A stretch of 64,000 nucleotides of DNA from contig JAIQGE010000018.1 of NCBI GenBank assembly GCA_020072815.1, forward strand, positions 1-64,000, written 5' to 3'. Below, in pieces: positions 1-64,000 of this stretch. The stretch comes from Terriglobia bacterium (GTDB taxonomy: Bacteria; Acidobacteriota; Terriglobia; Terriglobales; Acidobacteriaceae). Both the position numbers and the translations under genes were made by a program. The notes below the pieces were generated by a model, which worked only from the letters and a program-made list of their open reading frames with translations, was not told the DNA's origin and searched no databases. How positions within the stretch are numbered: the first letter of the stretch is position 1; the number at the start of each line of letters is the position of its first letter.

Positions 1-151
1 TCGCTCTGAGTTAAATATCGCCAGCCGCAGTCGGGATGGTGGGGAAAGTGGGAAACGCGTAAGCGTTTTCCAAGGCGGCCTTGCCGCCGTCTTTTCCACC
101 ATCCGCTTTCCCTTGGCCCTTGACAAACCAGACAGTCGCCCCCCCCCGGTT

Positions 152-189
152 TCACCCAATCTCACCCAAGGTCACCCAATGTCACCCAA
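152..189. repeat. 10-bp tandem repeat, core TCACCCAA x4
   Basis: The core TCACCCAA occurs at 152, 162, 172 and 182 with a period of exactly 10 bp, directly after a C homopolymer. One helical turn per unit would put all copies on one DNA face. Function unknown; slippage-generated repeat is the simplest reading. Confidence 0.8.
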
Positions 190-431
190 GAATCGGCTGA
201 GGGTCGCAAGCTCTTACCCAAGTACCAAATGCTAAGTACCAACTACCGGCTTCTTGCTAATTGCTTTATTTTCAATGAACTAGGTCGCTCCACACCCTGA
301 GGCGCAGGCCGACTCTAGCAGATTCATGATAGCGAATCAACGACGAAGTAGTACATCAGCAAGCACGCGTGTCAAGTGTCTTGAAGACGTAGTACCAAGG
401 CAAAACTTCGGGCCACATGAATCGGACCGTA

Positions 432-454
432 GAGACGTGGCACTGCCACGTCTC
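432..454. repeat. Near-perfect palindrome GAGACGTGGCA / TGCCACGTCTC
   Basis: Two 11-bp arms (432-442 and 444-454) are perfect inverted repeats around a single central base. It lies about 130 bp upstream of the GIY-YIG gene. It could be a dyad operator or part of a dispersed intergenic repeat; the sequence alone cannot decide. Confidence 0.7.
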
Positions 455-581
455 CTTCGACTCTGCCGAAGGCCAGCGCGAAGCGCAAGCGGAGCGCGCG
501 AATCAAAGGCATATATCATGGCTGTTAGTGCCGTTAGCTCATCGGTGCATCCCAGAGAACATTTTGACTTAAGGAGCACAA

Positions 582-1064
582 GTGATCGAATCAATGGACC
601 CACTCTTCGCCCCTTATATCGAGAGTCTGCATTCAAAATTGCAGGAGTTGATCGCTGCAGCGCCCATCACGCCGTTGAACGTGCCTCGCAGTACATGTAA
701 GAAAGGTGTTTATTTACTCTCCGAAGGAGACCAAGATCATTACGTTGGACGCAGCAACCACATCAGGAAGAGGTTATCGCGCCATTGCAGTCCCGGTGCG
801 ACGCATCGCATGGCAGCATTTGCGTTTCGCCTAGCAAGGGAAAAAACGGGCAATATAAAGGCGACTTACAAGAAGGGGCACGGATCCAGATCAGCTCTAA
901 TGGAAGATCCCACCTTCCTGGCCGCTTTCGAGGAAGCCAAAGACCGCATCGCCAAGATGAGCGTCCGTTATGTAGAGGAGACTGATCCCATCAAGCAAGC
1001 GCTCTTGGAGATTTATGTTGCGGTCGTCCGGCGGACTCGGTACAACGACTTTGACAACCACTAG
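582..1064 (+). CDS. Small GIY-YIG-like nuclease domain protein
   Basis: Predicted 160-residue protein with a GIY-YIG-type signature: GVY at residues 42-44 and YVG at 54-56, followed by an Arg/Lys-rich helix (RSNHIRKRL), matching the first strand-loop-strand-helix of the GIY-YIG fold. A Glu near residue 142 (LLEIYVA) could be the metal-binding acid. Such domains cut DNA in homing, repair and restriction enzymes, but many stand-alone bacterial copies have no known target. The start is a GTG preceded by AAGGAG at 571-576 with a 5-base gap. Base composition looks less GC-rich than its neighbours, and it stands alone after a repeat-rich gap, which is compatible with acquisition. The domain call is fairly secure; the biological role is unknown. 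Confidence 0.65.
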   Translation: MIESMDPLFAPYIESLHSKLQELIAAAPITPLNVPRSTCKKGVYLLSEGDQDHYVGRSNHIRKRLSRHCSPGATHRMAAFAFRLAREKTGNIKATYKKGHGSRSALMEDPTFLAAFEEAKDRIAKMSVRYVEETDPIKQALLEIYVAVVRRTRYNDFDNH

Positions 1065-1120
1065 CCGTCGTGGCGATAGGGCTCCCTCGCACACGCTCGG
1101 GATTAAGAAAAATGGTCCTT

Positions 1121-1170
1121 GGGTGGTAAGGCGCCGCAAATCCGGGGGACGACTCGGCGCATTACCACCC
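1121..1170. repeat. Inverted repeat GGGTGGTA...TACCACCC
   Basis: Arms GGGTGGTA (1121-1128) and TACCACCC (1163-1170), extended inward by GGCGC/GCGCC-type pairing, could form a hairpin about 57 bases after the GIY-YIG gene. No T-run follows, so this is a weak terminator candidate at best. The rest of 1065-1372 shows no gene. Confidence 0.5.
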
Positions 1171-1372
1171 ACTGCGGGGGACCAACTTACATCGCACTAT
1201 GAACTCCCCTGGAGACGGGAGGACTCTTTCTGTAACAAGAATGCGCACCCGCCCCAAACTTGCGAAGATATTCTGTAAAGAATTCTTTGGCCCTTTGTCG
1301 AATTGGCCGCCGCCCGTTCGACTACTCGTCGAGCCCGCTGAGAAAAGGCCAGGCTACGATAAAGGAGACGTT

Positions 1373-1729
1373 ATGAAATATCTTTTGCTCATCTACGGCA
1401 ATGAAGCCCACTGGGACACGCTGCAGGACGCCGAACGCATGAAAATTTACAAAGAGTTCATGGACTTCTCCGCCGACTTGAAGAAGAACGGCAAGTACGT
1501 CGGCGGCAATGAACTGAAGCCCATCGCCACCGCGACTACCGTCCGCGTGCGCGACGGCAAGCGCGCCGTCACCGATGGCCCGTTCGCCGAGACCAAAGAG
1601 CAACTGGGCGGCTACTACCTGGTGGACGCCAAAGACCTGGACGAAGCGCTGGGCCTGGCCGCGCGGATTCCGTCAGTACGCTGGGGATCCATTGAAGTCC
1701 GGCCCATCAACCCACACGACGACATGTAA
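1373..1729 (+). CDS. YCII/DGPF-domain protein
   Basis: A 118-residue protein of the YCII-related (DGPF) family. The signature is visible as TDGPFAETKEQLGGYYLVD, together with the N-terminal MKYLLLIYG strand typical of these ferredoxin-like-fold proteins. Their biochemical role is not established; in many genomes they are encoded beside ECF42-type sigma factors, as here (the sigma gene begins a few bases downstream). The start ATG at 1373 has AAAGGAG at 1361-1367. An upstream in-frame extension to 1199 is open but lacks a ribosome site and family similarity, so it is excluded. Probably co-transcribed with the sigma factor and possibly its output or modulator. Confidence 0.88.
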   Translation: MKYLLLIYGNEAHWDTLQDAERMKIYKEFMDFSADLKKNGKYVGGNELKPIATATTVRVRDGKRAVTDGPFAETKEQLGGYYLVDAKDLDEALGLAARIPSVRWGSIEVRPINPHDDM

Positions 1730-1794
1730 GGGACATGGGATGCCTCACGACGGGTTCATGCGGCGGCGAGCTTGCCGTAGACTATCGCTGCCGC

Positions 1795-3045
1795 ATGAAC
1801 ATCGAGCAGATCTATCGCGACGAATGGGGACGCGTGCTGGCCAGCGTCATACGCCTGGTAGGCAGCTTTGATCTGGCGGAAGAATCCGTGCAGGAAGCTT
1901 TCGCCGCCGCGGTGGAACAATGGCCGCGCGAGGGCCCGCCGCAAAACCCGCGTGCCTGGCTGATCAGCACGGCGCGGCACAAGGCGATTGACCATCTCCG
2001 CCGCGCCCGCCGCGTGGAGTTGCAGGATGCAGAAGACCTTGCGCGACTGGCGGAAGCTCAGCCGGTTCACGGCGCGGAGACCACCATAGACGAAGGACCC
2101 ATGCGCGACGAACGCCTCAGCCTGATCTTTACCTGCTGCCATCCGGCGCTGGCGCAGGAGTCGCAAGTGGCGCTTACGCTGCGCACGCTGTGCGGGCTCA
2201 CCACGGAAGAGATCGCGCGCGCGTTTCTCGTCCCGTTGCCCACCATGGCGCAGCGGCTGGTGCGCACCAAGCAGAAAATCCGCGCGGCGCAGATTCCGTA
2301 CCGCGTGCCGGACAAGCGCGACCTGCCCGACCGCCTGGACGCGGTGATGCTAGTCATCTATCTGGTGTTCAATGAGGGTTACGCCGCCAGTTCGGGCGAC
2401 AGCCTGGTGCGTCGCGAGCTCTGCCAGGAAGCCATCCGCCTGGGACGCATCTTGTGCGAACTTCTGCCGGAGGATCCCGGCCCCCGCGCTTTACTGGCTC
2501 TGATGCTGCTGCATGATTCGCGACGCGCCGCCCGCACCGGCCCCGGCAACGAATTGATCACGCTGGAGGAACAAGACCGCTCGCTGTGGGACCAGGATGA
2601 AATTCGCGAAGGCATGGCCCTGGCCGAATCCGCGCTGCGTGCCGGAAATCATGAGGAATACGCATTGCAGGCCGCGATTGCGTCATTGCATGCGCAGGCG
2701 GCCACCGTCAGCGACACCGATTGGCCGCAGATCGCGCGCCTCTACGACCTGCTGTGGCAAACGCATCCTTCGCCTGTAGTGGAACTGAACCGCGCAGCGG
2801 CCATCGCCATGGCATTTGGACCGCAGCAGGGACTGTGCCTGCTAGACGATTTGCAGTCGCGCGGCGAACTCGCTGGCTACTATCTTCTTCCTGCCGCGCG
2901 CGCTGACTTGCTCCGCCGCGACGGCCAGTGGACCGAAGCCGCCGCGTCTTACCGCGCCGCTCTCAACCTGGTAAAGAGCGCAACCGAGAAGCAGTATCTT
3001 GAACGGCGGCTGCGCGAGGTGGAAGGCCGATTGAGCAATGGCTGA
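1795..3045 (+). CDS. ECF42-type RNA polymerase sigma factor with long C-terminal extension
   Basis: About 416 residues. The N-terminal part has sigma region 2 (MNIEQIYRDEWGR, then FDLAEESVQEAF and ARHKAIDHLRR) and a region 4 helix-turn-helix (LTTEEIARAFLVPLPTMAQRL). The remaining 240 residues are the helical, TPR-like extension characteristic of ECF42 (DUF6596-type) factors, with motifs such as LVIYLVFNEGY and VVELNRAAAIA. In ECF42 there is no classical anti-sigma factor; the extension is thought to regulate activity, and DGPF proteins are the usual neighbours and targets. The chosen ATG at 1795 is where family similarity begins; an in-frame ATG at 1735, just after the preceding stop, is possible but its AAGGGA is too close. 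Expected to be co-transcribed with the DGPF gene. Confidence 0.88.
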   Translation: MNIEQIYRDEWGRVLASVIRLVGSFDLAEESVQEAFAAAVEQWPREGPPQNPRAWLISTARHKAIDHLRRARRVELQDAEDLARLAEAQPVHGAETTIDEGPMRDERLSLIFTCCHPALAQESQVALTLRTLCGLTTEEIARAFLVPLPTMAQRLVRTKQKIRAAQIPYRVPDKRDLPDRLDAVMLVIYLVFNEGYAASSGDSLVRRELCQEAIRLGRILCELLPEDPGPRALLALMLLHDSRRAARTGPGNELITLEEQDRSLWDQDEIREGMALAESALRAGNHEEYALQAAIASLHAQAATVSDTDWPQIARLYDLLWQTHPSPVVELNRAAAIAMAFGPQQGLCLLDDLQSRGELAGYYLLPAARADLLRRDGQWTEAAASYRAALNLVKSATEKQYLERRLREVEGRLSNG

Positions 3046-3075
3046 ATTTCACATTCAAATCATCACTTAAGTTGA

Positions 3076-3172
3076 GTCATCCTGAGCGGAGCGGCGCTGC
3101 GCAGCGTGGCGTCGCGCAGTCGAAGGACCCCGAGAATCTATCCCGGCCCATGCCGCGTCAGTGAGTTCTCAC
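3076..3172 (+). repeat. Interspersed intergenic repeat, copy A
   Basis: Begins GTCATCCTGAGCG and contains AGTCGAAGGA, CCCGAGAATCT and CATGCCGCGT in the same order as a second copy at 7152-7250. Both copies lie between genes and none is coding. Repeats of this look are familiar from acidobacterial genomes; boundaries here are set by comparing the two copies. Confidence 0.75.
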
Positions 3173-3353
3173 CAATCTGTCCCAGATGCTCGTTTTCTTT
3201 TTTGCGTGGCTCGCGTACTAATCATGACAGACCAAAAGCGGAACACAATTGTCCAAAACGGCCCGTGCGGTTTGACTTGAGCGGACAAACCATCAGCAAA
3301 CGAATACAATAGTTCGCGTCACGAAGCAATGCTGAAACAATAAGGTGGACCCG

Positions 3354-4733
3354 ATGCGCACCAAACTGATTGTCGCCCTGATCTGTGTTTTCGTCGTTGC
3401 ATTCTCACTCCCCGCGCTGGCGCCCGTACAGTACCAGCTCAAACACAAGCACGTCCTCGGCGGCGACGGCGGCTGGGACTACCTGACCTACGATCCCGCC
3501 GGCAAACGGCTGTTCATCTCGCGCGGCACGCACGTCATGGTCGTGGACCCGGAGAAGGGAACCGTGCTTGGCGATATCCCGGACACCGCCGGAGTCCATG
3601 GTATCGCGCTGGCGCCGGACCTGGGCAAGGGCTTCACCAGCAACGGCCGCGACAACACCGTCACCGTGTTTGACCTGAAGACTCTCAAAGAGACGGCTAA
3701 GATCAAAACTGAAGGCGGCGAAAATCCTGACGCCATCATGTATGACGCGTTCTCCAAACGCGTGTTCGCCTTCAACGGCCGCAGCAAGAACGCCACGGTG
3801 ATTGACGCCGTGACTGACAAACTTGTCGGCAACATCCCGCTGAACGGCAAGCCGGAGTTCGCCGTCGCCGACGGCAAAGGCCTGGTCTTCGTCAACATTG
3901 AAGACACCTCAGAACTCACCAGCATTAACGCCGCCAAGGCTGCTGTGGCCCACACCTGGAAGATAACCGGCTGTGAAGAGCCGTCCGGTCTGGACATGGA
4001 CGTGACACACCGGCGCCTGTTTGCCGGCTGCCACAACAAAGTTATGGCCGTGATTAACGCTGACGACGGCAAAGTGGTGGCCACGGTGCCCATTGGTGAG
4101 GGCGTGGACGCCAACGCGTTTGATCCCGGCACGCAGCTCGCTTTCAGCTCCAATGGCGACGGCACGCTGACCGTGGTTCACGAAGACTCGCCGGACAAAT
4201 ACACCGTGGTGCAGAACGCGGAGACCCAGAAGTTCGCACGCACCATGGCGCTGGACACGAACAATCACAACGTCTATCTGGTCACCGCGGAGATTGAAAT
4301 CGTGCCGCCGGCCAAGGAAGGTGACCGTCCGAGCCGCAAGATGAAGCCGGGGACGTTTACCTTGCTGGTGATGGCAGAAGCGGACGCGGCCAAGCCCGCA
4401 GCCCCGCCGAAGAAAACAGCCGACGCCAAACCCGCTGAGCCGGCCAAGAAAGCGTCCACGGCTCCCCAAGCCGCTGCCGCCGTAGCGTCCCCAGAATCGG
4501 CAGCGCTCTACAAATCCAAGTGCCAGATATGTCACGGCGCTGACGGCAAAGGCAGCGCAGCCGGCCAGAAAATGGGCGCGAAGGACTTTCATGCGCCGGA
4601 AGTCGCCAAGCAATCTGACGCCGAGCTTTTTGACGCCGTAAAAAAAGGCAAAGGGAAAATGACGGCCTTCGCCGGCAAGCTGACCGACGACCAGATCAAA
4701 GGCCTGATCGCCTACATCCGCACCTTGAAGTAG
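3354..4733 (+). CDS. Exported YVTN-type beta-propeller fused to cytochrome c
   Basis: A 459-residue exported protein. An N-terminal signal peptide (MRTKLIVALICVFVVAF) is followed by a propeller (about residues 25-345) with blade motifs such as RLFISRGTHVMVVDP and GLVFVNIEDT. An Ala/Pro/Lys-rich linker (about 346-385) leads to a C-terminal class I cytochrome c domain with haem-binding CQICH at residues 390-394 and a likely axial Met in GKMTAF. The fusion suggests a periplasmic or surface electron carrier tethered to a ligand- or protein-binding propeller; the partner is unknown. The start ATG at 3354 has AAGGTGG five bases upstream; a GTG at 3345 is an in-frame alternative lying inside that ribosome site. 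It converges with the minus-strand gene ending at 4737, leaving only three bases. Confidence 0.85.
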   Translation: MRTKLIVALICVFVVAFSLPALAPVQYQLKHKHVLGGDGGWDYLTYDPAGKRLFISRGTHVMVVDPEKGTVLGDIPDTAGVHGIALAPDLGKGFTSNGRDNTVTVFDLKTLKETAKIKTEGGENPDAIMYDAFSKRVFAFNGRSKNATVIDAVTDKLVGNIPLNGKPEFAVADGKGLVFVNIEDTSELTSINAAKAAVAHTWKITGCEEPSGLDMDVTHRRLFAGCHNKVMAVINADDGKVVATVPIGEGVDANAFDPGTQLAFSSNGDGTLTVVHEDSPDKYTVVQNAETQKFARTMALDTNNHNVYLVTAEIEIVPPAKEGDRPSRKMKPGTFTLLVMAEADAAKPAAPPKKTADAKPAEPAKKASTAPQAAAAVASPESAALYKSKCQICHGADGKGSAAGQKMGAKDFHAPEVAKQSDAELFDAVKKGKGKMTAFAGKLTDDQIKGLIAYIRTLK

Positions 4734-4736
4734 CGA

Positions 4737-5345
4737 CTACTTCAGATATTTTTCCGGCAGCGGATGATCTTTGTCCTCCCCTTCCCAATAGACGGAGAGG
4801 ATCCACCAGCGCTTGCCGTCGTGGATCAACTGAAAGCTGTTGATGCCGCGCGCGAACGGCTGATCACCTTTGGCGTGGCGCGATTCGTAGGTGCTCCACA
4901 CGTGCGCCATGTGGTCCCAGACCTCGGTGCGGTTGGCGATGGAATTTTCAAAGAAGCCTTCTTTGCTGAAGAACTCCTGTGCGCGCGCGGCGTATTCGTC
5001 CGGCGTGTTCACGCGGGCGACGACGGAACCTTTGTCGTCGCGCCGGCTGGGAATCATGCGCGCGCCGGGATAGTACAGCGAGCGGAAGCGGTCCCAGTCG
5101 CGCAGTCCGGGCGGACCGGAGATCACGTCATACACCGCGGCGATGATGTGCTCAATCGTATCCACGTCGCTGCTTCGCGCCTCGATGGCTTTTGCTGCGG
5201 TTGGCGCGGGCGTGGCCGCCGGAGTTTGCTGCGCGGCCGCCGCGGGAGCCTGGGTTGATGACGAGACCGTCTGTTTACGCGTCGCACCGCCCGAGCAAAT
5301 TGCAGCGAAACACACGATAAGAATCAAATGTGCAAGACGTTTCAT
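4737..5345 (-). CDS. Exported NTF2/SnoaL-like protein
   Basis: A 202-residue protein. It has an N-terminal hydrophobic signal (MKRLAHLILIVCFAAIC; the Cys might be lipidated but the lipobox is imperfect), an Ala/Pro/Thr-rich spacer to about residue 58, and a compact alpha+beta domain with features of the NTF2/SnoaL-like fold (WDRFRSLYYPGARM, VWDHMAHVWSTYESRH, INSFQLIHDGKRWWILSVYW). Such domains are often small-molecule-binding or lyase-like, but no catalytic residues can be assigned here. The start at 5345 is placed at the signal peptide; the 40 extra open residues upstream have no similarity. No clear ribosome site is seen. It lies downstream of, and on the same strand as, the Cys-rich gene, so they may be co-transcribed. 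Confidence 0.75.
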   Translation of the reverse strand: MKRLAHLILIVCFAAICSGGATRKQTVSSSTQAPAAAAQQTPAATPAPTAAKAIEARSSDVDTIEHIIAAVYDVISGPPGLRDWDRFRSLYYPGARMIPSRRDDKGSVVARVNTPDEYAARAQEFFSKEGFFENSIANRTEVWDHMAHVWSTYESRHAKGDQPFARGINSFQLIHDGKRWWILSVYWEGEDKDHPLPEKYLK

Positions 5346-5401
5346 GCCGATTAATGTAGCAGCAAGGCTGTTGCCGCGCCAGAGTCGCGCGAGTTCTTCG
5401 T

Positions 5402-5836
5402 TCAATGCTCCCAAATGCCTCTGCTCATCGGCGCTTCTTCCCCTGGATGCTGGCGCTGCCACCATTGCAGGTAGTGCAGGTTGCTGCAGAACTCGGCCGG
5501 CGCGCTCTCCATCTGGGCGATGGAGATACCTTCTTCAAACGTCTTTTTGCATTCGCGGCAAACACCGGCGTCAATAAACTCCGGTTGCACGTTGCCGTGC
5601 CAGGGAATGCGGCGGTATCCGCCTTCGTACAGGCCGGAGACGTAAACCGGTCCAACAATCTGGCGAGTGCGCGTGTGCCAGTTCTGGCAGTAATTCCAGT
5701 GGTCGCCCAGGGGAGCAACGCCGCGTAGTTCACAGAATGCTGTCTGCGTTTCGTCCGGCTCCGGGTTGCGCCAGATGCCGCGGTTGCGGCGATTGAACCC
5801 GCATGTCCCGCAATTGTCCGGACCGCCGTTGGGCAT
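5402..5836 (-). CDS. Cys-rich protein of unknown function
   Basis: A 144-residue protein not assigned to a named family. It carries CGTCG near the N terminus, single Cys residues in the middle and CRECK around two thirds along, a spacing consistent with a structural metal site or rubredoxin-like knuckles. It is rich in Trp and aromatic residues (GIWRNPEPDE, DHWNYCQNWH, NLHYLQWWQRQ). The ATG at 5836 is chosen because AGAGGA lies about nine bases upstream; an open extension to 5947 has no such support. No signal peptide is visible, so it is probably cytoplasmic. It is divergent from the TTG-start gene at 5950, leaving about 110 bases for two promoters. Confidence 0.65.
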   Translation of the reverse strand: MPNGGPDNCGTCGFNRRNRGIWRNPEPDETQTAFCELRGVAPLGDHWNYCQNWHTRTRQIVGPVYVSGLYEGGYRRIPWHGNVQPEFIDAGVCRECKKTFEEGISIAQMESAPAEFCSNLHYLQWWQRQHPGEEAPMSRGIWEH

Positions 5837-5949
5837 GGGTGACACGTCCTCTGCGCATTCAGAATCAGGCCGGGCAGCAATGTACCATGAAATACGAGTT
5901 GCCGCCGGGCCGCGTCGCCAAGTAATCTGCCGGAGAGGGAGGAGCAAGA

Positions 5950-7008
5950 TTGTTGTATCCAGAAGAAACCGTGCGCCTGCTGCGCGAACTTCCCGGCGTC
6001 ACGCTGCCCAAGGACGCAGAAGGCGCGGTGGTTAGCGTCACGCGCAATCAGCAAGGCGAACTGGTGAGCGCCGATGTCCGGTTTCATTCGCCTGCCGGCA
6101 CGCAGGTGGTCACTGTCCCTTGCGATGCGTTGCAGCCCGTGATCTCCCGCGCGTCCCAGGACCGCACCGCCGTGTTGTGGGGACTGGAGATTGAACCGGA
6201 AAAGCTGATTGAATCCGCGCTGCACTCCATCATGGACCGCGGTTTCACCATGCGTGAGGGCGTGAACATCGCCCGGCTGCACTATGACCTGCAGGAACGC
6301 TGGTGGAAGTGGGGTGAGCGCCTGGCCGATCCTTCCGGCGCGCACTTGGCGGCGTCCGGCCACACATGGGACGGATGCGTGGCCGCCCTCTCCGGCGACG
6401 AGCGCTTTCATCTGGAATTTCGTCTCCGCGGTCGCGGCGAAGCCGTGGTCCTGCTGCACGAACACGATGAAGCTTATGCCCGGCAGGCACGCCGCACCGA
6501 ACCCGCTATGCGCCTGGCCCGCGTGCTGGGCAGTTTGTGCTCTGACATCGCCGCTGAGTTCTGCGTTTTCCCCGTCGCCGATCCCTGGCTGATGGATGAA
6601 GACTGGAAATCGCTGCTGCGCGCACCGTTCTATCAGGATTTCATGCTGCTTCCGGAGGCGTCCAGTCCGGCTGAGCTGCCGGAAGAATTTCGCGTCGCCC
6701 GGCTTACTTCCAATCGCCTCATGCTGACCGCGCTGCCGGTGAAGTTCGATCCCGCCGACCCGCCCATGGAACGTACCGACCGTGATTTGAAGCTGGCCCG
6801 CCTGCGCAAATGCCAGGCGCTGGGCGAAAAATATTATGACCAGATGTATGAGACCCGTTTCGGCACGACGGGTCTTTACAGCAGCGCCAAAGAAGCTTTC
6901 TACGACGCCATTTCCACCGCCAACGAACTCGGCCTTGCCAATGAAGCGCGTACCCTGGAAGCGCGCTTGGCGAACATCAAAGGCGTTTTCAGGTCGCAGT
7001 TTTCGTGA
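5950..7008 (+). CDS. Unrecognised cytoplasmic protein, 352 aa
   Basis: A 352-residue soluble protein that I cannot place in a family. The N-terminal 75 residues look like a small beta-rich domain (VVSVTRNQQGELVSADVRF); the middle is mixed (LHYDLQERWWKWGERL, FHLEFRLRGRGEAVVLLHEHDEAY), and the C-terminal 80 residues are strongly helical and charged. There are no membrane segments or signal peptide. The start is TTG at 5950, supported by a strong GGGAGGAG ending five bases upstream. A 17-bp sequence spanning its stop codon is duplicated immediately downstream (7025-7041). The coding call is good on codon pattern and ribosome site; function is unknown. Confidence 0.7.
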   Translation: MLYPEETVRLLRELPGVTLPKDAEGAVVSVTRNQQGELVSADVRFHSPAGTQVVTVPCDALQPVISRASQDRTAVLWGLEIEPEKLIESALHSIMDRGFTMREGVNIARLHYDLQERWWKWGERLADPSGAHLAASGHTWDGCVAALSGDERFHLEFRLRGRGEAVVLLHEHDEAYARQARRTEPAMRLARVLGSLCSDIAAEFCVFPVADPWLMDEDWKSLLRAPFYQDFMLLPEASSPAELPEEFRVARLTSNRLMLTALPVKFDPADPPMERTDRDLKLARLRKCQALGEKYYDQMYETRFGTTGLYSSAKEAFYDAISTANELGLANEARTLEARLANIKGVFRSQFS

Positions 7009-7041
7009 AGGAAGGGAACTCCCAGTCGCAGTTTTCGTGAA
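6993..7041. repeat. 17-bp direct repeat across the gene 3' end
   Basis: GTCGCAGTTTTCGTGAA occurs at 6993-7009, where it contains the stop codon of the upstream gene, and again at 7025-7041. A degenerate third copy (CAATTCTCCTGAACGCC) follows about 50 bases later. It looks like a small local duplication of the gene end. Confidence 0.75.
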
Positions 7042-7151
7042 CGCTTGACAGTCCTTCCTGCCAAGAACGACCCAATCACAATTCTCCTGAACGCCTAACT
7101 GTCCTTCCTCATCAACCAAGACCCACGCGCTGAGCGACCTCGTTTTCCATC

Positions 7152-7250
7152 GTCATCCTGAGCGAGCTCGAGCGACCGCAGGGAGCAAGGGCGAGTCGAA
7201 GGATCCCGAGGATCTCTCCCTTGCCATGCCGCGTTAGGGCATTTTCACAG
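7152..7250 (+). repeat. Interspersed intergenic repeat, copy B
   Basis: Shares GTCATCCTGAGCG, GAGTCGAAGGA, CCCGAGGATCT and CATGCCGCGT in order with copy A at 3076-3172, in the same orientation. It sits in a 490-bp gap (7009-7502) that otherwise holds the 17-bp direct repeat and two CTTTCCTTCTTCAAAC-like repeats near 7350-7410, but no gene. Confidence 0.75.
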
Positions 7251-7502
7251 GACTTCAACCCCGTGCCTTTGGGAAATCATTTCCTGCAACTGCCTAGACA
7301 TCTCTGGTTGAAAAACCGCTGCAAACCTCTCATCGAGCGTCGACGCTGGTCTTTCCTTCTTCAAACTAACCAGCCGATGCCGATTCAGGTCGTTCCTTCT
7401 TCAAACCAAAGCGCCGTAGGCGCGAAATGAGTTAGCCTAGGCCGGCAGGCCTGGGTGCGCTGGTTTAAAATGACGGGCCCCGTAGCGGCGACACTTAATC
7501 CG

Positions 7503-8393
7503 CTATCCGCGAATCACAAACGCCGCCACCAGCAGTCCGCTGAACAGGAAACTCTGGGACAACTCGGCGAAACCCAGCACGTGGAAATTAATTTTGTGCG
7601 GACGCGCCGCGCCCCATGCGATCAACCGCAACATCGCGGGGATGAACGCGATGCCCATCAGGATGGAAACCAGTCCCGCCTCGGCGGCGGCAATCGAAGC
7701 CACCACCAGGAGCAGGTGCAGATAAAAGACTTTGCGCCCTGCCGCGAACTTTTCCAGGCGCGATTTGGCGGACGCCGTGCTGATGCAGAGCTGCACAAAC
7801 TCAATTTGGCCCGACGCAAAGAGCCAGCTGGCGCCCCAGAGCAGCAGCGCCGTGGCGTCAATTCTGCCGGTGGTCACGTAGTAAGCGCCCGCCGCCGCGG
7901 AAGTGAGGCCCAACGCGCCCACGATCTGCTTGCCCTCGCGCAACGCGCGCGTCTTGCCGAACAGCCAACGCACGCCGAAGCACGCCAGCCCCAACGTAGC
8001 GAACAGCAGCACGCGCCCGCGGCCCAAGCGAACCAACTCGACCATGCTCAGCATTCCCACAGCCGTTGCTGCGAATACCCACGACCATGCCAGCCGTCGC
8101 TCGGTTTTGGAACGCGCTTTCAGCGGAGACAAATCCAGCAACACCTCCAGCGGCTGATAGACCAGGAAGGCGCATGCTGCGGCCAGACAGAACCAGAACA
8201 GGACCAATGATGCCGGCGTCTGTCCCTTTCCTGAAATCCAGCCCACCATCGCCCCGCTGATCAACGGCAAGGCCCACAGGCCCCACGATCCGTGCTCCCT
8301 GGGCAACAGGAGCTTCTGCATTTGCGTGGGCGGGAAAGTCAAGACGCTGGCTGTGCTCGTCCGGTTGGTTTGGGGCAGGCTGTGTGCGCGCAT
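7503..8393 (-). CDS. YwiC-like integral membrane protein
   Basis: A 296-residue polytopic membrane protein. The motif PREHGSWGLWALPL (about residues 31-44) matches the PREHGAW signature of the YwiC-like family, and it is followed by about seven to eight hydrophobic helices. The family is widespread but its function is not established, so none is assigned. The first ATG (8393) and a later ATG (8321, MQKLLLPREHGSW) are both possible; neither has a clear ribosome site, and family similarity begins at the latter. It lies on the same strand as queG with a 76-bp gap, so co-transcription is possible. Confidence 0.82.
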   Translation of the reverse strand: MRAHSLPQTNRTSTASVLTFPPTQMQKLLLPREHGSWGLWALPLISGAMVGWISGKGQTPASLVLFWFCLAAACAFLVYQPLEVLLDLSPLKARSKTERRLAWSWVFAATAVGMLSMVELVRLGRGRVLLFATLGLACFGVRWLFGKTRALREGKQIVGALGLTSAAAGAYYVTTGRIDATALLLWGASWLFASGQIEFVQLCISTASAKSRLEKFAAGRKVFYLHLLLVVASIAAAEAGLVSILMGIAFIPAMLRLIAWGAARPHKINFHVLGFAELSQSFLFSGLLVAAFVIRG

Positions 8394-8469
8394 GAGAGTG
8401 TTCTCGAAAAACCATTCTCATGCCGCAACTCACTTTCCGGCTGTGACCACGATCACATCGGTACCTTGC

Positions 8470-9552
8470 TCACGATGACAACTTCTTGATCGCCCAACGC
8501 GCATGTTCCGCAACCACGGGATCCGCACCCGCAGCCATTCTCTCCAAATCGGGAATGAATTGCTTATTGCCGCTGTTGCCCATAGCGACGGCCACATTCC
8601 GCCGCAACCCCGCGTACTTCGCGCGTTTCACCGGTGATCCGCGTAACACTTCTCGAAAGCCTGCTTCGTCCATCTGCGCCAATGACTTCAACTCCGGATG
8701 AAACACTTTCTCCCGGGCCTGAAATTCCGGCAGGGAAGTCGGCGGCGCGTTGCCGCTCTTGTTGTTCCACGGACAGACGTCCTGGCAGATGTCGCAACCG
8801 AACACGTGATGGCCCATGCCCGCGCGCAGCTCTCGGGGAATTTCACCGCGCTTTTCGATGGTGAGATAAGCAATGCAGCGCCGCGCATCCAGCTTGCCTG
8901 GCGCAATGATGGCTTCCGTGGGGCAAGCGTCCATGCAGCGCGTGCAACTGCCGCAGCAGTCGGCCGCCGGAACGTCAGCAGCCAGCTCCAGCGAAGTCAG
9001 GATTACGCCCAGAAACAACCACGAGCCAAGCTTCTGATGGATGATGCATGTGTTCTTTCCGATCCATCCCACGCCGGCGTACTTGGCGTAAACCCGCTCC
9101 ACAATCGGCCCGGTGTCCACGTAGCTTCGCGCCTGCACGTCCAGCCCGTGCTCAGTCGCTGCCGACTTGATGGCCGCTTCCACCTGCAGCAGCCGGGGCA
9201 TCAGCGCGTCGTGGTAGTCCTTGGCGCCCCAGGCATAGCGGGAAATCCATCCGCGCTGCTGATCGTGCACCTGCGTTGAATAGGGTCTCTGCGTGTTGTA
9301 ATTCAGCGCGCAGACGATGACTGAACGGGCCCACGGCGCGGCGTTCCTGGCGGACGCGCGGCGCAACTCACCGTTCTCCCCGCGCTTCTCCAGGTACGTC
9401 ATCTCTCCGGCGTTGCCGGCTTCAATCCATTCGACGAAAGCCTGCAACTCGGGGAAATCGTCTTCGCCAACCGGCGCAACTCCGGCCAGCTCAAATCCGG
9501 CTTGGGCAGCGGCCTGCTTGGCCGTGTGGGCGAGTTGTTCGCGCGAGATCAC
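8470..9552 (-). CDS. queG: Epoxyqueuosine reductase
   Basis: A 360-residue protein with the full architecture of QueG, the cobalamin- and [4Fe-4S]-dependent enzyme that reduces epoxyqueuosine to queuosine in tRNA. It has an N-terminal domain with YVDTGPIVERVYAKYAG and GWIGKNTCII, two ferredoxin-like cluster motifs (CGSCTRCMDACPTEAI around residue 200, and CDICQDVCPWN around 255) and a C-terminal HEAT-like repeat segment (AGLRRNVAVAMGNSG...WAIKKL). The length fits the family once the start is placed at GTG 9552 (VISREQLA); the longer open frame to 9726 reads low-complexity sequence with no similarity. No strong ribosome site is visible at this GTG, so the exact start is uncertain. Confidence 0.93.
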   Translation of the reverse strand: MISREQLAHTAKQAAAQAGFELAGVAPVGEDDFPELQAFVEWIEAGNAGEMTYLEKRGENGELRRASARNAAPWARSVIVCALNYNTQRPYSTQVHDQQRGWISRYAWGAKDYHDALMPRLLQVEAAIKSAATEHGLDVQARSYVDTGPIVERVYAKYAGVGWIGKNTCIIHQKLGSWLFLGVILTSLELAADVPAADCCGSCTRCMDACPTEAIIAPGKLDARRCIAYLTIEKRGEIPRELRAGMGHHVFGCDICQDVCPWNNKSGNAPPTSLPEFQAREKVFHPELKSLAQMDEAGFREVLRGSPVKRAKYAGLRRNVAVAMGNSGNKQFIPDLERMAAGADPVVAEHARWAIKKLSS

Positions 9553-9668
9553 CGCACCATTATCTAGGATTTGTGGGGAAGGCGAGAAACTTGAGGTCGA
9601 GATAGATAAGACGGGTGGAGCAAGGTCTGGGAAAGACTGAAGGATCCTGGATAAGAATGGATGGCGGT

Positions 9669-9944
9669 CTAGATCCCCAGCTTTTTGACTTCCTCGCCGT
9701 AATACTTGCGGTACAGGATGTCCCATTCCTGGGTGCCTTCCGCAATGGTGCGCTTCTGGCTTTCAATTTTTGCCCGGGCGGCTTTATCAATCTTGGCTTC
9801 TTCGTTCATCAGTTCTTCCAGGATGCGCCGTGCTTCCACGCGGATGGTGTTCCGGTCTTCCAGGAACTCCACCTGGTCCAGTTCGGCCAGGGCGTCGGCG
9901 ACCACGTGGGCCAGCTTGTTCACTTTGTCGCGGGAAAGTCTCAC
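9669..9944 (-). CDS. DUF507 family protein (second of pair)
   Basis: A 91-residue highly charged helical protein of the DUF507 family (MRLSRDKVNKLAHVVADAL, then RNTIRVEARRILEELMNEE, and a C-terminal WDILYRKYYGEEVKKLGI). DUF507 proteins are small, found mainly in Acidobacteriota, Aquificota and related deep lineages, and have no known biochemical function. The start ATG overlaps the stop of the upstream paralogue by four bases, indicating translational coupling. Similar length and the same helix pattern suggest the two are tandem paralogues forming a heteromeric pair; this is inference. Confidence 0.88.
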   Translation of the reverse strand: MRLSRDKVNKLAHVVADALAELDQVEFLEDRNTIRVEARRILEELMNEEAKIDKAARAKIESQKRTIAEGTQEWDILYRKYYGEEVKKLGI

Positions 9945-10219
9945 AACACCGCCTTGTATTTCTTCACCAGTTCGTTCTTGATTTTTTTGAACATCTCCTG
10001 GTAGCTGGCGCCGGCTTTGCGCATTTCGTCGTCGTATTGCTCCAGGATCAGGCGGACTTCATCATTAATGCGGTCTTCCAGCTGGAGCTCTTCCAGCAGC
10101 GCCGCGTTCATGGCCTCGGCGACCGGAGCGAATTCCTTCACTTCAATGAATTCGCCCTTGACCAGCTTTTGGGTTACTTGCCGGGCCAGGTACCCGACAT
10201 ATTCTTTAGAAAAGAGCAT
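9941..10219 (-). CDS. DUF507 family protein (first of pair)
   Basis: A 92-residue DUF507 protein (MLFSKEYVGYLARQVTQKL, INDEVRLILEQYDDEMRKAG, FKKIKNELVKKYKAVL). It is almost entirely alpha-helical and charged, cytoplasmic, with no membrane segment. Its last codons overlap the start of the second DUF507 gene, so both are made from one message. The two proteins share the pattern start-helix, Glu-rich turn, Arg/Leu helix and Lys-rich end. Function unknown in the whole family. Confidence 0.88.
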   Translation of the reverse strand: MLFSKEYVGYLARQVTQKLVKGEFIEVKEFAPVAEAMNAALLEELQLEDRINDEVRLILEQYDDEMRKAGASYQEMFKKIKNELVKKYKAVL

Positions 10220-10505
10220 GCTGTTTGAGTGTATGTGATTGAAAAAAATAGTTTAACACAAGAGCAGTGAAACGCTGAAAAGCCTAAGCCAGCCTGTAAC
10301 GCTGCGCCGGGGCGATCACTATTCTTCCATGAAGCTTCGCTGCCGTTCACGAAGACGCTGGCCCAAGAAAGATGAGCACGATCGGGCATTGCACGGTAGT
10401 ATTGCCCCACTGCTTTTTCTCCATTTGCCCGCCACCAACTGGAGAATAGACCGACCGGGAACCCACCGCTTTACCGCTCGACACAAAAGTAGAAGGAGTA
10501 GTCCC

Positions 10506-12089
10506 ATGAGAATGAGACTCTTGACACTCGTCCTGTCAGCAGCAGCATTTTGCTTGCTGGCTTCCTCCCTGGCAGTTGCCCAGTTGGTGGACAATAACAA
10601 AGCTCCCAATCCGGCCAAGGCTGGAATCAATAAATCTCTGGCGGATGAAATCGGCCCCGGCCGCGGTGATCTGCTCACGCCCAACTCTTCGCTGTTCATC
10701 ATCAACCGCGACCCGTTTCGCTCGGTTCGCCGCGGACGCCAGATCTTCCAGCGCAAATTCACACGGGCTGAAGGGCAAGGGCCCAACAACCACGACGGCG
10801 TGGGCGATATAACGAAGATCGGCGGCATTGGCGCCGGCCTTGTAGACAGTTGTGCTGGCTGTCACGGTCGTCCGCGCGGTGCTGCCGGAGCCGGTGGCGA
10901 CGTGGCCACGCGTCCTGACAGCCGCGACGCTCCCCACCTCTTCGGGCTTGGTTTGAAAGAAATGTTGGCCGATGAGATGACCACCGACCTGCGCAGCATT
11001 CGCGCTCAGGCCGCGATTGACGCCAACAAAACCAAGCACGCCGTAACGCGCAAGCTTGTCGCCAAAGGCATCTCCTTCGGCTCCATCACCGCCAACCCTG
11101 ACGGCAGCTTCGATACTTCCAACGTTGATGGCGTGAATCCTGACCTGCGCGTGCGCCCCTTCTTTGCCGAAGGCAGCACCATCTCGATCCGGGAATTCCT
11201 GGTTGGCGCGTTCAAGAATGAAATGGGACTGGAAGCCTTTGACCCTGACATGGCCAAGGCCAGCGCCGGTGGTCGCGTAGTCACGCCCTCCGGCATGGTG
11301 CTGGATGGTTCGCTGGACAAGATTGACGCGCCGCCGTCCCCGGAAGCCGGCGCGGATCCCGATGGCGACGGCATCACCAACGAACTCCCCGTCAGCCTGG
11401 TGGACCACGAAGAGTTCTATCTTCTTCATTACTTCAAGCCCGCGGTTTACAGGCAGACGGAAGAGACCAGGAAAGGCCGCAGGCTGTTCGACAGGATTGG
11501 CTGTTCTTCTTGCCACGTGTCTGATCTGCTGATTGAACATGACCGCCGCGTGGCTGACTTGGACACGGTCTTTGATCCGGTCCGCGGTAATTTCAACAAT
11601 CTGTTTGCCACCGCCACGGCCTTCATTCAAGAAGTCCACGACAACAGCGGTTTCCCCAGCATCAAGAAGCCTGCCGGAGGGCCCTTCCTGGTGACCAACA
11701 TTTTTACCGACTTCAAGCGGCATGACGTTGGCCCGGCGTTTTACGAACGCAACTATGACGGGTCGCTGACCAAGGAGTTCCTCACGCGTCCGCTGTGGGG
11801 CGTGGCCACCACCAGCCCTTACGGGCACGACGGCCGCAGCATCAACCTGCACGAAGTCATCCTGCGTCACGGCGGCGAAGCCCAGGCTTCACGCGACGCC
11901 TACGCGAAACTGGAAGACCAAGATCAAGAGCGCATCCAGGCGTTCCTGAATACCTTGGTACTGTTCCCGCCGGACGACACTGCTTCCACCCTTGACCCTG
12001 GAATCCGCACCGCTCCTGGGTTTCCGCAATTCGGCCACGGCAGCATTAAACTGACCGTTTTGTTCAACGATCCCAGTGATCCCGAGTAA
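10506..12089 (+). CDS. Di-haem oxidoreductase (DHOR / DUF1111-like), exported
   Basis: A 527-residue exported protein. A signal peptide ends near residue 26 (LLASSLAVA). Two CxxCH haem motifs are present: CAGCH at about 115-119 and CSSCH at about 333-337. The C-terminal part has the family-typical FKRHDVGPAFYE, RPLWGVATTSPYGHDGR and LHEVILRHGGEA, matching the putative di-haem thiol oxidoreductase / peroxidase group (DHOR, formerly DUF1111). The substrate is not known. The start ATG at 10506 has AGAAGGAG at 10491-10498; the open frame upstream to 10329 has no similarity. A hairpin terminator follows at 12119. It is one of three exported c-type cytochromes in the first 17 kb. Confidence 0.88.
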   Translation: MRMRLLTLVLSAAAFCLLASSLAVAQLVDNNKAPNPAKAGINKSLADEIGPGRGDLLTPNSSLFIINRDPFRSVRRGRQIFQRKFTRAEGQGPNNHDGVGDITKIGGIGAGLVDSCAGCHGRPRGAAGAGGDVATRPDSRDAPHLFGLGLKEMLADEMTTDLRSIRAQAAIDANKTKHAVTRKLVAKGISFGSITANPDGSFDTSNVDGVNPDLRVRPFFAEGSTISIREFLVGAFKNEMGLEAFDPDMAKASAGGRVVTPSGMVLDGSLDKIDAPPSPEAGADPDGDGITNELPVSLVDHEEFYLLHYFKPAVYRQTEETRKGRRLFDRIGCSSCHVSDLLIEHDRRVADLDTVFDPVRGNFNNLFATATAFIQEVHDNSGFPSIKKPAGGPFLVTNIFTDFKRHDVGPAFYERNYDGSLTKEFLTRPLWGVATTSPYGHDGRSINLHEVILRHGGEAQASRDAYAKLEDQDQERIQAFLNTLVLFPPDDTASTLDPGIRTAPGFPQFGHGSIKLTVLFNDPSDPE

Positions 12090-12118
12090 TAGGCAGCATT
12101 TTCAGCTTGCCAAAAAAG

Positions 12119-12146
12119 ATGGACCGCCGAGTTGGCGGTCCATTTT
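12119..12146. terminator. Bidirectional intrinsic terminator
   Basis: Perfect 10-bp stem ATGGACCGCC / GGCGGTCCAT (12119-12128, 12134-12143) with a five-base loop. It is flanked by an A-run on the left and a T-run on the right, so it can terminate both the di-haem oxidoreductase (+) and the converging lipoprotein gene (-). Confidence 0.9.
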
Positions 12147-12177
12147 CAATTCCTGCAAGTAATCTGCCCGGACAGGG

Positions 12178-13296
12178 TCAGCGAGTGACATCCAGCGCGA
12201 CTCCGCGTGCCGTGGGTGCTGCAGCTCCCTGGGTCACTCCGGTTCCAGTCAGTCTGCGTGTCGGAGCAATGTTTCCGTTCGCGGCGGCAAGATTGGCAAA
12301 GATATCAACCGACCCTGCCGTTGGGTCCGCCACATACAGCTCGCCTCCTCCTGGCGCGGAGTCCGCGACAATCTGGTTCGGACCGCTGAGTGTGGTGCTG
12401 GCGCCGCTAATGACCGCTACCGGCGCGAGGTTCCCGTTGGCCGTTGCGGCATTGCTGTAAATGGTGATCGTCGGTGTGGTGCCGGAGTTGGTCACTACCA
12501 GCCGGCCGCCGGAGTCCACCAGCACGCCTGACGGTGCGGCCAGTTGCGTACCTGCGCCGCTGATGGTCCGGGAAGCAACCACCCCGCCGCTGAGGGTGCT
12601 GACCGCATCAAAGACCACAATCCGGTTGCCCGCCGGGTCCGCCACATACATGCGGTCGTTGGTGGCATCCACGAAAATCGCCTGCGGCGCGAACGTCAGT
12701 GCCAGTAACTGCGACGGAGTGAGAAATCCGTTGGCCGTGGAAGCATTGGCGAAACCTACAATGTCCGCTCCATCCACCACGTAAAGCAGGTCCCTCGTCT
12801 TGTCTAACGCCAAGTCCGACGGCCCCCCAAGTAGGGTAGCAGTAATTTCCCGCGAGGGCGCCACGTTGCCAGACATGGCACTGGCGTTGGAAAACACCAG
12901 AATTGAGCTGGTGCCTGAATTGGCCACATACAACTGGTCCGTCGCTGCGTCCAGGAAGACGTATTGCGGGGAATTGAGCTTGGTAGATGCGCCCGTCACG
13001 GGAGCTGCGGGAGTGGCTGCCCCGTTCGCCGTGAACGCGTTATCGAAGCGGAGAATCGCGTTTGCCGTATCGTTGCTCACATAGAGCTTGCCGGTGGGCG
13101 CTGGGGTAGGCGTAGGTGTAGGTACTGGCGTAGGTGTTGGTGTAGGCGTGGGCGTTCCGCCGCCACTACCTGCGCCCGGGTCCGGACGGCGCGGCGAGAT
13201 CACACACCCCGACAAAAGCAGGATGAAGCAAACCGCCATCACCCAGCCAGACACTCTGGTTACGATCACACTTGTCCGTCGAAGATTTTGACGCAT
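12178..13296 (-). CDS. Propeller lipoprotein (paralogue 1, 'GCVISPRR' family)
   Basis: A 372-residue predicted lipoprotein. The signal sequence ends in a good lipobox (ILLLSGC, Cys at about residue 31), followed by VISPRR, a Thr-Pro repeat linker and a beta-propeller of about six blades of 45-50 residues (LYVSNDTANAILRFDNA, LYVANSGTSSILVFSNA, MYVADPAGNRIVVFDAV). Each blade also carries ANG..TP/AP..ITGA..L. It is clearly paralogous to the gene at 27824-28930: the same CVISPRR after the lipobox, same linker type, same blades. Likely anchored in a membrane with the propeller exposed; ligand unknown. The ATG at 13296 is chosen at the signal sequence; an open extension to 13446 is unsupported. Confidence 0.82.
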   Translation of the reverse strand: MRQNLRRTSVIVTRVSGWVMAVCFILLLSGCVISPRRPDPGAGSGGGTPTPTPTPTPVPTPTPTPAPTGKLYVSNDTANAILRFDNAFTANGAATPAAPVTGASTKLNSPQYVFLDAATDQLYVANSGTSSILVFSNASAMSGNVAPSREITATLLGGPSDLALDKTRDLLYVVDGADIVGFANASTANGFLTPSQLLALTFAPQAIFVDATNDRMYVADPAGNRIVVFDAVSTLSGGVVASRTISGAGTQLAAPSGVLVDSGGRLVVTNSGTTPTITIYSNAATANGNLAPVAVISGASTTLSGPNQIVADSAPGGGELYVADPTAGSVDIFANLAAANGNIAPTRRLTGTGVTQGAAAPTARGVALDVTR

Positions 13297-13894
13297 ATGA
13301 ACGGATGATAACCCCGGATTTGCGTGACGCAAGAATTTTTGTTGTTCGCGCGCGGGTACCTCCGTAATGTTTGGGCGACCGCGCTCTTCCCCGCAACTCT
13401 GACACCGGGTTTGGATCACGCCTGGCTTCGCGAAAATACGCTTCATAAATTTGTATTTATTTCGCAGCTTACTTGCACCATTTGGAAGGGGCTGGGCAGA
13501 TGGAACTAAGGCTGATGGACCGTAGGGCCATCTTCCACGTGACGTCAGTACATGTCACGACGAATATTAGAACAGGGCCGGTTAGTGCCAAAATGGCCCA
13601 TTTTTGGCCCGTCTGGCGGTTCGCTTGCGAGCCGTCTACTAGACCGCATCGTTAGCGCAACCATCTTATTATTAATAAGTTACAGAGATAGTAGCTTCCC
13701 GCATTAGTTCATTAAAAGTTTTAACGCACACCTAATCAGCTTCTAATTGCCTAAGCACACAATCTTTCTCGCGGTGGCCCCTCGGTCCACTGCTGTCGAG
13801 CACACGCGATCAAGTTCGCTGCTGTCGAGTACCGCGAAAAAAGTGACGACGTTTGTGACGACTGCTTAGGGCAAAACTTTTAGGAGAAATCACC
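13297..13894. other. Long non-coding region before the peroxidase operon
   Basis: About 600 bp without a gene. It contains a phased TTAATC-type array (13710-13748), an A/T-rich stretch near 13670 and, downstream of the array, a potential leader with GTGG/CCAC pairing (13773-13790) and two copies of CTGCTGTCGAG (13780-13830). The array and leader are oriented toward the peroxidase gene. Confidence 0.6.
13710..13748 (+). promoter_or_regulatory. 11-bp phased TTAATC-type array 1
   Basis: Hexamers CATTAA (13710), TTAACG (13721), CTAATC (13732) and CTAATT (13743) recur at exactly 11-bp intervals. A CACAAT hexamer at 13758-13763 could be a -10 element. 11-bp direct repeats are the usual target layout of OmpR/PhoB-family response regulators (family knowledge); the regulator is not identified here. 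Drives, by position, the peroxidase operon starting at 13895. Confidence 0.6.
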
Positions 13895-16549
13895 ATGAAA
13901 CCGTCTTCCGGTACTCTGGCCTTTGTGCGCATCTTCACGTGGGTGGTGGCAATCGTTGCAGCATTGGGTTACTACGGCCATGTGCGCGCCCAGAGCAGCG
14001 GATTGCCCGAGCAGGGGATGGTCATTCCCTTGCGTCCTCTTGCGCCACTGTCCAGTGTTCCAATCCCTCCGGTGTTCGGCATGGAGGGAATTCTTGCCGA
14101 TAAGACCGCAGCCATCCAGCTTGGGAAGGCGTTGTTCTGGGAGATGCAGGCAGGCAGTGATGACGTTCAGGCCTGTGCCAGTTGCCATTTCAATGCCGGT
14201 GCCGACAGCCGCTTTAACAACGACGTCAATCCAGGACAGGCCGGCGGCGACAACAGCTTTCAGTTAGGCGTTCCGCTGAACGGATCTCTGTTTCCCAACC
14301 TTCGCTACACAGCCGGGACCCCGGGAGCCGGATTTGGCGGCTACCACGACGGCGATTTTCCCTTCCGCAAGCTTGCCAACGTCAATGATCGCTTTAGCGT
14401 GATCTCTGACGTCAATGACGTTTCTGGTTCGCAAGGCGTGTTTCTCAGCAAGATGAGCCAGGTGGTCGTCAGAATAGATAACTCCAGCGGCAAGGGCCGG
14501 CCGGTACTTGATCCCAATGGCGGCGGCGACGGCAGTGGCCTCCCCGAGATTAATCCTGTACAAGATGGTGGACCGGGAATGGTTCGCGGCGGCCCGGGCG
14601 CAATCCCGCGCCAGCCAGGATCGCATCCTGGGTTCGGCGGCAATTCCATCGGTGGCGGTGGCGGCTTCTCCACCCAGAACACCATCGTTCACGTCGGCGG
14701 CGGTCGCATTGGCTTAACCCCCCAAACCACTAGCGTGGAATCTGGCACCTCGGTGCCTGATCCGGTCTTCTCTTATCCCGATCCGGACAACCCGGGCGCG
14801 CGCATCAACACCCGCAGGACCACGGGCCGCAATACTCCCAGCGCCGTGAACGCGGTCTTTAATTTCCGCAATTTCTGGGATGGACGCGCCCAGAATATTT
14901 GCAATGGCGGCAACCCCTTCGGCGCCCGCGACAATTCCGCCCACCTGCTGGCAATCGGCGGAGACGGCAAGCTTGCTCAGGCTCACGTAAGCATGGTGAA
15001 CTCGGCGCTCTGCTCCCAGTCCCTGGGCCCGATTCTTAACGGCACTGAGATGTCCGCCGATGGACGCGATTTCCACCAGGTTGGCAAGAAGCTTCTCAAC
15101 CGTACCCCGCTGGCCAAGCAGCTGGTTGATCCCTCTGACAGCGTGCTGGGCGCGATGTCCAATGCGCCCGCCGGCAACGGACTCAAAGTCCAATACTCCG
15201 ACCTTATTAAGAAGGCCTTCCTGCCGGATTGGTGGCAGTTTGCAGACGCTCTTTGCCTGAATCCCGACGGCAGCGTGGCCAACACCACCAACCCGTCTGT
15301 TCAGGCCTGCAGCAGCGGCACCCAGCAATATTCGCAGATGGAATACAACTTCTCGTTGTTCTGGGGCGTTGCCATCCAGATGTACGAGAGCACTCTGGTT
15401 GCCGACCAGACTCCCTTCGATAAGTACATGGAAGGGCAAAAGACTTACAACCTGATCGGCGACAACCATACCCAGTTCTACACCATTCAACTGGATCCTG
15501 GTATTCAGCCCTACACCCTCTCGGTCATCGGGCTCGATCCGCTGGCGGATTTTACCGACCAGGACATGGCCTACGCCTTCGATTCCGGCGATGGACGGGT
15601 GATGGGTCCCGGACTCGATATCGGCAACATTGATTACGCCACCGGCAAGCTCACTTTGTCATTCGGGATGCCGCCACTCTCCACATTCCCTGTCAAGATC
15701 AGCTACTCGGTCGGCGCCACGCCGTTGACCACCGGCCAGCTTCGCGGCCTGCTCGTGTTCCAAACCAAAGGCCGTTGCGTCAACTGCCATGGCGGCCCGG
15801 AACTCTCCAACGCCTCAGTGGGTACGGTGAGCTCTGTGGGCCCCTCAGAACGCATGATCATGGCGGACATGCAGGTTCGGGTCTATGACACCGGCTACTA
15901 TCACATCGGTGTTCGGCCCACCGCGGAAGATGGCGGACTGGCGGGATCCGATCCGGTGGCCGGTTTGCCGCTCTCGCAATCGGAGTATCTCCGCCAGCGC
16001 ATCTGCAACGGTTCCGGCGAAGTCCTCATGATCCCCGGGCGTCCGGGCGACGGCATCTCCATGTCGCCTCTGAACTGCAACGATCAGACTGCCAGGGGCG
16101 GTTTCTTCAAGGCGCCCCAGTTGCGCAACGTGGCCCTGACGGCCCCCTATTTCCACAACGGCAGCCAGTTAACTCTGGAACAAGTCGTCGAGTTCTACAA
16201 CCGCGGCGGTGATTTCAATACCTTCGGTGAAGAGCACCAGTACATGGATGCCGACATTGACGTTCTTGGCCTGACCCTGCAGGACCAGCAAGACCTGGTT
16301 GATTTCCTGCGCATCGGTCTGACCGATCCGCGTACCGTGAACCAGTCAGCTCCCTTTGATCACCCGCAACTGTTTACGAGCAATGGCCATCCGGTGGGAT
16401 CGAATGGTTATCCCGTGAAAGATCCGGCGCACCCCGGGCAGGCAGCTAACCAATTTATGGAGGTTCCTGCCACAGGACAGAACGGCGGCAAACCAATTCC
16501 CACGTTCCTTCAGAACTTACTGGGGGTGCAAAATGTCCGGCCCAACTAA
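13895..16549 (+). CDS. Oversized di-haem cytochrome c peroxidase / MauG-like protein
   Basis: An 884-residue exported protein, more than twice the usual di-haem peroxidase length. A signal anchor is at residues 10-32. The two haem sites are CASCH (about 93-97) and CVNCH (about 628-632); the C-terminal half has the family-typical GRCVNCHGGPELSN, GGFFKAPQLRNVALTAPYFHNGS and EQVVEFYNRGGDF. The extra length lies between the haems: a Gly/Pro-rich low-complexity stretch (about 200-290) and a domain around 500-620 resembling a beta-sandwich insertion (FYTIQLDPGIQPYTLSVIG). It probably reduces peroxide or oxidises a protein side chain at the cell surface; which one is unknown. ATG 13895 has TAGGAGA eight bases upstream. 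First gene of a likely three-gene operon. Confidence 0.85.
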   Translation: MKPSSGTLAFVRIFTWVVAIVAALGYYGHVRAQSSGLPEQGMVIPLRPLAPLSSVPIPPVFGMEGILADKTAAIQLGKALFWEMQAGSDDVQACASCHFNAGADSRFNNDVNPGQAGGDNSFQLGVPLNGSLFPNLRYTAGTPGAGFGGYHDGDFPFRKLANVNDRFSVISDVNDVSGSQGVFLSKMSQVVVRIDNSSGKGRPVLDPNGGGDGSGLPEINPVQDGGPGMVRGGPGAIPRQPGSHPGFGGNSIGGGGGFSTQNTIVHVGGGRIGLTPQTTSVESGTSVPDPVFSYPDPDNPGARINTRRTTGRNTPSAVNAVFNFRNFWDGRAQNICNGGNPFGARDNSAHLLAIGGDGKLAQAHVSMVNSALCSQSLGPILNGTEMSADGRDFHQVGKKLLNRTPLAKQLVDPSDSVLGAMSNAPAGNGLKVQYSDLIKKAFLPDWWQFADALCLNPDGSVANTTNPSVQACSSGTQQYSQMEYNFSLFWGVAIQMYESTLVADQTPFDKYMEGQKTYNLIGDNHTQFYTIQLDPGIQPYTLSVIGLDPLADFTDQDMAYAFDSGDGRVMGPGLDIGNIDYATGKLTLSFGMPPLSTFPVKISYSVGATPLTTGQLRGLLVFQTKGRCVNCHGGPELSNASVGTVSSVGPSERMIMADMQVRVYDTGYYHIGVRPTAEDGGLAGSDPVAGLPLSQSEYLRQRICNGSGEVLMIPGRPGDGISMSPLNCNDQTARGGFFKAPQLRNVALTAPYFHNGSQLTLEQVVEFYNRGGDFNTFGEEHQYMDADIDVLGLTLQDQQDLVDFLRIGLTDPRTVNQSAPFDHPQLFTSNGHPVGSNGYPVKDPAHPGQAANQFMEVPATGQNGGKPIPTFLQNLLGVQNVRPN

Positions 16550-16667
16550 TTTGCAAGCGTTCGCAGTTCCCGCCCACCCATTAGGTTGGCAGGGACCAGA
16601 CAACCTCCCCCTATCAGCAAGGCAGAGCACGATAACGAAATTGAAGGACGACGGAAGGAGCTTCAAA

Positions 16668-19370
16668 ATGACGGGATTTGAAATCACAACCAAGATCTTC
16701 AGGGTGGCGGTAGTAGCTCTGCTGCTGATTGCGGGAATGGGTGCCAGCATGTCCGCCCAGGCTCCGGCCCCCACTCCCTGGCCAACGCCAGCGGCGGTTC
16801 CTGCGCCCCCGGTCCAGTTGCCGGCGTATCAGACCAGACCGGCGGGCGTTCTTTTCACCGGACAGATTCAGTGGGCATCCTTGGATGCGACGCCTGGCCT
16901 GTGCAACAAGGACGACAATCCGGCCCCCACGCCGGCCAATCCTCCTCTGCCGGACGGCTGCAAGACCACCGGCGGCTGGATTGAGGCAAACAATCAGATA
17001 ATCCGCATCCCTGCAGGGACAGTGGTCGTTATGCCCAATACGTTCCTCACTTGGGAAGAGGTGTTTGAATTCAATCCCAACACCCACCAGACTGACGCCG
17101 TCTTTCAGACCGGTCTGGCCATGGCCGACACGTTGCGGTTCCCCGGAACCTATCAGGCCACCATTGACTACAACATCGTCAATGGACAGAACATCGCCGG
17201 CATCGTTCGTATTGCCCAGGACGCCGCGCAAGCGATTTCCGGCTTCATTGAGGCCATTGACTATCCCAACGGCACGCTGATCGTCAACGGCCAACGCATC
17301 CAGATCAACGACCCTAAACTCACCTTTGAGATTCCCAACCCAGATGGTTCAGGGACTGGGCAGATCGTTACCAAGGGCCGCTACACGGCCGGGCAATCGG
17401 CTGATCCGCGCTTCACCGTTGACCAGGGCAACACCACGGTTCGCGCAGGCACGGGATACGACATGTGCATCCCTGTGGTCGCTCCCGGCACCTACAACAA
17501 CGAGCTGGGCATTCCGGGAACTCCTGACCCCTATGTCTTGAGCGCGCCCCCGGGTTTGACCTTTACCGGGATGGACGATCCCCAATGTCCGGAGATTAAC
17601 CGTAAGCGCGATAACTTTAATCCCTTACAGCCGCTCCTGACCCTCTTCATTATGAACGCCCCCGGCGCCGCGCCAACGCCTGAGAACCCGTTCCCTCAGG
17701 ATCCGTACGCGGAAGCGCCTTTTGAAGTGGGCGATTGGGTTGACGTTCTCCCCACCCTGGAGTGGGACGCTACGACCAATAGCTCGTTCATGACCGCTAC
17801 CGAAGTTGCCGGCAACGTGGCCATTTATACCGCTCCCGGCGTCGATCCGGCGTATGTCTTTATTGAAGTTGCCCTCATGGGTACGGCCGCCACACCCGAT
17901 CCCAACTTCCCGCAAGAAGCGGGCGTCAGGACCAGGGTGGAAGGCATGACCTCTGACCCGACTCGCCCGGTGGACGTTTCGGCGATTGACTATGATTGCA
18001 ACGGCAACCTCACCTTCCGCGAACCTTCATGGGTGGCCAGCTTCCCCGTGGAGCCCGGTCCTCCGAACATCGGCAAACGTGGCCGGTGGCGTGTACGCTT
18101 CCCCCAGGGCGGCAACTTCATGCCTCCCGTGGCGAACGTCGGCGTGCGTGTAAGCGGCGCCGTAGTGGGCAAGAACAAGAGCGGATCGGATACCGGTGAA
18201 TACCAGTTGCCCATCGGCGAGTTCATCTACCCTGAACTCCTGATGCCCGGCAATCCTCCGGTGCCGTTTAACTTCGCTGATTTCCAATATCTCACCAACG
18301 GTTCAGGGCCCATGCCTTTCCTGGGCAGCGTGTTTGACAGTATTCAGGTGCAGTTGGGCCTAGCTCCATTGCCCTTCTATCCCAACCAGAACACCGGCCA
18401 GCTCAATCCGTTCCCCTATGACTCGACGCCTGCGCTGACGTGCTTTGCGGGTACCTCGAGTTCAGTCGCGCGGCCGCGATTCACGTCCTCGCCGAACCCG
18501 CCGTTTGCGGGCGTGACCGTCACGCTTGATGGTACCGCCAGCACGCCGCCTACGGGACCGTTCGCCTGGTCACAGATCGTCAATCCTGGCGATCCGGTCG
18601 TCAACATCATTAACCCGACCAGCGCCAAGCCGACCTTTATCGCTCCGGTCGTGGCTGGCGGGCAGAACCTGGCCTTCCAGTTGATCGTGGGCGGGGACGG
18701 AATTACGCCGGCCTCAGCGCCAGCCACCTTGCTGGTGCCGATCGTGGTACCGGCGGCGGGTACGCCCCCGGCCACTACCGCCAGCGCGTCCTTTGCTGGT
18801 CCTCCGGTTGTCAGCGGAACCACGATTACCGTGCCCAGCGGCGCGGTGGGCGTGACGCTCACGGCTGCGGGAGTTGATCCTGCGGGTGGAGCACTCACCT
18901 TTAACTGGATAGCCCCTGCTGGAATCGGGCTCGTTCCGGCGGCTGCCGATGGTTCGGTGCAAACTTTCACCGCTCCTGTCGTGCCTGAGCTGACGGCGCC
19001 TCTGTCCCTTACCTTCAGCGTGACGGCGACCAGCGCCACCAGTGGTCTTATCAGCGCTCCCGTGACGGTGACTGTGATCGTGAACCCGCAGGTCGACATC
19101 GTGCTGGTTGTCAATGCGGCCTACCGCACGAAGAAGGCGCGCCTTGATGTATTGGTTGAAGACTTCACTCCGGGCGTGACCCTGACTCTCACCCTGGACA
19201 TCATCAACCAGGCAACCGGCTTGCCGATCTCGGTCGTGATGGGTCCGGCAGTCCCAGCAGCTCCGGGGCTCTTTTCGGTGATCCTGCAGAACGTGCCGCC
19301 GCCGAACATTATCACCATCACCTCCAGTGGCGGTGGCTCGGCGCAAACCGGCATCACGGTCCTGAGGTAA
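16668..19370 (+). CDS. Large exported protein with C-terminal Ig-like domains
   Basis: About 900 residues, exported: a signal peptide (VAVVALLLIAGMGASMSAQA) and then a Pro-rich start. The first 600 residues are not recognised; they include conserved-looking stretches such as WEEVFEFNPNT, IDYPNGTLIVNGQRIQINDP and a few Cys residues. The last 280 residues look like tandem Ig/PKD-like beta-sandwiches (ARPRFTSSPNPPFAGVTVTLDG, PTFIAPVVAGGQNLAFQLIV). ATG 16668 is preferred because GGAAGGAG ends seven bases upstream; an ATG at 16533, overlapping the peroxidase stop, lacks this. It lies about 118 bp after the peroxidase, so they are probably co-transcribed, and it may be a surface partner of that enzyme. 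Confidence 0.75.
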   Translation: MTGFEITTKIFRVAVVALLLIAGMGASMSAQAPAPTPWPTPAAVPAPPVQLPAYQTRPAGVLFTGQIQWASLDATPGLCNKDDNPAPTPANPPLPDGCKTTGGWIEANNQIIRIPAGTVVVMPNTFLTWEEVFEFNPNTHQTDAVFQTGLAMADTLRFPGTYQATIDYNIVNGQNIAGIVRIAQDAAQAISGFIEAIDYPNGTLIVNGQRIQINDPKLTFEIPNPDGSGTGQIVTKGRYTAGQSADPRFTVDQGNTTVRAGTGYDMCIPVVAPGTYNNELGIPGTPDPYVLSAPPGLTFTGMDDPQCPEINRKRDNFNPLQPLLTLFIMNAPGAAPTPENPFPQDPYAEAPFEVGDWVDVLPTLEWDATTNSSFMTATEVAGNVAIYTAPGVDPAYVFIEVALMGTAATPDPNFPQEAGVRTRVEGMTSDPTRPVDVSAIDYDCNGNLTFREPSWVASFPVEPGPPNIGKRGRWRVRFPQGGNFMPPVANVGVRVSGAVVGKNKSGSDTGEYQLPIGEFIYPELLMPGNPPVPFNFADFQYLTNGSGPMPFLGSVFDSIQVQLGLAPLPFYPNQNTGQLNPFPYDSTPALTCFAGTSSSVARPRFTSSPNPPFAGVTVTLDGTASTPPTGPFAWSQIVNPGDPVVNIINPTSAKPTFIAPVVAGGQNLAFQLIVGGDGITPASAPATLLVPIVVPAAGTPPATTASASFAGPPVVSGTTITVPSGAVGVTLTAAGVDPAGGALTFNWIAPAGIGLVPAAADGSVQTFTAPVVPELTAPLSLTFSVTATSATSGLISAPVTVTVIVNPQVDIVLVVNAAYRTKKARLDVLVEDFTPGVTLTLTLDIINQATGLPISVVMGPAVPAAPGLFSVILQNVPPPNIITITSSGGGSAQTGITVLR

Positions 19371-19380
19371 CGAAGAAACA

Positions 19381-19408
19381 GGGCTGCCGGGCTTCGGCCC
19401 GGCAGCCC
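19381..19408 (+). terminator. Intercistronic 12-bp hairpin with TTCG loop
   Basis: Perfect stem GGGCTGCCGGGC / GCCCGGCAGCCC closed by a TTCG tetraloop, eleven bases after the upstream stop. No T-run follows. It may attenuate or protect the message between the second and third genes of the operon rather than end it. Confidence 0.7.
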
Positions 19409-19472
19409 CAAACCTAGATTTCCAAAGCAAGGTAGCAAGGCACCTAGCAGCAGACGAAGAGAGGAACCAACA

Positions 19473-21929
19473 ATGAACTCGAAACTTAAGCGGGCTCCGG
19501 GCAAGGACATGACTCTTTCAAACAAGAAATCCTTGCTAACTCGCGGCTCTTGGATGAGCGTACTGGCACTGGCAGTAATCACTCTCATGTCAGCGGCCAG
19601 CTATGCCCAAATCCAAAACCTCAGCACGCAGATTGGCACTCAAGGCATCAACCAACCCCGCGGCATGGTTCGCGTCACCGTGCCCAACCCGGCAGGCGGA
19701 ACGGTCTCGGACTATTGGGTCACGGACAGCGTTGCAGGGTTCTGCCGCCTGTCCGCTGCCGGTATCCTGGAAATCGCTACCTGCGACGTCAACGGTACCT
19801 TTGAAATGAAGGACTACCAGGCGGAGACCAACGGAATCAATGGATCCAATGGTTATATCTTCGTAGGCAGCATTGACGGCGTGCGCCGCTTCGACTTCGT
19901 TTTCTCTGGTGGACGTACTGCCATCAATACCACCACGGTTTTGGCCGGCGCCGGCTCGATTTTCACCAACGGTGTGGCCATCAGCGGCAGAAACCTGCCT
20001 GACACCGTCAGTATGGGGCCCGATGGCAAGCTGTACATGGGGTTTGTCAGCAACACTGACATCTGGCGTGTACTCAATCCGCTGTCTCCCACCTTCACCG
20101 TGGCGGGCAACAAGATTGAACGAGTCGGCGTTGACGAAGGCACCGGCGGTCGCGTTACCGCCTTGGCCTGGATCGGCCATGATCTGTGGATGTCAGACGT
20201 GGGCTTCATCAACCGCATCCAGAATGCCGATCAGTGCTTTTACACCTTCCCGAAATGCAGCGCGATCATCCAGTTCCGCAACCTGTTCGTGACTGCGGGC
20301 ATGGAGTCGGACCAGTTCATTTCGTCGATTCCCAACGGCCGCTGGCTGTACATGGCCAACGGCAGCCGCGTCATTCGTTATGACACCACCACGCCCGGTT
20401 TCATGGAAGTCTGGAACCAGGCGGGTACCCTGGCTGCGGGCGGGGTACAGCACTACTCGCTCATCACGGGCTTGAACTTTCTGCAGACCTTGAACCCAAC
20501 CCTGTTGAACGCAACTCCAACGGATCCTGGTCCCACCAATATTGAAGAGATGACGGTGACCATGGACCCGTTTGTGAATGCCCTGTTTCCGCCGGCTCCA
20601 CTGATCGCGCCGCGGAACGGCGCCGGCAAGACCTGGCTGCTGCCAGCTTCGGCGACTTTACAGGCGGAATTTCAGTGCGATGGGAACGCCACCACTTTAA
20701 CCGTAGACGTTATGCCGGGGTGCGCCATCGGCTCCATCGGAAACACCGGAGTGGAAGCTTCACCGAACCCCATCGCCGTCAAAAGAGGCATCCTGCTGGC
20801 TTCCGGCATCACCCATCCAAGGGGAGTCCTTTGGCTGGCCAGCAATTGGTGGGTCTCTGACGAAGCTCTTGGTTTCTGCCGCATTGATGTGAACCCCATC
20901 ACTGGGAACGGCACGCTCTCCAATTGCTTCCAGCCAGACGCGACCTTCATCCCGGGGCAGACAGCGGCCGGCGCACCTGACGCCAACGGCGTGCAGGTGG
21001 TCTATGTGCCGGACGCCTCCGGTATCACACCGAGCATCTACAGGTTCGTCTTCACCCCTGGTCCTGGCGGCGGGACCCTGGTCCTGAACGGGATCCTGGA
21101 CGGCACCGGCAGCAGGAAGGGTACTTGGCTACAGACCGTGGCCCTGCCTACCGGCCCCTTCAATGATGGTGCCCTGTACGTCGGGTACGCGGACAGCGGA
21201 TTCATGGAGAAGATCACCAATCCGGCAACCGCCCCGTCCGCAGCTGGACAGATCGCCAGGCTCTTCAATGGCACTGGCGTAATCAGCATGGCCTTCAACG
21301 GCAACGACCTCTACCTCTCTGAGCTGGGGCCGCCGCCGATCGCTGGCCAGTTCATCAAAAAAGGACAGGTGACCAACCTCCTGAAGGCTTCGCCTAGCAT
21401 GGCCCAGGGAGGCGCCTCGCCGGTCAAGCGCGCCATCGCGCGTCTGCAGACTCCGCAGATCATTGTGGAGAACTCTGGTGGGTTTGCAGTCGGTCCCACA
21501 ACTTACAGGCCGTCCTGCTTGCCGCCTCCGGGTGTGAAGCTTTCACCCAGCGTTCCGGCAGATCCAGCAACCACCCCAGCGTTCTACATCGGAACTCTGG
21601 GACTACCGGCCGATGGCGTCCTCAGTCCTGGCGTGAGCAATGGCCTGGCCGAGGACCCGGAAGTGGATCAGTATGACTTCGTCTGCAACGTCCAGAACGT
21701 GTACGTGACGGACGCGGCGCTCGATCCGCTCCTGAGCTCTAACCTGCCTCTGGGCGCTGTAACCGCGATCGGGTTCACCAGTCTCACCGATCCCACTGCG
21801 GTCATGGCGATTGGCGACGATCCTTCCGTGATCGTTCCCACGCAGACGCGGCAGAGAGGCATCATCCGCAAGAACGGGCCTCCGGGAACGGGGTCGGTTG
21901 GACAGGGACACGTTTACCTGGTCCAGTAA
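19473..21929 (+). CDS. Exported propeller-like protein with repeated GFCR motif
   Basis: An 818-residue exported protein: signal peptide at about residues 27-46 (ending SAASYAQ), then two halves with the same opening. The first has WVTDSVAGFCRL followed by a Cys (about residues 80-110); the second has WVSDEALGFCRI followed by a Cys (about 459-490). Both halves continue with blade-like segments (IFVGSIDGVRRFDFVF; VVYVPDASGITPSIYRFVF). It is best described as a duplicated beta-propeller-like protein with conserved Cys pairs. The minus-strand gene at 46453-49359 starts with a related module (WVGDSFAGPCRM), so this is a local family. The ribosome site AGAGGA is eight bases upstream of the ATG. 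Third gene of the peroxidase unit; function unknown. Confidence 0.75.
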   Translation: MNSKLKRAPGKDMTLSNKKSLLTRGSWMSVLALAVITLMSAASYAQIQNLSTQIGTQGINQPRGMVRVTVPNPAGGTVSDYWVTDSVAGFCRLSAAGILEIATCDVNGTFEMKDYQAETNGINGSNGYIFVGSIDGVRRFDFVFSGGRTAINTTTVLAGAGSIFTNGVAISGRNLPDTVSMGPDGKLYMGFVSNTDIWRVLNPLSPTFTVAGNKIERVGVDEGTGGRVTALAWIGHDLWMSDVGFINRIQNADQCFYTFPKCSAIIQFRNLFVTAGMESDQFISSIPNGRWLYMANGSRVIRYDTTTPGFMEVWNQAGTLAAGGVQHYSLITGLNFLQTLNPTLLNATPTDPGPTNIEEMTVTMDPFVNALFPPAPLIAPRNGAGKTWLLPASATLQAEFQCDGNATTLTVDVMPGCAIGSIGNTGVEASPNPIAVKRGILLASGITHPRGVLWLASNWWVSDEALGFCRIDVNPITGNGTLSNCFQPDATFIPGQTAAGAPDANGVQVVYVPDASGITPSIYRFVFTPGPGGGTLVLNGILDGTGSRKGTWLQTVALPTGPFNDGALYVGYADSGFMEKITNPATAPSAAGQIARLFNGTGVISMAFNGNDLYLSELGPPPIAGQFIKKGQVTNLLKASPSMAQGGASPVKRAIARLQTPQIIVENSGGFAVGPTTYRPSCLPPPGVKLSPSVPADPATTPAFYIGTLGLPADGVLSPGVSNGLAEDPEVDQYDFVCNVQNVYVTDAALDPLLSSNLPLGAVTAIGFTSLTDPTAVMAIGDDPSVIVPTQTRQRGIIRKNGPPGTGSVGQGHVYLVQ

Positions 21930-22377
21930 TGATGTATGGCAACCAACTCGAACAGGCCGGCGCAGTTTCACGCGTCGGCCTAGTTCGCTTAAACGCAGAA
22001 ACGCAAGTCCGTATCCTAAGGGCTCTCATCGGGGGATGAGGGTTCAGAAGGTACCCAAGCAGCAGAGGCAGTCACAGACATCTCACGTGGCGCCCTGACG
22101 AAAAATGTAACTTCGGGTTCAGGTCAACCCAAAAAACTGTTGCGGGCAAACTAGCTTACCGGGTATGCTAGGGCAATTCAGAAATCCTAAAATTGACCAT
22201 TCATGGCTTACCTTGCCGTTTCGCGGCGGAGTCGGGCAAAGATGTACCCCGCCGGCGAGTTCGCCAGGTTTGCTAGTGAACCGCAGCATCCCCCAAAAAA
22301 ATACGCTGCTGATCCGTGAGTGCGCACCCAAAAGTGTGCTTTCCCGGACATGTGCTTGAGATTGGAGAAACGTCGAC
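21930..22377. other. Non-coding leader region before the YVTN/Ig gene
   Basis: Contains an imperfect hairpin at 21954-21981 (AGGCCGGCGC / GCGTCGGCCT), a CTTCGGGTTC element near 22112 similar to the CTTCCGGG elements elsewhere, and a small CTAGC/GCTAG hairpin near 22150-22170. No phased TTAATC array was found here and no gene is supported. Confidence 0.5.
21954..21981 (+). terminator. Imperfect GC-rich hairpin after the operon
   Basis: AGGCCGGCGC and GCGTCGGCCT pair with few mismatches about 25 bases after the stop of the third operon gene. No T-run is present; termination here is plausible but not certain. Confidence 0.45.
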
Positions 22378-25300
22378 ATGAATGCTTCCGGGTCGTTGCG
22401 CGTTTGGGAAATTTCGGGGGAAAATACCAGCGACAAGTTTGCCTGGTTGAGGGCCGGCAAGGTTGTTGCCCTGCTGGCTGCGTTGCTGGTGGCAGTAGTC
22501 TGTCCGTCCTCGGCTCAGACCGTGACCACAACGCTTGGCGCCGGGACCACTCCGTCCGCGGTGGCGGTGAACGTGGCCACCAACAAGGTTTACGTTGCCA
22601 ACAAGGGCAGCAACGACGTCACGGTGATCGACGGCGCCACCAACGCAACCACCACGGTTGCTGTCGGCACCGGTCCCGCGGCCGTCGCCGTCAACCCCGC
22701 GACCAACAAGATCTACGTTGCCAACAGCGGAAGCAATAACGTTACCGTGATCGACGGAGCTACCAATACCACCACCACGGTCGCGGCCGGGACTGGCCCT
22801 GCAGCCGTGGCGGTCAATCCGGTGACCAACAGAATCTACGTGGCCAATGGCGGCGGCACCGTCACCGTGATCAATGGCGCGAACAACACCACGGCCAGCG
22901 TGACTGCCGGGACGACTCCCGCCGCCGTGGCGGTAAACCCAGTAACCAACCAGATTTACGTTGCCAACAGCGGAAGCAGCAACGTGACCGTGATCAACGG
23001 CGCGAACAACGCAACGGCCACCGTTACCGCCGGCACTCAACCCGCAGCCGTGGCCGTGGACGTGGCTACCAACAAGATTTACGTGGCGAACCAGGGTGGC
23101 AGCGTCACTGTGATTGATGGCGCCACCAACGGCACGGCCAGCGCAATCACCGGGCTGCTTCACCCGGCCATCACCGTCAACCCGGTGACCAACAAGATCT
23201 ACGTCGCCAACAGTGGGAGCAATTCCATAACGTCAGTGGATGGCGCCACGAACGCCGCCGGAAGCGTGCCCGCCGGACCTCTCGGCACAAGCCCGGTTGC
23301 CGTGGCCGTGGACCCGATAACCAACATGATCTACGTGGCCAGTCCTGGCCCGACTGTGGGCGCATTGACGGTGATCAATGCCGCAAACAATTCCACGACA
23401 GCCACGCTCCTTGTGGGGTCAGGCCCCGCGGCTCTGGCGGTCAACCCAGTGACCAATAAGATCTACGTGGCGAACGGGACCAGTAATAACGTCACGGTGA
23501 TTGACGGCGCCACCAACGCCCTGGCCACCGTCACCACCGGCAACTTTCCTACTGCGGTAGGGCTAAACCCGGCCACCAACAAAATCTATGTCGCCAACGA
23601 GATCGACGGCACCGTCACAGTAGTGAACGGGACCAACAACACCACGGCCACCGTGATCACCGGCGCGAACCCTGACGCCGTGGCGGTCAACCCGATCACC
23701 AACACAATTTACGTGGCCAATCTCGCCGATGGGACAGTGACGGTGATCAACGGCGTCACCAACGCCACGACCACGGTGACCGTCGGGACGTTCCCGGAAG
23801 CGGTGGCAGTGAACCCTGTTACCAACAAGATCTATGTGGCCAACAACTTGGATAACACCGTGACAGTGATCGATGGAGTGACCCTTGCAACGGCCACGGT
23901 AACAGTCGGCACTTCCCCAACGGCTGTAGCGGTAAATCCCGCAACCAATAAGATCTATGTCGCCAATCTTGGCTCCCACAGCGTGACGGTAATTGACGGG
24001 GCCACCAACACCACAGCCACGGTCACAACCGGGATCAACCCTAAAGCAGTTGCCGTCAACTCGGTGACCAATCAGATCTACGTGGCCGTTGAGACCGGCA
24101 CCGTGACCGTGATCGACGGCACAAGCAACCTGGCCACTCCCATAGCCGCGGTCGGAAATGTGCCTTTTGCTATCGCGGTAAATCCTGTCACCAACAAGAT
24201 TTATGTCGCCAATTTGAGCGGCGGCAACGTGACGGTGATTGACGGTGCAACCAATACCGTTGCTGGTACCATCGTCGCCGGGTTGAGTCCCTCCGGCGTG
24301 GCGGTCAACCCGGTGAGCAACAAGATTTATGTAACGAACAAGGGTGATTTCAACCTGGCGATCAATGGCACCTTGACGGTGATTGACGGCGCCACCAACA
24401 GCACCTCCAGCATTACGCTGGCGCTTACCCCCGCGCCCGTGGCGGTCAATCCGGTCACCAACCAGACCTACGTTGTCAATGAAGACAGCAACAACCTGAT
24501 GGTGATCGACGAGCAGCAAGAGCAAGCGGTGCCGCTCATCACAACCATCACTCCACTGGCCGGGAACACCACTGCCAGTGCCACGCCCACGTTCACGTTC
24601 ACGGCAGCCAGCACCTTTGCTCCAACGGCGCCTCCGGTGACCCACCTCTATTTCCAGTTTGACACCTGGCAGGGACCCTGGCTTGCGGCCACAGGCGGCC
24701 CGGCAACTTTCAACGGAACAGCGCCCGTACTGTCAGCCGGCACGCACATTCTTTACGCCTTCGCCACCGACGGGCAGGACGCCACCTCCACCATCACCGG
24801 CTTGGGTAGCAATCCGCTCACCGGCTCCATCACCGCCTATTTATTTGACGATACGGCGCAGGGCGCGGCCACCAGCACCACGGTAACTTCGTCGGCGAAT
24901 CCTTCGACAACAGGGCAGTCCGTCACCTTCACTGTAACTGTTACCAGCGCTTCCGGGACGCCAACGGGCACAGTGGCGTTCTTTGACGGCGCCAACTCCA
25001 TCGGGACCGGTACGCTGAGTGCGGGTCAGGCCACGCTGTCCACTTCCACGCTGACGGCCGGTACGCACTCGATTACCGCGCGATATGCCGGCAATGCCAC
25101 ATTCGCCGGGAGCACCTCGGCCGCGATCACGCAGACCGTGAACGGCCAGGCCACAACCACGGTTGTGACTTCTTCGCTGAATCCCTCGACCGTGGGACAG
25201 ACTGTCACCTTCACCGCCACCGTTACCGGCAGCTCGACGCCGACCGGCACGGTGTCATTCCGCGATGGCACCACCACCATCGGAACCGGCACCCTCAGCG

Positions 25301-27744
25301 CAGGATCGGCTTCGCTGTCCACTTCAGCCCTTACGTCTGGCTCACACTCGATCACCGCGGTTTACCAGGGCGATGCCACTTTCAATCCCAGCACGTCGGC
25401 GGCGGTTACGCAGACCGTGAACGGTGTTGCTTCAACTACTTCGGTCGTCTCGTCGTTGAATCCCTCCACCTTCGGGACGTCCGTCACGTTTACCGCCACG
25501 GTCAGCGGCTCGGGAACGCCCACCGGCACCGTGACAATCCTTGACGGAGCTGCGGCCATTGGGTCCGCTCCTGTGAGCGCAGGCCAGGCTACGGTTTCCG
25601 TTGCCGACCTGACCGTCGGCGCGCACTCCATCACCGCTTCCTATTCCGGTGATGCCACGTTTGCCGCCAGCACCTCGGCCGTACTTACGCAGACCGTGAC
25701 CGTGGTGGGGACCACCACCGTCGTCACCTCTTCGGTAAATCCATCCACAACGGGTCAAACGGTCATCTTCACGGCCACCGTGAGCAGCAATACGATAGGA
25801 ACGCCTACGGGCATCGTCACCTTCCGTGATGGCGTGACCACCATCGGAACAGGCACGCTTGATCTGGCAGGGCAGACCACTCTGTCCACTGCGGCGCTGA
25901 CCGCTGGGGCGCACTCCATCACCGCCATCTTCGGTGGCGACGCCACGTTTACCACCAGCACCTCGGCGATCTTCACGCAAACTGTAAACACCCCAACCAA
26001 AGCCGCCACCACTACGGTTGTAGCTTCGTCGCTGAATCCTTCCACCACGGGCCAGAGCGTTACCTTCACGGCCACGGTGAGCAGTGCTTCGGCCGGGACG
26101 CTGACGGGCACGGTTGCGTTCTTTGATGGCGCAACCAGCCTCGGCACGGGAACCGTAAGCGCCGGGAAAGCAACGCTCGCCACGGCAGCGCTGGCGGTTG
26201 GTTCGCATTCGATTACGGCCGTCTACTCGGGGGACGCCGCGTTCGCGACCAGCACCTCGGCGGCCCTCACACAAACCGTAAACAAAGCCGCTACCACCAC
26301 GGTTGTAGCTTCGTCGTTGAATCCTTCCACCGCGGGCCAGAGCGTTACCTTCACGGCTACGGTGACCAGCGCTTCGGCCGGGACGCTAACAGGCACGGTT
26401 GCATTCTTTGACGGCGCAACCAGCCTCGGCACGGGAACCGTGAGCGTCGGGAAAGCCACACTCTCCACGGCAGCGTTGGCGGGCGGTTCGCATTCGATTA
26501 CGGCCGTTTATTCGGGCGATGGTACGTTCGCGACCAGCACCTCGGCGGTTCTCACCCAAATCGTAAACAAAGCCGCCACCACCACGGCTGTGGCTTCTTC
26601 GCTGAATCCTTCCACCGCGGGCCAGACAGTTACCTTCACGGCCACGGTGACCAGTGCTTCGCCCGGGACGCTAACCGGCACGGTTGCATTCTTTGACGGC
26701 GCAACCAGCCTCGGCACGGGCACGGTGACCGCCGGGCAAGCCACGCTTTCCACGTCAGCGCTGGCTGCCGGTTCGCATTCGATTACCGCTGTTTATTCGG
26801 GCGATGCCACGTTTGCCACCAGCACTTCGGCGGTGCTCACACAAACCGTAAACAACTCGACCAAACCGGCCACCACGGCCACCGTCGCCTCGTCGCTGAA
26901 TCCTTCCGCCACGGGCCAGTCAGTTACCTTCACGGCCACGGTGACCAGCGCTTCAGGGACGCCGACCGGGACGGTCACCTTCCTTGACGGGACAACCAGC
27001 CTTGGCACCGGCACGCTGAGCACAGGACATGCCACGCTTTCCACGACAACGCTGGCTGCCGGTTCGCATTCGATTACCGCGTCCTACCAGGGCGACGCCA
27101 CGTTTGCCGCCAGCACCTCCACCGTGCTCACGCAAACCGTGAACAATCCGGCTGCTGACTTCACCATTGGCGCGGCCTCCGGCAGTCCAACATCCATCAC
27201 CGTGAAGGCCGGCTCGCCAGCCAACTACTCGCTTCAGATCGCTCTTCCGGCCGGCGTCGCGGGCCCACTGAATGTGACGATTACCTGCACGGGAGCGCCT
27301 TCGAAGGCAAGCTGCAATGGACCCGCTGTGCCGGTGAACGTCACGGGAGCAGCGCCAACCATCGTTTCCGTCACCGTAACCACGACTGCGAATGCGATGT
27401 TGTTGCCAGCGCCTTCGTCCCGGCCCGGCAATCCGGTAAATCTCTTGCCGATTCTTGGCCCCTTGGCAATTCTGTTGCTGTTATTCTGGATGGCAACCAA
27501 TAAGCGGACCGCAAGACTCGGTGAAGGCCTGGCCTGGCCTGGGAAACTGGCTCCTGCCATGCCCGTGCTCGCCTTGTTCTTGGCGATGGCGTTTGTGAGC
27601 GGTTGCGGCGGCGGAGGCAGCAGCACCACTCCACCACCGCCACCTCCGGTCACCGGAACGCCAACCGGTACGTACACCCTTACCGTGACAGCCGTCGCGG
27701 GCAGCGTGACGCACACGCAGCAATTGACGCTTACCGTCCAGTAA
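22378..27744 (+). CDS. Giant exported YVTN-propeller / Ig-repeat protein
   Basis: A 1788-residue protein. A signal/anchor (about residues 28-47) leads to 16 YVTN blades of about 41 residues (AVAVNPVTNKIYVAN..., VTVIDGATN) spanning residues 50-710. After a linking domain come eight Ig-like repeats of the Big_3 type (SSLNPSTTGQSVTFTATV, GSHSITAVYSGDATF) to about 1590. The C-terminal part is unusual: a beta domain, two hydrophobic helices (about 1688-1708 and 1724-1743), then GCGGGG, a Pro run and a final TGTYTLTVTA domain. Likely a cell-envelope adhesin or matrix protein; function inferred only from the fold types. Repeats 5-8 are nearly identical at DNA level (285-bp period). GGAGAAA lies seven bases before the ATG. 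Confidence 0.88.
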   Translation: MNASGSLRVWEISGENTSDKFAWLRAGKVVALLAALLVAVVCPSSAQTVTTTLGAGTTPSAVAVNVATNKVYVANKGSNDVTVIDGATNATTTVAVGTGPAAVAVNPATNKIYVANSGSNNVTVIDGATNTTTTVAAGTGPAAVAVNPVTNRIYVANGGGTVTVINGANNTTASVTAGTTPAAVAVNPVTNQIYVANSGSSNVTVINGANNATATVTAGTQPAAVAVDVATNKIYVANQGGSVTVIDGATNGTASAITGLLHPAITVNPVTNKIYVANSGSNSITSVDGATNAAGSVPAGPLGTSPVAVAVDPITNMIYVASPGPTVGALTVINAANNSTTATLLVGSGPAALAVNPVTNKIYVANGTSNNVTVIDGATNALATVTTGNFPTAVGLNPATNKIYVANEIDGTVTVVNGTNNTTATVITGANPDAVAVNPITNTIYVANLADGTVTVINGVTNATTTVTVGTFPEAVAVNPVTNKIYVANNLDNTVTVIDGVTLATATVTVGTSPTAVAVNPATNKIYVANLGSHSVTVIDGATNTTATVTTGINPKAVAVNSVTNQIYVAVETGTVTVIDGTSNLATPIAAVGNVPFAIAVNPVTNKIYVANLSGGNVTVIDGATNTVAGTIVAGLSPSGVAVNPVSNKIYVTNKGDFNLAINGTLTVIDGATNSTSSITLALTPAPVAVNPVTNQTYVVNEDSNNLMVIDEQQEQAVPLITTITPLAGNTTASATPTFTFTAASTFAPTAPPVTHLYFQFDTWQGPWLAATGGPATFNGTAPVLSAGTHILYAFATDGQDATSTITGLGSNPLTGSITAYLFDDTAQGAATSTTVTSSANPSTTGQSVTFTVTVTSASGTPTGTVAFFDGANSIGTGTLSAGQATLSTSTLTAGTHSITARYAGNATFAGSTSAAITQTVNGQATTTVVTSSLNPSTVGQTVTFTATVTGSSTPTGTVSFRDGTTTIGTGTLSAGSASLSTSALTSGSHSITAVYQGDATFNPSTSAAVTQTVNGVASTTSVVSSLNPSTFGTSVTFTATVSGSGTPTGTVTILDGAAAIGSAPVSAGQATVSVADLTVGAHSITASYSGDATFAASTSAVLTQTVTVVGTTTVVTSSVNPSTTGQTVIFTATVSSNTIGTPTGIVTFRDGVTTIGTGTLDLAGQTTLSTAALTAGAHSITAIFGGDATFTTSTSAIFTQTVNTPTKAATTTVVASSLNPSTTGQSVTFTATVSSASAGTLTGTVAFFDGATSLGTGTVSAGKATLATAALAVGSHSITAVYSGDAAFATSTSAALTQTVNKAATTTVVASSLNPSTAGQSVTFTATVTSASAGTLTGTVAFFDGATSLGTGTVSVGKATLSTAALAGGSHSITAVYSGDGTFATSTSAVLTQIVNKAATTTAVASSLNPSTAGQTVTFTATVTSASPGTLTGTVAFFDGATSLGTGTVTAGQATLSTSALAAGSHSITAVYSGDATFATSTSAVLTQTVNNSTKPATTATVASSLNPSATGQSVTFTATVTSASGTPTGTVTFLDGTTSLGTGTLSTGHATLSTTTLAAGSHSITASYQGDATFAASTSTVLTQTVNNPAADFTIGAASGSPTSITVKAGSPANYSLQIALPAGVAGPLNVTITCTGAPSKASCNGPAVPVNVTGAAPTIVSVTVTTTANAMLLPAPSSRPGNPVNLLPILGPLAILLLLFWMATNKRTARLGEGLAWPGKLAPAMPVLALFLAMAFVSGCGGGGSSTTPPPPPPVTGTPTGTYTLTVTAVAGSVTHTQQLTLTVQ
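26001..27140 (+). repeat. Four 285-bp tandem repeats (Ig units 5-8)
   Basis: Units begin near 26001, 26287, 26572 and 26868. Units 5-7 have very high nucleotide identity over their whole length, much higher than with units 1-4, which indicates recent duplication or gene conversion within the gene. Confidence 0.85.
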
Positions 27745-27823
27745 AATTGGACGGGGAAGCAAGACGGGGCGCAAAAGCTTGGCAGAGACGCGTTCTTTTG
27801 GTGGACACGAAGAAAGGACCTGA

Positions 27824-28930
27824 ATGCGGAAGTCTATTGATCGATTCCTAAAGAGCGCCTTCGGGACGCGACCGATTGACCGATGTGTGTGCGCTCTCCT
27901 GCTTTGCGTCTTGGCTCTGTCTGCGGGATGTGTGATCTCGCCCCGCCGGACTTTGGGCGGCGGAAGCGGTTCGGGTTCGGGGTCGGGAAGTCCCACCCCA
28001 ACTCCCACGCCTGGTACCGGTGCTGCGGGGAAGCTGTACGTCTCCAACTCAAACACCAACTCCATCCTGCGTTTCAACGGTGCAGCTACATCCAACGGCA
28101 ATGTTGCCCCCGCGGCAAACATCTCCGGGGCTTCGACCCAGCTCAACAATCCACAGCATATTTTTGTGGATGAGACCAACGACCGCCTCTTCGTGGCGAA
28201 CCAGGGGAACGCGTCCGTCCTGGTATTCGATGCCGCCAGCACAAAGAGCGGTAACGTCGCTCCCACGCGCACCATTGCCGGCGCCGGTACGGGGTTGCTT
28301 TCGCCGGCTGACGTGGCCGTGGATGCAACCAAAGACCTTCTCTATGTCGCTGACGGGCGCGACGTGTTTGTCTTTACCGCTTCCACAGCAAATGGAAATA
28401 TTGCCTTTACCCGCGATATTCAGGCCGGCTTTGTCATCTCCGCCATGTTTGTGGATAGCGCGAACAACCGTCTCTTCCTTGCCGATTCCGCCGCAAATGC
28501 CATCAACATTTATGACAACGCCAGTACCCTGAACCTGAAGGTGGCTCCTTCGCGGGCCCTCACGGGAGCAGCCACCCAGCTCAACACGCCCTCGGGAGTT
28601 GGAGTCGATGCGGTAGGTAAATTGGTGGTCGGCAACGCCGGCGGGAACAGCATCACGGTCTACGTGAATGCCGGGGCCACCAACGGAAACGCCTCCCCCG
28701 CCATCGTCATTTCCGGCGCGAATACCACATTGAGTGTGCCGGCCCAGATCGCGGTGAACAAGTCCAATACTCTGGTTGAAGTTTTCGTCGCCAATTCCAA
28801 CGGCGTGAATGTGCCAGTCTTCTCTAATCTGGGGGGGACGTCGGGGAATATTGCGCCTTCCAGAAACATTGTTGGCGCTTCCACCTCGCTGGCAATCCCG
28901 TCAGGCATAACGCTGGATTCCACAAGGTAA
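27824..28930 (+). CDS. Propeller lipoprotein (paralogue 2, 'GCVISPRR' family)
   Basis: A 368-residue predicted lipoprotein with a signal sequence ending LALSAGC (Cys about residue 36), then VISPRR, a Gly/Ser and Thr-Pro linker and about six propeller blades (LYVSNSNTNSILRFNGA, LFVANQGNASVLVFDAA, LFLADSAANAINIYDNA). It shares architecture and the post-lipobox sequence with the gene at 12178-13296; the Gly-Ser repeats of the linker are longer here. AAAGGA lies about seven bases upstream of the ATG. It follows the giant YVTN/Ig gene by 79 bp on the same strand, without a terminator between, so it may be the second gene of that unit. Ligand unknown. Confidence 0.82.
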   Translation: MRKSIDRFLKSAFGTRPIDRCVCALLLCVLALSAGCVISPRRTLGGGSGSGSGSGSPTPTPTPGTGAAGKLYVSNSNTNSILRFNGAATSNGNVAPAANISGASTQLNNPQHIFVDETNDRLFVANQGNASVLVFDAASTKSGNVAPTRTIAGAGTGLLSPADVAVDATKDLLYVADGRDVFVFTASTANGNIAFTRDIQAGFVISAMFVDSANNRLFLADSAANAINIYDNASTLNLKVAPSRALTGAATQLNTPSGVGVDAVGKLVVGNAGGNSITVYVNAGATNGNASPAIVISGANTTLSVPAQIAVNKSNTLVEVFVANSNGVNVPVFSNLGGTSGNIAPSRNIVGASTSLAIPSGITLDSTR

Positions 28931-29005
28931 TCACCGGCCCGGGCTGACCCGTCAGTGGGGCGGAGAGGCATCGTGCGTCCCGTAAGACTGCGAACGTAAC
29001 CCTTT

Positions 29006-29035
29006 GGCTCGCGGCAATTGGTCCGCGGGCTTTTT
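29006..29035 (+). terminator. Intrinsic terminator
   Basis: Stem GGCTCGCGG / CCGCGGGCT (one G-T pair) at 29006-29014 and 29023-29031 followed by five T. It ends the lipoprotein transcript. Confidence 0.8.
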
Positions 29036-29119
29036 CTGCAAGCAAATCGCTAGAAGCTTAGCCTGCCTCAGAAGGGCCGCTTTTCTGGCTCCGTCCTGGG
29101 TAGAAAAGCGCAGAGAGAA

Positions 29120-29158
29120 GATTAGAGAGTTTAATCGGACATTAATCTCTTGCTAATG
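29120..29158 (+). promoter_or_regulatory. 11-bp phased TTAATC-type array 2
   Basis: GATTAG (29120), TTAATC (29131), TTAATC (29142) and CTAATG (29153) are spaced by exactly 11 bp. The flank ATTAGAGAGTTTAATC is nearly shared with arrays 4 and 5. A GAGAACTC hairpin begins 42 nt after the start of the last repeat. Confidence 0.7.
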
Positions 29159-29183
29159 AGCGCAAGCGATCATCATGCTGACG

Positions 29184-29399
29184 TTGCGGGGTCAGAGAAC
29201 TCAGCCTACCTTCCGGGTTCTCAGTAGTGCGGATCAGTTCTATCGGGCAAAGAGCACGATTTCCTACCGGGTCTTATCCCCTCGTCACAGAAGCTTTTCA
29301 TTTTGGTCCTGCATGGGCGGGCCTCCTTCCGGGAAAAGCGGCAAGCTTAGATATTTTTACAACAGCGACAGCTCAAGCGATTGCACCTTGCAGCCTTGA
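29184..29399 (+). ncRNA. Putative structured leader or small RNA (possibly coding a short peptide)
   Basis: After array 2 the sequence can fold GAGAACTC (29195) with GGGTTCTC (29215), presenting CTTCC in the loop; GGCAAAGAGC follows at 29246. The same order of elements is seen at 51319-51380 and, in part, at 35758-35786. The frame through 29184-29399 reads FRVLSSADQ-FYR, resembling a frame at 49714, so a short peptide is an alternative. The 3' end is unknown; AAGCTT arms (29291, 29343) and ATTTTTAC near 29351 could mark it. Confidence 0.4.
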
Positions 29400-29426
29400 C
29401 CATAAAAGAATTCAGAGCAGAGATAT

Positions 29427-29454
29427 TTAATGTAGCTCTAATCCATTCTTAATC
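29427..29454 (+). promoter_or_regulatory. 11-bp phased TTAATC-type array 3
   Basis: TTAATG (29427), CTAATC (29438) and TTAATC (29449), exact 11-bp phase. TATATC at 29473-29478 is a possible -10. It lies about 190 bp upstream of the 1974-residue protein gene and is probably its promoter. Confidence 0.65.
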
Positions 29455-29645
29455 TGAAAGCGTTCGACTGCATATATCGCACTACGATATCTCAGTTACG
29501 ACATATAGAAGCGCCGGGTTACACGGCGCAAAGGGCAAGACGAACTTCCTTCCGGGCTTCGCCCTGCTTCGAGAAAAGTTGTGATGGCGGTCCGTCCCTT
29601 GGACGGCGATCCGCCTGTTGGGCAGAAATCTAGGAGGAAACGTTC

Positions 29646-32600
29646 ATGATCTCCCCACGGAGAATTACCCGCGCATTCTGTCTGGTCTTAACCTCGCTTG
29701 CGTTGTGTGCTTTTGCCGCGCTGGCATTCGTGCTCCCGGCGGCCGCGCAGGCCCCGGGCAACTACGTATATGTGAATAACCAGACGGTAGCAAACTCCGT
29801 CAACGCTTACTCCGTGTCTTCCACCGGCGCCCTTTCGCCCTTGCCAGGCTCGCCCTATGCCACCGGCGGCGTAGGCGCCAATGTCCTCTGTTATGGCTTA
29901 AACCGGATCACCATCAGCGGCGCCAACAACTTGCTGTTTGTCGCCAATACCGGGAACCAGACCATCAGCGTCTTCCAGATCAATCCCGCCACGGGCGCTT
30001 TGACCCCGGCGGCCGGATCGCCTTTTGCCAGCGGCCTCACCCTCGATAGCTGCCAGGGGCTCTCGCTGGCGGTCACACCCGATGGTGCGTTCCTGATGGC
30101 CTCCAGCAATGGCCTGATCAATACATTCAGCGTTGCTGCCAATGGATCGCTGGCCCCGTTCGCCTCCACCGCAAATTGCTGTTCGCCCATGGCCGGCATG
30201 GTGATCTCCGGCAATGGAAAGTTCCTCGCTGCCTCCAACGAGAACAGCGTGTCTGTTTACACCATCGCTGCCGGCGTGCTTACCCCGGTGCTGGGTTCGC
30301 CCTTCCCCAAGACCGGCACAGGATTGATCTCCGGACTGGATTTCAGTTGCGCGGCCGACCGCCTTTACGGTGGAGAGGCCACCAGCATCAACACCATTAC
30401 CGACGCATGGACCGTGGATGCAAACGGCGTGCTGACTCCTGTTCCCGGCAGCCCGTTTCATACCACCGGCACCAATTCGAACGTTGTTCATCTCAGTCCT
30501 GACAACGCGCTGCTCTTGGAAAGCAATCAGGCCAGCAACAGCGTAAATTCCTCCAACATCCTGAGCGATGGCCGCCTGAGCAACGTCGGCAAATTCGGCG
30601 GCACCGCCGCGGTGCACGTGCCTGCAGGCATGGCCACGGACGCTGGCGGAAGGTTTCTCTACGTAGCAGACGCCAATTTTGGCGTAGCTGTTTTCAAAAT
30701 CAGCGCAGGCGGCCTGCTCACGTCTTTGAGCGATAATGCCATCAATCGTCCGGGCCAGATCCAGGACCTGGCGGCCTATCCTCCGCGCTCCTGCGCCAGT
30801 GCTGATCTTTCCATTACCAAGTCAGCTTCGGCCACCGTGGTGGCCGGGAGCCCGATCGTCTATACGATCACCATCACCAACAACGGCCCGTCGGCAGCGT
30901 CGGCCGTGGTATCGGACACCGTGCCGGCCGGCACAACGCCCGGCGGGAACCTGAAAATCGTTGCCGCCACCGGAGCGCAGCGCGCCAGCGGCGTAGTCAC
31001 CATCCACACCACGGCGCCGCATTCCATCTTTGCCGGAGAAGCGGTGTCTATTACCGGAGTAGGGGACGCCAGCTTCAACGGAGCATTTACCGTTGCTTCG
31101 GTCCCGGACGCTTCCTCTTTTACTTACAATCAGGCAGGAACGGATTTGATCAGCGGCGGCGGCAACGCCACCACCCCGAATTGCCAGGTCCCCGCAGGGG
31201 GCACCGGCGTATGCGGCGCGGTAACAGCGGCGCGCGCCATACCGATTGTTGCTTCAACCGGAGCCAAGCGAGCGAGCGGCGTGGTGACCATCACCACCAC
31301 GGCGCCGCATGTTCTGCTCGCCGGTCAAACAATTTCCATCGCGGCCGTGTCGAATACCAGCTTCAACGGCACATTCCCGATCGCTTCTGTCCCCACCCCC
31401 ACAACCTTTACTTACAGTCAGGCAGGCGCGGATGCCACCAGCGGCGGCGGGAATGCTGTCACCGGGCAGACCTTGACCGTTGCGTTCGACTCTCTCGCCA
31501 ACGGAGAGACGCAAACCGCTCTCCTCACCACCACCACAGCTACTACAGCCGCTAACGGCGCGGTGATCAGCAACACTGCCACCATCAGCAACAAATCCGC
31601 GGTTGATCCCACTCCCGCCAACAACACGGCCACCGCGGCAGTGACTGTGGGGACGCCCGTGGCCACCACTCTTACCGTCCCCAACGGCACCGGACCTTAC
31701 GGCGGACTGGCTACGCTTTCAGCCGTCCTGAAGAACAGCGTTACCAATGCTCCTATCGCGGGCAAGCTGCTTACGTTCCAATTGAACGGCAGCACCCTGG
31801 CCAGCGCGTTGACCGATGCCACCGGAACAGCCACGGTTACTACTTTGCCGATTGGCACCATCTCGGTCGGGACCCATGTGTCTGCCTTCACCGTCAGCTT
31901 TGCCGGCGATTCCAGCTTCCTGGCCAGCAGCTCGGTGGGCACGCTGGTGGTAACTACGGCGCAGTTGACGGTCACCGCCGACAACCAGTCCCGTCTCTAT
32001 GGCGATCCCAATCCGCCGCTGACGTACACCATCACCGGCTTCGTCAACGGTGACACCATTGCGGTGGTGAGCGGGGCCGCCAGTTGCTCCACCACAGCCA
32101 CCCCGGCCAGCCCGGCGGGAACGTATCCCATCACCTGCACTCTGGGCACGCTCGCTGCCACGAACTATGTGTTTGTGTTCGTGGACGGCACGCTCACGGT
32201 GAACCCGGCGCCGTTGACGGTGACGGTGGCCAATGCCAGCCGTGCGTATGGCGCAGCCAACCCGGCCTTTACCGGCACGATCACCGGTTTGAAGAACGGT
32301 GACGTAATCACCGCAACGTATAGCACCACGGCCACTGCGGCCAGTCCTGTGGGGACTTATCCCATCACCGCAACTCTGGTGGATCCCGGCAACGTGCTGG
32401 GAAGCTATGTGGTCACCAACACTCCTGGCACGCTGACCGTTACGGCCGCGTCCCTGGTGGTTACCGCCAACAACGCAGCGCGCTTGTACGGCGATCCCAA
32501 CCCCGCCTTCACCGGGACGATTGCCGGATTGGTGAACGGTGACAACATCACCGCTACTTTCACCAGCGCGGCCACTCCGGCGAGTCCAATCGGAAATTAC

Positions 32601-35570
32601 GCCATCGTGCCAGCTTTGCTTGATCCCACGAACAAGCTTGGCAACTATGCGGTCACCCTCAACAACGGCAACCTGGTGGTCAGCCCCGCGCCCTTGACCG
32701 TGACGGCGGCCAATGCCACTCGCGCGTTCGGCACTCCCAACCCGGTCTTCACCGGCGCCATCGTAGGCATCAAGAACGCTGACAACATAACAGCGACTTA
32801 TGCCAGCCCTGCTACCGCGACCAGCGCGCCGGGAACGTATCCCATCGTCCCGACGCTGGTTGATCCCACCGCGAAGCTGGGCAATTACACCGTGACCGTA
32901 AACAATGGCACGTTGACCATCACCGCCGCGGCATTGACGGTGACTGCGGACAACGTGAGCCGCTTGTACGGCGATCCCAACCCGACTCTGACCTACACCA
33001 TCACCGGCTTCGTGAACGGCGACACCATCGCGGTGGTTAGCGGCACGGCCGCTTGCACAACTACGGCCACGCCGGCCAGCCCGGTGGGAACGTATCCCAT
33101 CACCTGCACTGCGGGCACGCTTGCCGCGTCGGGCTATGTATTCGTGTTCGCCAACGGCACGCTGACCGTGAACCCGGCGCCGCTGACGGTGGCTGCCGCG
33201 AATGCCAGCCGGCTCTATGGCGCTGCTAACCCGGCGTTCACTGGCGCCATCACCGGCATCAAGAATGGTGACAACATCACGGCAACCTACGCTAGCGTGG
33301 CCACTGCAACCAGCAACGCCGGCACTTACCCGATCGTCCCCACACTCGTGGATCCAACGGGCAAGCTCGGCAATTACACCGTGACTTCCAACAACGGCAC
33401 GCTGACCGTGACCGCGGCGCCGTTGACCGTGACCGCGGCTAACGCAACCCGCGTGTACGGCGATCCCAACCCGGCGTTCACCGGCACCATCACCGGGCTG
33501 CTCAACGGTGACAACATCACCGCAACTTATGCCAGCGCGGCCACGCCAGCCAGCTCCGTGGGGAGCTACGCAATCGTGCCCACGCTGGTGGACCCGACGG
33601 GCAAGCTCGGCAATTACACCGTGACTTCCAACAACGGCACGCTGACTGTGACTCCGGCGGCGCTGGTTGTGACTGCCGCCAATGCAACGCGCGCATTCGG
33701 CGATCCCAACCCGGCCTTCACCGGTACTATCGTCGGCTTGAAAAACGGCGACAACATCACTGCCACGTTCTCCAGCCCGGCTACTGCAACCAGTCCGGCG
33801 GGAACGTATCCCATTATCCCGGCGTTGGTTGATCCTACCGGCAAGCTCGGCAACTATACGGTCACCGCGAACAACGGAACGCTGACTGTGACCTCCGCGG
33901 CGCTGGTTGTAACCGCGGCCAACGCCAGCCGGTTCTATGGCGATCCGAACCCGGTCTTCACCGGGACGATCACCGGCGTCAAGAACGGTGACACCATCAC
34001 GGCCACGTACAGCAGCACGGCCACCGCGACCAGCGCACCCGGGACGTTTGCAATCGTACCCACGCTGTCAGACGGCGGCACGGGCGCGCTGGCGAACTAC
34101 ACCATCGTGATCAACAACGGTATTCTCACGGTGAATGCCGCTCCGTTGAGCGTGGCTGCGGCCAATGCCACCCGCCTTTACGGCGCTGCCAACCCGGTCT
34201 TTACCGGTACCATTACCGGCCTGAAGAACGGTGACAACATCACTGCCACCTACACCAGCGTCGCTGATCCCACAAGCAATGTGGGGACCTATCCCATCGC
34301 GCCGGTGTTGAGTGATCCAACCAACAAGCTCAGCAACTACGCGGTCACTCTGACCAATGGCACGCTCACCATCACTCCGGCTCCGCTATCGGTCACGGCA
34401 GCGAATGCCAGCCGCCTGTACGGTGATCCCAACCCGGCCTTCACCGGGACGATCACCGGGCTGCTGAACGGTGACAACATCACGGCGACGTACTCCAGCG
34501 TCGATGCGACGGCCGCCGTGGGAACCTACCCGATCGTGCCTGCCCTGGTTGATCCCACCGGCAAACTCGGCAACTACACGGTCACTTCCAACAACGGAAC
34601 GCTGACGATTACGCCGGCGCCGTTGAGTGTGACTGCGGCCAATGCGGCGCGCGCATTCGGCGATCCCAACCCGGTCTTCACCGGCGCCATCGCCGGAATC
34701 AAGAACGGTGACAACATCACCGCAACATATAGCACCACGGCCACCGCCACCAGCCCGATTGGAACTTATCCAATCGTGCCTGCGCTGCTTGACCCGACCG
34801 GCAAGCTCAGCAACTATACGGTCACCATCAACAACGGAACGCTGACGATCTCGCAAGCTGTGCTGACGGTTACCGCCGCCAATGCCGGCATGCTATACGG
34901 CGATCCTGTTCCTCTCTTGACCGGCGTCATTACCGGTTTGAAGAACGGTGACACCATCAGCGCGGTCTACGGCACCACGGCAACCCCGGCCAGTCCGGTG
35001 GGGATCTACCCGATCATCCCCACGCTGGTTGATCCCAATAACCAGGCTGTCAACTACACGGTCGTGATCAACAACGGATCGCTCGTCGTTAGCCCGGCTC
35101 CGCTGCTCGTGACTGCGGCCGATGCCAGCCGCTTGTACGGCGACCCCAACCCGGTCTTCACCGGCACGATCATCGGCATCAAGAACGCTGACAACATCAC
35201 CGCCACGTTCTCCAGCGCCACCGATCCAACCACAACCGTGGGAACGTATCCAATCGTGCCCACTCTGGTTGACCCGGCCGGCAGGCTGGCCAATTACGTG
35301 GTCACTTCAACCAATGGCACGCTCACGATAACCCCGGCCCCGCTGACCATTCAGGCGGCGGATGCCACTGCACCGGTGGGCTCAATCCCGGCCTTCACCG
35401 GAACGATTACCGGAGTGAAGAATGCGGACGTGATTACGGCCACCTACTCCACCACCGCAGACGCCACCAGCCCGGCTGGAACGTACCCGATTGTCCCGGC
35501 CGCTGATCCCAACCCGGTGCTGGTCAACTACTCGATTACATTGCTCAATGGAACTCTGACTCTGCAGTAG
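29646..35570 (+). CDS. Giant exported lactonase-like propeller / DUF11 / MBG-repeat protein
   Basis: A 1974-residue exported protein. After the signal peptide (ends AAAQA) comes a lactonase-like seven-bladed propeller (about residues 37-385: NYVYVNNQTVANSVNAYSV, LLFVANTGNQTISVFQI). A DUF11 domain (about 387-672) is interrupted by two copies of a 65-70-residue module (RASGVVTI.TTAPH...SFNG.F..ASVP..FTY.QAG). An Ig-like domain follows, then 15 MBG repeats of about 78 residues (SRLYGDPNPAFTGTITGLKNGDNITATY) from residue 771 to the end. It has no sorting signal that I recognise. It is paralogous to the gene at 36133, which has a plain DUF11 domain and eight MBG units. TAGGAGGAAA supports ATG 29646. 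Probably an extracellular matrix or adhesion protein; this is inference. Confidence 0.9.
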   Translation: MISPRRITRAFCLVLTSLALCAFAALAFVLPAAAQAPGNYVYVNNQTVANSVNAYSVSSTGALSPLPGSPYATGGVGANVLCYGLNRITISGANNLLFVANTGNQTISVFQINPATGALTPAAGSPFASGLTLDSCQGLSLAVTPDGAFLMASSNGLINTFSVAANGSLAPFASTANCCSPMAGMVISGNGKFLAASNENSVSVYTIAAGVLTPVLGSPFPKTGTGLISGLDFSCAADRLYGGEATSINTITDAWTVDANGVLTPVPGSPFHTTGTNSNVVHLSPDNALLLESNQASNSVNSSNILSDGRLSNVGKFGGTAAVHVPAGMATDAGGRFLYVADANFGVAVFKISAGGLLTSLSDNAINRPGQIQDLAAYPPRSCASADLSITKSASATVVAGSPIVYTITITNNGPSAASAVVSDTVPAGTTPGGNLKIVAATGAQRASGVVTIHTTAPHSIFAGEAVSITGVGDASFNGAFTVASVPDASSFTYNQAGTDLISGGGNATTPNCQVPAGGTGVCGAVTAARAIPIVASTGAKRASGVVTITTTAPHVLLAGQTISIAAVSNTSFNGTFPIASVPTPTTFTYSQAGADATSGGGNAVTGQTLTVAFDSLANGETQTALLTTTTATTAANGAVISNTATISNKSAVDPTPANNTATAAVTVGTPVATTLTVPNGTGPYGGLATLSAVLKNSVTNAPIAGKLLTFQLNGSTLASALTDATGTATVTTLPIGTISVGTHVSAFTVSFAGDSSFLASSSVGTLVVTTAQLTVTADNQSRLYGDPNPPLTYTITGFVNGDTIAVVSGAASCSTTATPASPAGTYPITCTLGTLAATNYVFVFVDGTLTVNPAPLTVTVANASRAYGAANPAFTGTITGLKNGDVITATYSTTATAASPVGTYPITATLVDPGNVLGSYVVTNTPGTLTVTAASLVVTANNAARLYGDPNPAFTGTIAGLVNGDNITATFTSAATPASPIGNYAIVPALLDPTNKLGNYAVTLNNGNLVVSPAPLTVTAANATRAFGTPNPVFTGAIVGIKNADNITATYASPATATSAPGTYPIVPTLVDPTAKLGNYTVTVNNGTLTITAAALTVTADNVSRLYGDPNPTLTYTITGFVNGDTIAVVSGTAACTTTATPASPVGTYPITCTAGTLAASGYVFVFANGTLTVNPAPLTVAAANASRLYGAANPAFTGAITGIKNGDNITATYASVATATSNAGTYPIVPTLVDPTGKLGNYTVTSNNGTLTVTAAPLTVTAANATRVYGDPNPAFTGTITGLLNGDNITATYASAATPASSVGSYAIVPTLVDPTGKLGNYTVTSNNGTLTVTPAALVVTAANATRAFGDPNPAFTGTIVGLKNGDNITATFSSPATATSPAGTYPIIPALVDPTGKLGNYTVTANNGTLTVTSAALVVTAANASRFYGDPNPVFTGTITGVKNGDTITATYSSTATATSAPGTFAIVPTLSDGGTGALANYTIVINNGILTVNAAPLSVAAANATRLYGAANPVFTGTITGLKNGDNITATYTSVADPTSNVGTYPIAPVLSDPTNKLSNYAVTLTNGTLTITPAPLSVTAANASRLYGDPNPAFTGTITGLLNGDNITATYSSVDATAAVGTYPIVPALVDPTGKLGNYTVTSNNGTLTITPAPLSVTAANAARAFGDPNPVFTGAIAGIKNGDNITATYSTTATATSPIGTYPIVPALLDPTGKLSNYTVTINNGTLTISQAVLTVTAANAGMLYGDPVPLLTGVITGLKNGDTISAVYGTTATPASPVGIYPIIPTLVDPNNQAVNYTVVINNGSLVVSPAPLLVTAADASRLYGDPNPVFTGTIIGIKNADNITATFSSATDPTTTVGTYPIVPTLVDPAGRLANYVVTSTNGTLTITPAPLTIQAADATAPVGSIPAFTGTITGVKNADVITATYSTTADATSPAGTYPIVPAADPNPVLVNYSITLLNGTLTLQ
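31960..35560 (+). repeat. 15 MBG tandem repeats (about 235 bp each)
   Basis: Each unit encodes a YG(D/A)PNP.(F/L)TG or TY motif, an NGD.I.A motif and GTYPI.P.LVDP..KL.NY. Fourteen have recognisable YGDPNP-type starts and the last is degenerate (APVGSIPAFTG). Several neighbours share long identical DNA stretches, a substrate for copy-number change. Confidence 0.85.
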
Positions 35571-35588
35571 CAACACTGTTCGACTGAA

Positions 35589-35616
35589 GGCCGGCGGTCC
35601 TCCGCCGGCCCTTTTT
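35589..35616 (+). terminator. Intrinsic terminator
   Basis: Perfect stem GGCCGGCGG / CCGCCGGCC followed by five T, nineteen bases after the stop of the 1974-residue protein gene. Confidence 0.95.
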
Positions 35617-35682
35617 GATCGCCGCGACATAACGCCTTGCCCAATTCGGCCGCGCAAGCGGCCCCTGAAATCCTCCGCGCCA

Positions 35683-35721
35683 AATTAGGAACTTTAATCG
35701 GTGTCTCTTTAGTTCTTAATC
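35683..35721 (+). promoter_or_regulatory. 11-bp phased TTAATC-type array 4
   Basis: AATTAG (35683), TTAATC (35694), a degenerate unit (35705) and TTAATC (35716) keep the 11-bp phase. A GAGAA stem begins 42 nt after the start of the last repeat, as at arrays 2 and 6. TATCTT at 35731 is a possible -10. Confidence 0.6.
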
Positions 35722-36132
35722 CACAGCTTCTATCTTTGATCCATAAGCTCAGGGTTAGAGAAGCAATCGTACTTCCGGGTTCTCTATGGCTCGAAACTAG
35801 CGAGATCCCGCCTTCATGAGTTTGGTGATAGTTTTGCCAACTCCTCTACCCAACTAGAAGTAATCAACTTGATCGTTGCGTCTGCCGTTCTTCCGGGTGG
35901 CGGCGAAACCACGGGGCGGTTTGTCTCCCAGCGAGGCAAGCGGAAACGTCCATGATGGTGTGCGCTCTCACTGCCCGGACACGTTGTTGGTCCCTGCAAT
36001 TGCGTCTGCTTCCGTCATCGTCCCACAAAAAGTTCATGTGTCCTGGCCAAGGTAGCCGGCAAGGTATGAGCATCAACCTGCCAGGGCGCAGTTGGGAACG
36101 TTGTGAAGGCTTTAAATTCGAAGGAGACTAAC

Positions 36133-39100
36133 GTGACCTCCCCTTACGCCAACCGCTTTTTCGTCCGCGCCGCCAGTGTGGCAACCCAAGTTCCTGCTGT
36201 CAGACAAATATTTACTGCCGTGTTGCTTCTGGCCGTTGTTCTTTTAGCGTTGCCCGCGATGGTCCAGGCCCAGAGCTACGTCTATGTGAATAACCAGGAC
36301 GTGGCCAACTCCATCTCCGGCTTTGCTGTCTCTCCCGCCGGCGCGCTGTCTGAAGTTCCCGGATCACCGTTCTTGACCGGCGGCGTCGGGTTTACCGGCA
36401 CCTGCTACGGACTTGACCGGATTGCCATCAGCGCGCCGAACAAGCTGTTGTTCGTTTCCAACAGTGGAGACCAGACGATCAGCGTGTTTCAGATCGATCC
36501 CGCGTCGGGGTCTCTGACGGCGGCGCCCGGCTCGCCTTTCGCCAGCGGGCTTACGCTGGATGCATGCAGCGGCATCTCGCTTGCCGCCACGCCGGACGGC
36601 AATTTCCTGATGGCTTCCAGCAATGGCCAGATTCAGACGTTTAATGTTGCGGCAAACGGAATCCTTACCCCTGCGGCCACCACGGCAAACTGCTGCTCAC
36701 CCACGGTGGGAATGAAGATTGCCGCCAACGGAAACCTTCTGGCGGTCTCCAACGAGACCAGCGTTTCCGTCTACGCCATCAATGCCGACGGGTCCTTGAC
36801 TGCCGTCACTCCCGGCTCGCCGTTTGCGCAGACCGGAACCGGCCTCATTTCCAGCATGGACTTCAGTTGTGCTGCTGACCGGCTTTACGCCAGCGAAGCT
36901 TCCTTCGGCTCATCTAGCATTACCGATGCGTGGTCCGTGGACGCAACTGGCGTCCTCTCACCCGTGGCCGGTAGCCCGTTCCTGGCTCCCGGGAGCGATT
37001 CCAACGCAGTTGTCCTCAGCCCGGACAACTCGCTGCTCTTCGTCAGTGACCAGTTCAGCAACAAGATCAACTCTTTTTCCGTGCATGCAGACGGCACTCT
37101 CGCCAGCCTCGGCAGCTTTGGCGGCGTAACCTCCGTCCATGTGCCGGCAGGACTGGCCACTGACGCATCCGGCAGCTTTGTCTTTGCCGCGGATGACACC
37201 TTCGGCGTCGCGGTATTCAAGATCAATGGCACCGGCAGCCTGACCGGTGTGGCTGACGTTGCAATCAACCGGGCCGGATCCATCCAGGGCCTGGCTGCTT
37301 ATCCTCCGCGGAGCTGCGCCAGCGCCGACCTCGCTCTGACAGAAACCGCTTCGCCCTTAAGCGTCGAAGCAGGATCCAACGTTACCTACACGGTGACCAT
37401 TACCAATAACGGACCGGCCGCGGCTTCGGCCACAATTGTGGACAATCTGCCCGCAGGGACGTCCATTGTTTCCTGCACCGCAACCGGCGGCGGGGTTTGC
37501 AGCTCCTCTTTCGCCAACCCCCACACCATCACGTTCGCTTCTCTGGCCAGCGGTGATGTACAGACCGTCACCATCGTCGCGCAGACCAGCACCGCGCTGC
37601 TCAATGGCGCTTCGGTCACCAACACGGTAAGCATTGGCAACAAGTCGGTCATTGATCCCGATCTAACCAACAACTCCGTCAGCGCCACCATCAGTATCAC
37701 GGCGCAGCCCGGGCCGACGACTCTCACGGTTTCTCCGGCCACAGGCTCGTATGGCGGATTGGCAATTCTTACCGCAACATTGCGGAAGAGCTCCAACGGG
37801 GCAGGCGTGAGTGGCAAGTCGGTTGCGTTCACCCTGAATGGCGTTCCCGTCGGCACCGTGCTGACCAACGGCATCGGCGAAGCGATCCTTACCACCAGCG
37901 TTGCTGGCTTACCCTTGGGCGCCTACCCGGGAGCCGTCAGCGCCAGCTTTGCCGGCGACCCGCTCTTCAACCCCAGCAGCGGCTCGGCATCGCTGACCAT
38001 CAACAAAGCGGTCCTGACCGTGATTGCCACCAGTTCCACCAAGGTCTATGGCGACCCCAATCCGGCCTTCACCTATGCCATCTCCGGTTTCATGAACGGG
38101 GACACTGCTTCCGTAGTCAGCGGGACAACCACCTGCAACGCCTCCACGGACGCAACCACTCCGGTAGGACGCTATCCGGTTACGTGCGACCTGGGCAGCT
38201 TGTCCGCCGCAAATTACACATTCACGGTCTTGCCCGGCACGCTGATCATCACTCCGGCGCCGTTGACGGTGGCCGCGGACAACGCCACCCGTATCTATGG
38301 CGATCCCAATCCTGTGTTCACCGGCACCATTACGGGTTTGCGGAACGGCGACGTTATCACAGCCAATTTCTTCAGTAACGCAACCGCATCCAGCCCGGTA
38401 GGGACGTATCCCATCCTGGCGACGTACAACGACCCGGCAGGCAAGCTCGTCAACTACACGCCCGTGGTTACTGGAACACTCACGATAACGCAGGCAACCC
38501 TGACGGTAACGCCTGACAATCAGTCGCGTCTCTATGGCGACGCGAATCCTGTGCTGACCGGCGTGATCACCGGCATCAGGAACGGAGACAAAATCACGGC
38601 AACTTATTCGACCACCGCTGTCCAGACCAGCCCAGTGGGAACGTATCCGATTACGGCTACGCTGGTTGATCCCGGGGCGCGACTGTCTAACTACAACGTG
38701 ACGGTGAACACTGGCACTCTCACCATCAATCCGGCCCCGCTGACTGTCACTGCGGACAACGCAAGCCGGCTGTATGGCGATCCCAACCCGGTCTTCACCG
38801 GTACCATCGTTGGCATCAAGAACGGCGATGCGATCACGGCCACCTATTCCAGCCCTGCCACTCCCGCCAGCAGCGTGGGAACGTATCCCATCATTCCCGC
38901 TCTGGTGGACCCGACCGGCAAGCTGGGGAACTACACGGTGACCTCAATCAACGGCGTGCTCACCATTAGTCCGGCGCCCTTGAGCGTCGCCGCCAACAAC
39001 GCCAGCCGTGTCTACGGCAATGCGAACCCGGCTTTCACGGGGACGATTACCGGCTTGAAGAATGCTGATCCCATCACGGCAAACTTCACCACCACGGGCA

Positions 39101-40335
39101 CTCCGGCGAGCCCGGTGGGAACCTATCCCATCACGTTCGCATCGTTCAACGATCCAGCAGGGAAGCTGGGCAACTACACGGTGACGTCGATCAAGGATGG
39201 CACGCTCACCATCACCCCGGCGCCGCTTACAGTCACCGGATTCAACGGAACACGTCTCTATGGCGATCCTAACCCGGCCCCCACGATCACCGGCATCAAG
39301 AACGGCGACGCGATCACCGCCGGCTACGATGCCACTGCGCCTGGCCCAGCTACGCCTGCGGGAGGGACCTTCACGCTGGTTCCTGTTGTCAATCCATCCC
39401 CGGCGTTGAGCAACTACACCGTGACCATTCAGAACGGCCGGATTACCATCAACAAGGCGCCGCTCTCGGTGGTGGCCAATAGCTTCTCACGGCCCTTCGG
39501 TTCGCCCAACCCGACGCTGACTGGGACCATTACCGGGGTGAAGAACGGTGAGAACATCACCGCCAGCTTTACCACCACGGCGACGCAAACCAGCAACGCA
39601 GGAACCTTCACGATTACCGCGACGACGACGTTCAATCCCACGACTCTAAGCGCGAACTACACGCTGACCTCGAGCAACGGAACGCTGACCATTACCGCGG
39701 TCCCGTTGACCATCACGGCCAACAACCAGACCATTATTCTGGGTGGAGCGGTGGCAAACTCAGCCACCTATAGCGGCTTTGTGCTGGGCCAGACGCCTGC
39801 GAACCTCTCCGGCAATCTGAGCTGCAGCGCCGCCAAAGGCACGGGGAACGTGGGAACGTTCGCTCCTCCGAACGGCATCTCCTGCTCCGGACAGAGCTCG
39901 ACCAACTACACGATCACATTTGTTCAGGGTACCGCGACCGTGCAGTACGAGCCTGCTGGGGTGAATTGCTCCAACGGCCCCGGACATGTGATCCTGGCGC
40001 CGATCAGCGCAGCTGGCACCACGACGTTCACCAAGGCCTCCACGCCTACCATTCCGGTACAGTTCCGGGTGTGCGGTGTGAGTCTGGCATCGGTGTCGTC
40101 ATCCGGAGTGGTTTCCAGCTTCGTGCTCACCTCGGTCAACGGTACGCCGGCCAGCACTCCTGCTCCGCAAGGCGGTCCATTCGCCTTCGTGGGCGGCGCG
40201 CTTGCCAACGGCGCGGGTAACGCAGGCTGGCAGTTCAACCTCTCTACCAGCAACCTGACTGTGGGTAACACCTACGGGTATCAAATCAACCTGAACGACG
40301 GAACGTCGATCAGCTTCCAGTTCAAATTGCAGTAA
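36133..40335 (+). CDS. Giant exported propeller / DUF11 / MBG protein with PxKF end domain
   Basis: About 1400 residues, paralogous to the upstream 1974-residue protein. It has a signal anchor, a lactonase-like propeller (about residues 43-393, SYVYVNNQDVANSISGFAV), an uninterrupted DUF11 domain (NVTYTVTITNNGPAAASA, about 398-526), an Ig-like domain, eight MBG repeats (about 626-1266), and a C-terminal PxKF-type domain (TIPVQFRVCGVSLAS ... NLTVGNTYGYQINLNDG). PxKF domains are typically C-terminal in large exported proteins. The start is assigned to GTG 36133 because AAGGAGA ends five bases upstream, and the paralogue begins at the same place (MISPRR vs VTSPYA); ATG 36103 is an alternative. 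Likely envelope or extracellular; role inferred from domain types only. Confidence 0.87.
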   Translation: MTSPYANRFFVRAASVATQVPAVRQIFTAVLLLAVVLLALPAMVQAQSYVYVNNQDVANSISGFAVSPAGALSEVPGSPFLTGGVGFTGTCYGLDRIAISAPNKLLFVSNSGDQTISVFQIDPASGSLTAAPGSPFASGLTLDACSGISLAATPDGNFLMASSNGQIQTFNVAANGILTPAATTANCCSPTVGMKIAANGNLLAVSNETSVSVYAINADGSLTAVTPGSPFAQTGTGLISSMDFSCAADRLYASEASFGSSSITDAWSVDATGVLSPVAGSPFLAPGSDSNAVVLSPDNSLLFVSDQFSNKINSFSVHADGTLASLGSFGGVTSVHVPAGLATDASGSFVFAADDTFGVAVFKINGTGSLTGVADVAINRAGSIQGLAAYPPRSCASADLALTETASPLSVEAGSNVTYTVTITNNGPAAASATIVDNLPAGTSIVSCTATGGGVCSSSFANPHTITFASLASGDVQTVTIVAQTSTALLNGASVTNTVSIGNKSVIDPDLTNNSVSATISITAQPGPTTLTVSPATGSYGGLAILTATLRKSSNGAGVSGKSVAFTLNGVPVGTVLTNGIGEAILTTSVAGLPLGAYPGAVSASFAGDPLFNPSSGSASLTINKAVLTVIATSSTKVYGDPNPAFTYAISGFMNGDTASVVSGTTTCNASTDATTPVGRYPVTCDLGSLSAANYTFTVLPGTLIITPAPLTVAADNATRIYGDPNPVFTGTITGLRNGDVITANFFSNATASSPVGTYPILATYNDPAGKLVNYTPVVTGTLTITQATLTVTPDNQSRLYGDANPVLTGVITGIRNGDKITATYSTTAVQTSPVGTYPITATLVDPGARLSNYNVTVNTGTLTINPAPLTVTADNASRLYGDPNPVFTGTIVGIKNGDAITATYSSPATPASSVGTYPIIPALVDPTGKLGNYTVTSINGVLTISPAPLSVAANNASRVYGNANPAFTGTITGLKNADPITANFTTTGTPASPVGTYPITFASFNDPAGKLGNYTVTSIKDGTLTITPAPLTVTGFNGTRLYGDPNPAPTITGIKNGDAITAGYDATAPGPATPAGGTFTLVPVVNPSPALSNYTVTIQNGRITINKAPLSVVANSFSRPFGSPNPTLTGTITGVKNGENITASFTTTATQTSNAGTFTITATTTFNPTTLSANYTLTSSNGTLTITAVPLTITANNQTIILGGAVANSATYSGFVLGQTPANLSGNLSCSAAKGTGNVGTFAPPNGISCSGQSSTNYTITFVQGTATVQYEPAGVNCSNGPGHVILAPISAAGTTTFTKASTPTIPVQFRVCGVSLASVSSSGVVSSFVLTSVNGTPASTPAPQGGPFAFVGGALANGAGNAGWQFNLSTSNLTVGNTYGYQINLNDGTSISFQFKLQ

Positions 40336-40679
40336 CCTCCCCCACCTGAAGGGCGGCGCAAGCCGCCCTTCACCACTTCGCTCTTGGTGAACTTCATGTT
40401 GATCATCAAGCGCATTTGTGCTGCTCGTGCAATCATCCCTGGAAACTTCGGTTCTGGTGGTTGGCGAATGCGGTGAAGGTCATTGCCTCCCCCGGAACGT
40501 CACGACCCCCGCTTCGTTGACGTTGCAACGGAAAGGAACTGCCCTGATTCGCAAACGCGACGGCGGACCCATGATCGCCTGGCGCGGACCCAACCCCGGA
40601 CGGGCTGGCGGGAAACCGCCAGCCTTGTTTTTCTTGGGCGATGTCAGGTTTTGATTCAAAGAGCGATCTGATGAACAGG
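40336..40679. other. Convergent intergenic region
   Basis: Contains the hairpin at 40348-40371 and short open frames without family similarity or ribosome sites. Nothing else is recognised. Confidence 0.5.
40348..40371 (+). terminator. Perfect 10-bp hairpin, no T-run
   Basis: GAAGGGCGGC / GCCGCCCTTC around a GCAA tetraloop, about a dozen bases after the stop of the 1400-residue protein gene. A likely transcript end or 3' stabiliser. Confidence 0.65.
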
Positions 40680-41249
40680 TCAGCCCTTTTTCTTCGTGGC
40701 CGGCGCTTTCTTGGTTGCGGGTTTGGTTGCCGGAGCAGAGGCGGGAGCGCCTTCACAATAGCGCAACGTAGCTGCGGGTGTACCTGCGCCTTCCACGATC
40801 GTCACCACAAACATCCGGTCATATTCATTGGCGGCGATCTCCGGCACCTTCCCCGCCTGCAGACGCGCTAGGACAAAAGGCAAAGTATCGCTGTGCCCGA
40901 CAACAACTATGTTGCCGGTGCCGGCATAGGCCAGATTGCGGATCAGGGTGTTGGGGTCTTTTGCCGGAATGACTGACGGCGTCAGTTTCAGCGCCTTGGC
41001 CAAAGGCGCGGCGGTTTGCTGCGTCCGCTTGGCATCCGTGACGTAAATCTGCTTGATCCCTGCTTCTTTCATCATTTTAGCCAGGCACTCGGCCCGCTTC
41101 TCCCCGGCCGGGTTCAAAGCGGGATCGGGGCCAGAGGAGACTTGTTCGGCATGTCGAACCAGAAAGATCGTATGGACGTTTTGCGCCGCTGCCAATTGGC
41201 ACATCAAGCCCGCGAAAATGACAGTAAGAAACGTATGTCTTAACTTCAC
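40680..41249 (-). CDS. Exported histidine phosphatase superfamily protein
   Basis: A 189-residue protein with a signal peptide (ending CQLAAAQ) and the phosphoglycerate-mutase-like fold. The catalytic RHAE is at about residues 32-35; a second His lies in VVGHSDTLP near 117, and an acidic partner is likely in AKRTQQTA. It resembles short SixA-like phosphatases, but the export signal points to a periplasmic phosphomonoesterase; the substrate is unknown. The C-terminal 20 residues are Ala/Pro/Lys-rich (TKKAPATKK), a low-complexity basic tail. AAGGAGG lies about eleven bases before the ATG. It is divergent from the PpiC-like gene across a 360-bp region carrying a perfect hairpin. Confidence 0.87.
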   Translation of the reverse strand: MKLRHTFLTVIFAGLMCQLAAAQNVHTIFLVRHAEQVSSGPDPALNPAGEKRAECLAKMMKEAGIKQIYVTDAKRTQQTAAPLAKALKLTPSVIPAKDPNTLIRNLAYAGTGNIVVVGHSDTLPFVLARLQAGKVPEIAANEYDRMFVVTIVEGAGTPAATLRYCEGAPASAPATKPATKKAPATKKKG

Positions 41250-41608
41250 CTTTTTCGTCCCTCCTTGACCTCATTACGTTTGTACCATTTCTTGCGCGTT
41301 TTTTGACAGTGGAAAGTGGGTTCGGTAGTGGGTCAGTTTAGACTGACCCACTACCCGTATCAGCGTCTAGCGATTCGCGCGGGCCTACAGGCAGACGGTC
41401 AGCCGGTTCCACTTTCAGATTCCGTTGTGGAGCCGTCGCCATGCGGGATACTGCTGGTCTTGGGCTGTCTGCGCAGCAGAACGGCATCAGGTGATTGCCT
41501 TATCGCGGAAGAGTCGCCGCACGCAGCGTCCGGCAAGGCCTGCCGGAATTTATGTTACGATAACCCATCCCCATCTCACTTTCATTCGTCACCAAAGGAA
41601 GGTATTTT
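41250..41608. other. Divergent promoter region
   Basis: A 359-bp gap between divergent genes. It holds a TTGACA hexamer at 41303-41308, a perfect inverted repeat (41324-41355) and the start-proximal ribosome site of the PpiC-like gene. No gene recognised. Confidence 0.6.
41324..41355. promoter_or_regulatory. Perfect 14-bp inverted repeat in divergent promoter region
   Basis: GGTAGTGGGTCAGT (41324-41337) and its exact complement (41342-41355) flank a TTAG loop. It begins 16 bases downstream of a TTGACA hexamer. No T-run follows. It could be a large dyad operator or an RNA hairpin in the leader of the PpiC-like gene. Confidence 0.7.
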
Positions 41609-42682
41609 TTGAATATGTTCCAAGTTCTCGTGATGATCGGTGTCTTAGCTGCACCTGTACTGGCCCAGCCGCAGGCCCCTGCATCGAGTGATGCAAAGGC
41701 GCAGAGCGGGCAGAATTCGCAGACGCCCGCAGGCGCTCCGGGGACGGCCACGCCGCCGCAGCCGCTTCAGCCGCCGCAACCGGTTGCCCCGGATGCCGCT
41801 GTGGTTACGATTCACGGCCTTTGCCCTGACGGCCAAGGCAAATCGGGGCAGTCTGATTCGTGCTCTTTGGTATTGACACGGGCGCAATTTGAAACCATGG
41901 TCGCCTCCATCAACGTTTCTAACCAAACCTACACGGAGCCCGCGCTGCGTAGTCTGGCCTCGGGGTTCGTCACAGTGCTGGCTCTAGCCGATGCCGGCGA
42001 AAAAGAGGGAATCGAAAAAGATCCGCGTTTCCAGGAGTTGATGAAGGTCACGCGCAAGCGTGCTCTCGCGGACGCTTATCGCCGTTTTCTGCAGGAGAAA
42101 TACGGCAACCCTGCGCCCGAAGAGATCGCCGAATACTACAAGCAGAACATCCATCAATTTGAGCAGGTGAAGATTGACCGCATTCTGGTCCCCAAAGTGA
42201 ATCCCAAGCGGTCGCAGGAGAACCGCGCGGAATTCGAGAAGAAGGCGCGTCAGTTGGCCGGCGAGATTCGCGAGCGGGCGGCCCGAGGCGAAGACATGAA
42301 CTCGCTCCAGATAGAAGCCTATAAATCACTCGGGCTTGTTGATTCCCAGCCTCCTCAAGTGGAAGTGAATACCAGCCGAAAAGGCGTCTTGTTGCCGGCA
42401 GTGGAACAGAAAATCAATGCTCTCAAGCCTGGCGAAGTCACCCCGGTTGAGGCTGAACCGTCAGGATTCAACATCTATAAGCTGCGTGCCAGAAACACGG
42501 TTCCGCTTGAAACGGCCAAGGCCCAGATTGTCCGCGAGCTCTCCCAGAAAAACATTGACGCTGCTATGAAGGCCGTGACCAGCCGCGTGCATGCCGACTT
42601 CAACGAGGATTTCTTTAAACCCCACACCACGGGACCCGCACAAAAGCCCCGCCTGCCGTCCGGGACAGCGCAAGAAAGATAG
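41609..42682 (+). CDS. Exported PpiC/SurA-type peptidyl-prolyl isomerase-like protein
   Basis: A 357-residue protein. A signal peptide (MFQVLVMIGVLAAPVLAQ), a Pro/Gln-rich spacer (about 20-60), a SurA_N-like helical segment (FETMVASINVSN ... RKRALADAYRRFLQEKYG) and a parvulin-type domain (about 165-285: VKIDRILVPKV ... MNSLQIEAYKSLG ... EQKINALKPGEVTPVEAEPSGFNIYKL). It probably helps fold exported proteins, which fits an island of giant secreted repeat proteins; that link is inference. The TTG at 41609 is six bases after AAAGGAAGG and is preferred; an ATG two codons later (41615) is the alternative. Parvulin active-site His residues are not obvious, so it may be a chaperone without isomerase activity. 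Confidence 0.82.
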   Translation: MNMFQVLVMIGVLAAPVLAQPQAPASSDAKAQSGQNSQTPAGAPGTATPPQPLQPPQPVAPDAAVVTIHGLCPDGQGKSGQSDSCSLVLTRAQFETMVASINVSNQTYTEPALRSLASGFVTVLALADAGEKEGIEKDPRFQELMKVTRKRALADAYRRFLQEKYGNPAPEEIAEYYKQNIHQFEQVKIDRILVPKVNPKRSQENRAEFEKKARQLAGEIRERAARGEDMNSLQIEAYKSLGLVDSQPPQVEVNTSRKGVLLPAVEQKINALKPGEVTPVEAEPSGFNIYKLRARNTVPLETAKAQIVRELSQKNIDAAMKAVTSRVHADFNEDFFKPHTTGPAQKPRLPSGTAQER

Positions 42683-42878
42683 GCGCTCTGGCGACACCAG
42701 ACGTTGAGTGTGAGAAATCAAGCCGGGAGGCTTCAAGTGCCCTCGCCAATAATAAGGACGTCACTTTGAGAAGGTCGCGCGCCGAGGGCATTCAGCCGCG
42801 CGGCACTTCGCCCAAGCGGACTTATGAGGAGTCTAGGTCCCTTTTGACGATCACGGTACATTAGCCGACTTCCCGCTA
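42683..42878. other. Short non-coding region
   Basis: Nothing recognised apart from weak CTGG/CCAG pairing just after the PpiC-like stop. Confidence 0.4.
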
Positions 42879-43130
42879 CTAATCGTAGTAAGCCGGCATC
42901 GAATCACTCCCGTGGCCGGCAAACCTCTCAGCGATGGCTCGATTCCGGGGTTTGTTCCTCATCGATCCTGAAGCCCAGGCAACACACTCGAAATGACACG
43001 TAAGAGTTGTTAAGCGGCCACGTCGCCTTTTTTCTTCGAGCGCGAGTTCGAGATTGTCATGCGTCTCGTCATCATTGGGATTGATGGGCAGCGCCGCCCG
43101 GAACTCAGCGATTGCGCCCCTACAAATCAC
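42879..43130 (-). pseudogene. Frame-shifted remnant of the TPR array
   Basis: Reads GAIAEFRAALPINPND and then DNLELALEEKRRRG in a frame shifted from the large TPR gene, directly after that gene's stop. Compared with the normal repeat DNA, the junction (around 43115-43135) has lost bases in the AAAAGGG run and gained one in TAGGGG. It looks like one further TPR unit plus the original C-terminal tail, now out of frame. Confidence 0.6.
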
Positions 43131-45844
43131 CCTTTTCCGAGAGAATAGCCGAGAATAGCATGGTAGTCGCGCGCCATGGCATCATTGGGATCGATGCGCA
43201 GCGCCGCCCGGAACTCAGCGATTGCGCCCTCCTCATCACCACTAAGCACGAGCGCAGCACCGAGGTTGCTATGCGCCTTGGCAAGATTAGGATCGATGCG
43301 CAGCGCAGACCGGTATTCTGCGATTGCACCCTCCAGGTCACCCTTTTTTTGCAGGAGCGCAACACCGAGGTTGACATGCGCCTTGGTATCTTTGGGATTG
43401 ATGGACAGGGCGGTTCGGTATTCTGCGATTGCGCCCTCCAGATCACCGATTTTCCCGAGCCCGATGCCGAGGTTGGTGTGCACCTCGGCAAGATTAGGAT
43501 CGATGCGCACCGCCATACGGAACTCAGCGATCGTGCCCGCTAGATCTCCTTTTTTGTTGAGCATGGCACCGAGGCCGGCATGCGCGCTGGCATCATTGGG
43601 ATCGATGCGCACCGCCATCCGGAACTCAGCGATTGCATCCTCCACATCACCCTTTCCCCCAAGCAAAATACCGAGGTTGCCATGCGCCTCGGCATCATTG
43701 GGGTTGATGCGCACTGCGGTGCGGTATTCGGCGAAGGAGCCTTCCGTGTCACCCCTTCGTCCAAGGGCAAAGCCGAGGCGGTGATGCGCGTTGCCATCAT
43801 TGGGATTGATGCGCAGCGCAGTTCGGTATTCAGCGATTGCGCCCTCCATATCGCCCCTCATCTGGAGCGTTGCACCGAGGTTGCTGTGCGCCGCGGCATC
43901 ATCGGGGTTGATGCGCAACGCAGCCTGGAATTCTACGATCGCGCCCTCCAGGTTGCCTCTCATCTGGAGCGTTGCACCGAGGTTGCTGTGCGTGTTGGCA
44001 TCATTGGGATTGAGGCGCAGCTCAGCCCGGTATTCAGCGATTGCGCCCTCCATATCTCCCTTTGCCCCAAGTGCGAAGCCAAGGTCGCTGTGCGTCTCAG
44101 CACGATCAGGATCGATGCCCAACGCAGCCCGGTATTCTACGATCGCGCCCTCCAGGTCGCCGCTCATCCGGAGCGCTGCACCGAGCTGGCAATGCGCCTT
44201 GGCATCATTGGGATTGATATGCAACGCAGCCCGCAATTCGTCGATTGCACCCTCCAGATCACCCTTTGTCCCGAGCACGCAGCCGAGGTAGAAATGCGCC
44301 TCACCATCATGAGGATTGATGCGTAGCAGGGCCTGAAATTCTGCGATGGCGCCCTCCAGGTCACCCTTTCGTACAAGGGCGAGACCGAGCTGCAAATGCG
44401 CCTTGGCATGGTTAGGATTGATGCGCAGCAGGGCCTGAAATTCTGCGATGGCGCCCTCCAGGTCACCCTTTCGTACAAGGGGGAGACCGAGGTGGAAATG
44501 CGCCATGGCATGGTTAGGATTAATGCGCAGCAGGGCCTGATATTCAGCGATTGCGCCCTCAACATCACCCCTCATCCCGAGAATATCCCCGAGGTGGCCA
44601 TGCGGTTCGGCATAATCGGGATCGATGCGCATCGCAGCCCGGAATTCAGCGATTGCACGCTCCAGATCACCCTTTGTTCCGACCGCGATGCCAAGGCTGT
44701 TGTGCGCCTCGGCAAGATTGGGATTGATGCGCAGCGCGGCCTGGTATTCTGCGATGGCGCCTTCCCAATCGCCCTTGTCATGAAGTGCGCGACCAAGTTT
44801 GGAATGCGCACTGGCATGATCGGGATTGATGCGCAGCGCGGCCTGGTATTCTGCGATGGCCCCTTCCAGATCGCCCTTGCCCTGAAGCATGAGGCCAAGG
44901 TTGTTGTGCGCTTCGGCAAGATCGGGATTGATGCGCAACGCTACCTGGTATTCTGCGATGGCCCCTTCCAGATCGCCCTTGTCATAGAGCGCGCTGCCAA
45001 GTTTGGTGTGCGCCCGAACCTCATTGGGATTGATGCGCAGCACAGCCCGGAACTCAGCGATGGCGTCCTCCACATCACCCTTTTCCTTGAGCGCAACACC
45101 GAGATTGTAATGCGTGTTGGCATTGTTGGGATTGATGCTCAGCGCGGTTCGGTATTCTGCGATTGCGCCCTCCACATCACCCTTTTCCTTGAGCGCGAAG
45201 CCGAGGTTGCCGTGCGCCTCGGCGATATTAGGATTGATGCGCAGCGCCGCCCGGTATTCAGTGATTGCGCCCTCCAGGTCACCGTTTTCCCAGAGCGCGA
45301 AGCCGAGGTTGAAATGCGCCTCGGCAAGATTAGGATTGATACGCAGAGCGGCGCGGTATTCAGCGATTGCGCCTTCCACATCACCCTTTTGACCGAGCGC
45401 AACACCGAGGTTGTTATGCGTCTGGACATCGTTGGGATTGATGTGCAGCGCCGCCCGGTATTCAGTGATTGCGCCCTCCAGGTCACCGTTTTTCCAGAGC
45501 GCGAAGCCGAGGTTGAAATGCGTCTCGGCAAGATTAGGATTGATACGCAGAGCCGCCCGGTATTCAGTGATTGCGCCTTCCACATCACCCTTTTGACCGA
45601 GCGCAACACCGAGGTTGTTATGCGCAGGGGCATAATTGGGATTGATGCGCAACGCAGCCCGGTATTCTGCGATTGCGTCCTCCTGGTCACCCTTTGCCCT
45701 GAGCGCGGCACCGAGGTTGACATGTGTCTCGACAAGATCGGGATCGATCCGGAGCACGGCGCGGTATTCCGTGATTGCTCCCATCATGTCGCCTTTGGCA
45801 AAGAGGGCATTGCCAAGAGTGAAGTGTTCCTCTGCCGTGCTCAT
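43127..45844 (-). CDS. Protein of about 26 tandem TPR repeats
   Basis: About 905 residues made almost wholly of 34-residue TPR units with consensus A..H.NLG.AL..KGD.EGAIAEYRAALRINPN. No signal peptide or other domain is seen, so it is probably a cytoplasmic scaffold for protein-protein contacts. The ATG at 45844 (MSTAEEHFTLG) fits the first repeat; GGAAGGAG lies too far from it but suitably for an in-frame TTG at 45853 (LPEMSTAEE), so the true start may be three codons earlier. The 102-bp DNA periodicity is strong, with near-identical neighbours. The reading frame stops inside a repeat (YSLGKG) and the next unit is found in another frame, so the C terminus is probably truncated. Confidence 0.88.
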   Translation of the reverse strand: MSTAEEHFTLGNALFAKGDMMGAITEYRAVLRIDPDLVETHVNLGAALRAKGDQEDAIAEYRAALRINPNYAPAHNNLGVALGQKGDVEGAITEYRAALRINPNLAETHFNLGFALWKNGDLEGAITEYRAALHINPNDVQTHNNLGVALGQKGDVEGAIAEYRAALRINPNLAEAHFNLGFALWENGDLEGAITEYRAALRINPNIAEAHGNLGFALKEKGDVEGAIAEYRTALSINPNNANTHYNLGVALKEKGDVEDAIAEFRAVLRINPNEVRAHTKLGSALYDKGDLEGAIAEYQVALRINPDLAEAHNNLGLMLQGKGDLEGAIAEYQAALRINPDHASAHSKLGRALHDKGDWEGAIAEYQAALRINPNLAEAHNSLGIAVGTKGDLERAIAEFRAAMRIDPDYAEPHGHLGDILGMRGDVEGAIAEYQALLRINPNHAMAHFHLGLPLVRKGDLEGAIAEFQALLRINPNHAKAHLQLGLALVRKGDLEGAIAEFQALLRINPHDGEAHFYLGCVLGTKGDLEGAIDELRAALHINPNDAKAHCQLGAALRMSGDLEGAIVEYRAALGIDPDRAETHSDLGFALGAKGDMEGAIAEYRAELRLNPNDANTHSNLGATLQMRGNLEGAIVEFQAALRINPDDAAAHSNLGATLQMRGDMEGAIAEYRTALRINPNDGNAHHRLGFALGRRGDTEGSFAEYRTAVRINPNDAEAHGNLGILLGGKGDVEDAIAEFRMAVRIDPNDASAHAGLGAMLNKKGDLAGTIAEFRMAVRIDPNLAEVHTNLGIGLGKIGDLEGAIAEYRTALSINPKDTKAHVNLGVALLQKKGDLEGAIAEYRSALRIDPNLAKAHSNLGAALVLSGDEEGAIAEFRAALRIDPNDAMARDYHAILGYSLGKG
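43130..45800 (-). repeat. 102-bp tandem repeats (TPR units)
   Basis: DNA repeats of 102 bp with many near-identical neighbours (for example the pairs near 44400/44500 and 45250/45490). The regularity also keeps antisense frames open, which are not genes. Confidence 0.85.
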
Positions 45845-46023
45845 CTCGGGCAAAACTCTCCTTCCTTGACTGTTGCTACTGTGCCATGCGGGGGTAATGG
45901 CGGCGCGGCCTAGGCTATCACAGGTCTGGCGATATCGGTATGGGAATGGCCCACAGGTCTGAGTTCCATCAACCTGCAAGTCAAAAACGCTTCGCCTCGT
46001 CTCTTTCTATTGACAGGTGTGAA

Positions 46024-46221
46024 ATGAGCGTTCGCGTCCAAACTCACGTGATCAGAACGTTTGCGTTCGATTACTCCCCAGAAACGGTCAAGGGTGGAGA
46101 AATTCCTCTGGATCGGTCATGGTCCGCAAACGCCCGCGAAACGGGCTTCTGGGAAATGACGGACGAGATTAGTCTGCCGAGACACTTTCGCGTCCCAGCA
46201 GCCGGTTTCATTTCACTCTGA
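46024..46221 (+). CDS. Doubtful small protein, 65 aa
   Basis: An open frame starting MSVRVQTHVIRTFAFDY with AGGTG five bases upstream. It has no family that I recognise, no membrane segment and no partner gene. It is listed because the gap is otherwise empty; it may be non-coding. Confidence 0.2.
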   Translation: MSVRVQTHVIRTFAFDYSPETVKGGEIPLDRSWSANARETGFWEMTDEISLPRHFRVPAAGFISL

Positions 46222-46350
46222 CCTGACCTGTGGCTACCTGCATTCCCGGTGCGCGAATATACGGCTTTCCGGCCCATTCAAGCACACAGTCATCTTAGGG
46301 CAGGCAGGGCTATTACGAATCGTAGCGCCATATCTTCCATCCACAATCGC

Positions 46351-46382
46351 AAAGGAAAACGGGCCGCGAAGCGGGGCCCGTT
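46351..46382 (-). terminator. Intrinsic terminator for the propeller/FN3 gene
   Basis: On the minus strand, AACGGGCC pairs with GGCCCGTT around a short loop and is followed by TTCCTTT. It lies about 70 bases after the stop of the gene at 46453-49359. Confidence 0.8.
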
Positions 46383-46452
46383 GTTCAATTGAAGGTTTAG
46401 AGTTTTTCCGGGTTGCCGAGATGCGGTTGCACCCCGGCAGTCCAGAAGCCTG

Positions 46453-49359
46453 TTATCTCGGTCTGATGGTCAAAGTAACGGAGTTAGGCAGAGTATCGGT
46501 GCCACCAGGGCCAAACGATACTGTACCGGTAGTTAACAACGTTTGTCCTGACGTGCCGGCCGCCGCCGTCACATTGACGGTGACGATCATGGTTTGTGGC
46601 GGTTTCGCGCCGTTTTTGGTTGAGCCACCCAGACTGGCGGTGGTGCAGGTGACAGTGCCGCCGTTGGCGGGAAGAGCCGGTCCGCCGCAGACTGCCACGC
46701 CGCCATTGTTCACGGTAGCGGTGACGCTGTTAATGATCAGGCCAACTGGCACCACATTGGAGAACGCGACGTTCTGCGCGGTTGTGGTGGTTGTGTTGCT
46801 GATGGTCCAGGTGAGGTTTCCAGCCTGCCCAATGTTGGGCCGGGGATTCTGGGCGACGCCAGCGACGGAGATCGCGGCACTAGCACCTCCGCCGGTTGCT
46901 GCGGTTGTTGTCGTCTTGCTGGCGGTGGTGGGAACCAGGGCAGTACCAGCAGCGTCTGTTCCGGTGACCGTCGCCGAGTTGGTGATGGTCTGGCCTTGCA
47001 TCTGCACGATGACGTTGACTCTGGCTACGGCGCCTGGAGCCAAATCACCCACAGTGCAGTTCGCAGTAACCACGCCCGCGCCTCCGCTCGTGCACACTCC
47101 CGGTCCGGTTGCGGACAGGATGTTCGCTATCGGCAGGAGAGTTACACCACCTGAGCCGCTGACGGCATTAATGCCGGCTTGCGAGTAGGTAAAGGTTGTG
47201 GCCGTAAGGCCGCTCGTAACCGCGAATGTGCCGTTGAAGGAAGGATCGGTCACACCTGCAATGGTCACGGTTTGGCCAAAGCCGAAGAAGGTTGGATCGA
47301 CGGTGGTTACAGTCACAACGCCGTTTAACCGCGAAATCGACGAAATGCTCGCCGCCACGGTGCTCAGCGTGTCTGCCACGGAGATGTTGGACGCCGGGAA
47401 ATTCGACGTGTTGGTAATGGTGATGGTATAGGTCACTGGCGACGGCGGGGTCGTTCCAGTGGACGGGCCGCCCATGGTAACCGTTAAAGTCGGCGTGTTG
47501 GCTGCCGAAGGAATGACCGCATTGGAGGGCGCCGATTCAGCGCTGTTTCCGGCAATGTTGGTCGCGTGCACAGTGAAGGTGTAGGAATGACCGTTGATCA
47601 GACCGCCGATCAACACGCTATCAGTATTCGAGCCGAACGCGGGCGGCGGCACGCCTACTGAGACCCCGGTAGGAACACCGGCATCCAGTACGCTCACCGT
47701 GTAGCTGGTAATGGGTGAACCTCCGTTGCTGGCCGAAACCGTCCAGCTCACGAACGCCTGCGTATCGCCTGCAACGGCCGTCGCGCCGGTGGGTGCGCTG
47801 GGCACGCCGATGCCCGGGGGCGTAGCGATGTTGCTCTGGATTGAAAGCGCGCTGGTTCCCGTGGCATTGGTGGCCGAGACTTGGAAAGCGTAAGAAACGC
47901 CGTCGGTCAGGCCGGGGATCAGGAGCGAAGTGGGCGGGTAGATAGAGCCCGCCGCTGGGTTGACAACGATGTCAGCCAGAGGCGCGCCGACGGAGATAAA
48001 GCTGTTGTGTACGGTGTAGCTGGTTACCGGCTGGGCAACCTGCGCCGGACTCCAACTCAGGGTAATTTGCGATTCGCCGGCCACCGCTACAACATTCAAC
48101 GGCGTTCCCGGAGCAGCAGGTCCTGCTGAGGTCTGCGTTGTCTGCCACCAGCGGCCATTGCCAATGGCGGCTGCATTAACAGCAATGACTGGATCCTCGG
48201 CTGAGTACGCAATCAGGTTGGCGGGGTCGGTTCCGTCCACCACCATGGCGTTCATGGCCGCGAGCGGCGGATTGGGCAGCGGGTCAACCAGGTAAGTCAA
48301 ATCAAAGGTGGAGCCGGCCAGTCCCTGGGCAATGTTGCCTACCCAAGCGACTTGGCTTCCCACGCCGTAATAGAGATTGTTGCCGTTGATGGCGGGATAG
48401 AACTGATCGCCGGCCAGGCTGACTGTGGGGCCTACCTGGGGCAGTATGGGTATCACCGTGCCATTCGCCGTGCTGCATGCCGCAAACGGAGGAACCAGAC
48501 AGGTGGTATCGGCATTGGGGATCACGAACGGAGAAGTGCCGTCGCCCGAAAACAAGTTGTGGCCCAGAAAGGCCAAACCGTTGCTGGATGCGCCATCCGG
48601 ACTTGTGGCCACCAGTTGCTCGAGCTGCGCACAGGTGCCAAAGCCGAACTCGGTGGCGGTGGCTGGGCTGTTAAAGCGAAGGATGTCGCCGCTGTCCAGG
48701 AATCCTACCCAGATGTCCCCCAACGGGCTCATGGCCAATCCGTTAGGCGTTGTGCCGGTCCCCAGAAACGGGCAACCTGAACCGCCAAGAAATGCCCCTC
48801 CTCTCCTAACGCCCGAGCCGCCAGCCAGCGTAAAGGCGGAGGTGAGGTCCAGCATGCCGTGACCGCCGTCAGCCGAAGGATCGAAGCCGATGCGAATCAC
48901 GCCTTGGCTGGCGCTGTTGTTGTCAACGAAATAGAGGAAGTGTCTTGCTGCGTCATAGGCGAACTGGCCGCCGAAAGGTATTGGAGCGCCCGCCCGGTTG
49001 ATGTTATACGAACAGGTCAACATATTGATGTCCCAGGGCCCTGGGGCGTCAATTTCTGGATCCATGCGGCATGGACCGGCGAAGCTATCCCCCACCCACA
49101 AATGGCGCACGGGCCGGCCGGTGAACTGGCTGATCGCCGCACCTTGCAGGACGATGCCGCCCACTGGGCCGGTGTTTACGGTGTTCGCAGTTCCACCTGA
49201 GAACTCAATGGTATTGGTGGTTGGGGCCACAGGTGTTTGCGCGCTGGCTGTGAGTGCGGCGAACGCAAGAAGAATTGTGAGGCAGAACCAAACGCGGGCC
49301 GAAATGCGCCGCCCGCAGCATACGCCTGGCTCGGCGGCTGTCCGTGTCGAGGTATTCAT
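46453..49359 (-). CDS. Exported propeller / fibronectin III / DUF11 protein
   Basis: A 968-residue exported protein. Signal peptide (LTILLAFAALTASAQ, about residues 27-41), a propeller-like domain opening with LWVGDSFAGPCRMD (related to the GFCR module of the gene at 19473), two fibronectin type III domains (about 416-512 and 520-612: LNVVAVAGESQITLSWSPA; ATAVAGDTQAFVSWTVS), and two DUF11-like domains (about 621-815 and 826-968). The first DUF11 contains the same inserted module (RLNGVVTVTT ... DPSFNGTFAVTS ... FTYSQAG) seen twice in the 1974-residue protein. GGAAGG is five bases before the ATG. Array 5 on the same strand is its probable promoter. Likely an envelope or extracellular binding protein. 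Confidence 0.87.
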   Translation of the reverse strand: MNTSTRTAAEPGVCCGRRISARVWFCLTILLAFAALTASAQTPVAPTTNTIEFSGGTANTVNTGPVGGIVLQGAAISQFTGRPVRHLWVGDSFAGPCRMDPEIDAPGPWDINMLTCSYNINRAGAPIPFGGQFAYDAARHFLYFVDNNSASQGVIRIGFDPSADGGHGMLDLTSAFTLAGGSGVRRGGAFLGGSGCPFLGTGTTPNGLAMSPLGDIWVGFLDSGDILRFNSPATATEFGFGTCAQLEQLVATSPDGASSNGLAFLGHNLFSGDGTSPFVIPNADTTCLVPPFAACSTANGTVIPILPQVGPTVSLAGDQFYPAINGNNLYYGVGSQVAWVGNIAQGLAGSTFDLTYLVDPLPNPPLAAMNAMVVDGTDPANLIAYSAEDPVIAVNAAAIGNGRWWQTTQTSAGPAAPGTPLNVVAVAGESQITLSWSPAQVAQPVTSYTVHNSFISVGAPLADIVVNPAAGSIYPPTSLLIPGLTDGVSYAFQVSATNATGTSALSIQSNIATPPGIGVPSAPTGATAVAGDTQAFVSWTVSASNGGSPITSYTVSVLDAGVPTGVSVGVPPPAFGSNTDSVLIGGLINGHSYTFTVHATNIAGNSAESAPSNAVIPSAANTPTLTVTMGGPSTGTTPPSPVTYTITITNTSNFPASNISVADTLSTVAASISSISRLNGVVTVTTVDPTFFGFGQTVTIAGVTDPSFNGTFAVTSGLTATTFTYSQAGINAVSGSGGVTLLPIANILSATGPGVCTSGGAGVVTANCTVGDLAPGAVARVNVIVQMQGQTITNSATVTGTDAAGTALVPTTASKTTTTAATGGGASAAISVAGVAQNPRPNIGQAGNLTWTISNTTTTTAQNVAFSNVVPVGLIINSVTATVNNGGVAVCGGPALPANGGTVTCTTASLGGSTKNGAKPPQTMIVTVNVTAAAGTSGQTLLTTGTVSFGPGGTDTLPNSVTLTIRPR

Positions 49360-49797
49360 TTTTGCCTTCCCGTCCTGGGCTCATGGCCCAAGGATCGTTT
49401 CGAATTGGCAAGGCATCATCCGTTGTGTTTAAGAAAGGCTGTCTTCTTAGAGACAACCATTCACGCCGCCACACCTCAGCGCACGTAAGCTCGAGCCTTC
49501 TGCCAGCGCCGTGACCTGTGAAAGCCGGAAGGAGCAGGACAGGGCGCAAATCAGCGAAAGCTCGCTCATTAAGGTTTTAGGCCGGAAGGATTAGAGGGCG
49601 ATTGATTGTGGATTAAAATCTCTAATGTTCGGTCCTGGACATACGTATCGCCCGGCTCTGGCGCACGCAACCTTATGAATCAATGGACTGGACCGTCTTA
49701 ATCTGACGCGGAGTTGCCGGACTTCCGGGTCTTATCGGCTGAAGAGCAATGGTTTTACCGGGAATTTTCCCGTTCCACTTTTATTTTCAGGCTGTCT
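49360..49797. other. Non-coding region with array 5 and two CTTCCGGC/G types
   Basis: On the minus strand: array 5 and two CTTCCGGC octamers (49581-49588, 49524-49531), the latter inside a CCTGT/ACAGG hairpin. On the plus strand: CTTCCGGG (49722), GGCTGAAGAGC (49737) and a CGGGAA/TTCCCG hairpin with T-rich flank (49757-49785), plus an FRVLS-type frame. Elements thus point both ways. Confidence 0.55.
49567..49627 (-). promoter_or_regulatory. 11-bp phased TTAATC-type array 5 (longest)
   Basis: Read on the minus strand: CATTAG (49627), TTAATC (49616), TCAATC (49605), CTAATC (49594), a degenerate unit, and TTAATG (49572), all in one 11-bp phase. The ATTAGAGA.TTTAATC flank matches array 2. It points to the gene starting at 49359. 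Confidence 0.7.
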
Positions 49798-49800
49798 TCA
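49714..49800 (+). other. Short frame with FRVLS-type peptide
   Basis: From a TTG at 49714 the frame reads PDFRVLSAEEQWFYRE, then SRSTFIFRLSS. It resembles the frame at 29184 (PTFRVLSSADQ-FYRA, then KSTISYRVLS), with different codons for the same Leu and Ser. It runs on into the antisense of the next gene, so the natural 3' end is unclear. Confidence 0.35.
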
Positions 49801-51096
49801 GCGAACCTTGAGAATGATGTCCGCGTCGAAGATGTCGGGCTTGCCGTCACGAATGTAGGGGCGAAAACTCCACTGACGCAGTGCGCGATCACCCGCCGTG
49901 AACAGCCGGGAAGACACATTGTTGGGATTTTGGACTCCGACGACTTTTCCGTGCTCATCCACTGAGGCCCGCAATGTGAATGTTTTTCTGGCGGAAGGCT
50001 TGCCGGGTGACGCTTGGGCCTCCACCACCCGCGTGGCCAGCTTGCGGGCCTGGCTGTCATTCAGCACGGGAACGGGATCCAGCGTGGAGGCAAAAGCAAG
50101 CGTCAGCACTGATTCCATCTGCATGGGGACGCCGTTCACGTACGGCTGGAACCGCCAGCGCAGTAGCTGGTCGCGCGCCGCGTCGCTGACTTCAGGATTG
50201 TCAGAGCCCACAAGCCACGCTTCGCGCACGTGGCCGCTGCGGTCTGCGGAGATGTAGAGCGTCACTTGCCCTGAGGCTTTGCCCCTGCGCACCACCGGCC
50301 ACTTGAGGTCAGGAGCATCCACGATGAGCCTGCGCGCGGTATCTTCCCCCACCTCCACGTTTTTCAGCATCTGTGCCGGCGGAGTTGGCTGGTCCACAAG
50401 AAAAAGTTGTTCGTCCGCCTTCGCGGCGGCCTGCAACTCCACGATCTCAGCGCTAATCGTTGTGCCAGGCCGGGGGCTAAGGATGACCCGTCGCGCAACC
50501 TGCTTCGCGCCGAATGGTCTATAGTCCTGAAACTCTGCGCGATAACCCGGCGTAGACACGGCCTTGAGCAGACCGTCCTTGCCCCGAAAGCAGAATGCCA
50601 ATTGCAGGGTGGACTGCGCTGGAGGAACACCAGAGTGTGTTTGTAGGTTGAGGCAGGCGGTGGATTGCGTCGAATCGCCGGGCAAGTCCACTCGCCCAGC
50701 CAATCGTTTCAGCTGTTCCAGCATTGGCAGGGGATCAAAAATGGCGGTAATCAGATCATGCAGCCAAAAAGGATAATAGTCACCGGTGTTCTGCTCGGAA
50801 ACCTTATCGCCATTCACGATCAGCACCTGGGAAAAGCCTGGCGACTGGATCGTGCGGCGCCACTTGGTGGGCGAGAGCCAATATTCTTCCACGTCGGCCC
50901 GGTAGTCCGAATGCGGGTTTCCAGCTTCAGCGATTGTTGCCTTGAGATGAAAAGGCGGGCTTCCTGGCAGGGTCAGTTGCGATTGCTCCACAGCATGTTG
51001 CGCGGCCTCGGCAATAGAAACGATCTTATCGGCCGGCAGACCATGAGCTACAGGGGAAATCATCAAGCCCAGCAACAGGAGAGCAGCTGATCGCAT
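49798..51096 (-). CDS. Exported protein with two TonB-C-like domains
   Basis: A 432-residue exported protein (signal MRSAALLLLGLMISPVAHG). Residues 20-250 form an unassigned domain (HLKATIAEAGNPHSDYRADVEEYWLSPTKWRR) similar in feel to outer-membrane lipoprotein-sorting or DUF-type folds. The C-terminal part carries two TonB-C-like domains: the first around residue 276 (GQVTLYISADRSGHVREAWLVGSD ... LLRWRFQPYVNGVPM), the second around 360-432 (SVDEHGKVVGVQN ... LRQWSFRPYIRDGKP). Acidobacteriota encode many such proteins without the proline-rich TonB stalk or membrane anchor, so energy transduction is unlikely; they may bind partners in the periplasm. No strong ribosome site at ATG 51096. Confidence 0.82.
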   Translation of the reverse strand: MRSAALLLLGLMISPVAHGLPADKIVSIAEAAQHAVEQSQLTLPGSPPFHLKATIAEAGNPHSDYRADVEEYWLSPTKWRRTIQSPGFSQVLIVNGDKVSEQNTGDYYPFWLHDLITAIFDPLPMLEQLKRLAGRVDLPGDSTQSTACLNLQTHSGVPPAQSTLQLAFCFRGKDGLLKAVSTPGYRAEFQDYRPFGAKQVARRVILSPRPGTTISAEIVELQAAAKADEQLFLVDQPTPPAQMLKNVEVGEDTARRLIVDAPDLKWPVVRRGKASGQVTLYISADRSGHVREAWLVGSDNPEVSDAARDQLLRWRFQPYVNGVPMQMESVLTLAFASTLDPVPVLNDSQARKLATRVVEAQASPGKPSARKTFTLRASVDEHGKVVGVQNPNNVSSRLFTAGDRALRQWSFRPYIRDGKPDIFDADIILKVR

Positions 51097-51253
51097 AGAA
51101 CCACATATTCAGCTGGCGGGACGCAGAGTGTCAACCCAGTCTCACGTCAAAGTAATAATGATGCGGAATCAGTACCCATCAAGTCATTGCCGCAACCTCT
51201 CTTGCCCCACGGAGAGGTTCAATACCACCTTTGTGCGCCTGAAATGAGAATTC

Positions 51254-51281
51254 TTAATGAGCCCCTAATGCTCTCTTAAGC
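51254..51281 (+). promoter_or_regulatory. 11-bp phased TTAATC-type array 6
   Basis: TTAATG (51254), CTAATG (51265) and TTAAGC (51276), exact 11-bp phase. TAGAGT at 51296 is a possible -10. The GAGAACTC arm starts 43 nt after the last repeat start, as at arrays 2 and 4. Confidence 0.6.
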
Positions 51282-51299
51282 TTGACCCCTTAACGTAGA

Positions 51300-51703
51300 G
51301 TGCGGCAAGTCTCTTAGAGAGAACTCGCGCCTTCTTGCGTTTGTGCAGGGGGCTGGAGTTCTTCCGTTCTGGCAAAGAGCTAAACACCTCGGCATCAACG
51401 TCAACGATCATCGCTATCGTTAATGTTCTGCGGCGAGGTTTTTTGCCCTGTAGGCATTAGCCTGCAAGGGCCAGGGGAATGCGGCACAACGCGGTACGGC
51501 ACGGTTTGGCAAGAAGGTCCTATCCTCCCCCAAAGCGTCGCAGCCGCAACTGGGGTTCGGAAAGAGCGAGGGCGGCCAGGCTCCTCTCTGGGCATCACCT
51601 CGCGTACCGGACCCGGCAGGGTGCCACGATTCCCGCTTGAACTGCGCGCACGCGCGGTTCCTCCGAAGAGGCTGGCGATGTGCCCCGCCAGCCTCTTTCT
51701 TTA
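51300..51703 (+). ncRNA. Putative array-driven small RNA
   Basis: Begins just after array 6 and ends at an intrinsic terminator, with no credible frame. It carries GAGAACTC (51319) able to pair with GAGTTCTT (51356), CTTCCG (51361), GGCAAAGAGC (51371, identical to 29246), and a clean GCCCT/AGGGC hairpin with ATTA loop (about 51447-51473). I could not match it to RNase P RNA, tmRNA, SRP RNA, 6S RNA or a known riboswitch. The 5' end is inferred from the array. Confidence 0.45.
51667..51703 (+). terminator. Strong intrinsic terminator
   Basis: AGAGGCTGGCG / CGCCAGCCTCT (perfect 11-bp stem, eight-base loop) followed by TTCTTT. No protein gene ends upstream on this strand. Confidence 0.9.
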
Positions 51704-51836
51704 TCTTCAAGGACCCAACTTTCGCCAAGGCCAGCTCCCGGCGTGCGTGACCTAGACCCAATTTGGCCGTTGGACGTGGGGTTGGATGTTATCTTTGTGA
51801 TGGCGATGATTGCGCGGCGTTCGACCCCGGGAGACC

Positions 51837-53357
51837 ATGTCTATCAACGTTCTCAAAGAGCTTTTTGAGCAGCATTTCCACTTGCCGGTCGGGCAGGTGC
51901 AGCCGCTGCAGGGCCAATTGGGAGGCTCCGGACGCAACATCATCCGCCTAGCCAGCGGAGACGTGAGCGCGGTCGGCATTCTGTATGGCGTGCGCGAAGA
52001 GAACGTTGCTTTCATCGAATTCTCCAGGCATTTTCGGCGGCTGGGCTTGCCGGTGCCGGAAATCTACGCCGAAGATTTGAGCCAGGGCGCGTATCTGGAA
52101 GAGGACCTGGGTGACACCACGCTGTTTGAATTTCTCTCGAAGAACCGCGCGGGCGATATCGTCGCTCCCGCCGCGGTGGAAGCATACCGCAAGGTCCTTT
52201 CCGCGTTGCCGCGCTTTCAGATCGAAGCCGGCCGTGAACTGAACTACCAGGTGTGTTATCCGCGTGGCAGCTTTGACGCCCAGTCCATTGCCTGGGATTT
52301 GAATTATTTCAAGTATCACTTTCTTAAGCTCGCCGGAATCCCTTTCAACGAGCAGGCCCTGGAAGACGATTTTGCCAGGCTGACCGAGCTGTTGCTGAGC
52401 GCAAGAGGCGATTACTTTCTCTATCGGGATTTCCAATCACGCAACGTGATGCTTCGGGAAGGGAAGCCGTTTTTCCTGGACTATCAGGGCGGACGCAAGG
52501 GCGCGCTGCAATATGACGTCGCGTCTCTGCTCTATGACGCCAAGGCGGACCTTCCGCCCCAGTTGCGTCAGCAACTACTCGATCACTATCTGAGCGAGGT
52601 TGCTGGTTTCATCGCGATAGATCGCGAAGCTTTCATGCGGCCCTACTATGGCTACGTGTACGTCCGCATCATGCAGGCGCTGGGCGCGTATGGCTTTCGT
52701 GGCTTCTTTGAGCGCAAGTCGCATTTTCTGCAGAGCGTACCCTACGCCCTGAAAAACCTGCGCTGGCTGCTGGACCACGTGGAACTCCCCGTCGCCCTGC
52801 CCGCGCTGATGGCCGCGTTCGAAAGCATTGTGGCATCGGAACAATTACAGGAGCTGGCCGCAAAAACAGAACCTGTCAGCCCTGCTGCTTTGCAGAAAAC
52901 GCCGGGCCTACGCCGCGAAACGGAAGATCTCGTCGTGCGGATTTCCAGTTTCTCTTTTCACCAGGGTGGTCCGCCAAAGGACGAAACCGGGCATGGCGGT
53001 GGATTCGTCTTTGACGCTCGCAGTCTTCCCAATCCCGGAAGGGAAGAGCGCTTCAAAGCCCTTACCGGCAAAGACGCGCCAGTCATTGACTATCTCAGCC
53101 AACAGCAGAGCGTGGATCAGTTTCTGGACAACGTGATGTCCCTGGTGGATGCCAGCGTGACCGAGTACCAGCATCGCGGCTTCAAGAGTCTGACGGTGTC
53201 GTTCGGGTGCACCGGCGGGCAACATCGCTCGGTGTACCTGGCGGAACAATTGGCGCAGCGTTTGCGCTGCCGGCAGGGCGTAAAAGCCGTGGTGCGTCAT
53301 GTTCAACTGGAGAAGCTGGAATTTGAAAAGCCGGAACTGGGGAAGCCAGGCCGATGA
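51837..53357 (+). CDS. AmgK-like sugar kinase fused to RapZ C-terminal domain
   Basis: A 506-residue cytoplasmic protein with two parts. Residues 1-345 are an aminoglycoside-phosphotransferase-fold kinase: catalytic YRDFQSRN near 196 and metal-binding DYQGG near 214. With the MurU-like gene overlapping downstream, it fits AmgK, the anomeric N-acetylmuramate/N-acetylglucosamine kinase of cell-wall recycling. Residues about 365-498 match the C-terminal domain of RapZ (VSFGCTGGQHRSVYLAEQLA), which in E. coli binds glucosamine-6-phosphate and guides GlmZ small-RNA decay; the RapZ N-terminal ATPase is absent. The fusion could sense amino-sugar levels while recycling them; this is inference. ATG 51837 has GGGAG very close; a TTG at 51810 is the alternative start. 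Confidence 0.85.
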   Translation: MSINVLKELFEQHFHLPVGQVQPLQGQLGGSGRNIIRLASGDVSAVGILYGVREENVAFIEFSRHFRRLGLPVPEIYAEDLSQGAYLEEDLGDTTLFEFLSKNRAGDIVAPAAVEAYRKVLSALPRFQIEAGRELNYQVCYPRGSFDAQSIAWDLNYFKYHFLKLAGIPFNEQALEDDFARLTELLLSARGDYFLYRDFQSRNVMLREGKPFFLDYQGGRKGALQYDVASLLYDAKADLPPQLRQQLLDHYLSEVAGFIAIDREAFMRPYYGYVYVRIMQALGAYGFRGFFERKSHFLQSVPYALKNLRWLLDHVELPVALPALMAAFESIVASEQLQELAAKTEPVSPAALQKTPGLRRETEDLVVRISSFSFHQGGPPKDETGHGGGFVFDARSLPNPGREERFKALTGKDAPVIDYLSQQQSVDQFLDNVMSLVDASVTEYQHRGFKSLTVSFGCTGGQHRSVYLAEQLAQRLRCRQGVKAVVRHVQLEKLEFEKPELGKPGR

Positions 53358-54094
53358 AAGCCATGATTCTCGCCGCCGGGCTGGGTACGCGGTTGCGGCC
53401 GCTCACCGACCAGCGTCCCAAGGCGCTGGTGGAAGTCGGCGGCCGCACGCTGCTGGACATCACTCTCTCCCGCCTGCGCGACTCCAGGATTCGCGAAGTG
53501 ATCATCAACGTGCATCACTTTGCTGACATGGTCATCGAGTACCTCAAAGCCCATCATGACTTTGGCATGCGGATTGAAATCTCCCGCGAAGACGACCTGC
53601 TCGATACCGGCGGCGGCTTGAAGAAAGCCGCTTGGTTTTTCATCGAAGGTCCCCGCGGAAGCGACGCGCCCTTCATCGTGCACAACGTGGATGTCGTCAG
53701 CACCATTGACCTAGTGCGTCTGGCGGAATTTCACGCGCAGCAACGGGCGTTGGCGACGCTGGCCGTCCAGGAACGCGAGACCTCGCGTTACTTGCTCTTC
53801 GATGAGCTTGGACTCTGTGGCCGCCGAGCGGGCCGCGACCAGGAACCCGAAATGATTCGGGCTGCGGCGAATCCGCAAGCGCTGGCGTTCACCGGCATCC
53901 ACGTGATCTCTCCGCGTCTTCTGTCCATGATGGACGAGCGAGGCGCGTTCTCCATCATTCCCGCGTATTTGCGTATGGCAGGCCAGGGAGAAAAGGTCGT
54001 CGCGTTTCGCGCGGACGAATATTATTGGCGCGATCTGGGCAGACCAGAGAATGTGGCGCTGGCCGAACAGGAAATGAAGCAAAAACTTCTATGA
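53354..54094 (+). CDS. MurU-like sugar-1-phosphate nucleotidyltransferase
   Basis: A 246-residue nucleotidyltransferase. The N-terminal AMILAAGLGTRLRPLTDQRPK (first residues) is the nucleotide-binding signature, followed by the metal-binding Asp in VHNVDVVS (about 112) and YYWRDLGRPENVALAE near the C terminus. The size and the DTGGGLKKA motif fit MurU (N-acetylmuramate 1-phosphate uridylyltransferase) and short RmlA-like enzymes. Its ATG overlaps the stop of the AmgK-like gene by four bases, so the two steps (kinase, then uridylyl transfer) are translationally coupled, as in the known AmgK-MurU salvage route to UDP-MurNAc. Sugar specificity cannot be proven from sequence. Confidence 0.88.
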   Translation: MKAMILAAGLGTRLRPLTDQRPKALVEVGGRTLLDITLSRLRDSRIREVIINVHHFADMVIEYLKAHHDFGMRIEISREDDLLDTGGGLKKAAWFFIEGPRGSDAPFIVHNVDVVSTIDLVRLAEFHAQQRALATLAVQERETSRYLLFDELGLCGRRAGRDQEPEMIRAAANPQALAFTGIHVISPRLLSMMDERGAFSIIPAYLRMAGQGEKVVAFRADEYYWRDLGRPENVALAEQEMKQKLL

Positions 54095-54143
54095 ACCAGG
54101 CGCGAGCGTACTCCTGGCACGCGCGCGGTATATTATCTCCACC

Positions 54144-55388
54144 ATGGCAGAGTTCCCCATAGACCAGGTTCGCGCTGCGTTCCCCGCGCTGCAAGAAGAC
54201 TTCATCTTCTTTGATAATGCGGCGGGCGCGCAGTCACCCCAGACCGTACTCAACGCCGTGGCCAATCATCTTCTGCATCGCAATGTTCAACGGGGCGGCC
54301 GCTACCGGCAGTCGCGGGAGGTGGACGAAGCCATCGCGCAGGCCCGCGCCAGCGTCGCTCTGCTGGTGAACGCCCGCCATCCCGACGAAATTTCCTTCGG
54401 TATGAACGCCACCTCGTTCATGCGGCTCATCAGCATCGCCATTGGTCAGTCTCTGACAGATCGCCGTGAAGTCATCGTGACCGACCTTGACCACGAAGCC
54501 AACATCGCCGTCTGGCTGGCACTAGAGCGCGAAGGCGCCAAGATCCTATGGTGGCATTTCAGAGATGATGGCCGCTTGCATCCTGAAGACCTGGAGCAGT
54601 TGCTCTCGCCGCGAACGCGCATCGTGGCTTGCACGCTGGCTTCGAACGCTATTGGGTCCATCCTTAATATTGCTGAGGTCTCCAACTGCGCTCATGCTGC
54701 CGGAGCCGAAGTTTTCGTGGACGCCGTGCATTATGGCCCGCACGGGACCATGGATGTTCAAGCCTTCGATTGCGATTACCTGGTGTGCTCCGGTTATAAG
54801 ATCTTTTCTCCCCACATGGGATTTCTTTGGGGACGCCGCGAAACGCTCAATGCTCTGCCCACCTTCCGTGAAGATTTTGTGCCTGACACCACTCCCGCCA
54901 AGCTGGAGATTGGCACGTACATCTATGAAAACGTCGCCGGCATGGATGCCGCGGTGCGCTACCTGGAAGATCTTGGACGCCTCATCAACCCCGCCGCAAC
55001 TTCCCGGCGCGCCGCGCTGGTCGCTTGCACTGAGGCCATCCGCGACTACGAGGCGCAACTCTCGCGTGCCATGCTGGACGCGCTGGCGAGTGTGAAGGCG
55101 ACCGTGTATGGCGTTACCGCGAATGACCGGATATCGTACCGGACGCCGACGCTGTGCTTTAATCTTCCCGGCATTTCACCGGACAAAGTCACTGAAAAGC
55201 TGGCGTTGCAGAATATCGGCGTGCGCGATGGCCACATGTATTCGCCGCGGCTGATGAAGCGCTTGGGGCTTACCAAAGAGAGTGGCGCAGTCAGAGCGTC
55301 GCTGGTGCACTACAACACGCTGGAAGAGGTGCGCAGATTCGGCAGCGCGCTGGACCAAATCAATCGCGGACGTGTTGGCAAATCATGA
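54144..55388 (+). CDS. Cysteine desulfurase-like aminotransferase class V protein
   Basis: A 414-residue PLP enzyme of fold type I. Visible are FFDNAAGAQSPQTVLNAV at the N terminus, VDAVHYGPHG, and SGYKIFSPHMGF near residue 214 with the PLP-binding Lys. It belongs to the VC1184-type (TIGR01976-like) 'cysteine desulfurase-like' group. The loop that in SufS/IscS holds the catalytic Cys reads RDGHMYSPRLM (about 360) with no Cys, so classical desulfurase activity is doubtful; a lyase or other PLP reaction is more likely. A TATATT hexamer about 15 bases upstream may be part of its promoter. Its stop overlaps the permease start (ATGA), making it the first gene of a coupled three-gene operon. Confidence 0.85.
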   Translation: MAEFPIDQVRAAFPALQEDFIFFDNAAGAQSPQTVLNAVANHLLHRNVQRGGRYRQSREVDEAIAQARASVALLVNARHPDEISFGMNATSFMRLISIAIGQSLTDRREVIVTDLDHEANIAVWLALEREGAKILWWHFRDDGRLHPEDLEQLLSPRTRIVACTLASNAIGSILNIAEVSNCAHAAGAEVFVDAVHYGPHGTMDVQAFDCDYLVCSGYKIFSPHMGFLWGRRETLNALPTFREDFVPDTTPAKLEIGTYIYENVAGMDAAVRYLEDLGRLINPAATSRRAALVACTEAIRDYEAQLSRAMLDALASVKATVYGVTANDRISYRTPTLCFNLPGISPDKVTEKLALQNIGVRDGHMYSPRLMKRLGLTKESGAVRASLVHYNTLEEVRRFGSALDQINRGRVGKS

Positions 55389-56827
55389 CCGATCCCGAGC
55401 GCTCCCAACCCATCGCCGCTGCCGGACTTGTTGAGCCACTTCCGGCGACCGAACCCGAAGGCCTCCACCGCCGGCTGGGCCAACGGCAGCTCGCCATGAT
55501 GGCCATTGGCGGCGCCATCGGCGTTGGTTTGTTTCTGGGAAGCAGCGTCACTATTCGCCTCGCCGGGCCCGCCGTCATTCTCTCTTACATTCTGGGCGCA
55601 GGCATCGCGCTGATCATGTCCTATGCGCTGACGGAGATGGCGGTTGTCCATCCGGTGGCCGGCGCATTCGGAGTTTACGCGGAGAAATACCTCAATCCCT
55701 GGGCGGGGTTCTCCGTCCGCGCCACCTACGGCGTCGCGCAGATCATTGCCATTGGCGCCGAGGTCACCGCCGCCGGCATCTACATTTCTTTTTGGTTCCC
55801 GCATGTGCCGCAATGGATCTGGGTGGTGTTGGTTTCAGCCGCCCTGGTGGCGCTCAATGCCATGCAGGTGAACCGCCTGGGTGAGTTTGAATACTGGTTT
55901 GCCATGATCAAAGTGGCGGCCATCCTGGCTTTCATCATCGTAGGGCTGGCGTTGATTTTTGGTTTTGGCGTTGGCCAAGGACGCCATGCGCTTGGCCTGG
56001 CCAATTTGACGCAGCACGGCGGGTTCTTGCCGAATGGATGGAAGGGGGTTTGGCTCTCGCTCACCATCACCGTCACCAGTTATATGGGCGTGGAAATCAT
56101 CGCGGTCACCGCGGGCGAAGCCGAGCGTCCGGAAGTTACGATTCCGCGCGCCATGCGGAACATTGTTTACCGGCTCATTGGGTTCTACGTCCTGGCGATT
56201 GCCATCATGGTGACGATGGTCCCCTGGAACCAGACCGGCGGGTCGTCCGCCCTTTCCGGCAGTCCATTTGTGACCGCGTTTGCCGCGGCGCGCATACCCT
56301 TTGCTGCCGCCATTATGAACTTTGTGGTGCTCACGGCCGCCCTCTCCAGCGTGAACACCAACCTTTATTTGGCGACGCGCATGCTTTTCTCTCTTGGCCG
56401 CGAGGGCTATGCCCCGGCATGGATGAAGATGGGCAAGGTAAGCAGCAACGGAGTACCGCATCGCGCGCTGCTGGCTTCAACCGCGGGAATCATCATGGCT
56501 ATCGTGCTTGCGCTCAAAGCGCCTAAAAACGCATTCCTTATTCTCTATGGGGTCGCCGTGGCGGGAATGCTTTTTGTCTGGCTGGTGATTCTCAACACAC
56601 ATTTGCGTTTTCGCAAGGCGCTCAGCCCTGAACGTCTATCAAATTTGCCGATGCGTCTGCGTGCCCATCCATTCTTCACCGTTCTCGGAATTTTGTTGCT
56701 CCTCGCTATCGCCGCTACAACTTTTTTTGTTGACGGCATGCAATGGTCCGTACCGCAGTTTTTGGTTTTCCTCGCGATCATCTCGCTTTCATACCTACGC
56801 AGCCGGCGCGCGGGGAACGCGAGATGA
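55385..56827 (+). CDS. APC-family amino acid permease
   Basis: A 480-residue inner-membrane protein with about 12 hydrophobic helices. The first helix motif MAIGGAIGVGLFLGSS and the later SYMGVEIIAVTAGEAERPEVTIPRAM are typical of the amino acid-polyamine-organocation superfamily (AAT-type). It should import an amino acid or amine by proton coupling; the substrate is not predictable. It is coupled by four-base overlaps to both neighbours, suggesting uptake of the compound that the upstream PLP enzyme and downstream FAD oxidase act on. Confidence 0.9.
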   Translation: MTDPERSQPIAAAGLVEPLPATEPEGLHRRLGQRQLAMMAIGGAIGVGLFLGSSVTIRLAGPAVILSYILGAGIALIMSYALTEMAVVHPVAGAFGVYAEKYLNPWAGFSVRATYGVAQIIAIGAEVTAAGIYISFWFPHVPQWIWVVLVSAALVALNAMQVNRLGEFEYWFAMIKVAAILAFIIVGLALIFGFGVGQGRHALGLANLTQHGGFLPNGWKGVWLSLTITVTSYMGVEIIAVTAGEAERPEVTIPRAMRNIVYRLIGFYVLAIAIMVTMVPWNQTGGSSALSGSPFVTAFAAARIPFAAAIMNFVVLTAALSSVNTNLYLATRMLFSLGREGYAPAWMKMGKVSSNGVPHRALLASTAGIIMAIVLALKAPKNAFLILYGVAVAGMLFVWLVILNTHLRFRKALSPERLSNLPMRLRAHPFFTVLGILLLLAIAATTFFVDGMQWSVPQFLVFLAIISLSYLRSRRAGNAR

Positions 56828-58224
56828 TCGAAGCCAGCGAAGAACTCTACTCTTCGCTTCGCCGGAAATTCAAAGGTGTCTTGCTGCGTCCCGCCGACAG
56901 CGGTTACGACGACGCGCGTCTCATTTGGAACGGCATGTTTCATCGCACGCCAGGTTTGATAGCCCGTTGTGTAGACGCCAGCGATGTGCAAAGCGCGATC
57001 CGGGCCGCGTCTGACGTCGGAATTCTTACCGCCGTCCGTTGCGGCGGTCACAGCCTTGCCGGCTTCAGCACGTGCGAAGACGGCTTGGTCATTGACCTGG
57101 CGAAGTTGCGCCAGGTTACGGTTGATCCCGAAGCGCGTCGGGCGCGCTTCACCGGCGGCTGTCTGCTGGGATCGGTTGATGTCGCAACACAAAAAGCAGG
57201 ACTGGTGTTTCCCTCCGGCGTGGTCTCTCATACCGGCGCTGCTGGACTGGTTCTGGGCGGAGGGACGGGCTGGCTCACCCGGCGATTCGGATTGTCATGC
57301 GATAACGTTGAAGGATTCACTCTGGTGACTGCAGATAGTTCCATCGTTCGCGCGAATGCAAAAGAGAATGCAGACTTGTTCTGGGCGCTGCGTGGAGGCG
57401 GCGGGAACTTCGGTGTGGTGACAGAGTTTGAAGTGAAGCTGCATCCCCTCACGTCAGTGGTGCTGGCTGAAGGACTGACCCCCGAAGCCGGCATTCGTCC
57501 GCTGCTGGAAGACTGGCGCGATTTCATGGCCGAGGCCCCGTTCGACTTAAAGTGGAACATCAACCTTCGTCTAGCGACGCAAACAAACAAGGTGCCTGCG
57601 CAGCTTCGCGGACGGCCCGTCGCCAGCAATTCTTTGATCTGGTCCGGCGAGCCCGAAGCTGGGCGCAAGTATTTGCAACGCGCACTTTCCCTGTGCAGCA
57701 AGGATTCCGTGAGCAGCAAGGCTGTGTCTTTCCTGGATCTGCAGACCATGGCGGATGCCGATTTCCCGCATGGCCGGCGCTATTACACGAAATCCGGTTA
57801 CTTCACTTATCTTGACGACAACAGTATTGATCTCCTGGTGGCCGCCGTCGCCTCGATTCCTTCGCCTGAAACCATGATTGAGCTTGCTTATCTGGGCGGC
57901 GCTGCGGCGCAGGTCGGCGCGCAAGAGACTGCGTTCGGTGATCGCAGCGCGCCGTTCGTGATGACCGTGCTGGCGAACTGGCAGGACGCGTCCGATGACG
58001 CTGCGCATATTTCCTGGGTCCGCGGATTGTTCCAGCAACTCCGGCCGGCAATGAAGCCGGGCGTTTACGTAAATTTCATGAGTGGCGACGAGCAGGACCG
58101 CGTGCCTGAGGCTTATCACGAGCGCTGGGACCGCATGGTCGCGGTCAAATCGCACTACGACCCCAACAACTTCTTCCGGCTGAATCAGAATGTTCCGCCG
58201 CGGAAAGTCGCGGAGAAGAGCTGA
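56824..58224 (+). CDS. FAD-binding (berberine-bridge-type) oxidoreductase
   Basis: A 466-residue flavoprotein of the VAO/PCMH superfamily. The PP-loop-type segment AVRCGGHSLAG (about 69-79) supplies the His for 8-alpha linkage of FAD; GVVSHTGAAGLVLGGGTGW (about 131-149) is the second FAD segment, where bicovalent members have a Cys that is missing here, so FAD is probably linked only once. The C-terminal BBE motif YDPNNFFRLNQNVPP closes the family pattern. It oxidises an alcohol, amine or sugar of unknown identity. ATG 56824 overlaps the permease stop. No signal peptide is seen. Confidence 0.9.
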   Translation: MIEASEELYSSLRRKFKGVLLRPADSGYDDARLIWNGMFHRTPGLIARCVDASDVQSAIRAASDVGILTAVRCGGHSLAGFSTCEDGLVIDLAKLRQVTVDPEARRARFTGGCLLGSVDVATQKAGLVFPSGVVSHTGAAGLVLGGGTGWLTRRFGLSCDNVEGFTLVTADSSIVRANAKENADLFWALRGGGGNFGVVTEFEVKLHPLTSVVLAEGLTPEAGIRPLLEDWRDFMAEAPFDLKWNINLRLATQTNKVPAQLRGRPVASNSLIWSGEPEAGRKYLQRALSLCSKDSVSSKAVSFLDLQTMADADFPHGRRYYTKSGYFTYLDDNSIDLLVAAVASIPSPETMIELAYLGGAAAQVGAQETAFGDRSAPFVMTVLANWQDASDDAAHISWVRGLFQQLRPAMKPGVYVNFMSGDEQDRVPEAYHERWDRMVAVKSHYDPNNFFRLNQNVPPRKVAEKS

Positions 58225-58306
58225 CGCTGAGGTGCACTGTGCTCACTCGAAACACGCTTCATTGATAAAGAGAGTTAGCGCCGGTTCGCATTTACAGCCA
58301 TGCGCC

Positions 58307-59704
58307 TTACTGCTCCCATCCGCCACCGAGAGACCGGTAGAGCTGGACAAACGAATTCAGTTCGTTCAATTGCGCCTGGGCCAGATTGAGCTCGGCAGAG
58401 AAGTAGTTCGTCTGGCTGGTCAGCACTTCCAGATAGCTGGCCGTCCCGCCTTTGTAGCGGATATCGGAAAGACGCGCGGCATCTTCCGCCGCACGGGTCA
58501 GTAGTTCCTGCTGTCGCCGGAATTCCTGGTTCTTTTGGTACGCGATCAGCGAATCAGAAACATCGCGAAACGCCTGCTGAATGGTCTGCCGGTACTCCAG
58601 CAACGCTTCTTCCTTCTGCGCCTCTGCAAGTTTCACGCCGGAGCGGAGCCGTCCGGCGATAAAGATAGGTTGCACCAAGCCAGCTCCCAGACTGAAGAAA
58701 CCCGCTGCGCCGCTGAACAGGCTGGAGAGTGCAGGACTCTGGTAGCCGCCGTCTCCGGTCAGCGAAATTTGCGGAAAGTAAGCGGCTTTGGCGACGCCGA
58801 TCTGCGCGTTGAAAGCTACCAACCGCTGCTCCGCCTGGCGGATGTCCGGCCGGCGTTCCAGGAGCGAGGACGGCAATCCGGCGGGGACCTGGGGCGCGTG
58901 CGGTTGCTCCGTCAACTTCAGCCCTCGCTGGATTGTGCCGGGATTCTGCCCCAGCAACGTGCTCAGGAAATTCTCCTGCTGCGCAATGCGCCGTTGCAGG
59001 TCAGGCACTTGTTCGGCGGCGGTGTAGACAAGCTGCTCCGCCTGTCGCACGTCCAGCATGGACGTGGCGCCGTGGTCGGCGAGCAACTGCGTCAGTTTGA
59101 CCGAGTCCCGCCGCGAAACCAGCGTGCGCTGTGAGATTTCCAGTTCAAGATCGAGTTCCCGCAGCTGAAAATACGCAGTGGCCACGTTGCTGACCAGCGT
59201 GCTGATCACCTGCCGCCGCGCCCACTCGCTGGCCAGCATGTTGGCCCGCGCAGCTTCGGTGGCGCGCCGGAACTTGCCCCAGAAATCAAGCTCCCAGGCC
59301 GCTGCCACGCTCAAGGAGGTCGCACTGCCGTTGGTCGCCGACGGTTGGGCGGGCTGTGCCGCGTTGCGCTGAACTTTGCTGCCTGCTTCGGCAACTACCT
59401 CGGGAAACTGGTTCGATCGGGTAATCCCCAGCTGCGCTTGCGCTTGAAGAATGCGCGTCGCCGCGATGCGCACGTCGTAGTTCTGAGCGATGGCGGTCCG
59501 TATCAGTTGTTGCAACTGCGGGTCCTGAAAAAGCTCTGCCCATTTCTGGTCCGCGAGTGACGCAGTTTCCGCCTTCGCGGGATTCTCCTGCTCAATCCCC
59601 CGGTGCGCGACGGGAACATCAACCGCCGGGCGTTTGTAACGCGGCCCCACCGTGCAACCGGCAATGGCGAAGGACAAAAGTGCGACGACGGCAATTCTCT
59701 TCAT
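58307..59704 (-). CDS. RND efflux outer-membrane channel lipoprotein (OprM/NodT type)
   Basis: A 465-residue outer-membrane factor. The signal VVALLSFAIAGC has a lipobox, followed by TVGPRYKRP, the classic N terminus of the OprM/NodT family. Two OEP-type helical-barrel repeats follow (SVAAAWELDFWGKFRRATEAAR; SLGAGLVQPIFIAGRLRSGVKLAEAQKEEALLEY). TolC-like trimer forming the exit duct. ATG 59704 has AGGAA close upstream; a start at 59719, overlapping the permease stop, is possible. Last gene of the RND operon. It converges with the FAD oxidase across an 82-bp gap. Confidence 0.94.
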   Translation of the reverse strand: MKRIAVVALLSFAIAGCTVGPRYKRPAVDVPVAHRGIEQENPAKAETASLADQKWAELFQDPQLQQLIRTAIAQNYDVRIAATRILQAQAQLGITRSNQFPEVVAEAGSKVQRNAAQPAQPSATNGSATSLSVAAAWELDFWGKFRRATEAARANMLASEWARRQVISTLVSNVATAYFQLRELDLELEISQRTLVSRRDSVKLTQLLADHGATSMLDVRQAEQLVYTAAEQVPDLQRRIAQQENFLSTLLGQNPGTIQRGLKLTEQPHAPQVPAGLPSSLLERRPDIRQAEQRLVAFNAQIGVAKAAYFPQISLTGDGGYQSPALSSLFSGAAGFFSLGAGLVQPIFIAGRLRSGVKLAEAQKEEALLEYRQTIQQAFRDVSDSLIAYQKNQEFRRQQELLTRAAEDAARLSDIRYKGGTASYLEVLTSQTNYFSAELNLAQAQLNELNSFVQLYRSLGGGWEQ

Positions 59705-59711
59705 TTCGTTC

Positions 59712-62700
59712 CTAGTCATCAGCCCCGGTCGGAGAGGGATGAGGCATGGTTGAAGTGGTGCGCGAGGTGCGGCGCAATCGCGCCGCAATCTTTTCCACCA
59801 CCACAAACAACATGGGGATGATAAAAATAGCGATCGTAGTCGCGGCCAGCATTCCGGTGATCACCACGGTGCCCAGAATGCGCCGTCCCGCCGCGCCCGA
59901 GCCGGACGCGAACCACAACGGCACGCAGCCCAGGATGAACGCGAATGAGGTCATGAGAATGGGACGCAAGCGAAGCTTGGCCCCGGCGATAGCGGCTTCC
60001 ACCAGATCGCGGCCTTTTTCATGCTCCATCTTGGCGAACTCCACGATCAGGATAGCGTTCTTGGCGGAAAGACCGATCAGCATGATCAGTCCGATCTGCG
60101 CGTACACGTCAAGATCGAAGTGGCGAAGCTGTAATCCAAGAAACGCCCCGAAGACCGCCACGGGAACCGACAACAGAACCGAGAAAGGCAGCGCCCAGCT
60201 TTCGTACAGCGCGGCCAGAATCAGGAACACCAGCAACATGGAGAGCGCGAAAATCGGTCCGGCCGCGCCGGAAGCTTTTCTTTCCTGGTAAGAGAGATCG
60301 CCCCAGTCGTACCCCATATCGGCGGGAAGAGTTTCTTTGGCTACCTGTTCCAGCGCGTCCATGGCTTGGCCGGAGCTGTAACCGGGCGCAGCGCTGCCCA
60401 GCACTTGCGCGGCGCGATAAAGATTGAAGCGGTTGGTGTATTCCGGGCCGGCCGTGGGCTGGATGGTGACCACCGACGACAGCGGCACCATGCCGCCTTT
60501 GCTGCTGCGCACGTAGTACTGGCCGATTTTGGCCGTGTTGGCACGGTCCTCACCTTCGGCCTCCACAAACACCTTCCACTGCCGCCCGAAGCGATTGAAC
60601 TGGTTTACAAACAGACCGCCGAGATACGCCTGCAGGGTTTGATAGACGTCGCCCACGGCAACACCTTGCTTCAGCACCTTATCGCGGTCCACGTCGGCGT
60701 AGATCTGCGGGATATTGGTCGAGAAGGAAGCATTGACGCCGCTCAACTCCGGCCGCTTGCGCGCCGCCCCAAGAAATTTCTGGAGGTTCTGGTTGAGATA
60801 CTCGGCCGATCCGCCGCTGCGGTCCTGCAGCCAGAAGGAGAAACCGCCCGCGCTGCCGAGTCCGGGAATGGCCGGTGGCATGAACCCGAACGCGTTGGCC
60901 TCGGGTACTTCAGAAGCCAGACGCCTGTTGAGCTTGTCCAGAATGTGGCGAGCGTCAAGCCCGCCGGAGCGGCGGTCGTCCCATGGCTTGAGGCCCACGA
61001 AAAAGAAGCCATTATAAGAAGATGACACGCGCGTCAGCAGACTGAACCCCGCCACACGGCTCACGTACTGCACCCCATCGCTCTCGGCCAGGATCTTTTC
61101 AATCTTCTGGCACACCTGGTCGGTGCGCGCCAGAGACGCCGCGGGAGGAAGCTGGGCATTCAGCAGGAAGAAGCCGTAATCCTCTTCGGGAAGAAAGCTG
61201 GTAGGCAGCTTGCGGCCGACGAGGCCGTCAATCAGCACAAATCCAACGAGGATCAAGATGCCGACCACCGCCTTGCGAATCAGGCCATGGCTCAAGCTGC
61301 CATAGGTTTTCACGCCTTTTTCAAAGTACCGGTTGAAGAGCCCAAAGAAGCGCGCCAAAGGCCCGGTTGATTTCTTTCTGGGGCGCAGCAGCATGGCGGA
61401 CAACGCCGGCGAAAGCGTCAACGCATTGAAAGCCGAGATCAACACCGAAATGGCGATGGTTACGGCAAACTGGCGGTTCAGCCGGCCCTGAATCCCGCTC
61501 ATGAAAGCGATGGGCACAAACACTGAAGACAAGATGAGTGCGATGCCGATGACCGGGCCCGACACTTCTTTCATCGCCTGCAGCGTCGCCTCGCGGGGAT
61601 TCATGCCTTCTTCAATGTGGTGTTCCACGGCTTCCACTACGACAATGGCGTCGTCCACCACCAATCCAATGGCCAGCACCAGGCCGAAGAGAGACAGCGT
61701 GTTGATGGAAAAAGCCAGGAACGGAAAGAACGCAAACGTCCCGATCAGCGAAACCGGAACGGCGATCATGGGAATCAAGGTCGCCCGCCAGTTCTGCAGA
61801 AACAGGTAAACGACAAAGATCACCAGCACCATGGCTTCAGACAAAGTGAAAACGATTTCCCTGATGCCTTCGCGCACCGGCCGCGTAGTGTCCAGCGAAG
61901 TGACATAATCAAGGTCGGCGGGGAAGCGTTGCTTCATCCCGGACATGACCTGCTGCACGCCGTCAGCAACGGCGATGGCGTTGGATCCCGGCGCCTGGAA
62001 CACCACGATGATGCAGGTCGGCTTGCCGTTCATGCGTGCTACCTGCTGGTAGTTCACAGCGCCCAGTTCGATTCGGGCAACGTCTTTCAAGCGCACCAGC
62101 GATCCATCAGAGTTGGAGCGCACCACAATCTGGCCGAACTGGTCGGCGGTAATCAGCCGGCCTTGCGCGCGGACGGTGTAGGTCATTTCGTTGCCCGCCG
62201 GCGCAGGCTCCGCGCCCACCTGGCCCGCGGGGTTCACGTTGTTCTGCTGCTGCACGGCCTTGGTGATGTCCGGGACAGTCAGCCCCAGTTTGGCCAGGAC
62301 GTCCGGTTTGATCCATATGCGCATGGCGTAATCGCCCGCGCCAAAGACCCGGACTTCACCCACTCCGGGTATGCGATAGAGCGCGTCATTGATGTTGATG
62401 TTGGCGTAATTGGCCAGGAACAGAGAGTTGTACGTGCCTTTGGGCGAATACAGCGCCACCAGCATCATGGGGAAGCCGGTGGACTTGCGCAGGGTCACGC
62501 CGAACTGGTTTACGTCAGGCGGAAGATTGGGCTGCGCTTGCGCCAGGCGATTTTGCACGTTCACCTGGTCAACGTTGGGGTCGCTCTCCACGTCAAAGGT
62601 CACGGTTTCTTGCAGCGAGCCGTCATTGGCGTTGGTGGACTGCATGTAGAGCATGTTGTCCACGCCGTTCAGTTGCTGCTCCATCGGCGTGGCCACCGAT

Positions 62701-62876
62701 TGCTCGATGGTGGCGGCGTCGCCTCCGGTGAATACGGTGCCGACGATGATTTGGGGCGGAACGATCTGCGGGAACTGCGCCAGCGGCAGCTTTCCCATGG
62801 AGACCAGTCCAGCCAGCACGGTGATAATGGATATCACCATGGCCACAATCGGACGGTTGACGAAAAACTTGGCCAT
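59712..62876 (-). CDS. RND multidrug efflux permease (AcrB/MexB, HAE1 type)
   Basis: A 1054-residue inner-membrane transporter. It has the family start [18 protein letters not shown], two periplasmic loops ([39 protein letters not shown]), and the helix-4 segment [21 protein letters not shown] with the paired Asp of the proton relay, matched by the helix-11/12 segment [22 protein letters not shown]. About 12 transmembrane helices. It exports hydrophobic drugs or metabolites with the adaptor and the channel. It lies 18 bases after the adaptor gene. Confidence 0.96.
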
Positions 62877-62894
62877 CTGCTGCCTGCCCCTCTC

Positions 62895-64000
62895 TTACAG
62901 GTTCGCTGCTTTGGGTGTTACTACGGTGCCTTCTTTTACTTTTTGCAGACCTTCCACCACGACGCGTTCGCCCGGGTTAAGGCCGCTTTCAATGATCCAC
63001 ATCTTGCCGAAGCTGGGCCCGACCTTCACCGGACGCAGGTTCACTTTGTTGTCGCTGCCCACTACGGCGAGTTGATAGCTGCCCTGCAACTCGGTGACGG
63101 CACGCTGCGGGACCAGCAAAGCGGCCTTCCGGGTGCCCATTGCCGCCAGCACGCGGCCGAACTGCCCGGGACGAAGCAGGTTGTTGGGGTTGGGAAACGA
63201 GCCCACCACGCGGATGGTCCCGGTGTTGGCGTCCACTTGCCGGTCAGCCAGAAGAAAAGACCCTTCGTGCAGATAAGTGCTACCGTCGGAGAGAACCAGT
63301 TTCAGCTTTACGCCCTTCCATGCATCCTTCTGCGGGCCGCTTTTGCCGCCGCCCTGTGACACCATGTATTGCTGCTCGCTGATGGAAAAATAGGCCTTGA
63401 TGGGGTTCACCTGCGAAACCGAAGTCAGCACCGTGGTGTTGCTTACCAGGTTGCCGATCTGCGTCTGCGCGATGCCCGCAATTCCGTCAATGAGGGACGT
63501 CACTTTGGTGAATCCCACGTTGAGATCTGCCTGCTCCACTGCGGCCCGTGCCGTCTCCACCGCGGCCCTGGCGCCAAGCTCGGCTTGAATGTCATTGTCG
63601 AACTGGCTCTGAGCAATCGCTTTGGCTTCCGCCAGCGGCCGGTCGCGCTTCACGTCCTGCTGGGCTTTGCCCAACGCCGCCTCCGCCTGCGCCAGTTGCC
63701 CTTTCATCTGGTTCAGGATCGCCACAAAAGGCCGCGGATCAATCTCAAAAAGCACTTGCCCTTTGTGGACGTACGAACCTTCCTTGTAATTCTGCTTGAT
63801 GAGATAGCCGGCGACCCTGGGTTGGATCTGCGCGTTCACGTAGCCATCCAGAGTGGCCGTCCATTCGCTGACGATGGGCACGTCTTGCTGCCGAACATTG
63901 GCCACTTCCACGTCAGGTGGTTTCGAGGCGGGCGCATTGGCTTTCACTCCTCCGCATCCGCCGAGCGCCAGCAGCGACAATGCGAGAAGAATGCAGAGGG
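62895..64000 (-). CDS. RND periplasmic adaptor lipoprotein, 5' end beyond the window
   Basis: At least 368 codons are visible; the N-terminal signal runs off the right edge (frame reads ILLALSLLALGGC with a lipobox Cys). It has the membrane-fusion-protein pattern: a barrel-sandwich/lipoyl part (VNAQIQPRVAGYLIKQNYKEG), a helical hairpin (FVAILNQMKGQLAQAEAALGKAQQDVKRD), and beta-barrel segments (DGIAGIAQTQIGNLVS; GTIRVVGSFPNPNNLLRPGQFG). Bridges permease and outer channel. First visible gene of the RND operon, so its regulator lies outside the window. Confidence 0.94.
   Translation of the reverse strand, partial: LCILLALSLLALGGCGGVKANAPASKPPDVEVANVRQQDVPIVSEWTATLDGYVNAQIQPRVAGYLIKQNYKEGSYVHKGQVLFEIDPRPFVAILNQMKGQLAQAEAALGKAQQDVKRDRPLAEAKAIAQSQFDNDIQAELGARAAVETARAAVEQADLNVGFTKVTSLIDGIAGIAQTQIGNLVSNTTVLTSVSQVNPIKAYFSISEQQYMVSQGGGKSGPQKDAWKGVKLKLVLSDGSTYLHEGSFLLADRQVDANTGTIRVVGSFPNPNNLLRPGQFGRVLAAMGTRKAALLVPQRAVTELQGSYQLAVVGSDNKVNLRPVKVGPSFGKMWIIESGLNPGERVVVEGLQKVKEGTVVTPKAANL

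Follow-up and report, generated by a model that had tools for sequence, protein, structure and literature searches.

An 11-bp-phased operator with an inverted first half-site and a fixed -10-like hexamer precedes genes across a genus of Acidobacteriota

Results and Discussion

The locus and its arrays

The 64-kb window, by which we mean the whole stretch of DNA analyzed, carries six arrays of short, evenly phased sites, whose presumed targets are a di-haem peroxidase, three large proteins with signal-like N-termini and, doubtfully, a kinase (Table 1). The peroxidase gene heads a run of same-strand genes extending from 13895 to 28930. The hexamers listed in a preliminary description of this DNA were all found at their places in the window sequence, and the 11-bp phase reported there was borne out, as same-strand YTAAT pairs number six at 11 bp and five at 22 bp, compared to one at most at every other distance between 4 and 60 bp. 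In addition, a scoring matrix for which all 45 deduplicated training arrays came from the other genomes of this genus recovers arrays 1, 2, 4, 5 and 6 and, weakly, array 3, while 20 Markov-1 simulations of the window yielded no match scoring at least 10 with this matrix. Array 3, which has neither an inverted unit nor a -10 in register, is weak and perhaps an auxiliary site.

Table 1. Arrays and presumed targets in the window, and candidate regulatory genes elsewhere in the same genome (scores are from the other-genome matrix)
Feature	Position	Strand	Score (bits)	Details
Array 1	13710..13748	+	43.0	CATTAA / TTAACG / CTAATC / CTAATT, 11-bp pitch; -10-like CACAAT 13758-13763
Target of array 1	13895..16549	+		Di-haem CCP_MauG/RoxA-like peroxidase
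Array 2	29120..29158	+	38.8	GATTAG / TTAATC / TTAATC / CTAATG, 0 mismatches; -10-like GATCAT 29168-29173
Array 3	29427..29454	+	21.1	Three direct units only
Target of arrays 2 and 3	29646..35570	+		1974-aa protein, signal-like N-terminus; lactonase-like propeller, DUF11, 15 MBG_2 stretches
Array 4	35683..35721	+	32.1	AATTAG / TTAATC / (CTCTTT) / TTAATC, unit 3 lacking (CTCTTT at 35705); -10-like TATCTT 35731-35736
Target of array 4	36103..40335	+		1410-aa lactonase/DUF11/MBG_2 protein, signal-like N-terminus
Array 5	49589..49627	-	44.2	CATTAG / TTAATC / TCAATC / CTAATC; -10-like TAAAAC 49579-49574
Target of array 5	46453..49359	-		968-aa fn3/DUF11 protein, signal-like N-terminus
Array 6	51243..51281	+	33.5	AATGAG (degenerate inverted unit, at 51243) / TTAATG / CTAATG / TTAAGC, 3 mismatches; -10-like TAACGT 51291-51296, in register
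Target of array 6 (doubtful)	51837..53357	+		APH-type kinase with RapZ C-terminal domain, 556 bp downstream
Candidate histidine kinase	C18:129695-131116			Own genome (G000)
Kinase-linked response regulator	C18:131131			Own genome (G000); deletion in DNA-binding domain
Intact orphan response regulator	C13:88562			Own genome (G000); paralogue of C18:131131

Architecture of the operator

The full unit consists of an inverted SATTAR followed by three direct YTAATS sites, at an 11-bp pitch throughout. SATTAR is the reverse complement of YTAATS, and the ATTAG/ATTAA hexamers that open the arrays, previously read as a variant, are indeed present and are the same site inverted; unit 1 is exactly inverted in 8 of the 14 own-genome matches of a three-unit pattern that leaves its position unspecified. 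Since the first unit is inverted, the sites are not the plain direct repeats they were taken for, although their pitch stands, and the three to five copies originally counted become a full unit of four sites, from which the TTAATG at 49572, lying downstream of the -10-like TAAAAC and outside array 5, is excluded.

In 994 kb of genus DNA, the choice of which had relied in part on the pitch-11 pattern itself, there were 56 distinct matches at pitch 11 and none at pitches of 8, 9, 10, 12, 13 or 14. Scanning the same selected DNA for unit order (pitch 11, no more than three mismatches) returned 56 matches to the main order, compared to 10 with the first two units inverted, four alternating, three with the last unit inverted, two all direct and one with the second unit inverted. 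The 10 matches with two inverted units raised the idea of a fifth, inverted unit upstream, which was dropped because the columns there are without information (0.10 bits or less at columns -25 to -3, and 0.17 at column -2). Column 11, left unspecified by the pattern, is T in 59 of the 62 copies found in the genus, and spacers 2 and 3 are scarcely conserved. Beyond the 39-bp operator and its -10, the flanks mostly hold less than 0.1 bits (highest 0.23), except for an A adjoining unit 1 (column -1, 0.46 bits) that mirrors the T following a direct unit.

Distribution across genomes

Arrays were sought with the four-unit pattern, allowing no more than three mismatches, and with the reversed pattern as a control. 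The genome from which the window derives (G000) contains 12 copies compared to none for the control, showing the arrays to be far commoner than the control. A three-unit pattern lacking the first unit separates signal from control poorly (14 own-genome matches versus 7 at two mismatches or fewer, and 6 versus 1 at zero mismatches without the S positions); the four-unit pattern does so well. With 8 of the 12 copies spread singly over eight other contigs, the regulon is genome-wide; the earlier suggestion of one regulator for the whole island sets the bounds too narrowly. Across the genus, probably Candidatus Angelobacter (Acidobacteriota), there are 62 copies in seven of nine genomes and no control matches, with 4-10 arrays in each of six further genomes and none in two (G006 and G008), while 52 genomes outside the genus hold four arrays in all. 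The phase is kept before homologous genes of other species. A search of one open-access literature library, which included PMC9723581, a paper with Angelobacter soil metatranscriptomes from a vernal-pool site, found no paper naming the motif or a regulator in Angelobacter.

Promoter and target genes

A -10-like hexamer (A at position 2 and T at position 6) lies exactly 9 bp after the array in 34 of 53 deduplicated arrays, compared to 0-8 of the 53 at other offsets, and is absent from 19. No TTGACA-like columns are present 17 bp upstream of this -10 (array columns 26-31). None of 58 arrays lies mostly within a called ORF, and 52 of the 58 point at the next gene, with two or three more doing so once small ORFs are read. 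For two arrays near the same cupin-like gene (G000 C3 and G005 C6:174226), no same-strand gene could be made out, and no similarity was detectable between the two; they may be due to chance or may drive RNAs.

Dozens of genes are preceded by arrays across the genus. Di-haem peroxidases are among them in all seven array-bearing genomes, fn3/DUF11 proteins and multicopper oxidases in six each, and tatA in one; MBG giants are array-preceded as well. The preliminary description had named two features as support, a -10 at fixed distance, as found, and strong enrichment before exported repeat proteins. Enrichment of exported products proved weak: a hydrophobic N-terminus marks 26 of 49 first downstream genes, and among other genes 109 of 298 (p = 0.04), with start codons called by script and neighboring genes likewise rich in exported proteins. 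For these reasons, the statement that arrays lie upstream of exported genes is drawn from the list of target families. The multicopper oxidases among the targets may hint at a metal response; none of the first downstream genes listed is a metal pump.

Comparison to known operators

The PHO box of PhoB is followed after about 10 bp by the -10. This box is described in PMC4415409 and PMC3348028 as 7+4 = 11-bp units bound in tandem over the -35 region, with a sigma contact. The arrays resemble this description in placing 11-bp units where a -35 would be, with constant spacing to the -10, but differ in their half-site (TYTAATS versus CTGTCAT), their extra upstream units and their inverted first unit, and no phosphate genes were noticed among their targets. 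Sites of ArcA, an OmpR/PhoB-family regulator of Escherichia coli, comprise two to five half-sites predominantly 11 bp apart, center to center (PMC3798270, in part). Multiple half-sites at this spacing and many targets are thus common to both systems, whereas the ArcA elements are direct repeats, and the arrays have a mostly fixed number of units and a -10 at one distance. Measured against PHO and ArcA boxes together, the arrays have half-sites of about 7 bp at an 11-bp pitch and replace the -35 at a fixed -10 distance, but their half-sites do not all share one orientation.

For the heavy-metal response regulators CusR, CopR and CzcR, the available part of PMC11195947 gives the palindrome ATTCATnnATGTAAT. 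Units 1 and 2 (ATTARA N3 TYTAAT) are likewise palindromic, with the same ATT...TAAT ends, and the multicopper oxidases form a further likeness; however, the operator continues with two direct half-sites, and the lack of a metal pump among first downstream genes is another difference. Set beside these systems, the operator combines an inverted pair like that of CusR with a direct extension like those of PhoB and ArcA.

Candidate regulator

It is likely that the arrays are activator operators with their own promoters, run by a CopR/CusR-like response regulator of the OmpR family and its adjacent histidine kinase. Both genes were found in all seven array-bearing genomes and in neither array-less genome, the latter being two genomes that are 81% and 89% complete; these may represent a sister lineage without many genes, and the peroxidase shows the same pattern of presence and absence. 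The kinase search (E up to 1e-40) gave this 7/7 and 0/2 distribution, and the N-terminal 40 residues of the candidate regulator were matched at E 1e-15 or better in all seven array-bearing genomes, but only at about 2e-4 in G006 and G008. Among the 17 Trans_reg_C matches of G000, only C13:88562 and C18:131131 combine homologues of at least 70% in both of the array-bearing genomes G003 and G007 with none above 50% in G006 and G008. The CusR/CopR/CzcR group is the closest protein family of the pair, with scores below curated cut-offs: TIGR01387 is the best family of the regulator (239.3 bits for G000 C13 and 249.1 for G003; cut-off 279.2), and TIGR01386 the best match of the HAMP-HisKA-HATPase kinase (224.8 bits for the G003 copy; cut-off 292.55). 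The gene order in G001 and G002 is response regulator, kinase, array, with the array directly after the operon, and arrays with four mismatches stand one gene beyond the pair in G004, G005 and G007. No array of four mismatches or fewer was found in the stretch around the pair in G000 and G003, nor was one seen ahead of the response-regulator gene in any stretch that was read.

Other observations count against this candidate. C18:131131 lacks a 47-residue segment around the point where its DNA-binding domain begins, which may be a true deletion or an assembly error. OmpR-family effector domains bind head-to-tail, as excerpts of PMC4415409 state for PhoB, and the inverted unit 1 speaks against an OmpR-family regulator because it breaks that layout. 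The recognition helix TNIVDVYINYLR was considered as a genus-specific signature and rejected, since it is common to response regulators of array-less genomes (for example, the nearly identical TNVVDVYVNYLR in G006 C197).

We infer the identity of this regulator, its binding, its signal and its direction of control from sequence. Four half-sites one helical turn (11 bp) apart would line up four subunits of the regulator along a single face of the helix, probably as an inverted pair on units 1 and 2 and a tandem pair on units 3 and 4. The final half-site ends 9 bp short of a -10 of the sigma-70 type, in place of the missing -35, so that the bound regulator could recruit RNA polymerase in a PhoB-like manner and switch on a set of redox enzymes, periplasmic or secreted, together with giant surface proteins. 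Transcription would then begin about 7 bp beyond the -10, for example near 13770 and 29180, and the four clear targets of the window would have leaders of about 125-470 bp.

Alternative explanations

Numerous similar short blocks within one genus could also constitute a dispersed repeat or REP-like mobile element without regulatory function. This is highly improbable, given that conservation is limited to the 39 bp and the -10, that the second and third spacers are barely conserved, and that the arrays avoid ORFs and point at genes. A regulator of another family is a more serious alternative. ComA is a NarL-type protein, and proteins of this type, which differ in family from the candidate, have inverted heptamers plus extra half-sites as targets. 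The ComA site, an inverted repeat with an extra half-site (PMC3798270, in part), offers a precedent, with three elements compared to four here. The genes of a NarL/FixJ-family response regulator and of a HisKA_3 sensor kinase, the latter driven by an array, are divergent neighbors (C10 in the own genome), and an array lies between the two genes in four of the five genomes in which the gap was read (G000, G004, G005 and, at four mismatches, G001). The gap in G002, however, has no array of four mismatches or fewer, and searches for the kinase (E up to 1e-30) and the response regulator (E up to 1e-50) gave no match in G003 (97% complete), which has 9 arrays, or in G007 (93%), which has 7; in both G007 searches and in the G003 kinase search, scoring covered a part of the first-look candidates. 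These absences led us to reject this system as first choice, and the response regulator also has relatives 61-65% identical in genomes without arrays. We regard it as an improbable operator-binding system; as its array points at the kinase, it looks like a member of the regulon.

It is somewhat less improbable, though still unlikely, that the operator is bound by some other regulator, whether of another family, such as AraC, LytTR or the one-component winged-helix proteins, or by another NarL-type protein or an OmpR-type protein such as C13:59351. Genus-wide profiling covered OmpR-type domains only, and NarL-type candidates are many (first-look counts of 50-100 per genome in the genus). C13:59351 has orthologues in G003 and G007; its orthologue in G006 has a near-identical recognition helix but, at 72%, belongs to an array-less genome. 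A further point against is the geometry of the arrays, in which the 11-bp spacing and the distance of about 10 bp from the final site to the -10 match PhoB-type activators. An OmpR/PhoB-type regulator, the type proposed at the outset, is the best-supported reading, given the 11-bp pitch, the lack of an evident -35, the -10 at 9 bp and the co-occurring regulator and kinase, with its binding to the arrays predicted.

Implications

To our knowledge, hardly anything is known of transcriptional control in Acidobacteriota, and members of this genus are uncultivated soil bacteria known from metagenomes. A shared four-part site and promoter before dozens of genes points to one hidden regulator that would control them jointly. 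From the sequence by itself, a single DNA signature yields a regulon and a promoter model as well as a regulator that can be tested. The mixed inverted and direct operator would offer a clear test of how OmpR-family proteins are arranged on DNA. A broader proposal, which we put forward tentatively and with some doubt, is that a lineage-specific radiation of CopR-like response regulators, with two to four paralogues in five of the seven array-bearing genomes and one of them an orphan in the own genome, controls a regulon spanning the genus by means of a new operator grammar. Binding would be nucleated at a CusR-type inverted pair and extended, turn by turn, to the polymerase by a tandem pair like those of PhoB and ArcA. 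Secreted multicopper oxidases, di-haem peroxidases and giant beta-rich surface proteins, with a TatA component in one genome, would then form one extracellular oxidative program. The signature places many giant uncharacterized exported proteins in one group with the di-haem peroxidases and multicopper oxidases, a first hint at their joint role in soil.

Operator arrays and their distribution

The preliminary description listed six arrays in which a TAAT-type hexamer recurs every 11 bp; all are present in the window, every hexamer lying where it had been placed. Same-strand YTAAT pairs in the window were separated by 11 bp six times and by 22 bp five times, while no other spacing between 4 and 60 bp occurred more than once. 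The ATTAG/ATTAA first unit, previously taken for a variant, is present but is no variant; it is the YTAATS site inverted (SATTAR is its reverse complement), and the operator consists of an inverted unit with three direct units behind it. Since 8 of the 14 own-genome matches of the three-unit direct pattern carry an exact SATTAR one turn upstream, the inverted unit was visible before it entered any search pattern.

The 39-bp pattern SATTAR-N5-YTAATS-N5-YTAATS-N5-YTAATS, searched with up to three mismatches and with the reversed pattern as control, was found in 12 places in the own genome (5.29 Mb) compared to none for the control, bearing out the expectation that the arrays are commoner than chance. 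In the genus, probably Candidatus Angelobacter, described from soil metagenomes (PMC9723581), the own genome (G000) and its relatives G001 to G008 contained 12, 4, 10, 9, 10, 10, 0, 7 and 0 arrays, respectively (62 in sum). Fifty-two genomes outside the genus yielded four matches altogether, each with three mismatches, and the reversed pattern had no match in any of the 61 genomes searched (own and relatives). Across 399 genomes of the class, with up to two mismatches, matches occurred only in three genus genomes (8, 5 and 4) and one other (1). A matrix trained on 45 deduplicated arrays, exclusively from other genomes of the genus, scored window arrays 5, 1, 2, 6, 4 and 3 at 44.2, 43.0, 38.8, 33.5, 32.1 and 21.1 bits, respectively, with array 3 the weak one among them; no score in 20 simulated windows reached 10.

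Operator anatomy and promoter context

Column 11, left open in the search, is T in 59 of the 62 genus arrays, and the half-site is therefore TYTAATS. Pitch 11 gave 56 distinct matches in 994 kb of genus DNA (112 stretches, some overlapping), and pitches of 8, 9, 10, 12, 13 and 14 gave none; because part of this DNA had been selected by the pitch-11 pattern, the zeros weigh more than the 56. A -10-like hexamer starts nine bases past the last unit: its A2 and T6 occur jointly at offset 9 in 34 of 53 deduplicated arrays, compared to 0 to 8 at other offsets from 0 to 59. Column statistics around it were taken over 61 rows, four of them from outside the genus. In the genus arrays, no -35 was seen in the expected columns 26-31. 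In the window, A2 and T6 are in register in arrays 1, 2, 4 and 6; array 5 has TAAAAC, with A2 present and T6 absent, and array 3 has TCGACT in the same register. Columns beyond the 39 bp and the -10 mostly carry less than 0.1 bits (maximum 0.23, except for an A beside unit 1), and the arrays therefore do not derive from a longer repeated sequence.

In one relative (G002, contig C440), the array before a multicopper oxidase reads on the opposite strand, with the inverted pair shared; toward the oxidase, this pair is followed by a unit at 12 bp and then by another at 11 bp. The inverted pair might here serve both directions.

Genomic position and target genes

Among the 58 of 62 arrays whose surroundings were examined, none lay mostly inside a called ORF, and 52 pointed toward the next gene, with five pointing elsewhere and one having no gene before the contig end. 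Two of the five exceptions point at small genes missed by gene calling, encoding a DDTPPVTVE protein and TatA (59 bits to PF02416); the third may face a gene for a small membrane protein. In G000 and in G005, an array lies near one and the same cupin-like gene, with no clear gene on the array strand in the 500-750 bp ahead.

First downstream proteins were grouped (see table), a grouping that also took in a 4-mismatch array of G001 and three weaker own-genome arrays, of which two belong to the window; the remaining ones fell into groups of two or one. Array phase is thus maintained upstream of homologous genes across species, and the expected conservation in orthologous promoters held. Searched with E up to 1e-50, the peroxidase family occurs in all seven array-bearing genomes but in neither array-less one, and none of the 52 genomes outside the genus has it. 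A crude test counted 26 of 49 targets as exported, versus 109 of 298 other genes (p = 0.04), a weakly positive result.

First downstream proteins, neighbouring features and their coordinates (L, extracted genus stretch; C, contig)
Feature	Arrays	Genomes	Coordinates
Di-haem MauG-type peroxidases	9	7 of 7 array-bearing	window array 1, 13710-13748 (+)
fn3/DUF11 exported proteins	9	6	window array 5, 49589-49627 (-)
Multicopper oxidases, RR-type N-terminus	8	6	array L098:3087-3125
Lactonase/MBG giants	7	3	window arrays 2, 29120-29158 (+); 3, 29427-29454 (+); 4, 35683-35721 (+)
Small DDTPPVTVE protein	4	4	L062:15853-16254; L065, L072, L082, L291
HisKA_3 sensor kinase	4	4	
Small GEPND... protein	4	4	L066:6161-6499; L096, L107, L075
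Window array 6			51243-51281 (+)
Arrays near cupin-like gene			L060:11937 (G000:C3); L087:8027 (G005:C6)
Array before tatA			L099:3694, minus (G002:C42)
TPR protein			window 43130-45979
Alpha-2-macroglobulin-type protein			L062:298-5667
Kinase-linked response regulator, own genome			C18:131131-131646 (L071:7116-7682, minus)

The tatA gene, in a small ORF, is preceded by an array, and the regulon's multicopper oxidases carry RR-type N-termini (SRRDLIKWG); the export route may therefore be co-regulated with these oxidases. Two small-protein families lie 3' of arrays. One, of about 100 residues and conserved in four genomes (GEPND-VCITLMHEMQSFVRQ), had no Pfam or NCBIfam match for its L066 copy; the other has one hydrophobic stretch and a DxDxDDTPPVTVEL-like motif, and its L062 copy had no Pfam match. 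A 950-aa protein consisting largely of TPR repeats (25 TPR_11 stretches) is encoded downstream of the array-5 target, on its strand, and a 1789-aa alpha-2-macroglobulin-type protein is divergent from the array-driven peroxidase operon of contig C9.

Candidate regulators

Array pitch and placement ahead of the -10 match those of OmpR/PhoB-type activators. The 17 Trans_reg_C matches of the own genome were compared with those of G003 (9 of 9), G007 (11 of 14) and the array-less G008 (12 of 12) and G006 (7 of 8, the one left out being a fragment). Only C13:88562 and its paralogue C18:131131 had homologues of at least 70% identity in both G003 (80% and 75%, respectively) and G007 (80% and 74%) and none above 50% in G006 or G008; three more, 71-78% identical to C13:88562, occur in G001, G002 and G005 on stretches extracted for arrays. 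The N-terminal 40 residues of this response regulator were matched at E 1e-15 or better in all seven array-bearing genomes (about 2e-4 in G006 and G008), and its adjoining kinase is present in one copy in each of the seven and in neither array-less genome, a co-occurrence that depends on two array-less, incomplete genomes. An array starts 2 bases past the kinase gene end in G001 and likewise lies 3' of it in G002, a 4-mismatch array lies one gene beyond the kinase in G004, G005 and G007, and none was found at this locus in G000 and G003. The response regulator is nearest TIGR01387 (CopR/CusR/CzcR; 239-249 bits, cut-off 279) and the kinase nearest TIGR01386; because both scores fall below the family cut-offs, the pair is called CopRS-like rather than CopRS. 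The genus's CopR-like regulators form one clade in a FastTree tree read for topology; five of the seven array-bearing genomes have two to four copies.

A NarL-type response regulator beside its kinase would be a rival candidate, given that an array lies between the two genes in G000, G001 (4 mismatches), G004 and G005; however, G002 has no array there, and at E up to 1e-30 for the kinase and 1e-50 for the response regulator the system did not turn up among the candidates scored in G003 (9 arrays) and G007 (7 arrays). This system itself seems to belong to the regulon. Against the CopRS-like pair, the recognition helix is common to regulators of array-less genomes, and the own genome's kinase-linked copy lacks, in frame, 47 residues present in its relatives (the linker and the start of the DNA-binding domain), leaving intact only C13:88562, an orphan without an adjacent kinase. 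Control of the arrays by the CopRS-like response regulator and kinase is a good guess, not a proof.

Proposed mechanism

Upon a periplasmic signal, the CopRS-like kinase would phosphorylate its response regulator, one pair of which would bind the inverted units 1-2, resembling the CusR/CopR/CzcR palindrome ATTCATnnATGTAAT (PMC11195947). A second pair would follow in tandem on units 3-4, which resemble the direct-repeat sites that PhoB and ArcA bind (PMC4415409, PMC3348028, PMC3798270), and the subunit closest to the -10 would help RNA polymerase at a -35-less promoter. From the missing -35 we infer that the regulator activates rather than represses; the signal is guessed to be copper or another redox cue, given the family of the two proteins and the presence of multicopper oxidases among the targets. 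The proposal of one regulator for the whole island is partly supported; it was too narrow in its territory, as the own-genome regulon extends to eight contigs besides the window's. The arrays mark a real, genus-wide regulon, and their operator is an unusual mix of inverted and direct units.
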